64,000 bases of DNA from Holothuria scabra (lineage: Eukaryota > Echinodermata > Holothuroidea > Aspidochirotida > Holothuriidae): positions 11,398,922 to 11,462,921 of the forward strand of contig CM074185.1 of NCBI GenBank assembly GCA_037179385.1, in the 5' to 3' direction. Position numbers and translations under genes: made by a program. This document shows, piece by piece, positions 1 through 64,000 of the stretch. The stretch's first letter is position 1; every line of letters starts with the position of its first letter. The notes beneath the pieces are model-generated. The model was not told where the DNA came from and did no database searches. It saw only the letters and a program-made list of their open reading frames with translations.

Positions 1-1303
1 TCTTGCTTGGTAGACGCAACTACAGACTTCCACAAGAATGCGTTTTTATTATGGTATTTGCGTCTCAGGTAGCAGTTTTTAAGTCTTGCTAACAAAAAGT
101 GTGTGGAATGTAATAAAACAAAGTGGACTACTTAGAACAAATTTTAGAAAAGATCCTGTACAATTCTAAAGTTTTGTATTTTTGGCATTGTAATTTGTCC
201 ATGTTGATCCTGTAAATTAATTCCATAGAATAATTCATTTTGGTTATTCGTTTTGGTAGCTCTGCACATGGACACATCCTCCAAATCGTTGGGATGAACA
301 AACCAATCCCACACCTACTACACATACTTAAAATTCTTTTTTGATTCAGCTGTAGCATAAGGAGGAATCCCAAGTTGCAGTCTTGTGCAAGTGGTTTTTT
401 CTAAATTGTCTTTTTGGTGTAAAAATTGTCATTTTAATCTGCTGTAAAGTAGCACTGAGACCCATGTTTTTGTTCGACTTGTCTAGACATGTAGTGTTGC
501 AGGTGTACCCCACAATTCCATGCTGCAACCAATTACCAAACTATCTTATAAAATGAAAAGAACTGATTATGGTAATTGATAATATGTGAAAAGGAGGGTG
601 TGTGCTGCTGAAATATTTCTTCTAGAAAACTCCCTGGGCATGGTAACGTAACTTTCCTTAAAATGAAAGCTTGAAAGGAAACGTAACACCTCTCTCCACA
701 TCACAAATTTTCATTATTAATTAAAGTAACTCATGTTTATTCACGTTTGAAGTGCAATTGAATAATTATACCATAGAGTGACTAATATCTGCTTGACTTT
801 GATGGGAATGAGAGAGTTTGGTCATTGCTGCATAGAACTCTGGGACACAGATTGGGATATGCAAACCAAAGTTACGACATAGTGTACAGTGTTCGCTTGT
901 TTTCATGCATTTCCTGTTTACAATGCTAAGCATAGTAGGCTAAGTGTCCAGCCTAGCGGAACAAAAATAGGGGTCTCAGTCCTACTTTTCTGCAGATTAA
1001 AAAATTTGTTACACAAAAAATAATTTAGACACAGTCTACTGCATAAAACAACACTTAAGATTCCTCCTTATGTTATAGATGTATTAAGAAAGAATAATCT
1101 CATAAAATTTTTTATGTAAGCTCAAATTTTGGAACATATATTGTATGTTGGAGATAATTGGTGTGTTTATCCTGACGAATTGGAGGATGTTCGCATGTGC
1201 ACAGCCAGAAGAATAAAATACCAAAGTTTTGTATTGTGCCTATTCTTATGAGTTTTAGTCTGTGAACCTGAAATTAGCTGTTACATTTGGCTATCAACAG
1301 ACC
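1..1303. other. Intergenic, no gene recognised
   Basis: AT-rich sequence with only short open frames on either strand. None resembles a known protein or the exons of the gene array further right. No repeat with clear termini was seen before the MITE at 1304. Confidence 0.5.
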
Positions 1304-1438
1304 TCAACCCTTTACCATTGTGCTCCAGTCGGGGAAAATTTTCACACAGTTTTGAGCTCCGCATGAAACAGTAAAGATGGGTGACAGCCGCGCTCTTCAT
1401 ATGGGTCCAAAAGGACCCAATCAGTGGTAAAGGGTTAA
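1304..1438. mobile_element. Short TTAA-type MITE, internally deleted
   Basis: The ends read TCAACCCTTTACCATTG and a TGGTAAAGGGTTAA inverted counterpart. The body shares the 'gggtccaaaaggaccc' and 'gggtgacagccgcgctc' blocks with the full-length copies at 1524, 12071 and 20109, but the middle is missing. TTAA ends with a CCCTTT terminus are typical of piggyBac-like non-autonomous elements; that family assignment is inferred from termini only. Confidence 0.65.
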
Positions 1439-1523
1439 AATAAGTCTGTGAAGTGTGTTTACTACAAAGCTGATGCCACTGTCTCCACATCTGTGCCCAG
1501 CCCTGTGCTGCAGATACTATAGA
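1439..1523. repeat. Dispersed repeat, inverted partner at 13201-13290
   Basis: About 85 bp lying between two MITE copies. Its reverse complement is strongly similar to 13201-13290; both share the core 'gacagtggcatcagcttt' and 'tatctgcagcac'. It has no coding character and is otherwise unclassified. Confidence 0.6.
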
Positions 1524-1821
1524 TTAAACCTTTACCATTGTGCTCCAATCAGGGCATATTTGCGCGCCTCTGGAGTGGGCAGAAAAGCGGACGTAGCATG
1601 CCCCCCCATCAGTTTTCGTAGGTTATTGACCTCGTGACCTTAAAGTATTGTCTCTCTCATTGTTGTGGCCGAATTTTCGGGTAGCTACTCGCAGTTTCTC
1701 TAACTCTCGAATTTTTGGGTAGCTACTAGCAGTTTTGAGCTCCGCTAGGAACAGTAAAGATGGGTGACAACCGTGCTCTCCGTATGGTTCCAAAAGCACC
1801 CAAAGAATGGCAAAGGCTTAA
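1524..1821 (-). mobile_element. TTAA-flanked piggyBac-like MITE
   Basis: About 298 bp bounded by TTAA on both sides, with degenerate inverted ends (ACCTTTACCATTG on the left, ATGGCAAAGGCTTAA on the right). The interior matches the copy at 20109-20367 in reverse orientation, including 'gtggccgaattttcgggtagctac' split by local divergence. It is older than the 20109 copy judging by end mismatches. Confidence 0.7.
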
Positions 1822-1959
1822 AATAATTACCCCCCCCCCAAAAGGGGTCACTTTTGCCATGAAGTATGGCTTTACATACAACAGAGGTGTCAACCTTTCC
1901 TTTTCATCTGCTGTGAACCATTTGTTGAGGTAGCTTTAAAATATCACCCCCTTGTGCAT

Positions 1960-2155
1960 GTTTGGTCAAATGGAAAGGGCATCGCCCTCTCTAGCACGAA
2001 GGCCTGGGTTCCATTCCCAAGCCGAGTCATACCAAAGACCAAAAATGGAACCTACTGCTGTTGTGGCTGATGGTCCCCATAAGCAATGAAAAACAAGCCA
2101 GTTAGCCATAACAACTAGAAAAAAGTTGTAGGTTGGAAACTGGTCTGTTAAACTC
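1960..2155 (+). mobile_element. tRNA-derived SINE-like repeat
   Basis: Contains a B-box-like GGGTTCCATTCCC at about 2007-2019 and an A-box-like stretch ('tggtcaaatggaaag') about 40 bp upstream. A tail region ('cctactgctgttgtggctgatgg', 'cataagcaatg') recurs at 10908-11075 and partly at 25184-25345. Box spacing and shared tail support a tRNA-related SINE family. No functional tRNA fold is claimed. Confidence 0.5.
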
Positions 2156-4979
2156 TATCTTACAAGATCAAACTTCAAAGAAGATGAATAATAATTGACG
2201 AATAATTAATATTTTCATCACACTTGACGTACTAAACCCAGAGTTGTAATGATTTACCCAATTTTGCAGTCCAGTCAAGTCATTTACTACTTTACATGTA
2301 ACTTGTGTTGAGTTAGTGACAAGAGTCACTGTGCTGTTTCTGTGAGGCAAATCATGATACCATTCCTCAAGTCATTTCCCTTTTGAAGTTTGGCGACTTT
2401 AAGCCATGATTCATTACAACTCTATTTAAAACTAAGCTTTTGCATTCAGGACCCACTCTTCAGTGACAAAGGGATCATTTTCACCAAAAATCATCACCAT
2501 CTATTACATTGCCCAAAAGTGTAGAATGTAACGATTTTTACATTTTTCCTTTTCCATAAAGTTCATAAACATGTCAAACATACCAGCCCTTACAGACTCT
2601 TTTATGTTAGTGGACAATTGATGTCATGTACGTCATGTAGAATCTAATTTGTCTACATTTTGGGTGCAATCGTGAAATCACTTCATTTTCAAAACCCAAC
2701 GTGCATGCATATGTTCCTGCGCATGTTCTATACCAACCAGTGACATAAGCGTGAATGGTCTACTCTGTAAGCAAAATGGGTAGAAGATATTTTGGTTGCA
2801 ACCTTTATGTAAGATGTTGATTGGCTGAAAACTGGCCATGTATATGTAACACTTTTTGTTGTTTACCGAGTATAGATACACTGAAGAGGTCTTTCAGATA
2901 AGAAAAAACATGAAAATTAGTGTTTCATAATGTTGAATGGTGGAAAATTTGTGAATATTTTTCAAGTAAAAGATTCCACACAGATGTAAGTCGAAACATC
3001 CCCTTCACTGTAGCCAATCACAGCGTCATCACGTTATCACAGATAATTTTTTGTGCAAATGAGTTGCAGAATTAAAATCGGAAAAAATTATGATAATAAG
3101 ATTGCCCCTTTAAATCTGAACCTGTCTGTTTTGTGAAAGTATCCATATTTCCTTCAACTTTAGTACCAGAAATAAAGTAGGTTTTGACATTAATTGTGAT
3201 ATGAGATTTTAAAAGTGAAAACTTTTTGTTTACATTTCAGCTGCTAATACCCCATGATTTTCATATGTAACAATTGTTTTCGATAGAACTTGTTAAGATT
3301 GAAATCAACTGTTGTATTGAAATTGTTTGAAAATTATTGACATAATTGAGCAAAATGCACCTGCATTTATGATTGACATTTTCATTGAAAAATCATCACT
3401 GAAAGAATTACTGTTTATAATGTTTTAAAGCTGGTTTCAATCGTTGAAAAAGGCAAATGAGGGACATTTTTGTGTCGTTTGGATTTAGGCATATCCCTTC
3501 ACTTTACTATCTGAAATAGCCTATTGTGCAAAATATACTCTTTCCTTAAAATTTGCATAGGCTATTCTAATGAATTGTGTGTCTGTGCAGCTAGTTTTTA
3601 TGGGGATTGGGGTGGGGAATTGAGTGTGGGGGGTGGGGGGGGGGGTGGGGGGATGGTCAGGGGGTCAAAGATAATTTATACACTTGCATTGGAAAAGGTG
3701 TAGTTATCAAAGGGATGAAAGAAAGTTGGTTGGTGGTTTTGTATGGCTTACAAAAGTATGGGTCAGAAACCTTTGGGACAAATTGTATATTTTGTGTACT
3801 AACTTTTCTACACAGATTTGGCTAGAACTGTTAGGTGAAAGACTGGTCCTAGGCATCTCATTACACTTAATCAACTTGCTAAACTTTTCACTTTAATGAA
3901 AACTTCCTTATGTCTGGGAAGTCAGCTAAATGTCACGTGATGAGAAATGGAATAGAAGGTTGAAGAATGCAAGATAATGTATGTTTCTCTTTATTGAAGT
4001 TTTCACTGCAGTGAATGTCGATGTTTTGCAGTGAATGCCAATTAATTCACCGAGGACGGCCTCTTAAACCCCTTCAGCATCAAAAATTGCCCTAAAATGT
4101 GATTAAGGGACAAAAGGAGAAACCCAAGCAAACAATCCATTATTGAAAAAGTCCATTTTTTCTCCTTTGGGTTGGAAAGGCGGTTGTGGATGAGCTCAGT
4201 GCTGTTTCACAAGTTCCTGTTGTATCTAGAATTCATATCTTATAAGAATTATGGAAATTTGTGAGTGCAATTGTTTGAATAATTTGATTTGTTGAAATAT
4301 TTAATGTTCAAGGTGAGATGAATTACGACTGATGTCACCTCCGCCAGCTAATCTGCACTAACCCATGACCACATGATAGCGATGAATAACACTAGCACAT
4401 GACCACTAATTCTGAAATCAGATGTTGGGGGACTAGTGAGATATTTTAAAGAGACAATCAGAGTTTGCTGTTACAAGTTTTTCACCAATTTAATTCGGCA
4501 CCACAATCATACATTGAGTTAGAACTAACAAAACATGATCTGCCGTCGTGGTCTGACGTTGTGATAGGACACCGTATGGATGAGGCTGTCTAGACTTGCA
4601 TCTGCGTGGAATTTTGTTACCCGAACAAAATTACACTCGACTGTCATTGCCACAGAATTGATTTTTCTTCTCACTTAAAAGACCTCTTCAATATTTTTTG
4701 ATTCTGGTAAGTAATCAATTTGAAAAAGGAAAAACAAAGTGCTGGAACAAAAGTTGAGTACTTGATCTCGAAGTATGGTTGCCCTTTTAAAATATTTAAC
4801 GTAGAATGATTAAATCCCAGGCGTAAACCCCATGTAGACTTAAATTGCAATGGTGTCTAATGGATGTTATTTATTGCCATAGGGGTCAACATGCATGTCA
4901 TGATGGATCCCCAAACTGAGGGAATGAATTGGGAAAATTTGAAAAAGAATGTGGAGATTTTTCCTTTCTTGTCATTTTT
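2156..4979. other. Intergenic, no gene recognised
   Basis: AT-rich with short open frames only. The notable item is a guanine-rich tract at 3602-3665, listed separately. No homology to the array exons was seen on either strand. Confidence 0.5.
3602..3665 (+). repeat. G-rich tract with G-quadruplex potential
   Basis: Several runs of four or more G, including one of about 13, lie within some 60 bases. The spacing satisfies the simple four-run quadruplex rule many times over. It is a low-complexity tract with no visible transposon termini around it. Confidence 0.6.
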
Positions 4980-5024
4980 GATTCCTTGCCGTAGGCAGGC
5001 AAGGAATCTATGCGATGGTGATGT

Positions 5025-5073
5025 CGTGTGTGTGTGTGTGTGTGTGTAGGTGTGTGTGTATGTGTGTTTGTGA
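5025..5073 (+). repeat. (GT)n microsatellite
   Basis: Imperfect GT repeat with AG and AT interruptions, directly abutting the first 156-bp unit. This is the placement expected inside pearl/HINE-type elements. Confidence 0.85.
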
Positions 5074-5078
5074 CACTT

Positions 5079-6638
5079 GCTTGTAAACACGATATCTTAA
5101 GATAGGAATGTCCGACACTTTTCATATTTGGTACATAGATTTATCATGTTGAGAGGGAGAACCCTATGGTTTTTGGTGGAGGTCAAAGGTCATTTGAGGT
5201 CACCAGCGGTAAAACTGCGACAATTTCAAAAATAGCTTGTAAACACGATATCTTCAGATAGGAGTGACCGACACTTTTCATACTTGGTATATAGATTTGT
5301 CATATTGAGAAGAAGAACCCTATTGTTTTTGGTAGAGGTCAAAGGTCATTTGAGGTCACCAGCGGTAAAATTGCGAAAACGCCGAAAATGGCTTGTAAAC
5401 ACGATATCTTCAGATAGGATAGCCCGACAATTTTCATATTTGGTATATAGATTTGTCATGTTGAGAGGAAGATCCCTATTGTTTTTGGTAGAGGTCAAAG
5501 GTCATTTGAGGTCACCAGCGGTAAAATTGCGAAAACACTGAAAATGGCTTGTAAACATGTTATCTTCGGTTAGGAGAGACCAACACTCTTCATATTTGGT
5601 ATATAGATTTTTCATGTTGAGAGAGAGAAGCCTATTGTTTTGGGTAGACGTCAAAGGTCATTTCAGGTCAATAGCAGTAAAATTGCGAAAACTTCGAAAA
5701 TGGCTTGTAAACACGATATCTTCAGATAGGAGTGACCGACACTTTTGATACTTGGTATATAGATTCTTCATAAGGAGAAAAAGAACTCTATTGTTTTTGG
5801 TAGAGGTCAAAGGTCATTTGAGGTCACCAGCGGTAAAATTGCGAAAACGCCGAAAATGGCTTTTAAACACGATATCTTCAGATAGGATTGCCCGACAACT
5901 TTCATACTTGGTATATAGATTTGTCATGTTGAGAGGAAGAACGCTATTGTTTTTGGTAGAGGTCAAAGGTCATTTGAGGTCATCAGCGGTAAAATTGCGA
6001 AAGCACTGAAAGTGGCTTGTAAACACGATATCTTCAAAAAGGAGTGACAGATACTCTTCATATTTGGTATATAGATTTGTCATGTCGAGAGAAAGAAGCC
6101 TATTGCTTTTGGTAGAATTCAAAGTTCATTTGAGGTCACCAGCTGTAAAATTGGGAAAATCCTGAAAATGGCTTTTAAACATGATTTCTTCAGATAGGAG
6201 TGACCGACACTTCTCATGCTTGGTATATAGGTTTGTCATGTTGAGAGGAAGAAGTCTATTGTTTTTGGCTGAGGTCAAAGGTCATTTGAGGTCATCAGCG
6301 GTAAAAATGTGAAAACACCGAAAATGGCTTGTAAACATGATATCTTCAGAAAGGATTGCCCGACAATTTTCATACTTGGTGTATAGATTTTTCATGTTGA
6401 GAGAAAGAACCCTATTAATTTTGGTAGAGGTCAAAGGTCATTTGAGGTCACCAGCGGTAAAATTGCCAAAACTTCGAAAATGGCTTGTAAACACAATATC
6501 TCCAGATAAGAGTAACAGATACTTTTCATATGTCGTATATAGATTTGTCATGTTGAGAGAAAGAAGCCTATTGTTTTTGGTAGAGGTCAAAGGTCATTTG
6601 AGGTCACCAGGGGTAAAATTGGGAAAATTCTGTGCCTA
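5079..6638 (+). repeat. Ten tandem 156-bp units with a DR1/DR4-like motif in each
   Basis: Units start at 5079, 5235, 5391, 5547, 5703, 5859, 6015, 6171, 6327 and 6483. Each begins near GCTTGTAAACACGATATC. The internal motif AGGTCA A AGGTCA starts at 5180, 5336, 5492, 5648, 5804, 5960, 6116, 6272, 6428 and 6584, exactly 156 bp apart each time. In most units TTTG and a third AGGTCA follow. Units 4 and 7 have mutated first half-sites. The unit length is divisible by three, so long in-frame open stretches appear (5284-5541, 5557-5748, 5752-6009, 6337-6639, all one frame), but stops interrupt them and I do not call a gene. Confidence 0.9.
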
Positions 6639-6707
6639 AAATGTAAAGAAAAATCTATCAAGCACTGTCAATTTGAAAGCAGGTAAGGTATTTGATGGCA
6701 AGGAATC

Positions 6708-7507
6708 ACTAAGCCTTTTGGCTTTCTGGCTTATGGACGTCTCAAGGTTGTATGAACTGAGCTTAGTTTGGTACAGGATTTTCTTCAAAACAATGCATTG
6801 AAGAGTAACTTAATCAATAAATTGAGATCCTATGGAAAATTTACACCTTTCTTGATGAAAATCGTGTTTAACGAATATTCTCAATGGGAGAGAGAAAAGA
6901 AGGCAAAAGATTACAATAACTGCGCACTGTGACCTGTTGAAACAGATTTATGATAAGATACTTATGCTGCACGGCTGGGTGTTCAGTGAGTTGACCGCTA
7001 TGAATACTCCCACATTCGCCAGAAATATTACACCGCACCCGATCTGAAAACCTTGTTTGAACAAACCGATTCTTCCCTTATTCTTGGCTTTCTCATGGAG
7101 AGTAAACTTCATAGAAGTTTCTGACATGACTCCCGTCTTGCTGCAATCTTTTTAGGAGAATTTGAGCCCATCCCCTTTTACATTTTTACTTTTTACTTTA
7201 CCTTTTTTCAGGTAGTTTTACCCCCAACATAACTTTATCCAACTTGGAGACACTATATAACACATTCGTGTTGGTGTGTCGTAAAACCCCATCAAACTAA
7301 CTATGTATTCAGTGGGGTGTGGGTCTTTTCAACGGGAAAGCTCATGGGACTCTTTGAATGTCTCATAGGAACAAACGGAGTCTCATACATTCCTTCTGGT
7401 CTCATTAATTTCCATTAGAATTTCCCATTCGTTCCAATTCGTTCTCTTCAAAAATTCTTATGGCAGTTTATTGGACTTCACAGCTTTGTGGGCAATCCAT
7501 GATATTA
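6708..7507. other. Intergenic downstream of copy A
   Basis: No gene or clear repeat was seen. It is the 3' flank of the minus-strand copy A. No convincing poly(A) signal was identified. Confidence 0.4.
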
Positions 7508-8831
7508 TCATGGAAAACCATTTAACTCCCACTCGCTGTTGATAAAACAAGGATAAGTTATTCCAATCAACCTCTTTCCTTCAAAATGGTATCCTCTCAC
7601 ACTCTTCAAGGGAGTGCCTTCTGCAATGACGGATTTCTCTCGAAAAATTCCCGTCATTCTTAAAATTGTCGTTCTCACGGGACAATGAATTCCTTCATAC
7701 CGGTTAGAGAAGCAGAAATTACCTCCAACCTCTTCTAGTTGGATCCTGTGATCCTTTAAGGTATTACACGCACTGTGATTCCATCCAGCCTCATCACACT
7801 CGGTAAAATCCATTCTCTCGGGGAACCAGGAATCCTAGAATATAGACGATACCCCATAATCCCCTTCTCCTTGGCAACCGCCACTACTCTCGGCTTGAAT
7901 TATAATGGTATCAACGTCCCGTTTCACCATCATAACGTCACCAGCCTCTAAAATCTCCACCTGATCGATGGCGAAAGAGAAATTGAGTCTATTGAAGGAT
8001 TTCCTCGGGGCAGTTGAGAAGTATGCCAGTCCAAGAGAAACATGTCCAGTGTCCACCATTATTTTGAGAAAGCCGCTGGACACATTTCCATCCATCGAGA
8101 GTTGATGTCCCACTATTATTGATACCCTCGACTGAACACTTTTCAAAAAGTGTTCACGCACATCTACAAGAAGAAAAAATATGGTTTTCATTATGGGCGT
8201 AGCCAGGATTCTGTCTTGTAAGGTTTTTCGTTTTTTTGGTGGTAATGTGGTGGTAGGGACATTGGGGTGGGACATAAGGTGTACCCCTGCCATATGGCTA
8301 TGAAGAAAAATGTTTTCTTTTAGGTCTTCAGATGCGAAATGGTACAATATTCCTGCCCCAAAAGTAATACACTTTAAAGTGATCACTTTGTGGCCATTTT
8401 TGCTACTATTTTATTTCCAGGCTGGGAAGACCCCCTCTTGGATACTCGTCTGATACTCATTTAAATTTAGTTAATTTCATGAAAGCATTATGTATCTTTA
8501 ATCAAACTATAGCTTGCATATTTTTTCAGGGAGCGAGGGGTAGCTTTACTAGCGTATTCTGCTGGTTATAGGCAGGAACTGAAATTTATGGATTTATAAA
8601 CCTAAATTACTCGCCTGCATTGTGAGTGTCTTCTTGTCTAGTGCGTCGTTGTATTTCAGCTTCGACTTTTTCGAAAGGAACATCAAATTGGGCGACTATC
8701 ATTCTGACATCTTGGCTAAGCATGTCCTGGATTTGTTCCCCGGTCACGGTTTGTTTTATCCTTCCGGTAAACAAAACAATAGCCAAATAGAAGAAAGAAA
8801 AAGCTGTTGCATCCTGGTAAATCGTTGCCAT
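7508..8831 (-). pseudogene. Copy A: divergent inverted member of the secreted 8-Cys family, one in-frame TAG
   Basis: Exon 1 is 8831 to 8615 (72 codons plus one base). It has a hydrophobic segment at residues 9-22 that looks like a signal peptide, and ends in a segment with EIQRRT, the counterpart of EIYRRT in copies B-F. Exon 2 is 8163 to 7508 and joins in the same phase 1. The acceptor is TTCTTGTAG; the phase-conserving donor is GC (CAG|GCGAGT). The last ~100 residues align to copy B without gaps, keeping SWFP, TGIFREKS, GYHF and TYPC. Oddities: a TAG at 7835-7837 stands as one extra codon between SIF and DSW; a ~9-residue insertion follows the NFS sequon; conserved cysteines 1 and 5 are His and Ile; a C-terminal tail extends ten residues past the PC motif's usual end. 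It may be a pseudogene, or a gene whose TAG is read through or removed by an unseen splice. Function is unknown. Confidence 0.72.
8164..8614 (-). other. Intron of copy A (GC-AG)
   Basis: 451 bp between the exons. GC at 8614-8613 is the donor that keeps the family's phase-1 junction; a GT two bases into the next codon would change phase. It is by far the shortest intron in the family here. Confidence 0.6.
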
Positions 8832-10080
8832 TTTCGACGTGTTTCTTCATTTATGGTCTCACCACAAGGGTTTCAAGCTTGCTACACAATATTTGCTGGA
8901 TTTTGAATAATGCTATATTTTAAATAAAACCAGGTTGTAAAGTTCCATGATAGAATTAAGACACCGTTTTAACGGCCACAGGAATAACGGAGCTGAATGA
9001 GCATGCTAGTCATTTGTTATAACATATATGCATTTTTCGAAATTTGTGTTACATACAAGAGGGAAAATGCCGAGTTGAAACAAAAATTTCACATGCACTC
9101 ACCAGTTTTCTGTTTCAGTACAATGGTTTTATAGACAATTCCAACATATGATGGTATTTGTGTAGCTTACCCCCATGCATTATAAAAGTAATTGGCTTGC
9201 AATAAAATGCACGCCGAATAGAGTTCATGTGTTTTCAACATTTTTTTTTTTTTTTTTGTAGAGGGAGGGGAGCGGAGGATAATCATTTTCAAGAAAAATA
9301 CTGTTCGGAAAAAGTGAATGAGCCGGCAAAATTCTTGAATATCTAGGGGACGTGTCGCGCTGCAGCTTCAGGATTGCACCCTGAAAATATGTCAGCACGA
9401 AAATTGGCGAGACTTTCATGTGCGACCCCTTTAAATTATAAATTCAGGAAGGGTGGTTTCGCTTTGTAAAAAGAGAAGGGGTAATGCGTAAGTTGGATTG
9501 ATGATTCGGTATTTCCCTCTGTCAACCAGATCATCATAAATTACGAATCTTTTCACAAATAACTCTGGAACAGTACTATATGCCAGGGTTATCGTGAGAA
9601 TTCCATATTCGAATTGTGTTAATCTGAAGTTCAAACCGGGAAAGCAGAATAATTACTACAGCTACGTGTATATTATAGATGGCCATTAGTTCGCAGGGGA
9701 ACAGTTAAAACAATTGACAGAGTCACCCGCAGGCGAGAGGACCCAATCACAAAAGACGTCAATGTTTTTAATCGCAAAAAAGAGCAAAGAAGAAGTATTA
9801 GCCTCTCTGCTCTGAGAAACTGTAAAATTGAAATGAAGTGAACTGATGAACTTGCAAACTGAATTTTCAAGAGTGATCTTGTCGTGAACTTGTCGTGAAA
9901 TAGTCAGAGGTAAACTTGTCGCATGTTATTAAAGCCGAAGTGGGACATTTATGGTATCTTGTGCACAGGTAAAGAGATCATTTACAGTGAGCCACTAGGG
10001 AGGAGAGGAAAGACCGAAAGTAAGCAAGAAAGATTTCAGGGTTATCAAATTAATATGGGAGTGTTTCAGTGGATTTTTTG

Positions 10081-10140
10081 GGCGATGCGCACTGTTTAAC
10101 AAGAAATTTCCTAACTGGCTAACAATAGCCCTAATCCCTA
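10081..10140 (+). repeat. Dispersed repeat, partner at 60783-60842
   Basis: Shares 'caagaaatttcctaact' followed by 'gctaacaat' and 'ctaatcc' with 60783-60842 in the same orientation. Too short and degenerate to classify. Confidence 0.45.
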
Positions 10141-10907
10141 AACTAATCCCTAACTCTAACGAAGAATACAATCGATACAATACAATGGCAACAACCAATC
10201 AAGGAACACCTTGTTAAACTGTGTGCATCTACTGGTGGGTTTTCGGGTGCATGTCAAAGGTGTGCTTATTTGTAAACTATGTAACAAAGCCGTTGGGATT
10301 CCTTGAGAAAGGTACGGCACTGTTATTTTTTGTTTTGTTTACTCCTTGTGCACTTGGGTCTCTTTATGGATGCTTATTATTATCAAGACATTTAAGTAAT
10401 TTAATAAACATTTATGTTTTGTGGAATGACAGCAGTCATGTTATTCAAAAATTTTCTGATAAACTGAACCACTTCCACCCGCTTACCTCGGGTGCAAAGT
10501 AAACTGGCGCCTTAGAACTTTACCCTTACGTGGCCTATGTAGGTTTGCTACCCGTATCTCCATGAATCAGAACAACCATTCACTGAAGGAATTAAACGCT
10601 TATCTGAACCTTTTCCCCCCTTCGTAAACACGTTTAGATGATAAACACATGTGTTTCATTCCTAAACATTTCGCTTTTAAACTGTCACGTTTAATTTCTG
10701 TAATAAGTGTCTAACATCTATACATGTTAAGAATTAAACGCGTTTATAAAAGGCGAGGGCAAAATTAGTGTTTAGTTACAGAACACATTTTTTCTTTTCT
10801 TTTCGTTTCTTTTAGTAGAAGAGCAACTGCCTCATCGGGTACTGTTGAACGTTTGGAACTCTTCCATCACAAAATGCTTAGGCGGAACATCACGTATAAC
10901 GACAATA

Positions 10908-11075
10908 GACTCTAATAGGACCTACTGCCGTTGTGCCTGATGCTCCGCATAAGCAATGGAGTAGTTAAAAAAAGCCAGTGAGCTACAAGTGGAGGAAAGG
11001 CCGTGGTAGGCTCGACTTGAGCCAATAGGTTGGAAAATGAGCCGTTAACTCCACCTAACTAACTAACTCTATCAC
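10908..11075 (+). mobile_element. SINE-like tail fragment
   Basis: Shares 'cctactgccgttgtg', 'cataagcaatg' and a 'taggttggaaa' block with the SINE-like repeat at 1960-2155, and ends in a CTAA-type short tandem tail (ctaactaactaact). The tRNA-like head is not evident, so this looks 5'-truncated. Confidence 0.45.
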
Positions 11076-12070
11076 AAAATTCTCTATATACGTGCTAAAA
11101 AGGTACACGGCAAGACCAGCTAAACGAACAACATAAACCGAACACCAATAATACCCTTGCAAACAAAAGAAAAACAACACCGCTTTCGAGCAGTCACACT
11201 CACAGACATCCGAAACGGAAGGATAACACCAGACCAAACCCCCATCACCAACAATAACTGGGGTGAGGGGCCACAACCCCAAAGGGACACGAGGGCCCAG
11301 GGTCTACTTGCTATTTACAGCTTACTCTAAAACATCCAGTCAAATGGGACACGAACCGGAATCTTGTGAAATATTTGAAAAGATACGTTTGAAAAATTAA
11401 ACTATTCGTTCATTTATGACTTGAATCTTGTCCAAGATTTGACATGATACCGGTTGGTGATTAGATTAGATTCTACTCAAATTTGACTAGAAATACTTTT
11501 GACAGCGTGAGCAGTATATGATAATATATTTATATCCCCCCCAAAACAAACAAACAAACAAAAAAACAAACAAACAAACATCAAAATTCCAAAAGTTACG
11601 AAAATTCAGTAACTTTTTTGACGTCAGCGTATCGAGTAAAAATCCTTTCAAGTTCTGAATGACTTCAGCTGGTCGACATTAAGGAATATTCAAATAACAC
11701 GAGATGATAACTCACCTTAAGTACAGGTAGCCACGGGGAAAAATACGCTGCAATTTCTTGGGTGACAAAAAATATTGGTTAACATTAAAATTTTCGTAAC
11801 TGCTGAGTTAAAGTTCCTGCAGGCGACGATCGCAATTTCGATACAATTGAAAACGCTTCCCCAACTGACATTGCTATGATTTTTTCTTGAGTTTCTTTAA
11901 AGCTAAGCGACGTTCTACATACTCGTAATCATTGTCGACACCACACGGGAGGGGGAGAGGGGGCATTTGCACCCCAATATATTCTCTTTGCACCCCCAAG
12001 TCAGGTCAATTCGGAGTAGGACTAACCGAAAAATATAAGTAATAGTCAGAGACACTATTTAGAAATATGC

Positions 12071-12908
12071 TTAACCCTTTGACCGTTGTTTGGGTCCTTT
12101 TGGACCCATACGGAGAGCGCGGCTGTCACCCTTTTTTACTGTTTCACGCTGAGCTCGAAACTGCGAGTAGCTACGCGAAAATTCGGCCACAACATAGCCT
12201 GCTGTTAGCAGGCTATTGTGTTTGCGTTTCAACTACATTCAAATATCAAAAATCTTACTTTCGCTACTATTCAATAATACCATAGGTCTTTCAACGGCTT
12301 CACTGTTGAACAGTTGACGTTTCCAACTACTAAGTTACATGGCATAACTACGGTCTACAATAGCCTGCCAACTTTCTAGCGAATCTTATTTACGACCACC
12401 AAATATGACGTCACAACAAAAATTAAAATTCTAAATTATATATCGCGTAATAGGTAATATGAATGCATCGACGTATGGCCTAGTACACTTTTTCCTCCTA
12501 CAAAAGCTAATTAGGTTGTTCGCCGTTCGCTGTATCAGTTGTATGTACCAAAATACACTATTCATACTTGTTTCGTGCATCACATGACCATCTCATGTTT
12601 ACTAATTCGTCCCTCAAAATGCGGGATTCCTGTAAATGGAAACTGGACGAAGGTTTGCAACTCTGTATATTATACTGTTTAGAGAGGTGTATTTTGATTT
12701 TGATAGAGCGCCATCTTTCGGCTACTACAGAGTCCGCTCCGCAGGCTAGCCGCAACAACGAGAGAGACAATATTGACCCCGTGACCCCGTTTAAGGTCAC
12801 GGGGTCAATAGCCTACGGAAGCTGATGCGGGCGTGCTACATCCGCTTTACCACCCACTCTCGAGGCGGGCAAATATGTCCCGATTGGAGCACAACGGTGA
12901 AGGGTTAA
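12071..12908 (+). mobile_element. piggyBac-like MITE interrupted by another element
   Basis: Ends are TTAACCCTTTGACCGTTG (12071) and a CAACGGTGAAGGGTTAA inverted counterpart ending at 12908. The flanking pieces match the uninterrupted 20109-20367 copy, but the body is split after 'ggccacaac' by about 554 bp of unrelated DNA. A private internal palindrome, 'ttgaccccgtgacc' against 'ggtcacggggtcaa', is also present near 12773-12808. Confidence 0.75.
12195..12748. mobile_element. Nested MITE inserted in the piggyBac-like copy
   Basis: About 554 bp with ends TAGCCTGC and GCAGGCTA. It is flanked by GCCACAAC (12186-12193) and GCCGCAAC (12749-12756), which fits an 8-bp target duplication with one change. 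The left end carries a local perfect hairpin (TAGCCTGC, TGTTA, GCAGGCTA). An 8-bp duplication suggests a hAT-like family, but the termini are too short to be sure. Confidence 0.55.
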
Positions 12909-14747
12909 ATCTCAGAGCTTCCGGGGGCTTTTCCCTCTCTGTCCCACCTCCAGGAACAGGGGCTTTAGGCTCGATTTTTCCATGGGCCCAAAATCCCCCT
13001 ACAAATTATTCTGTGCCCTTAGTTTTCCCCCAGTTTTGGCGCCGTCACCGCTCGCAATGTACAAAACCCTGCATATGACTATATTGGCCCTTATTGCGAG
13101 GATACACTCTAGATGGGGGGAGGGGTGGTGTATTATTTCTTTGCTCAACAGCGCAAAAACAACTTCATGATGACTACAACTAGTCAACGTTGTGTGAGTT
13201 AATCTAAAGTATCTGCAGCACGGGGCTGTGCACACACGCAGAGACAGTGGCATCAGCTTTGCAGTAAACACACTCCACAGACCTATTTTAAGGAATAACA
13301 TGAGAGACCAATCCACCTGAAGTTAGTGAAACCACGTTGAGAACTATTTGGGAAGTTCTGGTGTGATAAAAATTATCGACTGGTGAAATTGTACAAAGCT
13401 AAAATAATTTTCCTCACCCAAGTGAGGACAAGACATACCTTCAAGATTCCATCACGACAATACAGCAATGTCTTGATATTTTCAAAAAATCATTATGATC
13501 TCCAAATTGAAACTTCTCCTACCGAGGCATACATGCCCGACATAACCCATAAAGTTTCATAATTCCATTTCGAAAAGAATGGTAAGTGTTACAATGCTGC
13601 GTTCATTATTATTACTTCAGTCATTCAAAATTCCTGCACGATATTTTAAGTTTTTTGACAACAGAATTGTTCAGTAAAGAAACGATAGAAGACTGGACTT
13701 TGTAAGTCTGGTTTTACCTCTCCGCAATATAGTTCCCAGTTTTAGATTATACACAGAGTTTTCGATGATTTAAAGAACAAGAGAAATAGATAGTGCGGTA
13801 AAGGGGTAAGGAAAACATCGTAATACTTTGCTATTGGTGTTAATTGAAATCCAAACTCATTGATTTTGCCATTTTGGACAAAAGAGAATATCGTTCATTG
13901 TATACTAAGTTTCTACTAAGTTACTAAATTTACTGAAAATTGTGGGATGATGCGAGAGCCGGCGGGAGCGGGTAGAAAATGATTTTCTATGTATTATTGG
14001 GAAATTGTTAAATTTACTCAATATTTCTATTTTGATAAAAGCCTCCAATCTCTTTTAATGGAAGTAATACCTGTTAAGAAATGCGTGGGGTACTATAACC
14101 TTTAAGAGAGGATCAAAGATTTAAAATACTACATTTTTCATGTTAAAATCTAACAATGTTTATACATAAATGATGAAGTCTTGAATCACTGAGGAATGAC
14201 AGTAGATATCTGCTGAAAGGCGATGTACTTGAGACTTCAAGCCTACTATCGTAGAAATTGATCTTTCCATTGAAACGATACGCCATCACAAGAAAGGTTC
14301 TCAGCCGAGTTGTGACACTCTCTAAAATATTAATACAATTTTAAAACGGTTCCGACACGGGGCACTTCGAGGGGTGGATTTAAACGTTTTTTTTTTTAAG
14401 TAGGATGCTTCCCTTCCAGGGGCGTCGTTGCATTCTTTTCCTTCCTTGTAACATTTTCTTGCCACCCCCTTACTCCGCCCCTTATTCCTCTTACCAATTT
14501 TTTGTTACTTTTGTCTTTATAGACTATATAGAAAATTCTACATACCTACCGGTAATTTTAACCAACACGTGAATATGTTTGCAGCCTCTAATTTATTCAA
14601 TGGGTTTGAAATATTGTCTTTTTTCAAATTCCATTCAATTGATGACGTTTGCAATTATTGTTTGTTTCAACTTAAGGGTGGCTTTATATTTTAAACTACC
14701 ATGCTTTCTCTTCGTTATTATTTTGCAGAATTTTATTTCAAACAAGG
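12909..14747. other. Intergenic upstream of gene B
   Basis: No gene recognised. It holds the repeat at 13201-13290. Open frames here are short and unsupported. Confidence 0.45.
13201..13290. repeat. Dispersed repeat, inverted partner at 1439-1523
   Basis: About 90 bp, reverse complement of the 1439-1523 segment with scattered differences. Here it is not bounded by MITEs, so it is an independent repeat rather than part of them. Confidence 0.6.
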
Positions 14748-14791
14748 TAATAAAATCCGCACCGCTCATCATTTTCCATTCTGACGCAGCG
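14748..14791 (+). promoter_or_regulatory. Conserved block upstream of gene B
   Basis: TAATAAAA (14748) lies 44 bp before the ATG, then 'tcatcattttcc', then CAG two bases before the ATG. The same layout precedes C, D, F and, decayed, E and G. It is either a TATA-like core promoter or the end of a 5'-UTR intron with its acceptor at CAG|CG-ATG. Confidence 0.45.
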
Positions 14792-17041
14792 ATGGAAAGG
14801 AACTGGGTTTTGCCTTTATTATGGTTGCTAATGCTTACTTCTGTGGTACAGAACGAATGCAGCATCGAGATTCCAGATGCAGAGGTCCAAGAAACAGAAA
14901 TTTCGGGTGGTTATTTCAAAATCCCTCAGCAGGTAATTAAGGATGAAATTTATAGGCGAACTGCTCAAGGTAACGTGTGTGATGGAGGTAAGCTACTAAG
15001 AGAAAGGTTTTTTATTCGAAAAAACAAAAAAACGATTATATTTTTAAACTTGCGGTGTAAATGAACTATTTAATGAAAAACTTATGTTGCAGGTTATTAT
15101 AAAGAAAAGAATGAGTGATTGGGTAAAAAGGATTATGTCGGTTTTTTTTTTTTGGGGGGGGGGGGGGGATACGTAGCTACATACAACTTGGCCAATGTGT
15201 TAATAAAATATAGAAATGAGAACTTATATCGTAATTCCGTTTCATAAGTTTTGTTCCTCGTGTTTCTTCTGACAAAGGGACACTTATTTTTTAACGTAGA
15301 GGCAAGGCGTGCACGAGAAGGGGTAGGATGCGGCGAATGAAAATAACCTCTCTGATTGCATGGTGTGATGAATTTATTAATTCAGTTCACCACGTCGTGG
15401 AAGACTCGTGAACTCGAGCGAAATGACGAATGAGCGATGCCCCTTTATTTGTAAAACACTTCCCGACCATCATCCCCAGCCCGCCTATTCCAGTAAATCG
15501 TTCCTTCGATATATGAACTAGTTTTTGCCTTTTCAAAACCATCTTTCTCTTTACACCCTTACCTTTGTAAACCGCATTGTTGGTACTTCTTTCCTTCACT
15601 TTCCTTTTCCTCCTGTTTTTTTCTCTCTCTTCCCTTTGGTTTTGCACTTTCGCGTCGTCTCATTTTTGCAGTTGGCATGGTACTTTACATGCCGCTGGAA
15701 CTATGTAACCCTTCCAATTTTGAGCAAGAAGGAACTTATGAGGCCTGCATTACTAAAAAAAAAAACATAATAACTTTAAACTTATTAACCTCGTTTTCAA
15801 GTAATAAGTATTTTTCTATGTTATCTTTACGGAAGGAAGTGAATTTTATATAACCTTGAAACTTGTAGGAGGTTTCATACCAAGTTAGTATAGGCAATAG
15901 TATAGGTTAGTATAGGTTAGTATAGCAATCGCTATGTTCAAATCCGTTTAAAATTGATTCACAGTGAATGTTGTGCATATTATAAGCAAGTAAAGTTCCA
16001 CCAAGTGACAGAGTTTAATCCAAAAATTGAAATGTGAATATACCTTGCAAGTCAAATGCGGGGGGGGTCTAGTTTTGAAAGACCTTGCTAATTTGCAATA
16101 TTAGCCTACTTTTTTGAATTGTAGTCTAAACATTTTAAGTATGGTAAACTTCAATATTTTTTTTCCAATGAACGAAGGGGGTTTTCGAATTTAATCTTAG
16201 AAAACACTGAAATTTAACATCCAAACCATATTGTTTTTTGTTGCAATTTCGAGAGGAGCAAAGAGAGTCCACAAGAGTAATATAAATATCCAATCGACAA
16301 ATATTGCTTTGCAAAATTGGATTTCGTCATTTTTTGTTATGTAATAAATCATAATAGCAAGTCTTCTTATACGTAATATAATGTTTTACCGAATCAGACA
16401 TCCAAGACATCCTCATGAAAGACGAAACTGAATGGTCAATCTCAATAGATGTTGGATATGTGAGCCGGTTACATGAGAATGCAAACAGCGATCCGTTCCC
16501 CTACGTTGCCATGAAGATATCTGGAGAACAAGTGACTCTCGGTTTGGGTTACTTCACTACCAAACTTATACAGGAAAACTCACATGGATACGTTGTAGAC
16601 AACATCACATGGTCTGACGGAACGATAACAGTTAAACGTGGTGATGATCATCTCGTTATGCAAATCGAACTGGATAAGGATTGTGGAGAGGAATTGCTAG
16701 GAAAGGCGGCCAACAACCAATCTTTATCAATACTTGAATCATGGTATCCACACAACAAACATATATTCAATTGTGGAATCCATGGATGGCCAAAAAGTGT
16801 GTGTGACCACGTGACGGAAAACATGTGTGAAATCCAGAGAGCAGACAATGACATCTGTCTGAAAGACACTTACGAGGGATGCTGGTGCGGACTCGGGATG
16901 AAAATCATGACAATTACTGGGATCTTCCGGGACAAATCTTTAATGACCTCAAAGACCCCAATGAAGAGTGCTATGGGTTATCGTTTTAATGGACTGCGAC
17001 ACATGGGATTCGTTTATCCGTGCTTGTACCAAGACCATTAG
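14792..17041 (+). CDS. Gene B: secreted 8-cysteine protein of an unrecognised family, two exons
   Basis: Exon 1 is 14792-14987 (GGAG|GTAAGC donor) and exon 2 is 16398-17041 (GAATCAG acceptor, stop TAG), phase 1, giving 279 aa. Start: the ATG before MERNW gives a hydrophobic stretch at residues 6-19 and cleavage near residue 20-23; the open frame runs upstream to 14579, but that extension is not conserved. Exon 1 then carries QETEISGGYF and EIYRRT. Exon 2 opens with EWSISIDVGYV, has sequons NIT and NQS, and a cysteine pattern C-x29-C-x9-C-x7-C-x9-C-x9-C-x44-C, plus C1 (NVCD) from exon 1. An additional cysteine (GCWC) is private to B. Conserved blocks are LESWYP, WPKSVCDH, DICLKD, TGIFR and YPCLY. 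No family was recognised. A soluble, disulfide-bonded, glycosylated extracellular protein is inferred. Confidence 0.85.
14988..16397 (+). other. Intron of gene B
   Basis: 1410 bp, GT-AG, phase 1. It contains a T run followed by a G run of about 17 near 15140-15169 and a small direct repeat of TATAGGTTAG around 15898-15926. No transposon with clear termini and no other exon was seen. Confidence 0.7.
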
Positions 17042-17120
17042 ACAACTTAAAAAGATATAAAATGATGAACGCCCAATCAAAATATGTTAGATTGAGAATC
17101 TGCCCAGATAAGCTTGATTC
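17042..17120 (+). other. Probable 3' UTR of gene B
   Basis: The block TCTGCCCAGAT (about 17098-17108) recurs at comparable distance after D (TCTGCCTAGAT) and E (TCTGCCCAGAT). Further on, AAAGTAAAATC is shared with the sequence after C. This shows that the duplicated units include the 3' flank. No canonical AATAAA was found. Confidence 0.5.
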
Positions 17121-17364
17121 GTTAAAAAAAAAATGTTTTTGCCATGTTCTAAAGTAAAATCTTATAATTATATACAACTTTGTTTCGCGTCTTATACTAC
17201 TGGATCACTTGTAATACATTTTTCGTAGAATTAATGAAATGCAATCTACATCTATCTGTTTACTTCACTTGAACCCGTGAGGGTAATATTTTCATTTGAT
17301 GCACACCTCACACGTAGTAGCACTTAAAGAAATTGGCATGCAGGCTTTAATTCTTTACTTATAC
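17121..17364. other. Intergenic
   Basis: Low-complexity AT-rich flank of gene B with no further feature seen. Confidence 0.4.
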
Positions 17365-18545
17365 ACAGGGGCGGGATTTGATCTCTGAAAGTGGGGGAGG
17401 CAAATGCGGGCAGACTACCAAATGGCGTCGAAGTCGCCGCGGGAGCGCGAAGTGCTCCCCCTAACGGCCTGGGGTCCAGGGGCAAAGCCCCGGTGGGGTT
17501 CAGGGGCGAATCGTAGGTATTAAAATGATGCATTTTATCTTCAACTCTAAATTACATAAGATGGGCACTTAACAGAATACAAATATCACAATTTTACTTT
17601 CTTCAATTATATCCTTACTTCGTATGATTAAAGTCGGCTGGAATCGATAATGCAGAGCGCGCGGGGAGGGAGAATGAACTTCTTAAAATTGAGGTTTTTC
17701 AGAGGCTCCCTCCTTGGTGCCCCAGATCTCCTTTTAGAAAGCTAGGGGCTTTTCGTATGATGTGTATTCAGCCCTTGTCTATGATGGAGCGCGCGTAGCG
17801 CGCCGTAAAATTTAACGTTCAAGACACCTCAATAATGACACTGAATGAAAATTAGAGAAAAGATGGCCAACTTTTAGACTTAGTCGAATAACGGTGCCCC
17901 CTAAAGACATTCTTACTGAAGCACAAATATACTCTGGTTTCCTATATAGTCCTTTTCAGGTGACTCTCACAGAGTCGTTACCTGTAAAGGGGCTCCGCGC
18001 CGAAAAAATGAACTTTTACTTCAACTCAGTGGTGAAATTGAAATAAAATTAGACAAAGAAAAGGTCCCTTCTGACTGAAGCTGAATAAGGGTGACCCCTG
18101 AGGACATTTGTACTAAGCAAAAACGTAACGTTTGTCTCCTATAGAGTCCTTTTCGTGAGATTTTTATAGAGTCCTTATCTGTGATGGGACGCGCAGAACA
18201 CGCCAGAAAGGACTAGTTTTGAGACATCTCAAAAGAGAAATTAATGGAAATTAGAGAAAGTGTGGGGCCCTTTTCACTTCAGCCGAAAAACGGTGGAGCT
18301 CCAGATAAGAGTCGAATAAGATCATCGCCCTTTCAGAAAGCTCGGGGTCAGAGAAGGGGACCAGGAGATGACCGCCTTCCTGCCTCCCCCTTTCACTAGT
18401 TACGGTAGAGCTTCAGCTGTGTACGGCCCGGGCACTGCAGGTGATAAGATTCAGTGACAATGGAAGAGGTGTTCTACAAGAAGTAATGCCAAATCCTGAA
18501 ATATTTAAAACGGGTGCGCGCGAAGCGCGTCGAAAAAGGGAGCGT
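17365..18545. repeat. GC-rich repeat region with degenerate tandem units
   Basis: Starts with CAGGGGCGGGAT, a hAT-like terminus. About three degenerate units of roughly 200 bp follow; they share 'ccttttc', 'gaaaattagagaaa' or 'aaattagacaaag', 'cggtg.cccc' and GCGCG palindromes (for example GAGCGCGCGTAGCGCGCC near 17788, GCGCGCGAAGCGCG near 18517). No matching right terminus was found, so this is a transposon remnant of unproved class. Confidence 0.45.
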
Positions 18546-18617
18546 TGGGACATTTATTGAAAGAGTACTGTTGTTTAGTTTTCAATGAAGTATATGACCT
18601 GTTTAACATTATACAAC

Positions 18618-18921
18618 TTAAAGGCAGTCATTCGTCACCCCAAACTACAGTTTCAGTATACATATATCAAAACTCTCAATTGGTACAGCTCTTTGATTGT
18701 CATCACATTCAAACAATGCGTCATAGCTAAATTAGACAGCGCGGGCACTGAGAGTGTCTAGATTACACATTATGGACTTTTATGGCCACTGGGACAAGCC
18801 ATGAAGCAATAAACTAGGATTGTGCCGGATAAAGATGAGTTTTAGATAAATGTGGGAGGGGCTAGAAGTAAGTAGGTTGGAAGAATTGGAACTGTTTGGG
18901 ATGATGAAAATATGCCTTTAA
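18618..18921 (+). mobile_element. TTAA-flanked MITE, family 2, copy 1
   Basis: 304 bp with ends TTAAAGGCAGTCATTC and an inverted ATATGCCTTTAA counterpart. It is nearly the reverse complement of 22535-22839 and related to 56296-56604. The TTAA at both outer ends suggests piggyBac-type or similar target choice. It is different in sequence from the CCCTTT family. Confidence 0.7.
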
Positions 18922-20108
18922 GTATCACTCGCGTAGCTCTGTCAATTCCAGTTTGTATTTTTGTAGCAAAAGCCACCAGACCAAGACGTAAAAAAACTAA
19001 GTTCTGGAAAAAGATGGGGGAGGGGCAAGTGCCCCGTGCCCCCCATAATCCCACCTATGCTTATACAATGTCAAAAGCCAACCAACACCAATATAGAAAC
19101 CCATTGTCGTCTTGGCTCGACTCACTCATTTTCAAAAAGGAAATGGCTCGAGGTATTGTATCACCGTTTTCGTCATAGAAATAATTCAGATCGACTCGAG
19201 TATCAATAAAATCAACAAAAGACTCATCTCCACTCGATTGCCGCAAATGTTGAATTTTAAATTGCAGATTGGTTTTGGTTGGTTTCAATCATTGTCATAT
19301 GGGGCGGGGACAGTTATATCTTTCGGGCAGCGATGTAATTGTAAGGGCATAGCGAAAGCTTTGTTGCAACAGAAAGCTAAAAACCTTAGCCGAATTATTA
19401 ATAATCTATTTATTTTATCTCATTTATTTTCTCGTACTATTCATGACCAATCTAAACATGCAGCTCTTACTAACTGTTTTATAATGATTCTTTTGCGTCG
19501 CACTTTTGTCCAATTTTGGCACATTTCCGGATAACTTATGAATATATCTGAAATGTACGTTGTGATTAAATTGTCCACAAAAATTATGACAAATTGGAGT
19601 GATTGTGACCAGTAACGAACAAGTGCAAAAGATCATAAATTTGCATGACGACTGGCAACGGGAAGTTCGAGAAGTTAAGGTTGAAGGGCAGTGTCTTCGC
19701 ATTGGCATTTGCCAATGCATCGTTGGTACTAATTGTTGTAGGCATTAAGGAAGGAATGGTGATATGAGGAGAAGGATTACCGTCCGTTACAAATATTGTT
19801 CCAAAGAGTCTATACAACTTGTGTCTCCTTCCTCACAACTCCCTGTTCCCAGGAAATCTCTTAAAACTCACCTTATGGAAGTACTACTTCCGAGGTAGTT
19901 CTTCATGCCCACATAATGCAAATCTGACTACAAACTTAAAGGCATGAGTATGTTTATCAATTAACCTCAGATTTTCATTTTATTGTTCAATAATTGTTCT
20001 GTATCTTTCCAAAAACATTTCCACCGAGTAACTGTGTACTTTTTCTTCTAGTAAAACCTTAACTTTTTTTTAAAAGTAGAGATCTGTATCTTTATTGGAG
20101 TTGTCACT
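18922..20108. other. Intergenic, no gene recognised
   Basis: Open frames of up to 140 codons (19112-19534) occur here on both strands. None shows a recognisable domain, splice context or similarity to the array genes, so I leave them uncalled. Confidence 0.4.
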
Positions 20109-20367
20109 TTAACCCTTTACCGTTGTTTGGGTCCTTTTGGACCCATACGGAGAGCGCGGCTGTCACCCATCTTTACTGTTTCACGCGGAGCTCGAAACTG
20201 CGAGTAGCTACCCGAAAATTCGGCCACAACAACGAGAGAGACAATAGTTTAAGGTCACGGGGTCAATAGCATACGGAAGCAGATGCGGCGGGTGCTACGT
20301 CCGCTTTTACGCCCACTTCCGAGGCGCGCCAATATGCCCCGATTGGAGCACAACGGTAAAGGGTTAA
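20109..20367 (+). mobile_element. Intact TTAA-flanked piggyBac-like MITE
   Basis: 259 bp with perfect 17-bp inverted ends, TTAACCCTTTACCGTTG, including the TTAA target. This is the best-preserved member of the family seen at 1304, 1524 and 12071 and can serve as the reference copy. Confidence 0.85.
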
Positions 20368-22015
20368 GCAGTCTGCATTTATTGCTCAGGAAAACGACTG
20401 GAATAAATATCGACTGGAATAAAATATATTACTGATTTGTTTGTCAATATTTGAAAGTGAGAAAGCGGTGGATATGTCAATTGAGAGAAACGACCAGTTG
20501 TCTTGCTTACCTGAGTAAGCCCCTGGGGTGTGGAGTGGGACGTGTTAGTCCCTTCTCAAGAACTGCTTTGTGGGATAGCTTTTAACAAAACGGACCACTT
20601 ACTCTAACCGCAACTATATGTAGATGCGTATTGCATAAATTAATATTTCACAAAAAGCCTATCCAAATTTATATAAGTAGGATTTGCTATGGCGTAAGGG
20701 CAATTGTATTTCATCAAATACTTTTAGCTATTGTGAAGCAGTTTGTATGAATGCAGAATGTAGAATTCCACCAAAGGCGAACCTCTGCACCTAAGATTTT
20801 GGATAGAGAGCTAGTGTTTGTGGGAGACTAAATGGGGTGCACAATAAGCTGGAGCGGCGTTTAAGAAAATTTTGGCCAGAAAGTGCCTCCTAGATCACTG
20901 AAAATGGTATTTGACAGGCCTATAAATTTAAATATGTAAGAAAATACAAAGAACATCGTAAAATCGAACAGTATAAATAATATTTAAAATATGCTAAACG
21001 GCTTGAGAAGGATGAAATTGCCCCCGTTGCCTTTTTTCTGCATGACTGAGGCAATAGTTGTTCAAGCATCAGCTGTGAATTTTATTATGAGACCATGCAA
21101 CACAATCCACACTTACTTTGTACTTGTTTTAGCCATCTACCAGTCACTCAGTGGAATAACACATGAGGATCTGAGGAATTTTGTCCATAATGGTCACTGA
21201 GGTTAAATGCGCTACACGTGAAGTGTCATGGGAACTGGGAAAACGGGAATGGGTTGCCATGCTTCTGTTCCGATGTCTCGAAGTTTTTAGCAACTTATCT
21301 GCCACAGTTTTTCAACAAAGTTTAAATCTACTTCACTCACCTAGTATTTGATTCCTATAACAACACTTGCTTGAGTTAGTGACTCACTATTCTGGAAGCA
21401 TCTACTAAATTAATACTACGTACAATGAAACCAGGCTGGTGATCCATTCTTGAGATGGACCAACCTCTTTCACTTCACCCATTTGGGTGCACTACTGGCG
21501 TCCACATTGGAAACAAAGTTTCAGGGAGAAAGGACCGTAGTCGGGGAACAAATGGGTTGAAGCCGGGCCCACTCAGTAATTATGCTAAGAAGACACTGCT
21601 TTGCTATTACGACATACAACTTTTTTGTCACCACAGTGTGAAATATACGGCTTGGTGCATAAATTTAAAGTTTTAAAATGTACTTTGTATGCACAAGAGG
21701 ATGTATCACTTACTTCATGACATATTTTGAAGAAAAACAAAAACACCATAGGAAAAAAATACACTCACAATGCTGAAAAATTGTTAATGATTCTAGCTAT
21801 CCATGTGTGTGTTTGTCGTGCTAAACGTCAACTACAGAACACACATACATAAATACGTTCGCGCTAAATCAATCCATATTTTCCAGCTCAGACTCAATAG
21901 AAGAATCGATTATTTTTAATCAGCCTAGGGATGTACTTGTTTCTTTTAGTTCCGTTTGGATGATTAAAATTGTCATCGTTTCTGTTCACTTTGCGATAGG
22001 ACGAATTTCCAGTTA
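20368..22015. other. Intergenic upstream of gene C
   Basis: AT-rich with short unsupported open frames. No clear repeat termini were seen. Confidence 0.4.
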
Positions 22016-22058
22016 CAATAAAGCTCACTCAATTGCAATTTTCCATTTCGGGACAGTC
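22016..22058 (+). promoter_or_regulatory. Conserved block upstream of gene C
   Basis: CAATAAAG lies 43 bp before the ATG, followed by 'caattttccat', and CAG sits two bases before the ATG. The layout equals that of B, D and F. Confidence 0.4.
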
Positions 22059-24686
22059 ATGGACAGTATCAACATCTACCTTTTGATAGCTTGTTTGCTA
22101 ATTAATTCAGTGAAACAAACCGAAGGTCGAACGGAGATTCCAGATGCAGAGATCCAAGAAACAGAGATCTCGGGTGGTTATTTCAATATCCCCCAGAAGA
22201 TAATTGAAGATGAAATTTTTAGACGAACGACCCAAGGCAACGTGTGTGACGAAGGTAAGCTTGTAACAGACTGACAGATCCCACAAGGGAAGAAAAACGA
22301 ACAAGATCGACTTACTTTGACCATCTTTTAACCAAGTAGTAACTGTCGTGCAAATGCAAACCAATTAAAATGCTGTATCACTTGTGAATAATGAGTTTTT
22401 CTAATCAATGTAATTGTTTCATTGCATATAAAAGGAATCTACCAGCTGTACTTGCAAGACAAATGTTAGATGTTAAGGACGTGGCAATATTCCTACATTA
22501 TCCTTCATAACGTCTTATTTAAAGACGTCGGTATTTAAAGGCATATTTTCATCATCCCAAACAGTTCCAATTCTTCCAACCTACTTACTTCTAGCCCCTC
22601 CCACATTTATCTAAAACTAATCTTAATCCAGAAACAATCCTAGTTTATTGCTTCATGGCGCGTCCCAGTGGCCATACAAGTCCATAATGTGTAATCTAGA
22701 CACTCTCAGTGCCCACGCTGTCTAATTTAGCTATGACGCATTGTTTGAATATGATGACAATCAAAGAGCTGTACCAATTGAGAGTTTTGATGTATGTATA
22801 CTGAAACTGTAGTTTGGGGTGACGAATGACTGCCTTTAAAATAACCAGCTCAAGAATTTCAGAAAGCCTTGAATTATATGCAACAAACTGGCGTTGTAAG
22901 TGCAATTCATAGAAAATGGATTGGTCGCTAGTTGTTATTGTTGGTAGGTTCCGTATGTAACCTTAAGGAAACTGGATGAAGAGCTGACCAATTAAGTTAG
23001 TAAAGCGTTTTATTTCTTAGGTGGGAAAACGACGTTAGCCATCCATTCCACCGACTTATCTTTTACCCAATCAAATGGGCAATAATTTTGTCAAATAAAA
23101 GATAAAACATTTAACCAACTAAGTTGGGTAATGTTTATTACCCAATTCCTGTTAAATTGCATACAAAACCAACCTTCGGGTTATCTGAAGGTTGGAGAAA
23201 CCGAGGGTTTGGTAAAGCGTAACAGCTCGTGTTAGTGCAAATCAGAGACTAAAAGTACAACCCGTGGAGATTTTCGCTCGAGAAGAAAGGTCCTTCCTAT
23301 ATTCATGTTTCCAGTTTGTAGAGAGTCTCGCTGAAGGTTTCTGTGCAGTAAACTAGATTCAATACTCACTAGGCTATATGTTTGTAAGTTACGTGGTGAA
23401 CGAGTAACGTTAAGCCGTGACCTAATGTTGGCTGTAGCCAGCCATATTTAGACAAGCGCCTATACCCATGCTCATTATGCGTTACGACTAACTTTCTATT
23501 ATATCGGTTTGAAACCATCCTAGAATACGCTATATAAATGCTTCAACACCCAGTTTGTCAGTTACAAAAGTTTCTTTCATCAGCCATAGAACAACCATAA
23601 TCTTTGTAAAGCCCATTCTTTCTGCAAATATCGAAGAAATATCCGTTGCCTTCTCCAGATTACCACACTAACCGATTGGGCACTTTAAATTTTGCCCACT
23701 TGTTGTTACCCAAGTTGTTTCAGAGTGAATAATGCAACAAACCAATATGCATGCATTTCCTTAAGAAATCATTAAACGGACCGACGATTTTGTGAAACTG
23801 CGATCAAGCGCCTTTGAAGGTAACCCGAAAAAGAGTACTGATACCCTAGTTAGGGATGAATTTTGATTTTGATCCTTTTTTGATCATTATCTTCTACTTT
23901 TCCAATGGAATAAATGGTAATGGTTTCAATACAATTCTCTTTATATGTGGAATTATTTGCGATTTGATTTTATTTACAGAACATGAATTGTCGTCGTCAT
24001 AATATTGACTTACGCAATACAGTGCTTTTCTTTTTCCAGATATGCAACATATTCTTACAAAAGGCGAAACCGACTGGTCAATCTCAATAGATGTTGGATA
24101 CGTAAATCGTACACAAGGGAATTTATACATTGATCCATACAATTACGTTTTAATGAAGATATTTGGAGACAAAGTAACACTTGGTATGGCTTATTTCACT
24201 ACTGAATCTATACAAGAAAATTCACCTGTCTTTCTTGTAGACAACATCACATGGTCTGACGGGGTGATAACGGTTAAACGAGGTGATGACAATCTTGTTA
24301 TGAAAATCAAGTTGGATAAAGATTGTCGATATAAATTAAAAGGGGAAAGAGCAATAAATCAAACATGGTCAATATTGGATTCATGGTACCCCTTCAAGAT
24401 GCATTTATCCCATTGTAAAACCAAAAGATGGCCAAAGAGTGTATGTGACCACTTAACTGAACACATGTGTGAAATCCAAAGAGTGGACAATGACATCTGT
24501 CTAAAGGACACTTACGAAGCATATTTATGCCAATCTAGTATGGAAATTACTACCATGACTGGGATTTTTCGAGAGAGGTCTTTGATGACTGCACATACTC
24601 CAATGAAGAGTTTTCTCGGTTATCGTTTAAATGGACTACGACGTGTTGGAATTGTTTATCCGTGTCTTTACAACGATGTCAAGTAA
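22059..24686 (+). CDS. Gene C: secreted 8-cysteine family member, two exons
   Basis: Exon 1 is 22059-22254 (GAAG|GTAAGC) and exon 2 is 24040-24686 (TTTTTCCAG acceptor, stop TAA), phase 1, 280 aa. The signal peptide core is IYLLIACLLI at residues 6-15. Exon 1 keeps QETEISGGYF and EIFRRTTQGNVC. Exon 2 begins DMQHIL and DWSISIDVGYV, with sequons NIT and NQT and all eight family cysteines (DC, HC, VC, MC, IC, LC, PC plus C1). The cysteine common just after the signal peptide in B, D, E and F (residue 23) is Gly here, so that residue is not part of the conserved set. The C-terminal tail after PCLY is NDVK. An in-frame upstream ATG at 21960 exists but would bury the signal peptide. Confidence 0.85.
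22255..24039 (+). other. Intron of gene C
   Basis: 1785 bp, GT-AG, phase 1. It holds a family-2 TTAA MITE (22535-22839). It also has stretches around 23040-23170 and 23680-23730 with 'acccaa' and 'ttgggtaa' motifs like those in the elements at 51.8-55.2 kb, probably a decayed relative. Confidence 0.7.
22535..22839 (-). mobile_element. TTAA-flanked MITE, family 2, copy 2 (inverted)
   Basis: 305 bp bounded by TTAA. It is the reverse complement of 18618-18921 with few differences. The two copies form an inverted pair about 3.6 kb apart on either side of gene C's exon 1. Confidence 0.75.
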
Positions 24687-25183
24687 CGATATCAAATGAT
24701 GGATTTTTTGTTAATTTGATTAGTTGTTTATGCTGAGCATCATGAAAAATTGTCTTCAAAGTAAAATCCTTTAAAGGATACAAGTTATTCTATTTCACAT
24801 TTCGTTTTATTTGATGATGCAAATACAAGGTAATGTGCACTGCACTAAGTGTTACTTCTATGTCATAATTACACCACACAATTTTCCAGTTTGTGACGGT
24901 CTCATGAGCTACTTACCAGACTCCAGCTGGGCCTAATAGGTCTAGGTTGTAAAAGGCCGGAGCCCATCTGACGCAAGTGTGGACTTTACATAAGAGATGG
25001 TAAATTTGAATATTGTCACTGTAGGGAGGTTCCTCATCAAGGTCAATGTATTTCGTATGCACACGTTTTACGTGTCAGACACAGACACAGCAAAGGGAAA
25101 CTAAGCACTTCACATTTCACCTTTAGTTTGGAAACACATTACACGCATGCTTTTTTTAGACATAACTGGATGTTTGGCTTAGT

Positions 25184-25345
25184 AGTAGAGCATCCACCTT
25201 TCAGCTGGTAGGTTCATGGGTCGATTCCTAGGTCGTGTTACACCAAGGAATTTACAACTGGCACTAACTGCCGTTGTACAGTGTTCTGAGAGTTAATACT
25301 GGAGTAGGGAAACAATTCAATGCGCCACGACTTACAAAGGGCCAC
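25184..25345 (+). mobile_element. tRNA-derived SINE-like repeat
   Basis: A-box-like TGGCTTAGTAGTAGAG near 25188 and B-box GGGTCGATTCC near 25219-25229, about 30 bp apart, as in a tRNA gene. A non-tRNA body follows with 'aactgccgttgtacag', related to the tail at 10908. The cloverleaf is not convincing, so it is called a SINE and not a tRNA gene. Confidence 0.6.
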
Positions 25346-28300
25346 GGGGCTTTTAGAGTAAATCAAAATGTAATAAATTCAGGCAAGAGGCTCCAACAAA
25401 CTCAACTTCTAACCTGACTAAGATATAAAAAAGATTTGAAAAAGAAACTTTTGGTGAAAAATCAAACCTTTTCAATTTGACAGAATTGAGATCCAGAACA
25501 CCACTTAATGGGGAATAGTTTCTATCAACGTATCTTATTATTGATAGCAATTGATAACACAAAATGAAAGAAGTAAAGTTTAAGCTAGTCAGTTCTATAC
25601 TGCTGTAAGTTGGATGTTAGTCAACCAGAACGTGAGTCCTGTGATATAATTGGAGAGACACTGGGGCAATTTTATACACATTACATTTTTTAGTCAGTTA
25701 GGGGCGAGACTTTATACAGAAAAAGGCGATAAAAGTTATGATCAATTGACATGTACGCAATATTGCTATATATTCTTTGTATCAGGGAGGTGATCCGTAA
25801 CAGCTCCCTGCTTGTACAAACGTGGTATATGTGTGGTATATGTGTTCCCATTGCACTGTGTAACTTAAAAGCATGACAACTTAAGGCAATACGCTCTACT
25901 TTTGCGTTGACCAGGACGAAGTTAGCAACATCAGATAAATAAACAGTTAATGGCAAGGTGAGCTTGTTTTTAAAAGATTCACATAGAATAAAAGTAAAAC
26001 CTTTTGATGAAATGAAACTGTAAACCGTAAAATACCTTTAAAAGGTTTTCCCCGGTGACAAGCTCAAAGTCATGTATTTAATGTAGTCAAGGTGTTTCTT
26101 CTCACTTTTTAGAACATCCTCAGTTCTCTGCTTCATAACATTTCCGATGGGCTAAGTGACAAAATACATACACACTTTACACGGTCAGCTTTCACATGCG
26201 ACTACTTGATTTATATTACCAGATAAATCAATGATCGGATACAAGTTACACTTCACACAGTCTTTGAACTTATGGGTCTTTGTCTTTATTCAAGTCTACT
26301 GGTAGTAACCACACGTGACCTCATGTGCACGAAGATCTAATGCGAATATTATGCACAGCACATTCAATACCCCAATTTAATAGTGGAAAAATGTTCCTTG
26401 ATCAAATGCCAAAAGAGTTAAAAATTCGAAGTTTACTTTTCCTCTGAGAAACTGAATTTGAAACAGGGTAAGATCCCAATACTTTCTTTTTCGAAAGTCA
26501 TGTTTTTGAGAATTGCACCAAAACGACGTATTACCCATCAGAGAGATTCAAATCTCTTTTAATCTTCAATACCTGATATTCCAGACATGAAATCGCCCAG
26601 TTTATCTACATGCTGAAGGTAAGATTCATCAGTCTACAATTTCATGAGTTCAGTGTTTGTTAAATTTGCTCTATTCGTCTCTGGTGATCTTGTACATGTA
26701 TGGTATCTGACCAAGTAACTTCTTTTTGGTATAAGATTCCAGTTTATGATAAATTAAGTGTAAGTTGGCTACTGTAATGGTGGCACTGACGTCACGCGAC
26801 AGCCGTGGAACCGCTCATTTTTAAAGAAAAGCCCTAGTTATACGTGTGACCCATGCGAACGAAAAATTAGGCACAATGAATTTACCAGGGTTTGTAAGAC
26901 ATTGATGTTCTACGATAGGATTTCAGGATTTTCAGAATAGATGCAAATACACTTTTAATACGCGGAGTATGAAATTAGTGTGAGTCTTATGATCAATCCG
27001 GGCAGTTTTTCCTCTAATATTATAGCGGAGAGTCATCAGTAGGAAACCTTTCCCTCTGTGTCAGTTTGGGATATTCAAAGTATTTATATATTGTGTTCCT
27101 CGACTGCTTTTAGTAGGGTATCGAATTAAGTAACATCTGAAGCTATTACTTATAAGATCGAGTGGTTCTTAAAATAACATATCAATATTTGAAAAAATTT
27201 TCATGATTATTCCCCCTTTGGAGGCGGGTTATTCGGTTGTTCGCGAGGGTCTTTTTCAATTGTTTATGTTAGAAAGGCATGTGCGAGCGCTTTTTACAAG
27301 CATCTCTATGCACGTTTTCAATTTGCGAGCTAATGTGCAGTTTTATAAACCAGAGTCGCTACCCAAATTTATTTTATTGTTGATGGAGTGTCCTTCTCTT
27401 TGAAAGTCGAGATGAGGGTTCTATTTCATTGCGATCTTTGAAATGGACGTAATCTGTGAAATAAGAAAAGACCTTGTCTAGTCTAGAATATCACAGAAAC
27501 GTTCCCCTTACTAATTTCAAGATCTGCAGCTAAATGAATAATTTGCCAGCAAGTTCTTATGTCCGGTTTGCTTGACCATGCGCCAGGTATAAAAGTGGTC
27601 AGGTCGAAAAGAGCGGTACCAGATGTAAATCCTTTTGCATTTTATATTAGCATGAAAAGACGCACTTTTTTTTTTGTTGCTTTAACCAGAGAATACTGAA
27701 TCGGAATAGCTTTTCTGTTTAAATTTTAGTAGACCATACCTCAAAACGCAATTGATTTCTCTCCTATCGATATTTATTTGCCTCAGAGGTTGTAGACGTA
27801 CTCTAGGGGTCTTTCGCCTTTGTGGTTAAGGAAGGGAAGCTACTTTAAGCAAGTTCAAAATCCCCTTTGGCGGAAATAAGATCATGAATGATTTTGTTAG
27901 CTTCAAGTGCGTTTTACCATCGGGTTACGGTAACGTTTGTACGGGGTTCTTCCACAGAATAACCTTAATTAACGCAGGATGGGTGGAATAGAATGTGGCG
28001 TGCAGGACGGGACAACTAACGAGACTACGCGGCTTCCAGGTTGTACTGAGTGACCATGTTGAGTTGGATAGATCATGTGCCTCTTGGCAGCAGAGTTTCC
28101 AAATTACCATTTTATATGGGGTTTTTCGTTAAAGGTCTGTGAAGAGACAGTTACATAAGCTACAAAATCCCAAGTATATTTTCACCTTTCACGCTGGCTT
28201 TTGAGATGGCGAGAAAGCCCCCTTTTCCAAATCATACTCGATTTTCTGCCTGACCGGTTAAGCTGAGAATCCAAAACGGATCTTAGACCCTCCAAATGGT

Positions 28301-28766
28301 TTAGGATTAGATTTAGCAAATACTTCAAACTAACTTTGGAGTAACTGCTATAACCCTTCAATCCAGTGGTAGTAACATAAAAATGTCAAGAATGATACAA
28401 CATCGATGGGGGTTGTTTTGTAACCTTGAGGATGCAAATCACACACACTCGAAAACAATGAATTCCTTTCTATACAACACCTCAAGCTGCTCCTAAAGTC
28501 ACTACATGCAATACGAACTGTGCTGCTAACAGGAAAAAAATGTGCCCATCTTTAAAAATTTTTTTCTTTCTTTACGAACCTTTCATCAAGTCATCAATTC
28601 ACCAATTCATGAAAGCAATAGGAACTTTTCGTGTGACTTGTAAGAAACATAGGACATGTAAGTGCCAACATGAGTTTTGAACCTCAAAACAATACAGTTT
28701 GTAATATGTCAAAAGATAAACCGAGTAATTAAACATCATATTTATCTTGTACTTAAGTGTTTGCCT

Positions 28767-28927
28767 CAGGAGCGGATGGGGGGGGGGGGGCTTTACCGCC
28801 TCAGCTCTCCCCTTTTCGCCCCACCAGCAATATAAAAGATACGGGAAATTGACAGTGCAACTCCTTCGCTCCCCTGTTTTCTCGTTTGTCACCCCCCCCC
28901 CCTTTGGCATGTCAGGATCCGCGCCTG
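28767..28927. mobile_element. Small MITE with CAGG(A/C)GCGGAT ends
   Basis: 161 bp with inverted ends CAGGAGCGGAT and ATCCGCGCCTG, flanked by TGCCT on both sides. It has poly(G) inside the left end and poly(C) inside the right end, so the single strand could fold into a long hairpin. Class is uncertain. Confidence 0.55.
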
Positions 28928-29755
28928 TGCCTGTTGATGATATACATAGTTTATTACATACACTGTACATTTACATAATATTTAAGGTTTGTTGCTATTT
29001 CGGTTCACTGGAAATTTCATTTCCTATGAAATTCAAACAGTAACTGAGATCCAGGATTGTGTCGTGGTGGGGGGGGGGGGGGTTGGAGCACGGAATGAGA
29101 GAAGGGTCTAAGGGGAGGGAGAAAAACGGCCATTTAGGTCTTTTTGAAATTATATTTTTCAAGGTTGTGTCATGGGGGGTTTCGTAGTCGGTGGGTTAGT
29201 TGCTAGATAGATTTCTCAATTGCTAGTTGGGAGTAAGATGGTTGTGGTAGCGTATGTAATATTGTCTCCCAAAGGAAAATAAAATAGCCATTAATACATT
29301 AACAATAATGATATGGCATCACGAGGTTCATTAGCCAAATGATAAACATCTTTTAAATATCAAGCTATCCTAGTAGAGAGATTTTTGTGTCCAAATACAT
29401 TTCAAGAAACTAGGTTACCTAAACGCCTCAATGAAATTTGCCTTTTATTTATTAATTTATTTTTTAAGCTTTGATGCCTTTTTCTACAGTAATGCTATTT
29501 TGTTTTTTCAGAATTTTTTTTAAAGAGTGGAAACTTATATATACTTAACGGTAAGTTTTACCAGCAGGTCAACATATGTGCAGTCCAATGCTTATTGTTA
29601 CATATTTATTGGATCGATTAAGAATTGTTCCATCCAGTTCTATGTGTTTTGATTGCATTTTTAATTATCGTTGTTTTAACTTCACGACAGAGCCGATATT
29701 TCCAATTTCGCATGCGTCCGTTCTAATATTAGCCAGCAGTCTTTATCAGATAAAG

Positions 29756-29797
29756 TAATAAAGCTGCCTGCTTATCATTTTACAGTCTTACGTAGCC
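29756..29797 (+). promoter_or_regulatory. Conserved block upstream of gene D
   Basis: TAATAAAG lies 42 bp before the ATG, then TTATCATTTTAC (shared with E, nearly with F), then TAG two bases before the ATG. TTATCA is also a GATA-type site in reverse. Promoter or splice-acceptor use is unresolved. Confidence 0.45.
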
Positions 29798-32700
29798 ATG
29801 GAAAGATACAGGGTATCGTTTTTCTTTGGTTTTCTATTGATTAATTCAGTGAAACAGAACGAATGCCGCACCGAGACTCCAAATGCAGAAGTCCAAGATA
29901 CAGAGATTTCGGTTGGTTATTTCAAAATTCCTCAGAAGGTGATTGAGGATGAAATTTACAGACGAACGACCCAAGGGAATGGGTGTGATAGAGGTAAGTA
30001 ATTACAAGAAGGACTTTAAAGTTTCCACTACTGGTCTACTAGCAACATCATTGAAAGAAGTAGTAGGTTTGATACTTCATACCCTGTTGTTGCCTCCATG
30101 GAAGTACTAACTCGGGTTCCCACTTACTAGATATCACATTTATTATGCCACTTTTGACTAAAAACATAGCCCTTTCTCGGCGCCTTTAGCACTGCATGGT
30201 GGCAATAAGCTGGGGCATTCAGCAGTGACAGTTCTCCTACAGTGAGACTTACTCGGGTTCAAGTTGAAGTATAAAAAACAGTTATGAAGACGAGCGTGGG
30301 TACCTTGTCACGTGATGCACGAGTAAATGAAAAATCATTGCACTTGCTGAAGAATTATAACAGATGGACGTCGGAGATTTCTGCTTCCCTTTCACTGATT
30401 ACCGTCGTAGGATAACGGTTTGTAAAATTGAAATGGCCAGGGGTGGCTCCAGGATTTGCCCGACAGGGGGGGGGGGGCAGCTTTTTTGAAAGAAATTTGG
30501 CTTTTGTAAAGATCATTTAAAAGTTGGGGTGATAATTAAAGAATCTGTCCTTCATATGGGCAAAATAAAAAACTTTGATATGTAGGAGACAGCTGAAATT
30601 CTTTGGGGGTTACATATTTAATCGTACTAGGTCTACCTACTAAGGCTTCAAGATGTGGCCATTAGTTCGCGTAAAATGTTTTCCCTTTTTTGAGCGAACT
30701 TTTGAAATTAAAAGCTTATTTTATTGGAGAAACTTTGGAATTTAATGTAAGAAAATTTGGTTTTCGGTAAGATTATAATGAAAAAATTGAGGTTTTTATT
30801 CAGTGATATGCAATTTCAAGAGCAAAATTGGGTAGAATGTTGGGATTATTAACAGAATTGGCTTTCATTATTTGTATGAACTATCCATCGAAATTGGAAA
30901 ATTTTGCCACTTTTAAAAAACTGAAGCTTTTTATGGGAGATTCTTTCCTTTCACAGAAAAATTAAGTAGGGGTGATCAGTAGTTTGTTGGGGTTTACCGA
31001 ATGTCATCATGAAGATTAATGCCCTCGAACCATATTGGGAAAATTTTCCCGCGGAAAAAGTTTGGCCTCCCATATGTTTATAGTTTTATATTTTATGTAT
31101 TGGCATAGGCGTACGGGAAGGTTTCAGTTGGGGGGGGGGGGGCAGAATTGTCTTTTTTGTCCGAAAAATGGAATCCTGCTCGAGAGTCTATCTAAGTGGA
31201 GCGCAGAGAAAATTTTCAAAATTGAGAACCCCGAGAGAGCAAGAAATGACATTTCCCGGGCTCGTAACTAAAAACAAAGCAGTCATTATTTTGAGCTTTT
31301 TTTCGCAATAAGATTTTCACTTCATAATACTGCCCCAAAACGAAGAATAATTTGCAGGCATGATTTTTTCTGTTCAGCAATCTGTTCGACCAAAGCACTC
31401 TGCAAGCGGAGCGTCACCACCAGTTGGCGCGGAGCGTAGGAAAATTGTTAAAAAAATCTGACTCCTCAGACAGCCGAAAAATAGCATTTCCCGGGCTCGT
31501 AACTAAAAACAAAGCAGTCATTATTTTGAGCTTTTTTTCGCAATAAGATTTTCACTTCATAATACTGCCCCAAAACGAAGAATAATTTGCAGGCATGATT
31601 TTTTCTGTTCAGCAATCTGTTCGACCAAAGCACTCTCCAAGCGGAGCGTCACCACCAGTTGGCGCGGAGCGTAGGAAAATTGTTAAAAAAATCTGACTCC
31701 TCAGACAGCCGAAAAATAGCATTTCCCAGACTTATAACTAGAAATGAAGCAGTCGTTACTTTGAACTTTCCTTTGAAATGAAATTTTCACTTCAATAAAA
31801 AAAAACTTGCTAAGTGACCAGAAAATTACCAGATAAAAGGTACTGCTACAATTAGATGTAATGGTCTTGTCACTTTTCGGAGGAACTATGTAACGGAATT
31901 GAAAACAAAACTTTTTTGGCCGTGTTAAGAATCTGATTCGTTGGATTTAATTGCAAGGTCCAATAAAAAAGATGAAATTTCCTAACTGCCTGCCTGAACT
32001 ACAGAAAATGATCTTACTTCAAACGTACTGAAAATATTTCACGTAACAAGGTGGCTTCAAATGAATTTTCAGTCAGACTTGTGCAGAGACATTCTCACAC
32101 TAACTGTGTATCATTAAGTATAGCTAAAAATATGGCTGGTTTTCATTATCGTTGCTAGAATTCGGCTGTCAAGGCAGGCTAGATGGCAGACCATTGGACA
32201 CTGCATGCACATGAACAATTTCTCGTCCGATTTTGTAATGAAAATTCGGAAATTTGAGTTTCCTTGAAGAATCTGGTCTTTTAGTAAGTCAAATAGAAAA
32301 AATCGTCCCAGTGACTAAGTTTATCAGGCCCACACATTTTATCGTGGGTGGGTAGATGAAGGCTCCCCCGACGAAGCTGGATTTTCTCATCAACAGGGGA
32401 AGGCAGCCTTCGTCGAGGAGGCATGGCGTTACGCGCAGGGATTGAAGATGGGATTAGGCGGTGTTTATCACTTTTTCATAGCAGAGCTAGTAAGACGTGA
32501 TTAAAACCGATTCAGATACGTATTAAAATAGCGTTACAAAAGAAAAAAGTTCATAAAGAAGAAGAAAATAAAAACCGTTCATGATCATCCATTTAGTAAC
32601 TTAGTTTTTCTGTTCTTAGGCCGCCCCGAAAAAATTTCAGTCCTTCCCCGACGGGAGGAGATAGGACAAGGTACATGGAGTAAGGTACAACAGAGCTACA

Positions 32701-33795
32701 AAGAAGTGATTGAAAATCGATTCCGATATGTATTGAAATAGCATTTCAAAACAAAATATATGTTCAAGATCGCCTATCCAGTCACTTCAGTCCTTGTAGG
32801 GTTTTTTATTATTAGGCCTCCCAGACGAAAGCGACGACCTTCCCCGACCGGGGATGCCCCCCCCCCCCCGCTGGAGCCACCCCTGGAAATGGCATGAACT
32901 GTGGGGTTCCTTCTCCAAAAACCTGTGGTACCAAGCCCTAACTAGTGGAAATAGAGTCCCCAGTAAATGAAAAGAGGTTTACGCTCTGACAAAGGGTCGC
33001 ATCGGGCGCACTAACCTCACCCGACTGACTGACTGACCGACTGACTGACTCACTGTTTCTCGTTACCCCTTTCCTGATGATGGGTGCCTTTTTATTACAA
33101 ATAACAAGGTCTTCATGTTTGTATTATAATGCTTTACCCTTCCATCAGATATACAAGACACCATCATCAAAGACGATAATGAATGGTCAATTTCAATAAG
33201 TGTTGGATACGTGAAGCGCGTTCTAGACGATTCGTACATTCATCCGTATCATTATGTTATTTTGAAAATATCTGGAGAACAAGTGACTTTTGGTCTGGAT
33301 TACTTCACTACTAAACCTAGAAAGGAAGATTCATATGGCTTTGTCGTAGACAATTTCACATGGTCTGATGGGGTAATAACAATGAATCGTGGTGATGATC
33401 ATCTCGTTATGGAATTCGAGCTGGGTAAAGATTGTGCGTACAAATTGGAGGGAACGCAGGCGAAAAACCAAACATTGTCTATACTTGAATCATGGTATCC
33501 CTACAATTTACATTTATCCGATTGTGGAGTCAACAGGTGGCCAAAGAGCGTTTGTGACCATTTAACCGAAAACGCGTGTCAAATCCAAAACGTGGGAAAT
33601 GACATTTGCCTGAAGGACACGAACAACGGATATTGGTGTGGGTTCAGTATGAAAATTATTGCAATGACTGGGATCTTTCGGGAGAGATCTTTGATGACGA
33701 TAAAAACACCGATAGAGAGTTATATGGGGTATCATTTCATTGGCATACGACATTTAGGCTTCGTTTATCCGTGCTTGTACAACGACGAAATCTAA
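29798..33795 (+). CDS. Gene D: secreted 8-cysteine family member, two exons
   Basis: Exon 1 is 29798-29993 (AGAG|GTAAGT) and exon 2 is 33149-33795 (CCATCAG acceptor, stop TAA), phase 1, 280 aa. The signal peptide core is VSFFFGFLLI at residues 6-15; the frame is closed just upstream, so the start is well fixed. Exon 1 differs from its neighbours in QDTEISVGYF. Exon 2 begins DIQDTIIKDD, then EWSISISVGYV. Sequons are NFT and NQT. All eight cysteines are present; the C5 context is NACQIQ rather than NMCEIQ. It ends YPCLYNDEI. The 3' flank resembles that of E closely, suggesting D and E are sister copies in that part. Confidence 0.86.
30438..32885. mobile_element. Non-autonomous hAT-like element with perfect 8-bp target duplication
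   Basis: Ends CAGGGGTGGCTCCAG and CTGGAGCCACCCCTG are perfect inverted repeats. The flanks GAAATGGC (30430-30437) and GAAATGGC (32886-32893) are identical. The CAGGGGTGG terminus and 8-bp duplication are diagnostic of hAT. Poly(G) and poly(C) tracts sit just inside the ends. No transposase-like frame was seen, so it depends on a transposase elsewhere. Confidence 0.9.
31251..31720 (+). repeat. 235-bp near-identical tandem duplication inside the hAT-like element
   Basis: Units are 31251-31485 and 31486-31720. I find one clear substitution between them (CTCTGCAAG versus CTCTCCAAG). A third, diverged partial unit begins at 31721. Each carries 'gcggagcgtcaccacc' then 'agttggcgcggagcgta', a motif pair related to 61916-61949. 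Confidence 0.88.
33018..33055 (+). repeat. (GACT)n short tandem repeat
   Basis: Imperfect CTGA/GACT repeat at the end of a SINE-like stretch (about 32915-33055). Tandem tetranucleotide tails of this kind end the SINE-like copy at 10908 as well. Confidence 0.6.
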
Positions 33796-34060
33796 AGTTA
33801 TCTATAAGTAGTATCAATTGTAGTAATTTAATCTGAGTTCGTGTTACAGTATAGGTCTGCCTAGATGAGCAAGAATACTTTTCTGAACTCTTACAATGCT
33901 TTTTTTTATAAACTTGTTTAAGATAAAAAAAAAATTCAAAATATTTTATTCAATGTTTTTCCGTTTTGCAATATTTAATAAGTATGGTGAAATGCGTTTT
34001 GAAGTACAATTTTTATATGGATACAAGAAATTCTATTTCGCATCATGTCACATCTATTGC
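33796..34060 (+). other. 3' flank of gene D, shared with genes C and E
   Basis: TCTGCCTAGATGAG (about 33855) and, further on, 'ggatacaagaaattctatttcgc' (split by small differences in C and E) align in order with the flanks of C and E. This marks the duplicated unit as extending at least 250 bp past the stop codon. Confidence 0.5.
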
Positions 34061-37000
34061 AACACTTAGTTCACATTTTCATAAAGAGCTTAGTGACTGT
34101 ACTGATGTAACTGTGGCGATTTTTGGACATGCACATTGAGAGCTAGCCCGCGTCAGAATATTTGGTGCTCTGACTATGGCCCAGCTTTGAAACTTAGAGG
34201 AAATCAGAAGAGTCCCGATAACCAAGAAAGGGCTAAAGAGACTCAAACCATCCCTTCGAAGGGCCTAGGCTTAAAGTATTGTCACACTAGCCAGTGAATA
34301 TCAACTATTTTTAACCTTGAAAAACTTTTTAGCCTTTTGAAATTGTTGAAATATATTGGCTCATAACAATGCACAAACAAGGAAAATAAAAACGAAAACA
34401 TATATATATTTAGTCTGCTATCTTTTCCTCCATGTTGTATTTCTTCGGTTGGAGAAAACCTTTGATTTGGTTTGTATCTATCTATGCTAAGTCCTTCATA
34501 ACGTAAAAATCTGTTGGTTATCTTGTCTTCATACCCTTGAAACTGGGTGTCTTGAATTGGCCGATAGCGTCATGACTTGGCCTATTTAATAACGACAGAA
34601 AACCCCAAATAACCAAATGACCTCGATATTTCTATCAAGTTTTTACAGCTCAAACGATGACTGGGGGGGGGGGGGGGCAAGAAATAATGTTCGTATGTTT
34701 TTAGTTAAACGTTTTTAGTTAATTTGTGAACATAAGTACCTATTTGATATGATTTTTGGTTCCAAATATCAATTATTTGTCAATAATTTGACAGATAGGT
34801 CTGGAAATTTTTAATCCGACCTATTCCAGCATTGTTTAATTTCATTTTCGTGCATAACTTCACTAAATTTGAACCCATTTTATGGAAACCAATTTAGCCA
34901 CTGAATTCTTGCCACATTATACATTGAAATACAAATCAGTTCTTAAGAATCTTTTGAAGGAGGATGCTCATTATCTTTTAGTTGACCGAAAAAATACGTC
35001 ACTGCACCGCTGGATTCGGAAATCAAGGTCAAAGTATAAATGTCAACCGTTCAAGGGGCGGAATTCTCAAATGATTTTGTGTGGCCGTAGAAGGTTTTGC
35101 AGTAAACACTTTCTCTCAGTCATTGCGTAAGTCCCGTGGCCAATTTCACTTTGGATTACAAATAAGATCACTTCATATCATGGTAACTCATAAAGCCACA
35201 TCCAATTTTCATGGCAAGTTAACCAAATTTTATAGATTTAGTTCAGCGTTCCTATGTGATTTTCAACGTTTTACTTAAAATCATCCTTTAAATCCCCTAT
35301 AACCCGAGGGAATATTCCTAACGACCAATCTACGAATGTGAAGAACACAACATTATTTTATGTAATATCGAGTTTCGAAACGCTGTGTCCCTAAAACACA
35401 CATACCAGTGCACCACTTTCATATACTATTGCACTTCTTGAAATCTTGCAAAGTAAAGACAAAAATCATCTCAATAATTTAACACACGATTGCTTAATTG
35501 AACCACACCTTAGAAACTGCATTAATGCTTATTTCATTGTTTAAACTAGCAACTTGCTGAGTGTAAAGAAACGAATGTGTGCGTCAACAATAGCTTACAA
35601 TACTACTTCAACATTTCCCGTAAGACCTTTCAACACAATCAGGGAATGTCTGAAAAAGCGCTCTGCGTTCCAAACGATCCAATCTCTAGACTTGTTTCAG
35701 TTGATCATAGAGTTATACTTTTTCTCAAACAGCAGGGTTCCATTTTACTTTTCATGAGTTAATACTGGTGTTATTGTGTGTTCTGGGGAGGAGGTGTTTG
35801 GTTAAAGGGTGAGGGGGGGGGGGTGAAGTATCGTGTATAGTTTTTGTTTCTGGTGTGTCCCTTGAGGGAGGAGAGCACTCTGCCAAGCCCGTGAGAGTTT
35901 TTGTTCTACTTCCTTCACATCATTGTGGACTAAGTTGTACTTTATCGAAATAAATTAACATATATACATAATATGTTTGCATATTGTATGATGATGTGAA
36001 AAAATAATTATATGAAAAAAAAAGGAAATGAAATCCGTAACCGTAATATCTTTTATCGGGTCTTTGCTGTATCTTTAGTTCCTATGTATAACGTCATAGT
36101 TCAGTAGGTGAGCCCTCTATTACAAATTTCGTCGACAAATGCTGAAAACTAATTCGAGAGCTGGTCGGATAGGTACAAGTCTTCAAGTGCAACTATATTG
36201 AACTCTGTGACATCACTACATGGAGATGTAACAAAATGTCTTGAGATGGATATAAAACCATGCTTTCAATAGAAAAATGTTCATGCACTATAAAATCAGG
36301 TCCTCTAAATACGTAAAAACAAAGAGAAAAAAATATATCCCATTTCGTAAGTTAATTATGTAGTCAACATTCTCTTAACCATCTTGACGTTTTCAATCAG
36401 ACGGAGCACTACAATTAAAGTCATTACGGTTGAAATCGTTTTGTATGATAAGGAAGTCCTCTAAAAGATTGTACTTACGGCTTTCAAGAAAACAATTCAC
36501 TGCTGTTTTCAAAACCTTTAATTTTTTGATCTTCCCAAACTATTTTGCGCACAATTCCTTTTTTTGTTTCTAAGCTTAGTGAAAATCTTTGAGAGAAAGT
36601 CGAAATGAGTGACTGTAATTCTTAAATTTATCAAAGAGCTTAATTACGGTGGAAGCTTACAAATTCAAACAGTCGCCCAACTGGACGAAACACCTGGTTT
36701 AAAACCCATGGTCTACTGTAACATGTCAAGCAGACCAAACTGGATTCAAGAACCACATCTATTTCGTGATAAAATTCAACAGCGGATAGACCAAGAACAG
36801 ATGTAGTCATTGAAATCTTAGGTACGATTGATTATCCAACTCTCATATATATTTCACACACGCGTAACACTGGGGAGTCGATTCGTCTCAATGAATTGTA
36901 TCTCAGTAAAGATGTAGCACAACAATCTTAATCCAAATGGTAGACCTTTTCTAAATATCAACATATGTTGGTATGACGATTTCCGTTATCAATGTATTTC

Positions 37001-37799
37001 GCTTACGAAATTGCCTATAAAAGGGCTTGTTTGGAAATCCGGATCTTATTAATTGATTTTTGGAAAAAACCTTAACCCATCCTGAAAAAACTTATCCAGT
37101 GTTTGATATTATGTTGATTATTAAAGGGTTGATCATGGAGAAGACTTTGACGCCGGGTCTGGCAATTTAAGAGTATTGGACTTCAAACATATGTAAGTCA
37201 ATGGTTATATGACGTGATTCGAATAAATATCATTAATGCAAATCACTGCCAATACACCAGAACGGAGAGGGTGCTGCATTGATGTTTGGAGTTAAACATT
37301 ATGTAGAGGAATATGACTATTAGAGAAAAGGAATTCCTTTTAATTCAAGTTGTGATGAAATACGTTTTCTCTAACTGTCAACAAATCCAATTTTCTACAC
37401 TGCAATGCTTGCAGATTGATGTAATATTTGAAACACCTCTGGAAATGGATTAACAATATATAGGATAAAGCGAATGTATCAACAAAATTAGAAGTAGTTT
37501 CCTGTACATTGAAGCAATCCTTCATTGTTTAGATGGGTGAATTTCTCTCAACTTCGGGTTTTTTGTCTCTTTTGCAAAGCTTAGAGACTCTTGTAAAGCT
37601 AATCTGTGATTAGTAACCAACACCCAAATTTTCATGCATTTTATAGCTTCCATTTATATAATTACGGTTTTATTTCTGTTTCGGTTTCATTTGAATGAAT
37701 GCAGTTTTAATCATGGTTGGTTAACTTTATGATGAGGAGATATGTTAATTTGTGGCATGCTACCTTTCTAGTGTTTACCCTTGTTCTGCATCAGAAAGA
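34061..37799. other. Intergenic between D and E
   Basis: Contains poly(G) runs near 34664 and 35811 and the segment 35400-36960, which is duplicated upstream of G. No gene called; the open frames at 34882-35130, 35554-35762 and 36609-36806 are discussed under the duplicated segment. Confidence 0.45.
35400..36960 (+). repeat. Segmental duplication, partner 56745-57960
   Basis: Colinear patches are shared with 56745-57960: 'ataccagtg.ccac' at the start, 'aaaaatcatctcaat', 'aactgcattaat', 'tgtaaagaaac', then 'gagagctggtcg.a.aggtacaa', 'ttgatcttcccaaa', 'gcgcacaatt' and 'tactgtaacatgtcaa'. The partner lies in the same position relative to exon 1 of G, so whole units including about 2.4 kb upstream were copied. 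Confidence 0.65.
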
Positions 37800-37842
37800 T
37801 AGTAAGGCTTTGTGGATTATCATTTTACATACTAACATAAAC
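37800..37842 (+). promoter_or_regulatory. Partly decayed conserved block upstream of gene E
   Basis: The position of the TAATAAAG box holds TAGTAAGG, while TTATCATTTTAC is intact. AG two bases before the ATG is replaced by AA. A TACTAAC sequence lies in between. If the block is a splice acceptor, E has lost it. Confidence 0.35.
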
Positions 37843-40800
37843 ATGGAAAGTAACAGCGTCTCACTTCTGTTAGGTCTAATATTGGTTATTTCAATGAAAC
37901 AGACCGAATGCCGTACAGAGATTTCAAATGTAGAGATTCAAGAAACAGAAATTTTGGTTGGTCATTTCAAAATTTCCCAGAAAGCTGTTGAAGATGAAAT
38001 TTATAGACGGACAGCTCAAGGCAACGCATGCGACTTAGGTAAGTTACTCACGGAAAGACGGGTAAGTAGTTATAGAAGAAACTTAATACTATTCAATGTT
38101 CTTGCACATCGTCAATTTAGCAAAAGTATGGGCGAAAGAAAAGTGAAAACACAAAGATAATTCAAATAGATGCCATACGTGATTTGGTCAATGCGTATAA
38201 AAAGGTGTAAGTATGTAAAGCAAAACTACAATCTTGGACAAAACTCGTTGGGACACCCCGGCTACCCTTCGCAATGTTGGTCACAGCTAGTTAGCCTATT
38301 CACGGCATACAGTCACTCTTTCGCGCAACATTGGAAGGGGGAGCGGGGGAGGAGGATTCATGTAAGCATTTGAACTGAAATTCAAGAATATTATGGCAAA
38401 GTGTCCCAACAGTTTTGTCCAAGATTGTAGAATCTAATTGAAGTACTTTTATTACGTAATCGTTCAAGTTAATTAATTTCGTTAAAATACAAAAGCAATT
38501 CAACGGTGACTTCAGCGAGAAGGGGGAGGGGACCACCAACGTCGTAGGCGAATGGTCCTTCGAAGTGGAAATTTACTCTCTCATGTGAGTCCGTGGGATA
38601 ATATTTGTAATCAATACTATCCTCAGTCACAAAAACTTAGCTTTCAGCTGCTCATACGAAGTCTTGGTCCTTCAGCTGGACCCGAAATTTCCTTCCAAAA
38701 ACGCAATTTTCATATAGCCTGAACGTTCTTAAAAAATAAAATATATGGAAGTCTTAAAAAAACCTCACACGTATACTTCTTGTGGTCTCGTACACTAAAA
38801 CGACCAATTTTGCGCCCTTGTAATCTTCCATTCTCATCTTTTTAGCGACTTATCGTATTTGTTTGCCCTCCCTTTGCATGTGAGGAACCTGATGCACTAT
38901 CGGGCAGACCCTGGTGCCGCCCTCTGACTGACACAATCGCTTTGATATCCACTTATGAAGGACTTCGAAACTTTGGCATTCTAGCCCTAACGATCTTTGG
39001 GAGACCGGGGATAAACTATGTACCTAATCGGAATTCTTAGAAAAGGGAGAAAACCGACTTAATCTTGAAGACAATTTGTACATAAAAATAACTGAGTTCT
39101 CATAAAGTTACAAAAATGTGATTGGTGACTTTATTGCATTTTGTTGACTTTCCTTCTTATGATCTTGTTTCAACAAGCGGTAATCCGGAAACACCCACCC
39201 CTCCAAAAAAACAAAAAAAAAAAAACAAAAACAAAAACAAAAAACATGTCAAAGTAGACAGTTCTTTGAAGCTAATTGCTTAGAGTGGTCGTGTACTTCA
39301 TTTTGTATTAAACAGAGAACCGGAACATTAGATTTCAGGTCCTCGGTCGGAAACCCAACAGATTTCTGGAGTCCTGATCAATTTAATGTCTATTGTTAAG
39401 GTTACAATTAAGGAACCACGGACAAACCAAAAAAAAAAAAAAAATAATAATAAATAAAATAAACAGGATGTGTGAAAAAACTTTTGTGTAAGTCTACTTC
39501 AATTACAATTTTCTCACACATTTACACACTTTTGATATGTTGTATAATATAAGAGGCTTGTTTCTGTTTGGAAGATCCATAATTCTGAAGGAACGTAATT
39601 GTTTGAAAGAAAAATTAACGGTCGCAATATATGCAGAGTTCATGATTGTGGAAGGGGTTAATCCACACCATCAGTCGTCCAATTACTGGTGTTGCCCTTA
39701 AGACATGATCTCATCGCCGCAAGTACAGTTAAAGTTAGTGTGATCCCTAGGTTTATGGCGACACCCCAATTAAAAAAAAGGCAGTATACAGATCAATGCT
39801 ATACCAAGTTGTCAAATATTCAAGTCTCTAAATATGTCACTCTTCTGTGCAACACCGTAGGGTCAATAACTTTCAATACCCCATCACAAGGTCATCGTAT
39901 ATTCAAATACCAAAATAAACTTTTTAAACTGCATCAAATACTTTCTAAAGTTTAGACTTACTTTACGGCTCTCAAATATTTACCTGTCCAAATGTACATA
40001 AGTTCTGTAAATGAAACTATACATAATTCCTTTTGTTTGACATTTGACATAATTCCAAAGCGTTTGGCGTTATAAGCCTGGAGTAACTGTAAAAATATTT
40101 CATCTCATAAATGTCGTCTTCTTGCAAACATTTCCTGAAAGGTATAAGTAAGTAGCCATGACAAAAACTTTGGGTCAGTTAACTGTTGCATAAAGATGCA
40201 CTCTCTTCTTGAAGGGAGCTGACCCAGTTCTCATATGGTCCGCTGAATGTTATGCAGCAAAATAGGCTGGCACAAAGCAATTTCGTCCCTTACATAGATC
40301 AGGGAGTTGTCAGGCAACTCCCTGCATAGATCTCTTTTCAAGCACAAACTACGATATTGTTCTGCCCCGTCCTTTGCTTCCACCCTTACATCTACTCAAT
40401 CATCCAATCATCCTCTACTTCAAAATGGCACCTTATCGGGAGTCTATTTCCTCACTATTTGAACAAAACTGGAAAACTCACTTGAACCCGTCTTAATCCA
40501 AAAACGTTTAAATTTACTTTTCATAATCTTTTAAACAAAACTGTCTTTTCAATTTTCTACTAAAACCCCACTCCATAATTTGTATAGCACTAGGTGTCAC
40601 ATTTCATTGTAATGATATTGGGTCTCTTAAAATTTGTCATTAAGTTCCCTTACCTCATTTTCTCCCGTTTATACATTACAATAAATAACATCGAACTTTC
40701 CACTTTAAGCAAACCCTTTAATCCGAGCCATACCTTCTTAATGAGAAACACCGATTTTATCGCACATTAAGTATACTGAACCAGAGATGTGTAATGAAGG

Positions 40801-42179
40801 TGATACAACGTTCTTTAGACTCTTTCAAGTCATGTTCATATTCAACGCCCATATTGCTGTTTTTCAATTTTTTTTATTTCAACGTCGTAATCAAAAATAG
40901 GTTAGTCATGCGTTGTCAGTATAACAATGAAAAGGTTCATCGATTAAGCGAGACCCGTATATCTAAGCAAATATATAATATTGTGCCATTTCGTCGTGAT
41001 TCATCACACTTAATATGGTGATTTTTTACTGAAGGCAGCAGAGAACTTCTATAAATCATTCTTTTCAAAGATATTAGTAAATGATGGGGAAACAATTGAA
41101 TTACAGTGTATCGTATTGCTACCGTTAAGGCTTAGATGTACAGTAATATCCCTCATTTCATGAACAATACAGAATCGTTTGAAATATCACTATTCCCCCT
41201 CTGTGTTACCACGACAAGCCTGTCTTATGACAGTCTTTTTGGCTCACTTGCCTTTCGCAAAGTTCTTGACTCCCCTCCTGTTTGCACTTCTAGAGCTGAG
41301 AATATGTCTTTATTATATCCTCGTCCCCTCTTTCCATTTTCTTTTTAAAAAGAGGGGCTAATTCCACCACTAGAAGAGAGAAGATTTTCTGTGCTCTTTA
41401 AGTAGATGCCACATGATATCATTACTGAAGACGGCAAAGCTCCCTCCAGGGCTCTCTGTGTGTTGACCGTACCCTGGATAAAAATTACTGATGTCTCCAT
41501 TTACGTAATATGTCTTCCCCTTTTACCAGCTATACAAGACGTCCTCATAAAAGAGGAAACTGATTGGTCAATGTCAATCGACGTTGGATACGTAAAACGG
41601 ATATTAGAGAATGAAGACATTCATCCGCATACCTTCCGAAATATTGTTATGAAGATATTTGGGGAGCAGGGGACTCTAACTCTTGCTTACTTCACTGACA
41701 AACCTATTGAAGAAACCTCAATTGGAATCGTTTTTGACAACATCACATCGTCTGACGGGTTGATAATAGTGACACGTAATGATGATCATCTTGTTATAGA
41801 ATTCGAACTCGATAGAGATTGTCAAAACACGTTGAAGGGAAAACAGACGATAAATCAGACTTTTTCAATGCTTGAATCATGGTATCCATACAACAACCAT
41901 ATATCCAATTGTGGAAGTCATGGATGGCCACAGAGTGTGTGTGACCATGTGGCAAAAAACATGTGTGATATTCAACGAGCTGGCAATGACATTTGTCTGA
42001 AGGACAATTTTAAGGGATACATGTGCGGACTTAGTATGACAATTACGGCAATGACCGGAATTTTTTTGGAGAAGTCTTTGATGTCCGCCACTAAGACCCC
42101 AATAAAGAGTGCTATGGGTTATAAATTTGATGGCATGCGACATATGGGATTTATATATCCGTGCTTGTACGAAGACTAA
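37843..42179 (+). CDS. Gene E: secreted 8-cysteine family member, two exons
   Basis: Exon 1 is 37843-38038 (TTAG|GTAAGT) and exon 2 is 41530-42179 (TTTTACCAG acceptor, stop TAA), phase 1, 281 aa. The signal peptide core is VSLLLGLILVI at residues 6-16. Exon 1 keeps QETEI and EIYRRTAQGNAC. The junction codon gives Ala in place of the usual Asp (AIQDVL). Exon 2 has DWSMSIDVGYV, an extra residue in the variable segment (HPHTFRNIVMK) and another before the TP motif (ATKTP), sequons NIT and NQT, and all eight cysteines. It ends YPCLYED. The frame is open upstream to 37717, but that extension is not shared by the paralogues. Confidence 0.86.
38229..38427. mobile_element. Tc1/mariner-like MITE
   Basis: 199 bp flanked by TA on both sides. 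The ends CAATCTTGGACAAAAC and its inverted counterpart extend to about 28 bp of near-perfect terminal repeat, with a single extra base in the left arm. TA duplication and short length fit a non-autonomous Tc1/mariner element. Confidence 0.8.
39205..39466 (+). repeat. A-rich microsatellites
   Basis: Two runs, CAAAAA-type at 39205-39245 and poly(A)/AAT-type at 39430-39466, separated by ordinary intronic sequence. Confidence 0.6.
40296..40334. repeat. Strong hairpin in the intron of gene E
   Basis: AGATCAGGGAGTTG pairs with CAACTCCCTG and, after a short bulge, GATCT; the loop is TCAGG. The perfect core stem is about 10 bp. It could be a structured RNA element or a transposon end; nothing else supports either. 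Confidence 0.5.
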
Positions 42180-42430
42180 AACTATAGGTATCAATTTACG
42201 ATAACTTGTAATACTTCAATCTGAAAACGTGATACAGTGTAAGTCTGCCCAGATGAGATCAAATAAGTTCACACTTGTATATTTATAAATGCATTTTAAA
42301 CTAGCCTAAGTTATTTTTTCTGTAGTTGTTTTATTCAATTTTGATGAGTTTTGCAATATTACATAGCTATTTTGAAGTATGTTGTAAAGTGCTGGCGTAT
42401 AAGTATACAATTTATTCTGTTTAACAGCTC
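42180..42430 (+). other. 3' flank of gene E, shared with D
   Basis: 'gtatcaatt', 'tgtaataCTTcaatctga', TCTGCCCAGATGAG and 'gttttgcaatatt' align in order with the flank of gene D, supporting a shared 3' UTR. No canonical poly(A) signal was seen. Confidence 0.5.
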
Positions 42431-45074
42431 GATGAATTGGAACACATTCAATGCACATTTAGTTGCTACAAATCCTTAAATATCAAAACCCCAGTCTGAT
42501 GTAAACTCCACTACAACCCCTTAAACGTATTTTTCTTCAAGTGGTATCCACGCCCAATTACGTGTCATGTTGTGGCACCTATCATGCGTATTGTATTTGA
42601 GGTTTTGCTCTGTAGTTATCCAAAGTCATAACACAACCAATATTTTAAATTTAAAGGGACGATGGCCACTACTAAGGTCAAGCTGAGCACGATCTCTTTA
42701 TATCTGGCTTGCCAAATTGGTTCACAGAATTTGTTGACCACACGGGGAAAGGAATGGTGGTATTTCATTTTAGAAATGACTCGTGTGAATATTTTCACTC
42801 CAATGAGATGCCTATTAGGGTTATTTTAATTCAGAGGGTCACGCTTTACAATGCATGCAGTTTAACCTAAGGCAAACGGTGCAGGGAGTGGAAACTGAAG
42901 ACCATATAATCCACCTGTGATTGGGGAACGACGATGACGGCTTTATGATTTTGCTCTCATAAGAGGCAGCAGTGTTTGGAGGAGTTTATATCTTGATATA
43001 GTTGACATAAGCATTGGTCCAGAACACTACATGATGTGAAACATATTCAATCAAACTCATTCGTGTACCAGTAACATTTGCAATACAAAATGATAACAGT
43101 ACTTTCCATGAACCTGTTGGTCATTTCTTCACTGCTGTAAATGGGATGTCAGTACAACCACAACGCAGCCATGGTTTTATGGACGGGAATTTTGGGCACT
43201 AGAGCTCCCCAAAATGTGCTTAATTAGTCACCCCAAAATGTCCAAGGTTGGGTGTACTTACCTGCCGTTTTTTGGCATGTAGAAAAAAGAAGATTGCCAA
43301 AAGATCTTTGACATATATACATATATACTGTTTTGCCCCTTCCCACCTCCAGCCTTAGTTTATTCCTCAGGTTACGGGTAGTTCACTGGTTGAGTCTTAT
43401 TCGCGAAAACCACCGCCTACTCTTCAATTTAGACGAGACTTCCATGCGTCACGTAAAGAAAGTAATGTGGTCTCGTTATGTGTGTACCACGCCAGTGACG
43501 CCACCTGCATGGACTGCATGTTGTTTAACTGTATGTATACAGTACAAGTCGACAACAACTTTTCGACTTATTGTAAACTTGCTGTATACGGCACGCAAAT
43601 TCTGTGGATGCAGCAATTGCCTAGCTTATCAAGCTTCAGTCTTTCGTTCGACGCAATATTTACATATATACATGCAAATGCAAATGCGACACAATCAGTG
43701 TCCTAGCTATATTCGGCCGGGATTTGGACAGGCGAGCCATTGCCCACTGGCTCTAATCTAAATAATAGACAGTCGGAAATGTGCTACCCAATGTGCGACA
43801 CCAGATCATCAAGTCACACGGGACAACTGCATAGCGGGTGTCCCCATTTTTTTATTTTCAGGAAAGCAGAAACTTCGGCTGGCTTTTTGATCAACAAATT
43901 ACAACCTAGTACAAACATGTTCACACTCTAAAACGAAGCAAAGTGTGAGAAACTTTCAGCGCGGATTCCGGAAATGAAAAAGTTGGAAATTTGACATATT
44001 AATGTTATGGTTTTTTAAGTTTCGGAAACAAGACCATCGGGGCAGCTTCAGTCAGCAGGCCAAAGAAGATACTATATTAAAGCAACGATTCGCCCTGCAA
44101 TCACAGATTTGCTAATATCGGAACATATCTCTAATCCACCAGTTTCATTTTTCTCATATGAAACCATGGACACTTTCTGAAAAGCAAACTCCATAATTGT
44201 TTTAATGAAATTAAGGACTTCGCGCGCTCCAAAATATCTACTAAACAGAGTTGTTCATCGGTTAAAAAACAAAAAGTGAAATATGGGTGCTTGTTGCCCC
44301 TGGGAAAAGTCTACTAAAATGAACACAATATTTAGTCACTGTGATGCTAGCTTAGCAAGTCGTGATTTACTCAAAGTCATTGAATGAATTATGGCTTCGG
44401 AAGACCTTTGTCCAAGTTCCCAAATTACATTAGGTTCTTTTGTTTCATATGAAACCTGGAGATAGATGCAGTAAGTGACATCCACTCTTAAGTTAAAAAT
44501 ATCGTGTTTTCGGATAAATCATCTTTTGAAAGTTACAAACCAGTCGTTTTACTAGCAGTTCTTTAAAAGACAACTTATGAAATATAACAAGGATGACATT
44601 ATACTTACATCATAATGAAACACAAATAAATTGAAAGTTATGAGAAGATACGGCAAATGGCTTTCAAGAAAGTTTCTTCCTTTGGTTTTGGAGTTTATCC
44701 GAGATAGGTCCTCTCAGAATATACGACAGTGATTGTGAAACTGTAATAAATTTTGTCCTAATCTCAGGAATTCAAGCGTCGTGAAAACAAATCATAAAGC
44801 CTTCCGGGTGGACCCAGTGTTAATGTCAACTTCGTTACATGTCTTGTCAATTTCTGTAAGGCGACTTAATGTAATCTTTGGGAGACGATAATACATACAC
44901 TGCATCAACCATCTTTCTTCCAGGTAACAAAGGCGCGGTTCTAGACCTTGTTATTAAAGGGTCAGAGGGGGATAAACGGTAGGAATTATTTTTTCTAAAA
45001 CTAAGAATCGGCACAAACAGGTTGAAGACCAGGATAAGGGAAATAGTACTATACCAATGTAATAGATATTCACT
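42431..45074. other. Intergenic, no gene recognised
   Basis: The longest frame, 43333-43761 (142 codons), has no recognisable domain and no splice support. No decayed copy of the array exons was seen. Confidence 0.4.
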
Positions 45075-45080
45075 GTAAAG

Positions 45081-47464
45081 TGCGGGCGGCCGTTAGGGCA
45101 AAAAAGACAAATGAAAATATTCATTTTAATTTCAAAAATAAATTTTTAAAGTAAAAAATATACAAAGTATAAAATTTAAAAAATACATCAAGTAACGGTT
45201 AAATTTTAAAAGCGAGCAATCCGTATTACGTCACAAAACAATAAGAAAAGTACTAAAACAGTTACATTTAATCTTAAAATTAACACATTACCGGTATATC
45301 CAAATAAAATATTAAAGAAATAAAATAAAAAGACAAATAGAAACAAAATTTTGTGGTTTTGTTTTATTTTGTGTTTTCATTTTATTTCATGTTATCTGTT
45401 ATGTTTTTTCTTTAATTTATTTGGGTTCTTTAATATTTTTTAGAGTAGTCTTTTCCCCCTGTTGGAGCGCTAAAAGCCTCCAACAGGGCTAAAAAGACAA
45501 TTTACGAAAAAGACAAACTGCGAAAAAGACGATTCGCGAAAAATGATGAGGGCGTCCTGAGATTGACGGATTGAAATGATGACTGCGCGGCCTCCTTTTA
45601 CTTTGAAAAGACAACCATGCGATTGTGAAATGTCGAACTTTCACGGCATGAAAATGAATCATGATTTAGCAGGCCGTGTAACTCAAATTTGCTTACAATT
45701 TCCACACAGAAACATGAACACTTTGGTCTGCGTGTTTTGCCAAACTTTGGGTCTTTCACACCTTTGGCAGACTACACTAGACCCTTTGGGGCCAATGGAG
45801 TGAGCACGTTATATCAATATGGTAGCATCCTCATATGGATTCCTTAGGGACCTAATATAGATCATCGTATGGGCCCTTATATGAACTTGCAACCAAAATT
45901 TGTAAGAGGTTTATTTTGCCCGGCCAGCACATATGCCCATATGGTCCATATGGGATAGATACCCGTATGGGGTAGTTGTCCACGTAGGACCCTGAACTAT
46001 CCCATATGGGTCATATGGGCATACATGGGCTACCTGCAGAAATTATGAGCTCCGTACACATTTTGCCGAAGGACTGAACGGTGCCCTCATTAGTTCCATA
46101 TGGAAGGATCAAACAAACTGCTCAGTGAACTTGACGTACCCTGAGGCTTCACAGGAACCTTCATGCTCAGCCGGCCAGTTTATGCATGACAAACTACCCA
46201 TCGAAAGCGGGCTAATTCTTGGGCGTGGATCCTTAACGGGAGGGGCGGGGGACGCTCCCCCCTCTTTTTTGGAAGGGGGGCATCTTCCAAAGCTTTTTCA
46301 AAAATGACGGAACACACAGCAATTATGCCTAGGAAAACGAGATTTTTAGAAGAAAAATAACTTGCTCTAGCAATCCAACACTTGATACACCAAATAACAC
46401 CAAATAGTATCTGAGGGCATTCAGTTCCAAACCAGATTCCAAAATAGAGGGGAAGAATCCTTAGACTTATCCCCGCCCCTTAGACCCCACCCTCATGCCA
46501 ACGATCACAGGTCATATCCCCCTCCGAAATTTACGAAACGAAACGATTTACGTGACGAAAATTATGACTACGCCATTGCTCCTTCCACCAGGACGGCGAT
46601 TCACAAATGATGAAAACGTCCCCGACACTTTCATCTGATCCCTCCCCCACCTCTTAATTGATTGCTTTGGTAGCAGAGAGAAAACGTTATCACTCCATGG
46701 AGGTGTCATTAGCTACTAACACCTCCCCGATCAACTCAGACTGTCCATTGATGTACGTACTGCCTTGGTACATGCTCCGCAACGAAGGGAGTGTATGGCT
46801 GCAAGTCGCGGTGACTTTAACTGGTTGTACAGGTTTGGATATCTAATGTGCTGTCCAGGTACAAATACAGAAATCGGTGCTCTGAATCCATCAATCTCAA
46901 GACGCCCTCATCATTTTTCACGAATCGTCTTTTCCGCCGTTTTTCTTTTTCGCATATTGTCTTTTTTGCCCTTTTGGCCGTCTATAGCGCACCAAAACAA
47001 AAACAACAAAAAAAAAACAAAAAAAAAAAAAATTAGATTTTAAAAAATATGATAGAACCCAAATAAATTAAAAGAAAAAAAAACAGATAACAAGAAATAA
47101 AATGAAGACACAAGATAAAACAAAAACACAAAAATTTGTTTCTATTTGCGTTTTCAGTTTTTTTCTTTTTATTTGTTTTCCCTTTTTCATTTATTTGGGA
47201 TCTCTGATATTTCATTTGGATATACCGGTAATGTGTTTATCTGAAGATTATTTATAACTATTTGTAGTATTCTTTTTAATTGTTTTGGGACGTATTACAT
47301 ATTGATCTTTTTAAAAAGTGACAAATGTTACCAATGCTTATTTAATTTTTAAATATTTTACTTAGAATAATTTTAATGTTTAAAGTTTATATTTGAAATT
47401 AAAATGAATATTTTGCCAGTTGTCTATTTTGCCAGTTGTCTTTTTCCCCTAATGGCCGCCCATA
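45081..47464. mobile_element. Foldback-type element with long inverted arms
   Basis: 2384 bp flanked by GTAAAG on both sides (45075-45080, 47465-47470). The ends TGCGGGCGGCCGTTAGGG and its inverted counterpart start imperfect inverted arms of roughly 480-580 bp (45081 to about 45573, and about 46881-47464), including repeated 'aaaagac' motifs and 'attaccggtatatcc'. The core between them is about 1.3 kb with no recognisable transposase. Long arms resemble Foldback/Galileo-type elements; superfamily is not established. Confidence 0.75.
45922..46033. repeat. CATATGGG-rich palindrome in the foldback core
   Basis: CATATGCCCATATGG and TCCATATGGGATAG (about 45929-45957) pair almost perfectly with CTATCCCATATGG and the following CATATGGGCATA (about 45998-46025). 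The arms are about 30 bp with about a 40-bp loop, itself containing CCCGTATGGGG. Confidence 0.65.
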
Positions 47465-47470
47465 GTAAAG

Positions 47471-47646
47471 GCCTATATTCACGTCATGTACAGGTATTGC
47501 TGTTCAGTCGGAAGGAAGTGTTAGAGGTTACTGACAGACTACGATCAATCGGCCCCGTTCACCGACATTCATACGAAGAACGTCTGGACGTATGCACATC
47601 TGACTTAAGGAACTGCCAGTAAATAACGGTCTTAACTTATGTAAGC
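47471..47646. other. Intergenic
   Basis: Short stretch between two mobile elements. The open frame entering from 47404 has no recognisable features. Confidence 0.35.
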
Positions 47647-48249
47647 TCAGTTCAGGAGATAACCACTTTCGGGAGAAAATGAGTAGAACCCTGATTGGGG
47701 GAAAAATTTGCCTGTGTCAACGGTATGAATATTTATGAGCACTTAGTGTCTACCTCTTCACAGCCTTCGAATTGTTTAATAAATGTGTGTATATTCAATT
47801 GTGAGGTAATAGTTTAGACATAAAAAACGAAATTACCATGGACCTTCAACTACGTTTTTACAAACAGATGTGATGACACGACCCACTTGGACACCTTCAA
47901 GTGGAAAATGGTGTACAAAACTTGCGGCTGCGTGAAGTCTTTAAATTACGCTTATGAGAAAGAACATAGCAAAATTGCTCGATTTCTCAAAATTGGCGTG
48001 CTGAACAACCAGACACGACGATGCTTTTTTATTCCCCTATCAACAGATTTTTTTTTAGATGCCGGAATTTCTCTTTCCTAAAATCGATAAAAATTGCAAG
48101 GCTGTTTTGACTGTTATCTCCGTTGAATTTGCGCGGTAGGATCACAATGCATCGTGGGAGATATTTGAAAATGGCGCCACCCATGGCAAAATTAACCCCC
48201 AATAGGGTGGAAATTGATTTCCCCCGAAAGAGGTTATCTCCCGAACTGA
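47647..48249. mobile_element. MITE with TCAGTTC(A/G)GGAGATAACC ends
   Basis: About 603 bp. The inverted similarity extends some 60 bp from each end, including the 'cttcggg.gaaa' and 'attgggggaaa' blocks. No clear target duplication was found, so the class is open. Confidence 0.6.
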
Positions 48250-49033
48250 AGGTATGTTTGTTGTGTTTTTTTAATTTCTGACAAAGGAGGTTATGTTTAA
48301 AGCCTCGTCACAATAAATATTTCATTGACTTGTTTAAGCAACTTTTTTTCCATTCCACAGTCAATTTAACATAAAATATGCAGGTAAGATTTCATTATAA
48401 AGCCGTTGTAGCGTTAAGATTGGAGCATTTGCGTCGAAATGACAAAATAAGTTGTAACTATGCAGAATATTTTGAAATCTATGCCTATTCTGAACTTAAC
48501 GATTTCATACTTGACGAAAAAAATTATCCAAATGAATAGGCACAAGATTATTTTACTGACACATTTCTCCCTGATATAGAGTTTATGTAGGGTTTCCGTA
48601 CAAGAGATGATGTATTCCCACAATCCATCATTGTCAGCTGGTTGGGTGGGTATCTAAGGATTTGCGCACTTGTGCTCATTGTCGTAGGGATGCTCGAAAC
48701 CGATCTTTCATAATTTTTTCTGAAAACAATTGGTGATCAATTGAAATTATGCAAATTACTTTGGAACTTTCAACAAAGTTAATGAGTTTGTTTTCTATAC
48801 ATTGTAATTAAAACTGGATGCCTTTCCTTTCATTCAACCTGTCTTGCCCGATTTTTCTCCTCCCGATTATGTTTGAAGTCAGTTCCTTATATTTGCTAGC
48901 CATGTGAATAAGGCTTGAACCTGTCTGTTAGGATTCAATTTGCTTGATTACGGTGGAAATTATTTTCCTTTTTTTACTTTACAAGGGGGTGATATTCCCA
49001 ACTGCCCATGCTTCCGTGTTCTATTAGATGAGG
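48250..49033. other. Intergenic upstream of gene F
   Basis: AT-rich. No gene or clear repeat was seen apart from a short 'ttgattacggtggaa' stretch near 48943, reminiscent of one at 36645. Confidence 0.4.
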
Positions 49034-49078
49034 TAATAAAGATCTCTCGTGCTTATCATTTAACACTCCGACACAGAC
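49034..49078 (+). promoter_or_regulatory. Conserved block upstream of gene F
   Basis: TAATAAAG lies 45 bp before the ATG, then TTATCATTTAAC, then CAG two bases before the ATG. This is one of the best-preserved examples of the block. Confidence 0.45.
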
Positions 49079-51500
49079 ATGGACAGTTACAGGGTTGCTT
49101 TTTTGTTTGGTGTTCTTTTTGTTACCCCTGTGAAACAGATCGAATGTCGCACCGAGATCTCAAATGTGGACATCCAAGAAACAGAAATGTCTGGAGGTCA
49201 TTTCAAAATCCGTCAGAAGGTGATTAAAGATGAAATTTACAGACGAACTTCCAGAAACAATGTATGCGACCGAGGTAAGATTTTCACAACAGGGCGAGAT
49301 AAACTACAATTGTTTTATTACATAGAGCTTTGTACCACATAAGGTTACCTTGCTACTTTTAGACGTTGTTTCAGTATTTCTGGGAGACAGGGATAATTTT
49401 TTCATGCATTGAAAGTTTGGACCAAATTGTCCGACCAAAGGACATATTAATAATGTTCATGGTTTTCTCATTTGCTGGAATGAATCCACATTTCTTGTCC
49501 GAATAGGGATTCCATACGCCTTCTTTCCTTGTGCCCTTTAATGCTTTTGTCGCAAAATATAAACGAAAACAATTTTGAGGGTAAAGAAGGATAAATCAAA
49601 CATGTTTACCTTAGGTACCGAACCCTATACAGTTGAGGAAGTATGTATATTGGCTTGCATTTTAAGGGAAAGAAACATTACAAAACCAAAGGGGAAACGC
49701 AGTGTCCCTAAATCGTAATAGTGTAGTAGTCTATCCTATTCCATGAATGGCTCTGGAGAATCACGTTACAATATTTTTTTTACTGAAATTTAAAATAAAT
49801 GGAGTATAACACATTGCTTTGAATTAGATATGCAATATCACGTCTTGAAATATGACTAATGATAAGTGGCAGAGAATCAGTAGTGAGAATAAACCAGTAA
49901 AATGTTGTTTAAAAATGAGTTTAAGGCCCCCTGCTCTTACCCTTTAAGTTCAGTCTTGGGCTTCTTAAAGGAATGAGAAACTATGTTTTATCCATATTCT
50001 TTTGAAAGCTTGTAGTCTGGTGGAAGTTTACAAACGACGCCATTTTAGAACACAAAACAAACAATTAATCTACTCTGACAGTTCGTTGATTAAGTTTGGT
50101 GTAAGTATCGTGAGTACTAACACTAAAAGGGTCATTTATTTTTCCATAATTATGCAGTTAACTATGTTATTTCAGCTTCAAAGGGAACCGTAACTGTCAA
50201 GTAAGACATGATGAGATATGTTAAGGTACATTTCATCTTTGCTACATTACCCTAAAGGACAGGTGATAAAATTCATTTTGATTAAACCCATACGGCGCTG
50301 ATAGAAAAAAGATGTTTTCACATGAAATCATATCAGTTTTCTCAACTAAAAATTACTGTCATTGTGTTTTGACAGTTGTTGTGTCGTTTCTTTCTCAAAG
50401 CAACTCGTATGTTAATTAACCAAACGATACTGATAAATAAGTTCTCTTCGAATGCAAACGTAGAAGCGGATAACATATAAGACATTGTCGTTAACACTTT
50501 TATGGCATACCCTTAATAACTTAAACAACGTTGGCATCAGGCTGCAAATGCAAGTTCAAGAAAAGAACATTGAAAGTGCCCCCAGATTCTTACACTAATT
50601 GGATTTCAGTTGTCATCCCGTCCCGTTGCTATGGAAAATCGAATTTAAAATTGAAAACAAATATTTTCTTGCAAATACGTTTAGAGTTGACTCTATTGTA
50701 GTAATTAATGCGGATATTGATTGTGTTTTGCAGACTTCTTAGCCCCTTACTGTAACAGTTTTGTCACCGTTCTCTCTTAACTGTGTAGTTCATTGTTCCG
50801 TCATTTTGAAGGCACATGATATATTGTCAATGTATGATTTACGCTTTGTCCTCCACCAGATATACAAGACATCCTGATACAAAACGAAACGAAATGGTCA
50901 GTATCAATCAATGTTGGAAACGTAAGGCGGGAAGGTAATTCAAGTATTGATCCCTATCACTACATTGTTATGAAGATATTTGGAGAACAAGTGACTCTTG
51001 GTCTGGCTTATTTCACTACTCAACAATTACAAGAAAACCCGTATCTCTTCGTTGTAGACAATATTACATGGTTTGACGGAGTTGTAACAGCCGAACGTGG
51101 TGATGACCATCTCGTTATCGAATTCGAGCTGGCTGAAGATTGTCGCAACAAATTGAAGGGGAAATCCGCAAAAAACGAGACATCGTCAATTCTTGAATCA
51201 TGGTATCCATACGATATACATATATCTGATTGCGGTGTCCACGAATGGCCTACGAGCATGTGTGACCACTTGGCGGAAAACATGTGTGAAATCCAAAGAG
51301 TTGACTATGACATCTGTATGAAGGATACATTTGATGGATACACCTGCGGATTAAACATGAAAATTATGACAATGAATGGGATTTTTCAGGAGAAGTTTTT
51401 GCTGAACGCAAAGACTCCAATAAAAAGTATTACCGGTTATCACTTTCAAGGATTGCGTCGAATTGGAATTGTTTATCCGTGTTTGTATACCAATAACTAA
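49079..51500 (+). CDS. Gene F: secreted 8-cysteine family member, two exons
   Basis: Exon 1 is 49079-49274 (CGAG|GTAAGA) and exon 2 is 50860-51500 (CTCCACCAG acceptor, stop TAA), phase 1, 278 aa. The signal peptide core is VAFLFGVLFV at residues 6-15. Exon 1 keeps QETEMSGGHF and EIYRRTSRNNVC. Exon 2 starts DIQDILIQNE and KWSVSINVGNV; the first Met in exon 2 is internal (50970), so the exon start comes from the acceptor and homology. It has the shortest variable segment (RREGNSSIDPYHY). Sequons are NIT and NET as in the paralogues plus a private NET near the exon start. All eight cysteines are present (DC, DC, MC, MC, IC, TC, PC plus C1). It ends YPCLYTNN. An ATTAAA at 51654-51659 could serve polyadenylation. 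Confidence 0.85.
49275..50859 (+). other. Intron of gene F
   Basis: 1585 bp, GT-AG, phase 1. No transposon with clear ends was found. An open frame at 50002-50193 is not supported as an exon. Confidence 0.7.
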
Positions 51501-51817
51501 ATATATCATGTGACGAAGAAAGGCAAATATTCATCTCAAAATAGGTAACCTTGGAGACATCGTAAATGAGCTACAGTTAATACAACACTTTGATCATGAT
51601 TGCTTATACTCTCATAATTAACTAAGAATTATGTAACGTTTTAATTTTTTTTTATTAAAGTCCATCAAATTTTTACAGTGTAATACAATTATGGTTAAAT
51701 TTGTTTAAAGTCCAATATGTACAGATATAGAGGCTGTGCTTTTCACATTGAGTTTTATATGATTGATCATTTTTGTGTGTGGACTGAATAGAAGTAGATA
51801 TCGTTTATGTTCAGATA
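51501..51817. other. 3' flank of gene F
   Basis: AT-rich with the ATTAAA mentioned for gene F. The TCTGCCCAGAT block of B, D and E is not recognisable here. Confidence 0.4.
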
Positions 51818-53006
51818 CACTCTTAAAAATGTTGGGTAAAATATTTCCCAACAAGTGCCCAACGTTGGTGCTATAGTTCACCGCACAAACACTGGGCAAA
51901 AAATACCCATTATTGTAAGCTACTATTTCCAAGCAACAGTTGAGTATAATGTTTGACCAACAAAAAAGTACACCATTACCCAACATCAGGTGTATTAATT
52001 ACCCAGCGAATCTTTTTTGGATGTCCATGTAATCACAAATATAATTATATAACTTTGACAAAAAGGAAAGTAAAGAAAGTACCCTAAAACTTACATCGTT
52101 TGCCCTCTAGGAGTGGCTCGGGGCACCGATGACAATGCACTTGGTAAATAAACAGCGAAGTGTGTAGTTTGAACTAATAATCCCAATCGTACACTTTGCA
52201 TTTCTTTAACCATTAATTTCGTAGAGTGAAAACTTTTTCTTGTATAAAACCATTGCTCTTTAAGTAATTTCGTCCAGATTTTTACTGCTATTCCACCACT
52301 GGCCTTTTAATCACCAAATCCAACCTCACTCAACCATGAAATCTTAATTAATCACTTTAATTAAAATAATTATCTGAAAAACTTAGCTTATACCTTACTA
52401 AATCATCTAATTGGTCAATTACATTTTATTAAAAATGTTGGTTACTTTAAAACTTGCCCAACACCTTTTACCAACACTTGGATTTTAACCAACCTTAACT
52501 TAGCCAAAGAATATGGGTATTTTGTTAAAATATTTGTTGGGCGATAATTTGCCGATGTTGAGCACGTTGGATCTTGCCCAACGCTTTTTAACCCAATTGT
52601 GTTTAGAGTATTGGTCAGCTTTGCACCTCATTTTTGGACATTTCTTGGCATTCACTTCACAGAAATGACCGAGAAACATTTAAAACCTAACCCTGAGAGA
52701 TAGACGTAAGTGTAGACCTGTAAAAGTATAAATGAAGAAACCTTATCCACCTGAAATAAGCTTATCCACCATCCTTCTCTTCCGCCATTGTTGTCGTTTG
52801 TCTCGGATCAGAGAGTCTTTCCTACTACTAGCAGAACTACGCATGCTCACTTCGCATACGTCATGGACACTTACTCAGGTATTTGGCAATAACCTTACAC
52901 ATGTCCAATCATCATTGTTTTTGCCCAACTTAAAACAAAAAACTTTGCCCAACGTTTACCCAGGCTGTGAATTACCAACCGGTTTGCCCAGAAATTTTTA
53001 AGAGTG
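51818..53006. mobile_element. CACTCTTAAAAAT-terminated element, copy 1
   Basis: 1189 bp with perfect inverted ends CACTCTTAAAAAT, flanked by TA. The interior is full of 'ttgggtaa' and 'ttgccca' motifs. A second end-like sequence (CCAATTGTGTTTAGAGTA) near 52595-52612 suggests a composite or an internal duplication. No transposase frame was found. Confidence 0.7.
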
Positions 53007-53765
53007 TATAATATCTCGTATCTCGTATACCGTGAACTTCACTAAAACTCCCGAAATGCAATTCTTTCTTCAATTAGTATCCACGTCAACGTTACATTGT
53101 ACAGCACTCATAAAATACATATTTTCATTCTGTACTTTGACAATGCCATTCAAAATAAACATTTGCCATATTACAGAGCACGTTGGACATCATAATAACA
53201 CTCTACTTTTATTTGGACAGCTCCTTTTGCAACATTTGTTCCCTATTTTGACAAAATTATAGCTCAATACGATATCCCCATACTCAAGTCCGTGGGAAAA
53301 GGACCGACTCCTTGTCACACATGCCACAAGAAAATGGGATTCTCTCAGACAAGGACAGGCTCCTTGGCGCAGGTGCGAGAAACAGTTGGGATGAACGGAC
53401 TAACTACTTGTCGCACAGTGACAAGAAGTCACGGAAGGTGCCAAAAGTGGCATTCCCTCTGGGTATTGTCAACATGAATCCCAAAGGAAACAAACATATT
53501 TGATAAAAAAAATGGTGAAAAGACGTGGCCTTTGGAAATCTATTGTGAAACTGGAACTTGATTAGATACTTTGTCTCAGACGGTGAATTTATGTGTCTTA
53601 ACAAGATTAAAACAAACATTTTGGTAACTGGTCCGTAACGCAGAATCCACCGCTGGAAATACTTGAGGCTTGTGGAATGTCATTTCAGCGATTGGGGAAA
53701 CTCCTGGCCAAACTTTTTCTGGTGCTACGCTTAGATGGACGACATACACATCGACCCCTTGCATT
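53007..53765. other. Intergenic between two related elements
   Basis: Short open frames on both strands with no recognisable features. Possibly an insertion or the ancestral spacer between the copies. Confidence 0.35.
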
Positions 53766-55215
53766 CACCCTTAGAAATGTTGGGCAAAATTTTACCAAAC
53801 TTTTACCGAACGTTGGGTTCTTATACCAGCACACCAACATTTTGGCAAATTGTGCCCAACAAATGATCAAGTGCATATTTAACCTCAAGGCAAAATTTAC
53901 CCAGAAGATGGTGTGGTGATACACGGATTCAACGTTGAGTAAACGTTGGGTAAGGGCTGGTCATTTGGTTACTTCGAAGTCATAAATACAAACGAAGTAC
54001 AAAAATGGAATTAAGGCGGTTACAACCTTTTTAAAGTGGCAATGCACTAAAATAGCATTATCTCGCCCTTAATTGATATCCTTGTGTTTTTGAGAGGACC
54101 TTTGACCAATTCCTGGCTTGCTACATCTTAAAAATGATTACCCAACCTTGCAATAAAACTTTCCAACCATTGGTTCCGTATGCCACCTGACCGGAATTGG
54201 GTAAAAACTGCCCAACTTGGTTGGTTTTACTCATTGCTTGGGCAAAAGAAATTCCACAGCCATTTCACCCAATAATATTGCCCACAAAATGGTTAACATT
54301 TGAACACAACACATTTGCCCAACAGTTGTACTGCTGGGTGCTTGTTTGGATTTCCATATGATCCACATTTATGATTTGGACAAGAAGGTGATTCATAAAA
54401 ATACCCTATAACTTACACCGTTTGCCCTCGAGGAGTGGTTGCACTGGCGTAGTCAGAGGGGGCCACAATCGAAAAGTGAAGAAAAATTTCGTAACGTAAA
54501 AAGAAAAAAAAAATTAACATGATGCTAAATGTTGCACCAGAATGCATATGAGGGAACTTAAATATTCAAAAATTTCCCAAAGGGGAGAGAAAATCCTTGG
54601 CCGGGAGCAGGCCTTGCATTTGGCCCCCTTCAATCGAAGATCCGAGTTACACCAGTAAGCAGTTGAGGGCATTAGTGAAAATGAACTTCGTTAATAGAGA
54701 GTAAAGTGTGCAGTTGGAAGTAATTACCCAACCGTGCTCTTGTATTTCTTGGATTTCTTCCCATGGATGACGTAGTGAAATTTTTTTTCTATACGAAAAT
54801 TGCTCTTCAAGAAATTTCTTCAAAAATTTTACTGCTGGCTTTTAATTTAGAAAATGCAACCTTATTCAACCACGAGATCTCAATTAACCACCTCTTATTA
54901 AAGTAGTTTTCTATAAAACTTAACGGATCTTTAACTTATTATCTGATTTCATTTCACAATTACATTTTATCCAAATGTTGGGTAATTTAAAACTTGCCCA
55001 CCACCTTTAACCAACACTTGGATTTCACTCAACCTTAATCCATCTAACAATTATGGGTAGATTGTTTACCTATTTGTTAGTTTGCTCATGTTGAGCATTT
55101 TGGATTTTTCCCAACGCTTTTTACCCATCTGTTTTTAGAGTGTGTTTAAGCTTTTTACCCAACATTTACCCACTTTGTGAGTGCCAAATCCATTTTGTCC
55201 AGAATATTTAAGAGT
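53766..55215. mobile_element. CACTCTTAAAAAT-family element, copy 2 (degenerate)
   Basis: Begins CACCCTTAGAAATGTTGGG and ends with GTTTTTAGAGTG (55142) or the outer ATATTTAAGAGTA (55215). It matches copy 1 in order, for example 'cttaca.cgtttgccctc.aggagtgg' and 'tttttactgct'. It carries a private insertion at about 54435-54655. Confidence 0.6.
54435..54655. mobile_element. Small element nested in copy 2
   Basis: About 220 bp absent from copy 1. Its ends are ACTGGCGTAGTCAGAGG on the left and an inverted TTACACCAGT on the right, with GGGGGCCA and TGGCCCCC just inside. The target duplication is unclear. Confidence 0.5.
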
Positions 55216-56295
55216 AGGCCCTGCACCCAGGTAAACAATTACACGTACGCTCTTCTCTAGGAAGCTCCCTCGATACTCGGATACTAAGCATCCCCGTTGC
55301 AAGATGCCCGGCAAATGCCTGTACTTTTCGCGGTAGACGCCTTGCCCACAAAAACCATTTTTGAGTCTTAACATTATACAACTTTGCCTAACAATAAAAG
55401 GTATGTGATCTAGGTTTTAAAGACTTGCTTGGATCTCTGGTAGTTACGGAAAAAATGTGTTCTTTCTGCGGTTGTTATCCACAACAACGTAACATCCCAG
55501 ATCCCAAATTCCATTCGATAGCATTTGACAGACACCATTCAGGTTCCAAATGGCTTACACTTTGTTTCCATCCAAAACCATTAATTTTATTACCGTTTAA
55601 AACCAAAAACCAAACCACATGAGATTACCATTTAGATTTTTAAGACCAGTTGGCACCATTCATAAACCATTTGAAACAATTCAAGTCCATTCGGGTACCA
55701 TGTGTTTTTGCAAATGGCTCGAATGGAATTTAAACCTAGTATATGGCAGTATGTGTGAATATTAGGATTTTGGGTTTTATGTCTCACTTATTTAATGACT
55801 AAAGTCAACGAATTCTTAAATGTAGGATATGCCTGGGTTAGTCATGCCCAACTGGGTCTTTTAAAGTTTTATGGCTAGGTTAGGTTGTAACCATGAATAG
55901 GTTCATACCATCAGGGAAGAGGTATTAGTTTTTATTTGTGAAATGGTAACTATGAATATTTTTGCTTTAGGCACTTTATTTTACTGTTAAAAATGCCTGT
56001 AAAATTGCGGTACCAAAAACAAAAAATACATGTGAATCCCTTCTACATATCAGCAGGTTTTCTTAAGTATTTTTGTCTTTTTTGTCGTTTTAAAAAGTGT
56101 AGGGCCATGCCTAATAAATCAAGGTCAACACCAGACAGTGGATATCAAAGGAAACTTATCAATGTGGGCAAGTGATGTGACCCCTTCTTGCCTGAAGAAC
56201 ACTTTGGATCGCAAATGTAGTTACTTCATTTCCTTTCCTAATAACTCAGGAAAAACACACCCAATCTGGATGACAAACTAACCAAATTGTGTAGC
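55216..56295. other. Intergenic, no gene recognised
   Basis: Runs of 'aaaccat' and 'aaaccaaa' motifs around 55560-55690 give local low complexity. No supported coding sequence was found. Confidence 0.4.
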
Positions 56296-56604
56296 TTAAA
56301 GGGCCATTCCTCTCACCCCAAACTACACTTCTAGTATAGGGTAACAGAAACTCTCAATTGGCTCAGCTTTTTGATTGACTGCTAATTCAAACAATGCAGA
56401 GTACCAAAGGTTATAGTACACAGCATGAACTGTTTTGAAATTGTTTTGATTATACTCGTTAAGCTTTTCTGTACTCACCCTGAAGCAATAAACTGAGATT
56501 GTGTCAGTCTGGTTAAGGGTGAATTTCACACAATTGCGAGAGGGGCTTAATTAAGAAGGTAAGGAGAATTGGTACTGTTTGGGATGAGGGAATTGGACCT
56601 TTAA
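56296..56604 (+). mobile_element. TTAA-flanked MITE, family 2, copy 3
   Basis: 309 bp bounded by TTAA, with ends TTAAAGGGCCATTCCTC and an inverted GGACCTTTAA. It shares 'caccccaaactaca', 'aactctcaattgg' and 'actgtttgggatga' with the copies at 18618 and 22535, but is more diverged. Confidence 0.7.
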
Positions 56605-56702
56605 GCTTCTCGTCAACATATGAATATGAACGTTTGCCTAAAAATCCTTCTATAGATCCCACATATTTCCGATGACCAATCTTAGTGTAGGAAAACCCGT
56701 CA

Positions 56703-57137
56703 TTGCCATTTTGGAATGTCGAATCTAAGCAAAGCGTCTCAGGCACACTATTTATACCAGTGACCCACTTTTTACTGTTGCACGTCTTCAAGTCAATGCC
56801 TTCTTTAGTCCAAAATGTTAATGATTTCAAACAAACGACGATTAAAAATCATCTCAATCAATGGACGCGCGAAAACTTTATTGACACAGACTTTTCAAAC
56901 TGCATTAATTTTTATTTAAATGCTTTAAAAAGCAACCGTTCAGAAACCTGTAAAGAAACCTGTGCCAGTAATAGGCGTCAACTCTACCACCACTTTTTCA
57001 ACAACCTCCGTAAAACTCTTTTCAACAAAATTTCTGACAATCTGAAAAGTACACGAGTACACGAGTTATATTTTCCTTTCAAAAAGCAGAGCTACATTCC
57101 ACTTGTCCAAGATTACGTAAACACTGGAAACGTGTAA
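56703..57137 (+). other. Unsupported 144-codon open frame in the duplicated segment
   Basis: The predicted product has a Cys-rich middle (CKETCASN) and basic, helix-like stretches, but no recognised domain and no signal peptide. The homologous stretch upstream of E (about 35440-35760) has in-frame stops and frame changes, which argues against coding. An exon cannot be excluded without transcripts. Confidence 0.25.
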
Positions 57138-57960
57138 TGTTCCTTTCTTTTGTCATGTCTTTGATGTTGCTGTAGACATTAAGCATACAACGCCAGAGTA
57201 CAGAAAGTGCGCCCTTAGTAACCTTTTCCATCGATAAATGTTGGCACCTAATTTGAGAGCTGGTCGAACAGGTACAAACCTTCAATTCAAGTGCAAACTC
57301 TTCATTAGTACCAAATGGCTCTGCCTGTATATTTGAGTAGCGTGATGTCAATGCATTTAAGAAAAGTGCCAATTTTAGCTAATCACTCAGTTAGGTGAGA
57401 CTTCAAATTTCTATTTTATAGAAATACATACAATACATGCAATACTGGAAGTTTTATGTATAATACGTAAGTTATGTGAATTACTTTACCTATGGCTTTG
57501 AAGAAAGTATTTTATTGTTGGTTTCAAAATCGTTAGACAGTTGATCTTCCCAAATTATTATGCGCACAATTTGACATATTTTTTTTGTTTATATGCTTAC
57601 TGAAAAATCTTGAGAGACTGTCAAAATGTGACTCAATATTTCCAAGGAATAAGCTACTCTTGCATTTATCAAATGAATGAAAAACCTGATTTGAAATCAA
57701 AGGCCTACTGTAACATGTCAATCAGAACAAACGGTATAAAGAAACCGCCTTTGTTTCATGATGAACTCTTTCAGTGGATTGGGGAGACAGAGTATTTGAA
57801 AGCTAAGGTACGACTAATTATCACACTATCAAATATTTATTTCATTGGGTACGCTGGAGATTCATTTCGGACGGTAATAACAGATTGTATCTTTTAAACA
57901 ATGTGTCATCATAAAGAACTGTAGCCAAATGGAAAGAACCCCACATATTAGCATATGTAA
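56745..57960 (+). repeat. Segmental duplication, partner 35400-36960
   Basis: Colinear degenerate copy of the region upstream of gene E. It is shorter because a stretch corresponding to about 35765-36120 is missing or diverged. It places orphan exon G in the same context as E. Confidence 0.65.
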
Positions 57961-58557
57961 GGATTCCAATAAACTTCGACAAAGGAGATTGCCCAAGTGA
58001 GCACCTTTTAGGAGCTCGGGATCTTAACTTTTTTTAAAGGAGAAAGGTGAAACTCATTTGTCGCTAAACCAAACCAATGTTTGGTGCTACGTTGGTCAGG
58101 ACGATCTATGTCTTGTATTTAGCAATTTAAGATCATTTCAACTTCTCGAATCAGTTGCCTTCTGATCCCATAGCGGGATTCATATTGATATATTCTGCAA
58201 CTTGCTGGCAATGAAAACGAATCCGCTGTGGAGGGCGATAGAACGTTATAATGCATTAAACTTTGTATCGTAGATTATACTTCAAGGGAAATAGGGATGA
58301 CTCTCATTTCAAGCTACAATGTGAAAGCTTTTCAGGGCCTGTCAAGAGGCTCCATTATCCGCACTAGTAGTTTTTAGATTAATAGAATACTTCCAAACTC
58401 TTTGAACACATTTTAAAAATAAGCAGGAAAACGGAAACGCGTCATCGTCATGGCTAAGCTAATTTACTGTACATGGGCCAGACAGAAATAACCGGTGCTC
58501 TTGAATTTTGGTGTCTTCCTTCTACGGTGAGTTTTTTCTCATTCTTCTACAGTGAGT
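57961..58557. other. Intergenic upstream of exon G
   Basis: No feature recognised. The expected place of the TAATAAAG box before G is occupied by a (CT)n run. Confidence 0.4.
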
Positions 58558-58573
58558 TTCTCTCTCTCTCTCC
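58558..58573 (+). repeat. (CT)n run replacing the upstream box of exon G
   Basis: Short pyrimidine repeat exactly where the other copies have TAATAAAG, 42-45 bp before the ATG. TTATCACTTAAA, a relic of the next block, and CAG two bases before the ATG remain. Confidence 0.5.
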
Positions 58574-58601
58574 CAATTATCACTTAAATTGTGGCTCAGT
58601 C

Positions 58602-58794
58602 ATGACCAGAAACCGAGTTTTGCTTTTGATAAGTTCTTTTGCTTTCATCAGTGAACAGGATGAATGGCACATTGAGTTTCCAGATTTGGTGACCCAAGAA
58701 ACCGAGATTTCGTGTGGAAATATTAAAAACTTTGAAAAAGAACTTAAGGATGAAATTTATAGACTGACGAGGCAAGGCAACGTGTGTGATGGAG
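58602..58794 (+). pseudogene. Copy G: orphan exon 1 of the 8-cysteine family
   Basis: An ATG and 64 codons plus one base, one codon shorter than other copies, then an intact GGAG|GTAAGC donor. The signal-peptide-like core is VLLLISSFAFI at residues 6-16. QETEIS, DEIYRLT and GNVCDG are conserved, but the middle (CGNIKNFEKEL) is diverged and adds a cysteine. No exon 2 can be found before exon H at 60974, only 2.2 kb away, so G is either a relic or splices past H. The upstream box is also lost. The donor phase is kept, so an alternative first exon for the H body is conceivable. Confidence 0.7.
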
Positions 58795-60225
58795 GTAAGC
58801 TTTGTTTTGCAACTTGTTATTTGAAAATTTAATAAAGAAGAAAATATTGATTGAGTTTGAAATAGATGACATTTGTTTATAGCATTAAGTGTTGTCTTTT
58901 ATATCAAGGAGAAATCAATAACCATGCTTAATTGCAAAATAATACACTTACCAATTTAACTTTAGTTTTGAAAGGTGTCTTTATGATGCGAATTTCTCTT
59001 TTTCGTGACCTTTGGGGCCGTGTTATGGTTTGTATTTAGAACCAAAGAAAAACAGTCAACTGCTGCTATTACATAAAATAACAGCTATTTTCCAACAAAT
59101 GCCGTTTAAAACAATTAACTAGGTTAGTTCTATGGGATAGGCAAAAAAAGCAAATTTATTAACACACATACAGGGGGCATGGGCTCACTCCTATTGCCCT
59201 AGTCTTACAAACAGCCGTCAGTCGCCTCATTTTCCCCCATAATTGTCAGATATTTTGTAGCTCATGTGAAGCAATTCATACAAATTGTGAAGTTTGCCAT
59301 TTGTGGTGGCTTGGCAATGGAATAACTCGTCTTTTGTTGCCGTGACATTCTTCTGTTTCGTTAAACTGTTTTTAATGAACTGCAACATTTTAGAAGCAGG
59401 AGGGTTTTCATTTATTTTTCTTGTGCTTTTTTAAAACAAAATTGATGTAATTGAGCCCTTTGAAGGAAGTCACAGACGTTTGAAAAATCTTCGAAAAGCG
59501 TGTCGGTAATTCAACAATACGAATATCGTAAATTCTGTACAAAAACAGTCACTCTTAATCTTGCAACTTTGTCAGTAATTAGCTCATCACCGGCTTGCTC
59601 ACCAGACATTTGTTTGCATCTTGGTATTCTGCGACTCTGCAACTCTGTCTATATACTCTCTTCACGTGCTATTTCACGTGGTTTACTAAGTATATCATTA
59701 AAAGTTTCACAGGACCTCTGCTTCTCCAGACACTGTGTGACTGATGATATCATAGAACTTACAGTGATAAGGTCCATTGTTTCTTTCTGTACGTATTCAG
59801 AGAGAATTTGTACTTCCGTCAAAACATTTGTGGATAATTTAACTATAACTAGGCACTCTAATTTAATCGAGTGAACTTTTTGCATCTGCTCTACTTTCAG
59901 CAGATATTTCGTCAAGGGGCTACAATGTTTTCCAGAGCTAATAAGAGTCCAGGGTACAGTTTCTTCACAGCTTTAAGGGCCAGGCTTTCCCTGACGTTCG
60001 CAGTGTTTTCGAGTAGACGGAACTATATGTTTCCAAGTTGCCACTTTAACAGGAACTACCACTTTAACAGGTATTTCCAATTTTAATGCTGGAGTAGTAC
60101 ACTTATTACAAAAATACTGAAAAATTTCTGCTGAAATTGAATTCATAAGTCCAAACATATTCACTAAAGCAGTGTTCCATGAATGCAGATCAAATCTTTG
60201 TTTTAATGTTATAGTTGGTCAACTT

Positions 60226-60360
60226 TCTCTCTCTTTGTTCCTTTCCTTTCACTTCTAAATTTCCTTTCCCCTTATGTTTCCATTCTCTTTGTTTCTTATG
60301 CCTTTCTTTCCTTTCCTTCCCTCTCTTCCCCTTTCTCCTCTTCCCGTTTCTCTTCTGTCC
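60226..60360 (+). repeat. Polypyrimidine tract
   Basis: About 135 bp almost entirely of C and T with only a few purines, composed of CCTTT, TTCCC and CTCT runs. It is capable in principle of triplex (H-DNA) formation. Confidence 0.7.
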
Positions 60361-60782
60361 GGGGGCAATGTGCCCTCCTTACACCCCACTGGTTACTCCA
60401 CTGCAACCCTTTGGGTTCAAATGGTTATACCCCAAATGTCTCCAAAGGAAATTTTCGACTAGGTAAAAGAAGAACACCATTGGCAAAAATTTTAGATTAG
60501 TCGAAAAATTCAGTTCATTTGCTGGTCTATCAGCAGACTTTTCAATGAAAGCATCAATTACAAATGGCTATATATTTCCTGAAAACCGTAAGGTCCATTG
60601 GGTGATGCGTTTCGGGCATCTTACAAACAGCAGTTCCGTGCAAATAAAAAATACAGAATTGCCCACATTTTGTGGCTGTTGTTGCTGTGTTTAATTCTAC
60701 GTCTGTTTGATTCAGTTCACCGATTTTAATGAAAAGAATTACGCCTTAAGACACGACTGGATGAATCCTACTATAACGTTCG

Positions 60783-60842
60783 GGGCGTTGCGCACCAACA
60801 AGAAATTTCCTAACTTGCTAACAATTAAGCTAATCCTTACAA
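60783..60842 (+). repeat. Dispersed repeat, partner at 10081-10140
   Basis: Same orientation and order of shared words as 10081-10140 ('caagaaatttcctaact', 'gctaacaat'). Unclassified. Confidence 0.45.
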
Positions 60843-60973
60843 CAGAAATAAAAATTTCCTTGTTAAACATTGCGTGTCAGCCGGAGCGTTCTAGTAGATG
60901 TGAATAAGGATTTATTTCTGGGTAGGAATTCACTAGTAAACGATAATTCATTAAGGCGACCAATTAGTGAAAA

Positions 60974-61169
60974 ATGGATAATTGGAAAAATTGCTTCCTG
61001 ACTGTGTTGCTTCTTTACGGTACATTTAAACAAAATGATAGCAGAAAAGAGATTCCAGATGTAGACCTACAGGAAGGTGTGTTAACGACAGGATATTTCG
61101 CAATTCCCCAGACGGTGATTAAGCATGAAATTTTTCAACGGACGAAGAAAGGCAAAGTTTGTAATTCAG
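60974..61169 (+). CDS. Copy H: intact but divergent exon 1 of the 8-cysteine family; exon 2 not in window
   Basis: Exactly 196 nt as in B-F: ATG, hydrophobic core CFLTVLLLYG at residues 7-16, the linker KEIPDVDLQE, then GYFAIPQTVI, HEIFQRT and C1 (KVCNS). The donor is TCAG|GTGAGT. The frame is uninterrupted. Divergence from B-F is about as great as G's, but length and donor are preserved, so it may be functional. No exon 2 occurs in 61170-64000; with introns reaching 3.5 kb in this family and two transposons inserted here, it probably lies past the right edge. The TAATAAAG block and CAG before the ATG are not evident. Confidence 0.65.
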
Positions 61170-61413
61170 GTGAGTTACTCAAGGGTCGTGGGACGTATCG
61201 TCAAAACGACCAGACTTTATACTTGACGGTTGACATTTTGTCGTTTACTACGGAAAAGTCTGGCTGTTAGAATTATGTGAAATCTTTTACGGTTTTCAAA
61301 ATACATCCCTTCAAAGTTTAATGCTTTTAGTTATTATTGCCTATGCAAAAATCATGATGTTAAATGCTCAGACTGGTAACATATTTTGTAAACGGTTTAT
61401 TTATTATCTTCTA

Positions 61414-61677
61414 CACTCTTAAAAAATAACTGGTGAAATTTCACCAGATTCCGTGTCAGTATAGCACCCTCACAATCCTGGTTAATTTATCCAGGAATGT
61501 TTCTTCAAATTAACGAAGAAATTGGTTAAAAACTACAGGAACAGCCAGTTATTTGGTTAAATTCACCAGTGTAATGGTTAATATGACCATGATTTCCTGG
61601 TTAAAAACTTACCAGGATTGGGTAGATGCTATAGCAACACGGACGTGGTGAAATTTCATTATATGCTTTTTAGAGTG
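61414..61677. mobile_element. MITE with CACTCTTAAAAA ends
   Basis: 264 bp flanked by TA, with ends CACTCTTAAAAAA and TTTTTAGAGTG. Just inside is GGTGAAATTTCACC, echoed as GGTGAAATTTCA near the right end. The ends match those of 51818-53006 although the bodies differ. Confidence 0.75.
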
Positions 61678-61837
61678 TATATACTCATCAGATTACGGTT
61701 TGGTAATTGAAACTGATGATTTCCAAGGTCACAACTAAAATTGTGAAACAAAACCCCCAGGATATTTCCCAGGATATTCTAATGTTACACGTGTACTTGA
61801 CATGAAAGATAAGTAAGAATATCATGGGCCTTGTAGG

Positions 61838-62627
61838 CATGGGCGTCCGCAGAAATTTTTTACAGGGGGGGGGGCAAGGTCATTCATGGATGATTGAGTT
61901 GTGTACACTATCTAAGCGGAGCGCCACCATCGGTTGGCGCGGAGCGTACAAGAAAATTTTGGGTCTTACAAACCCTCCAGATGGCCGGAAACGACACTCG
62001 GCGAGTGTTAAAAGCTGCATGTACCCAGCCCTGAAACAGGAATTTCATGTCTGTAATTTTTAGATTTTTAGAATTTTCAATGTAAAAAATTGTTGAAGAG
62101 AAATCTGCCTCTCTGTCACGGCCTCGCACGCCTATGCACGATAAAACTTACGCTGTCAAACAGCCTATATAGGCCTATATCCGTTACCCAACTATGAATC
62201 ATACTCCCCCCCCCCCCCCATATTCACCTTGTATTTACCAGTTACATCCGCGCGTCGCCACTTGAGATCAGCATGGGACCAAACCAAGACCAACGCATTC
62301 ATCAATAGTCGGATGCCATATGCACACTACAAACCTGACAACTAGTACAATTTTGGCATAGTTTTTACAATTATAAATTTCCAATAGATTTCACGAATGA
62401 TGGTCCCCAAATTACGATTTCACTATTCAGCATACCATCTTCTCTTTTGCTATTCCTGGTCAAATGTCCGCATATTTCACGGGTAGAAAATAACGCTGTG
62501 AGTGAAGATATTTTGATGATTTATTTTTAATTTTTTCTTATTTCAATTTCTAATTAATCTTTCACAAGTTTGATTTTCCGGGGGGGGGGGGCAAGTGCCC
62601 CCCTTGCCCCCCTTCCGGACGCCCATG
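61838..62627. mobile_element. Short hAT-like element with perfect 8-bp target duplication
   Basis: 790 bp with perfect inverted ends CATGGGCGTCCG and CGGACGCCCATG, flanked by CTTGTAGG (61830-61837) and CTTGTAGG (62628-62635). Poly(G) tracts are near both ends. The 'gcggagcgccaccat' and 'ggttggcgcggagcgta' motif pair (61916-61949) relates it to the larger element in gene D's intron. Confidence 0.85.
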
Positions 62628-62968
62628 CTTGTAGGGTCTTTACCTCTCTCAACATTATACAAGTTTTGCGTATCTAACTCACCTTTATTCAATTTTCATG
62701 ATTATGTGCAAATAAAGTATAGGAATGGGAATTACCTTTATATATATTCATGGTTTTTACTGCTTTTACATCAAATACTCAACTTTGTCATTTTCATGCA
62801 TGTCACACGTTCTGTTCCATTTCTATTAGCACACCAATGGTGGAACACCGTGGACTAGTAAAAGAAAACCCACCTCATCTCTCAGTGTAAGCCAGATAGT
62901 GATACTATAAAGTCATTAATTGTGAGACATTGCAAAATATTTCATTTAGAGAGAAACTGTATTATCAG

Positions 62969-64000
62969 CATAGGCGGCGGAAGCGGGGCCAGGGGGGCCT
63001 GCCCCCCTCCAATAACTGAATGCCGGAAATGAATTTTTCAAAAGTAATTAAACAAATTTAAGTTGCTTTTATTACATTCCGGCTATTCTTTGGCTCCAAT
63101 ATTACTTTTCAGAGTGCAAAAGTTGCAGAGGTTCCGGGGGCTTCGTCCCCCGGACCCCAACATTAACGATAGCCTGTAGGAGACTTTATTTTTGCCCTTC
63201 AAACAGTTGCAGGATATGCTGCAATTGTGCCCCACTCTGAATTTCGGAATAAACTCAGGTAGCCTGTGACAAGCTTCATGTCTTCGGAATCTCTTGACTT
63301 TTTACTCGTCGGGTTTCAGGATGGATAATTTTCTAACAGATTTGCAGTGGATAAAATTGTTTTAATAGCTTCAAATCTTTGCCGAAAAACAGCAGAGGCT
63401 ATATTTAAAGAACAATTTTCATGGGATATAAAAAATATCTGAGACACATTTGGGTAGAATGTGAAAAACGTTTTCATCATCCCAACTTCAATGACTGTAG
63501 TCTTGCAAAAATTTATCCCAAATGGTCATGTATTCGGGCAAAGGTTAGAAAATGCAGGGATGTTTTCAATTGCCAAATTAATTCAACGGAAAGACAGGAG
63601 GATATTCAGCTCCCCAAAAGTTTGCCATCTATCCTTCACTAGAGCCAAATGTGGGCAATGGTTATGAGAATCGGGTGATTTGTTTTTCGATACTTAAATG
63701 ATGCAGGGTGAGAATGTCTTCCCGTAAGTCTGCTTGAAAATTCATGTCAACACACCTTGTAACGTGACAATTCTGTCAATAGAGTCGCATTAGAGTAAAA
63801 TTCATTAGCATGTTTTCAATCTCGGTTTGTAGTTCCCCCCAAAATATGCGGGACCATTTCATCGATTGGTAGCGAAACATTTTATCTTGTAATTCTCTGC
63901 TCAAATAGCGACTGCTTAGATCCCCCTAAAAGCCTGGGAAATGCCATTTTCGACTGTCTCATGGTTCAAAATTTTTTGTTCGCTTCGCGCCAACCAGTGG
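62969..64000 (+). mobile_element. Left part of a GC-rich element running off the window
   Basis: Starts CATAGGCGGCGGAAGCGG with G and C runs just inside. A strong hairpin (CCGGGGG, CTTCGT, CCCCCGG at 63134-63153) follows. The window ends in GCTTCGCGCCAACCAGTGG, an inverted form of the TTGGCGCGGAGCG motif of the other hAT-like elements. The right terminus is outside the window. Confidence 0.45.

Follow-up and report, generated by a model that had tools for sequence, protein, structure and literature searches.

A tandem array of genes for cysteine-rich, leader-bearing proteins with a possible acetoacetate decarboxylase-like fold

A tandem array of two-exon genes

What kind of protein does this tandem array encode, and what might the protein do? 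The window (the whole stretch of DNA that was analysed, 64,000 nucleotides) had been described in an earlier note as holding five complete two-exon genes, an inverted diverged copy, and two lone first exons. We recovered all five genes, g1–g5, intact (14792–17041, 22059–24686, 29798–33795, 37843–42179, and 49079–51500). Each has a leader exon followed by a second, much of the gene-encoding one that is large, a GT-AG intron that is in the same phase in every copy, and 278–281 codons. The note's stop codon just after YPCLY is also there, 2–4 residues downstream of the motif in g1–g5. One of the two first exons, at 58602–58794, is truly alone: we sought an exon 2 for it up to the next exon 1 and did not find one. 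The other is not alone, as it belongs to a sixth gene, g6, with an intact second exon past the end of the window.

g1 exon 1: 14792–14987, plus strand, leader and N-terminal segment up to C63
g1 exon 2: 16398–17041, plus strand, beta-rich part and Cys-rich C-terminal part
g2 exon 1: 22059–22254, plus strand
g2 exon 2: 24040–24686, plus strand
g3 exon 1: 29798–29993, plus strand
g3 exon 2: 33149–33795, plus strand
g4 exon 1: 37843–38038, plus strand
g4 exon 2: 41530–42179, plus strand
g5 exon 1: 49079–49274, plus strand
g5 exon 2: 50860–51500, plus strand
Lone exon 1: 58602–58794, plus strand, without an exon 2 ahead of the next exon 1
g6 exon 1: 60974–61169, plus strand, partner exon 2 beyond the window end
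g6 exon 2: C7:11464124–11464782 (window-equivalent 65203–65861), past the window, intact
Inverted copy, exon 2: 7508–8163, minus strand, in-frame TAG at about 7835–7837, without an equivalent of C209
Inverted copy, exon 1: about 8615–8831, minus strand, apparent GC donor, without an equivalent of C63

The whole array extends beyond the window and covers about 162 kb of contig C7 (C7:11406453–11568794). Downstream of the window are copies that are broken by frameshifts or stops; farther downstream are two second exons, L038 and L042, with no stops inside the match (L042 is inverted).

The eight-cysteine scaffold of the earlier description is real, in that eight cysteines are common to the copies. 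g1 has 10 cysteines in total and g2–g5 have 9, with the surplus cysteine of g2–g5 lying within the first 23 residues. A hydrophobic leader is also present in the array genes, in line with the signal peptides of the earlier description. The two shared sequons are present in g1–g5, but the first is missing in g6. The inverted copy does have two exons on the minus strand (the ends of its exon 1 were judged by eye, and the tblastn match to exon 1 is weak, E = 0.006). Its exon 2 is 28–30% identical to those of g1–g5, and it has one in-frame TAG and has lost two of the eight cysteines.

We also noticed some features around the genes. About 20–60 bases ahead of the ATG, most of the five copies g1–g5 have an AATAAA-like box and then a TCATTTT-like motif; this short conserved stretch is possibly a core promoter. 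Two inverted repeat arms (18618–18924 and 22532–22839, 97% complementary, about 3.6 kb apart) lie around g2 exon 1 and may be the footprint of a mobile element or an inversion. The g3 intron contains two adjoining 235-base copies that are 99% identical (31244–31713). At 45256–47263, nested inverted repeats with arms that are 76–86% complementary look like a palindromic mobile element. At 5072–6619 there is a tandem array with a 156-base unit, in which a 300-base reference could be matched in 9 registers at 85–90% identity; it contains two open stretches, of 101 and 108 codons, and the one that we checked has no match in Pfam. The window is about 38% GC. It contains no Rfam families (at the gathering threshold) or tRNAs, and ten other open reading frames in it had no significant hits in Pfam.

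Relatives of the array across the genome

Using g3 as the query, a search of the genome found at least 105 matches, of which 32 are on C7 and the remaining 73 are spread over 15 further contigs (these figures were counted by hand from the result table, and the counts for the large family are lower bounds). Among the 73 matches off C7, 60 have E ≤ 0.01, 67 have no internal stop, and 60 lie in open frames of at least 200 codons; 23 lie within 1.11–2.26 Mb of contig C8. We read 48 of the 73 and put 47 of them into an alignment, A4, leaving out L066 (truncated open frame). The 55 rows of A4 are these 47 relatives, the five window genes, g6, and two database proteins, P0002 and P0004.

When we compared profiles for six array-type proteins and the 47 relatives, the match had 99.8% probability (E = 6.6e-28), versus 0.2% for the reversed control. 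The match covers residues 109–276 of g1, with the seven cysteines of exon 2 in register; residues 1–108 are outside it. The array forms a single branch of a superfamily that is spread across the genome.

At 42 of 45 testable loci (L066, L097, and L098 were excluded), the relatives have an AG acceptor in the same phase, with a pyrimidine-rich tract, at the first aligned residue. In distant relatives (L048, L051, L054, L056, L064, and others), the acceptor lies ahead of the entire domain and shares the phase of the array intron, whereas in the array genes the intron sits after the first conserved cysteine. What is divided over two exons in the array genes sits in a single exon in the relatives, so the position of the intron varies between branches: it was shifted, or gained and lost, between the array branch and the distant relatives. 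Using a strict filter, we found no leader exon within 1.5 kb at any of eight loci for distant relatives, nor in about 3 kb for two paralogues on C5.

We looked at which cysteines are lost together, as a possible guide to disulfide pairing. All 14 sequences in A4 without C194 also lack C41; another 21 lack C41 alone, a count that includes eight array-type rows whose first cysteine is in exon 1 and hence outside the alignment. In the inverted copy, by contrast, the counterparts of C63 and C209 are the ones missing. We propose no pairing from these losses.

Three protein searches returned P0002 alone or P0002 and P0004, both of which are unnamed and have the source code lgn. P0002 clusters with one of the array's pseudogenes that lie downstream (support 0.994). 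If P0002 is from another species, then some of the duplications in the array are older than the split. In viral contigs, 57 stretches fit a pattern, and none of them encodes a relative of the array proteins. Among the papers listed by our literature searches, none was on the array's protein family itself.

A relative is predicted to have an ADC-like fold

The earlier note could not place the fold or the family. For sequence families, this still stands. For seven window proteins (five exon-2 products together with two fragments of the inverted copy), none of the Pfam families listed reached its cut-off. Nor was any at or above its cut-off among the matches listed for the members of A2, three more proteins, five relatives, and all 55 members of A4. 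The weak matches are scattered and differ from member to member. For the A4 members, the list of 25 families reaches as far as E = 0.31, deep enough to include any significant match; PF06314 is not on it. Searching the PDB by sequence gave no match for one window protein or for profiles A2, A3, and A4, and a single match with E = 1.7 for the relative L054.

The fold, in contrast, can be placed, if only through a relative. The predicted structure of L071, built from an alignment of genomic relatives, is confident and resembles acetoacetate decarboxylase (ADC). In a structure search, its best matches are ADC-type proteins that are enzymes or enzyme-like, with TM-scores of 0.31–0.41. The structure matches listed include no BRICHOS domains, lipocalins, or ependymins, an absence that does not count against any of them, and the best hit in a library of viral structures has E = 0.095. 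The ADC barrel is seen in the model of a relative rather than of a window gene; for the window genes, we infer the fold from homology to this relative.

Compared to the ADC superfamily (PF06314; 3bh2, 3bgt, and 3c8w; MppR, 4jm3; Swit_4259, 5upb), the array family has no detectable sequence homology, lacks a conserved lysine, and is rich in cysteine. Using hhalign against 36 bacterial ADCs, we obtained a probability of 0.1%, and reversed controls scored the same. Also, the array genes are spliced, eukaryotic, and leader-bearing, and the L071 model has additional Cys-rich helices at 155–178. Among the papers listed by our literature searches, none dealt with acetoacetate decarboxylase as a secreted protein or signal-peptide family in metazoans or invertebrates, or with its occurrence in echinoderms or sea cucumbers.

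We also considered that the likeness to ADC might be convergent or an accident of modelling, with the proteins having a new alpha+beta fold that shares the arrangement of the barrel. The empty sequence profiles, the TM-scores of 0.31–0.41, and the extra helices would fit with this; we consider it unlikely. On balance, we think that the array represents one branch of a large ADC-fold superfamily whose members are rich in disulfides, from a eukaryote that is probably an invertebrate.

The array genes are constrained

The introns and flanking sequences of the copies have just a few short stretches in common, the exon-2 products of g1–g5 are 55–65% identical to each other (array copies are 60–65% identical to g1, the first copy), and an omega of 0.3 fits better than 1; together, these imply that the genes are conserved beyond chance. 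Across full coding sequences, dN/dS is 0.17–0.32 for all 15 pairs (NG86) and 0.23–0.40 for the 10 of 15 pairs that were computable with YN00. Codon models give omega = 0.30–0.31, and with kappa = 2 the log likelihood is −4305.9 at omega = 0.3 versus −4397.6 at omega = 1, a gap of about 92 log units. That the protein is under selection, as had been argued from about 280 codons retained open, is therefore supported, and the selection is purifying.

Diversification of the copies by positive selection is not supported. Neither M1a versus M2a (2ΔlnL = 0.68) nor M7 versus M8 (2ΔlnL = 4.39) is significant with 2 degrees of freedom, albeit with six genes and small power (we used our own implementation of the site models on 274 gap-free codons, with branch lengths only scaled for M7 and M8). 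On these six sequences, the genes are constrained, with no sign of positive selection. This makes it quite unlikely that the array functions in immune or gamete recognition with copies diversified through positive selection, even though the leader peptides, the tandem layout, and the many copies, including broken ones, would suit such a role. Among immunity, gamete recognition, and mucus as roles, our results favour none over the others.

Proposed role of the array proteins

ADC enzymes act via a Schiff base on a lysine. In A4, judged column by column, lysine never occupies more than 35 of the 55 rows, and the seven array-type sequences have no invariant lysine. The most conserved residues in A4 are C155, C165, C183, P239, and C240 (54–55 of 55), followed by F207, G205, D112, and P219 (50–54 of 55). 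Because the key lysine seems to be missing, the array proteins may bind something outside of cells instead. In the simplest interpretation, a barrel stapled by disulfides would bind rather than catalyse.

Alternatively, the array proteins might be active enzymes with the ADC fold that use other residues or a lineage-specific lysine to act on carbonyl compounds such as small keto-acids. This would explain why the best structural matches are enzymes or enzyme-like and why G110 and D112 of L071 are retained in 48 and 51 of the 55 sequences. However, it seems inconsistent with the lack of a lysine that is conserved across the family and with the best-kept residues being mostly Cys, Pro, Gly, and Phe, which are of the structural kind, and we view it as very unlikely.

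Kinship with OAF, a BRICHOS-type secreted protein (PF22873, PF14941) that resembles the array family in having about 280 residues, a leader, a C-terminal part rich in cysteine, and a short WYP motif, is scarcely credible: OAF_C matched just 1 of 55 members (E = 0.007), at 16.6 bits versus a cut-off of 29, OAF_N is not among the matches listed for the 55 A4 members, and the best matches of the L071 model are to ADC. We dropped the OAF_C lead (PMC9714404) given a probability of 0.3% over seven columns from hhalign against human OAF, with both profiles being shallow.

Returning to the binding barrel, we propose that the leader would export the array proteins from the cell and that the cysteines would pair as disulfides that staple the barrel. 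Without a conserved Schiff-base lysine, the barrel would no longer decarboxylate; it would hold or display a ligand, putatively a small molecule (a carbonyl or a hydrophobic one) or else a surface. Tandem duplication would make copies that are then retained or lost (birth and death), and the outcome would be a set of putative binders with related yet different specificities.

Lipocalins and insect odorant-binding proteins are secreted, have many tandem copies and a cavity, and in many members have disulfides. By this general description, and if the array proteins do bind ligands, the families would be alike. Overall, we tentatively suggest (with a probability of roughly 45%) that a eukaryotic lineage, probably invertebrates, converted the fold of ADC enzymes into binding proteins that work outside of cells, are stapled by disulfides, and lack the lysine. 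They would make up a superfamily not described before that numbers 60 or more loci within a single genome, diversified by tandem duplication, and has a life style like that of lipocalins or odorant-binding proteins.

If this is correct, then a whole superfamily that matches nothing in Pfam has a fold that was recruited to work outside of cells, and every PDB match to that fold here is an ADC-type protein. Dozens of genes in this genome that are still uncharacterised would gain a structural handle, and a family without any match would become a testable question: what occupies the barrel?
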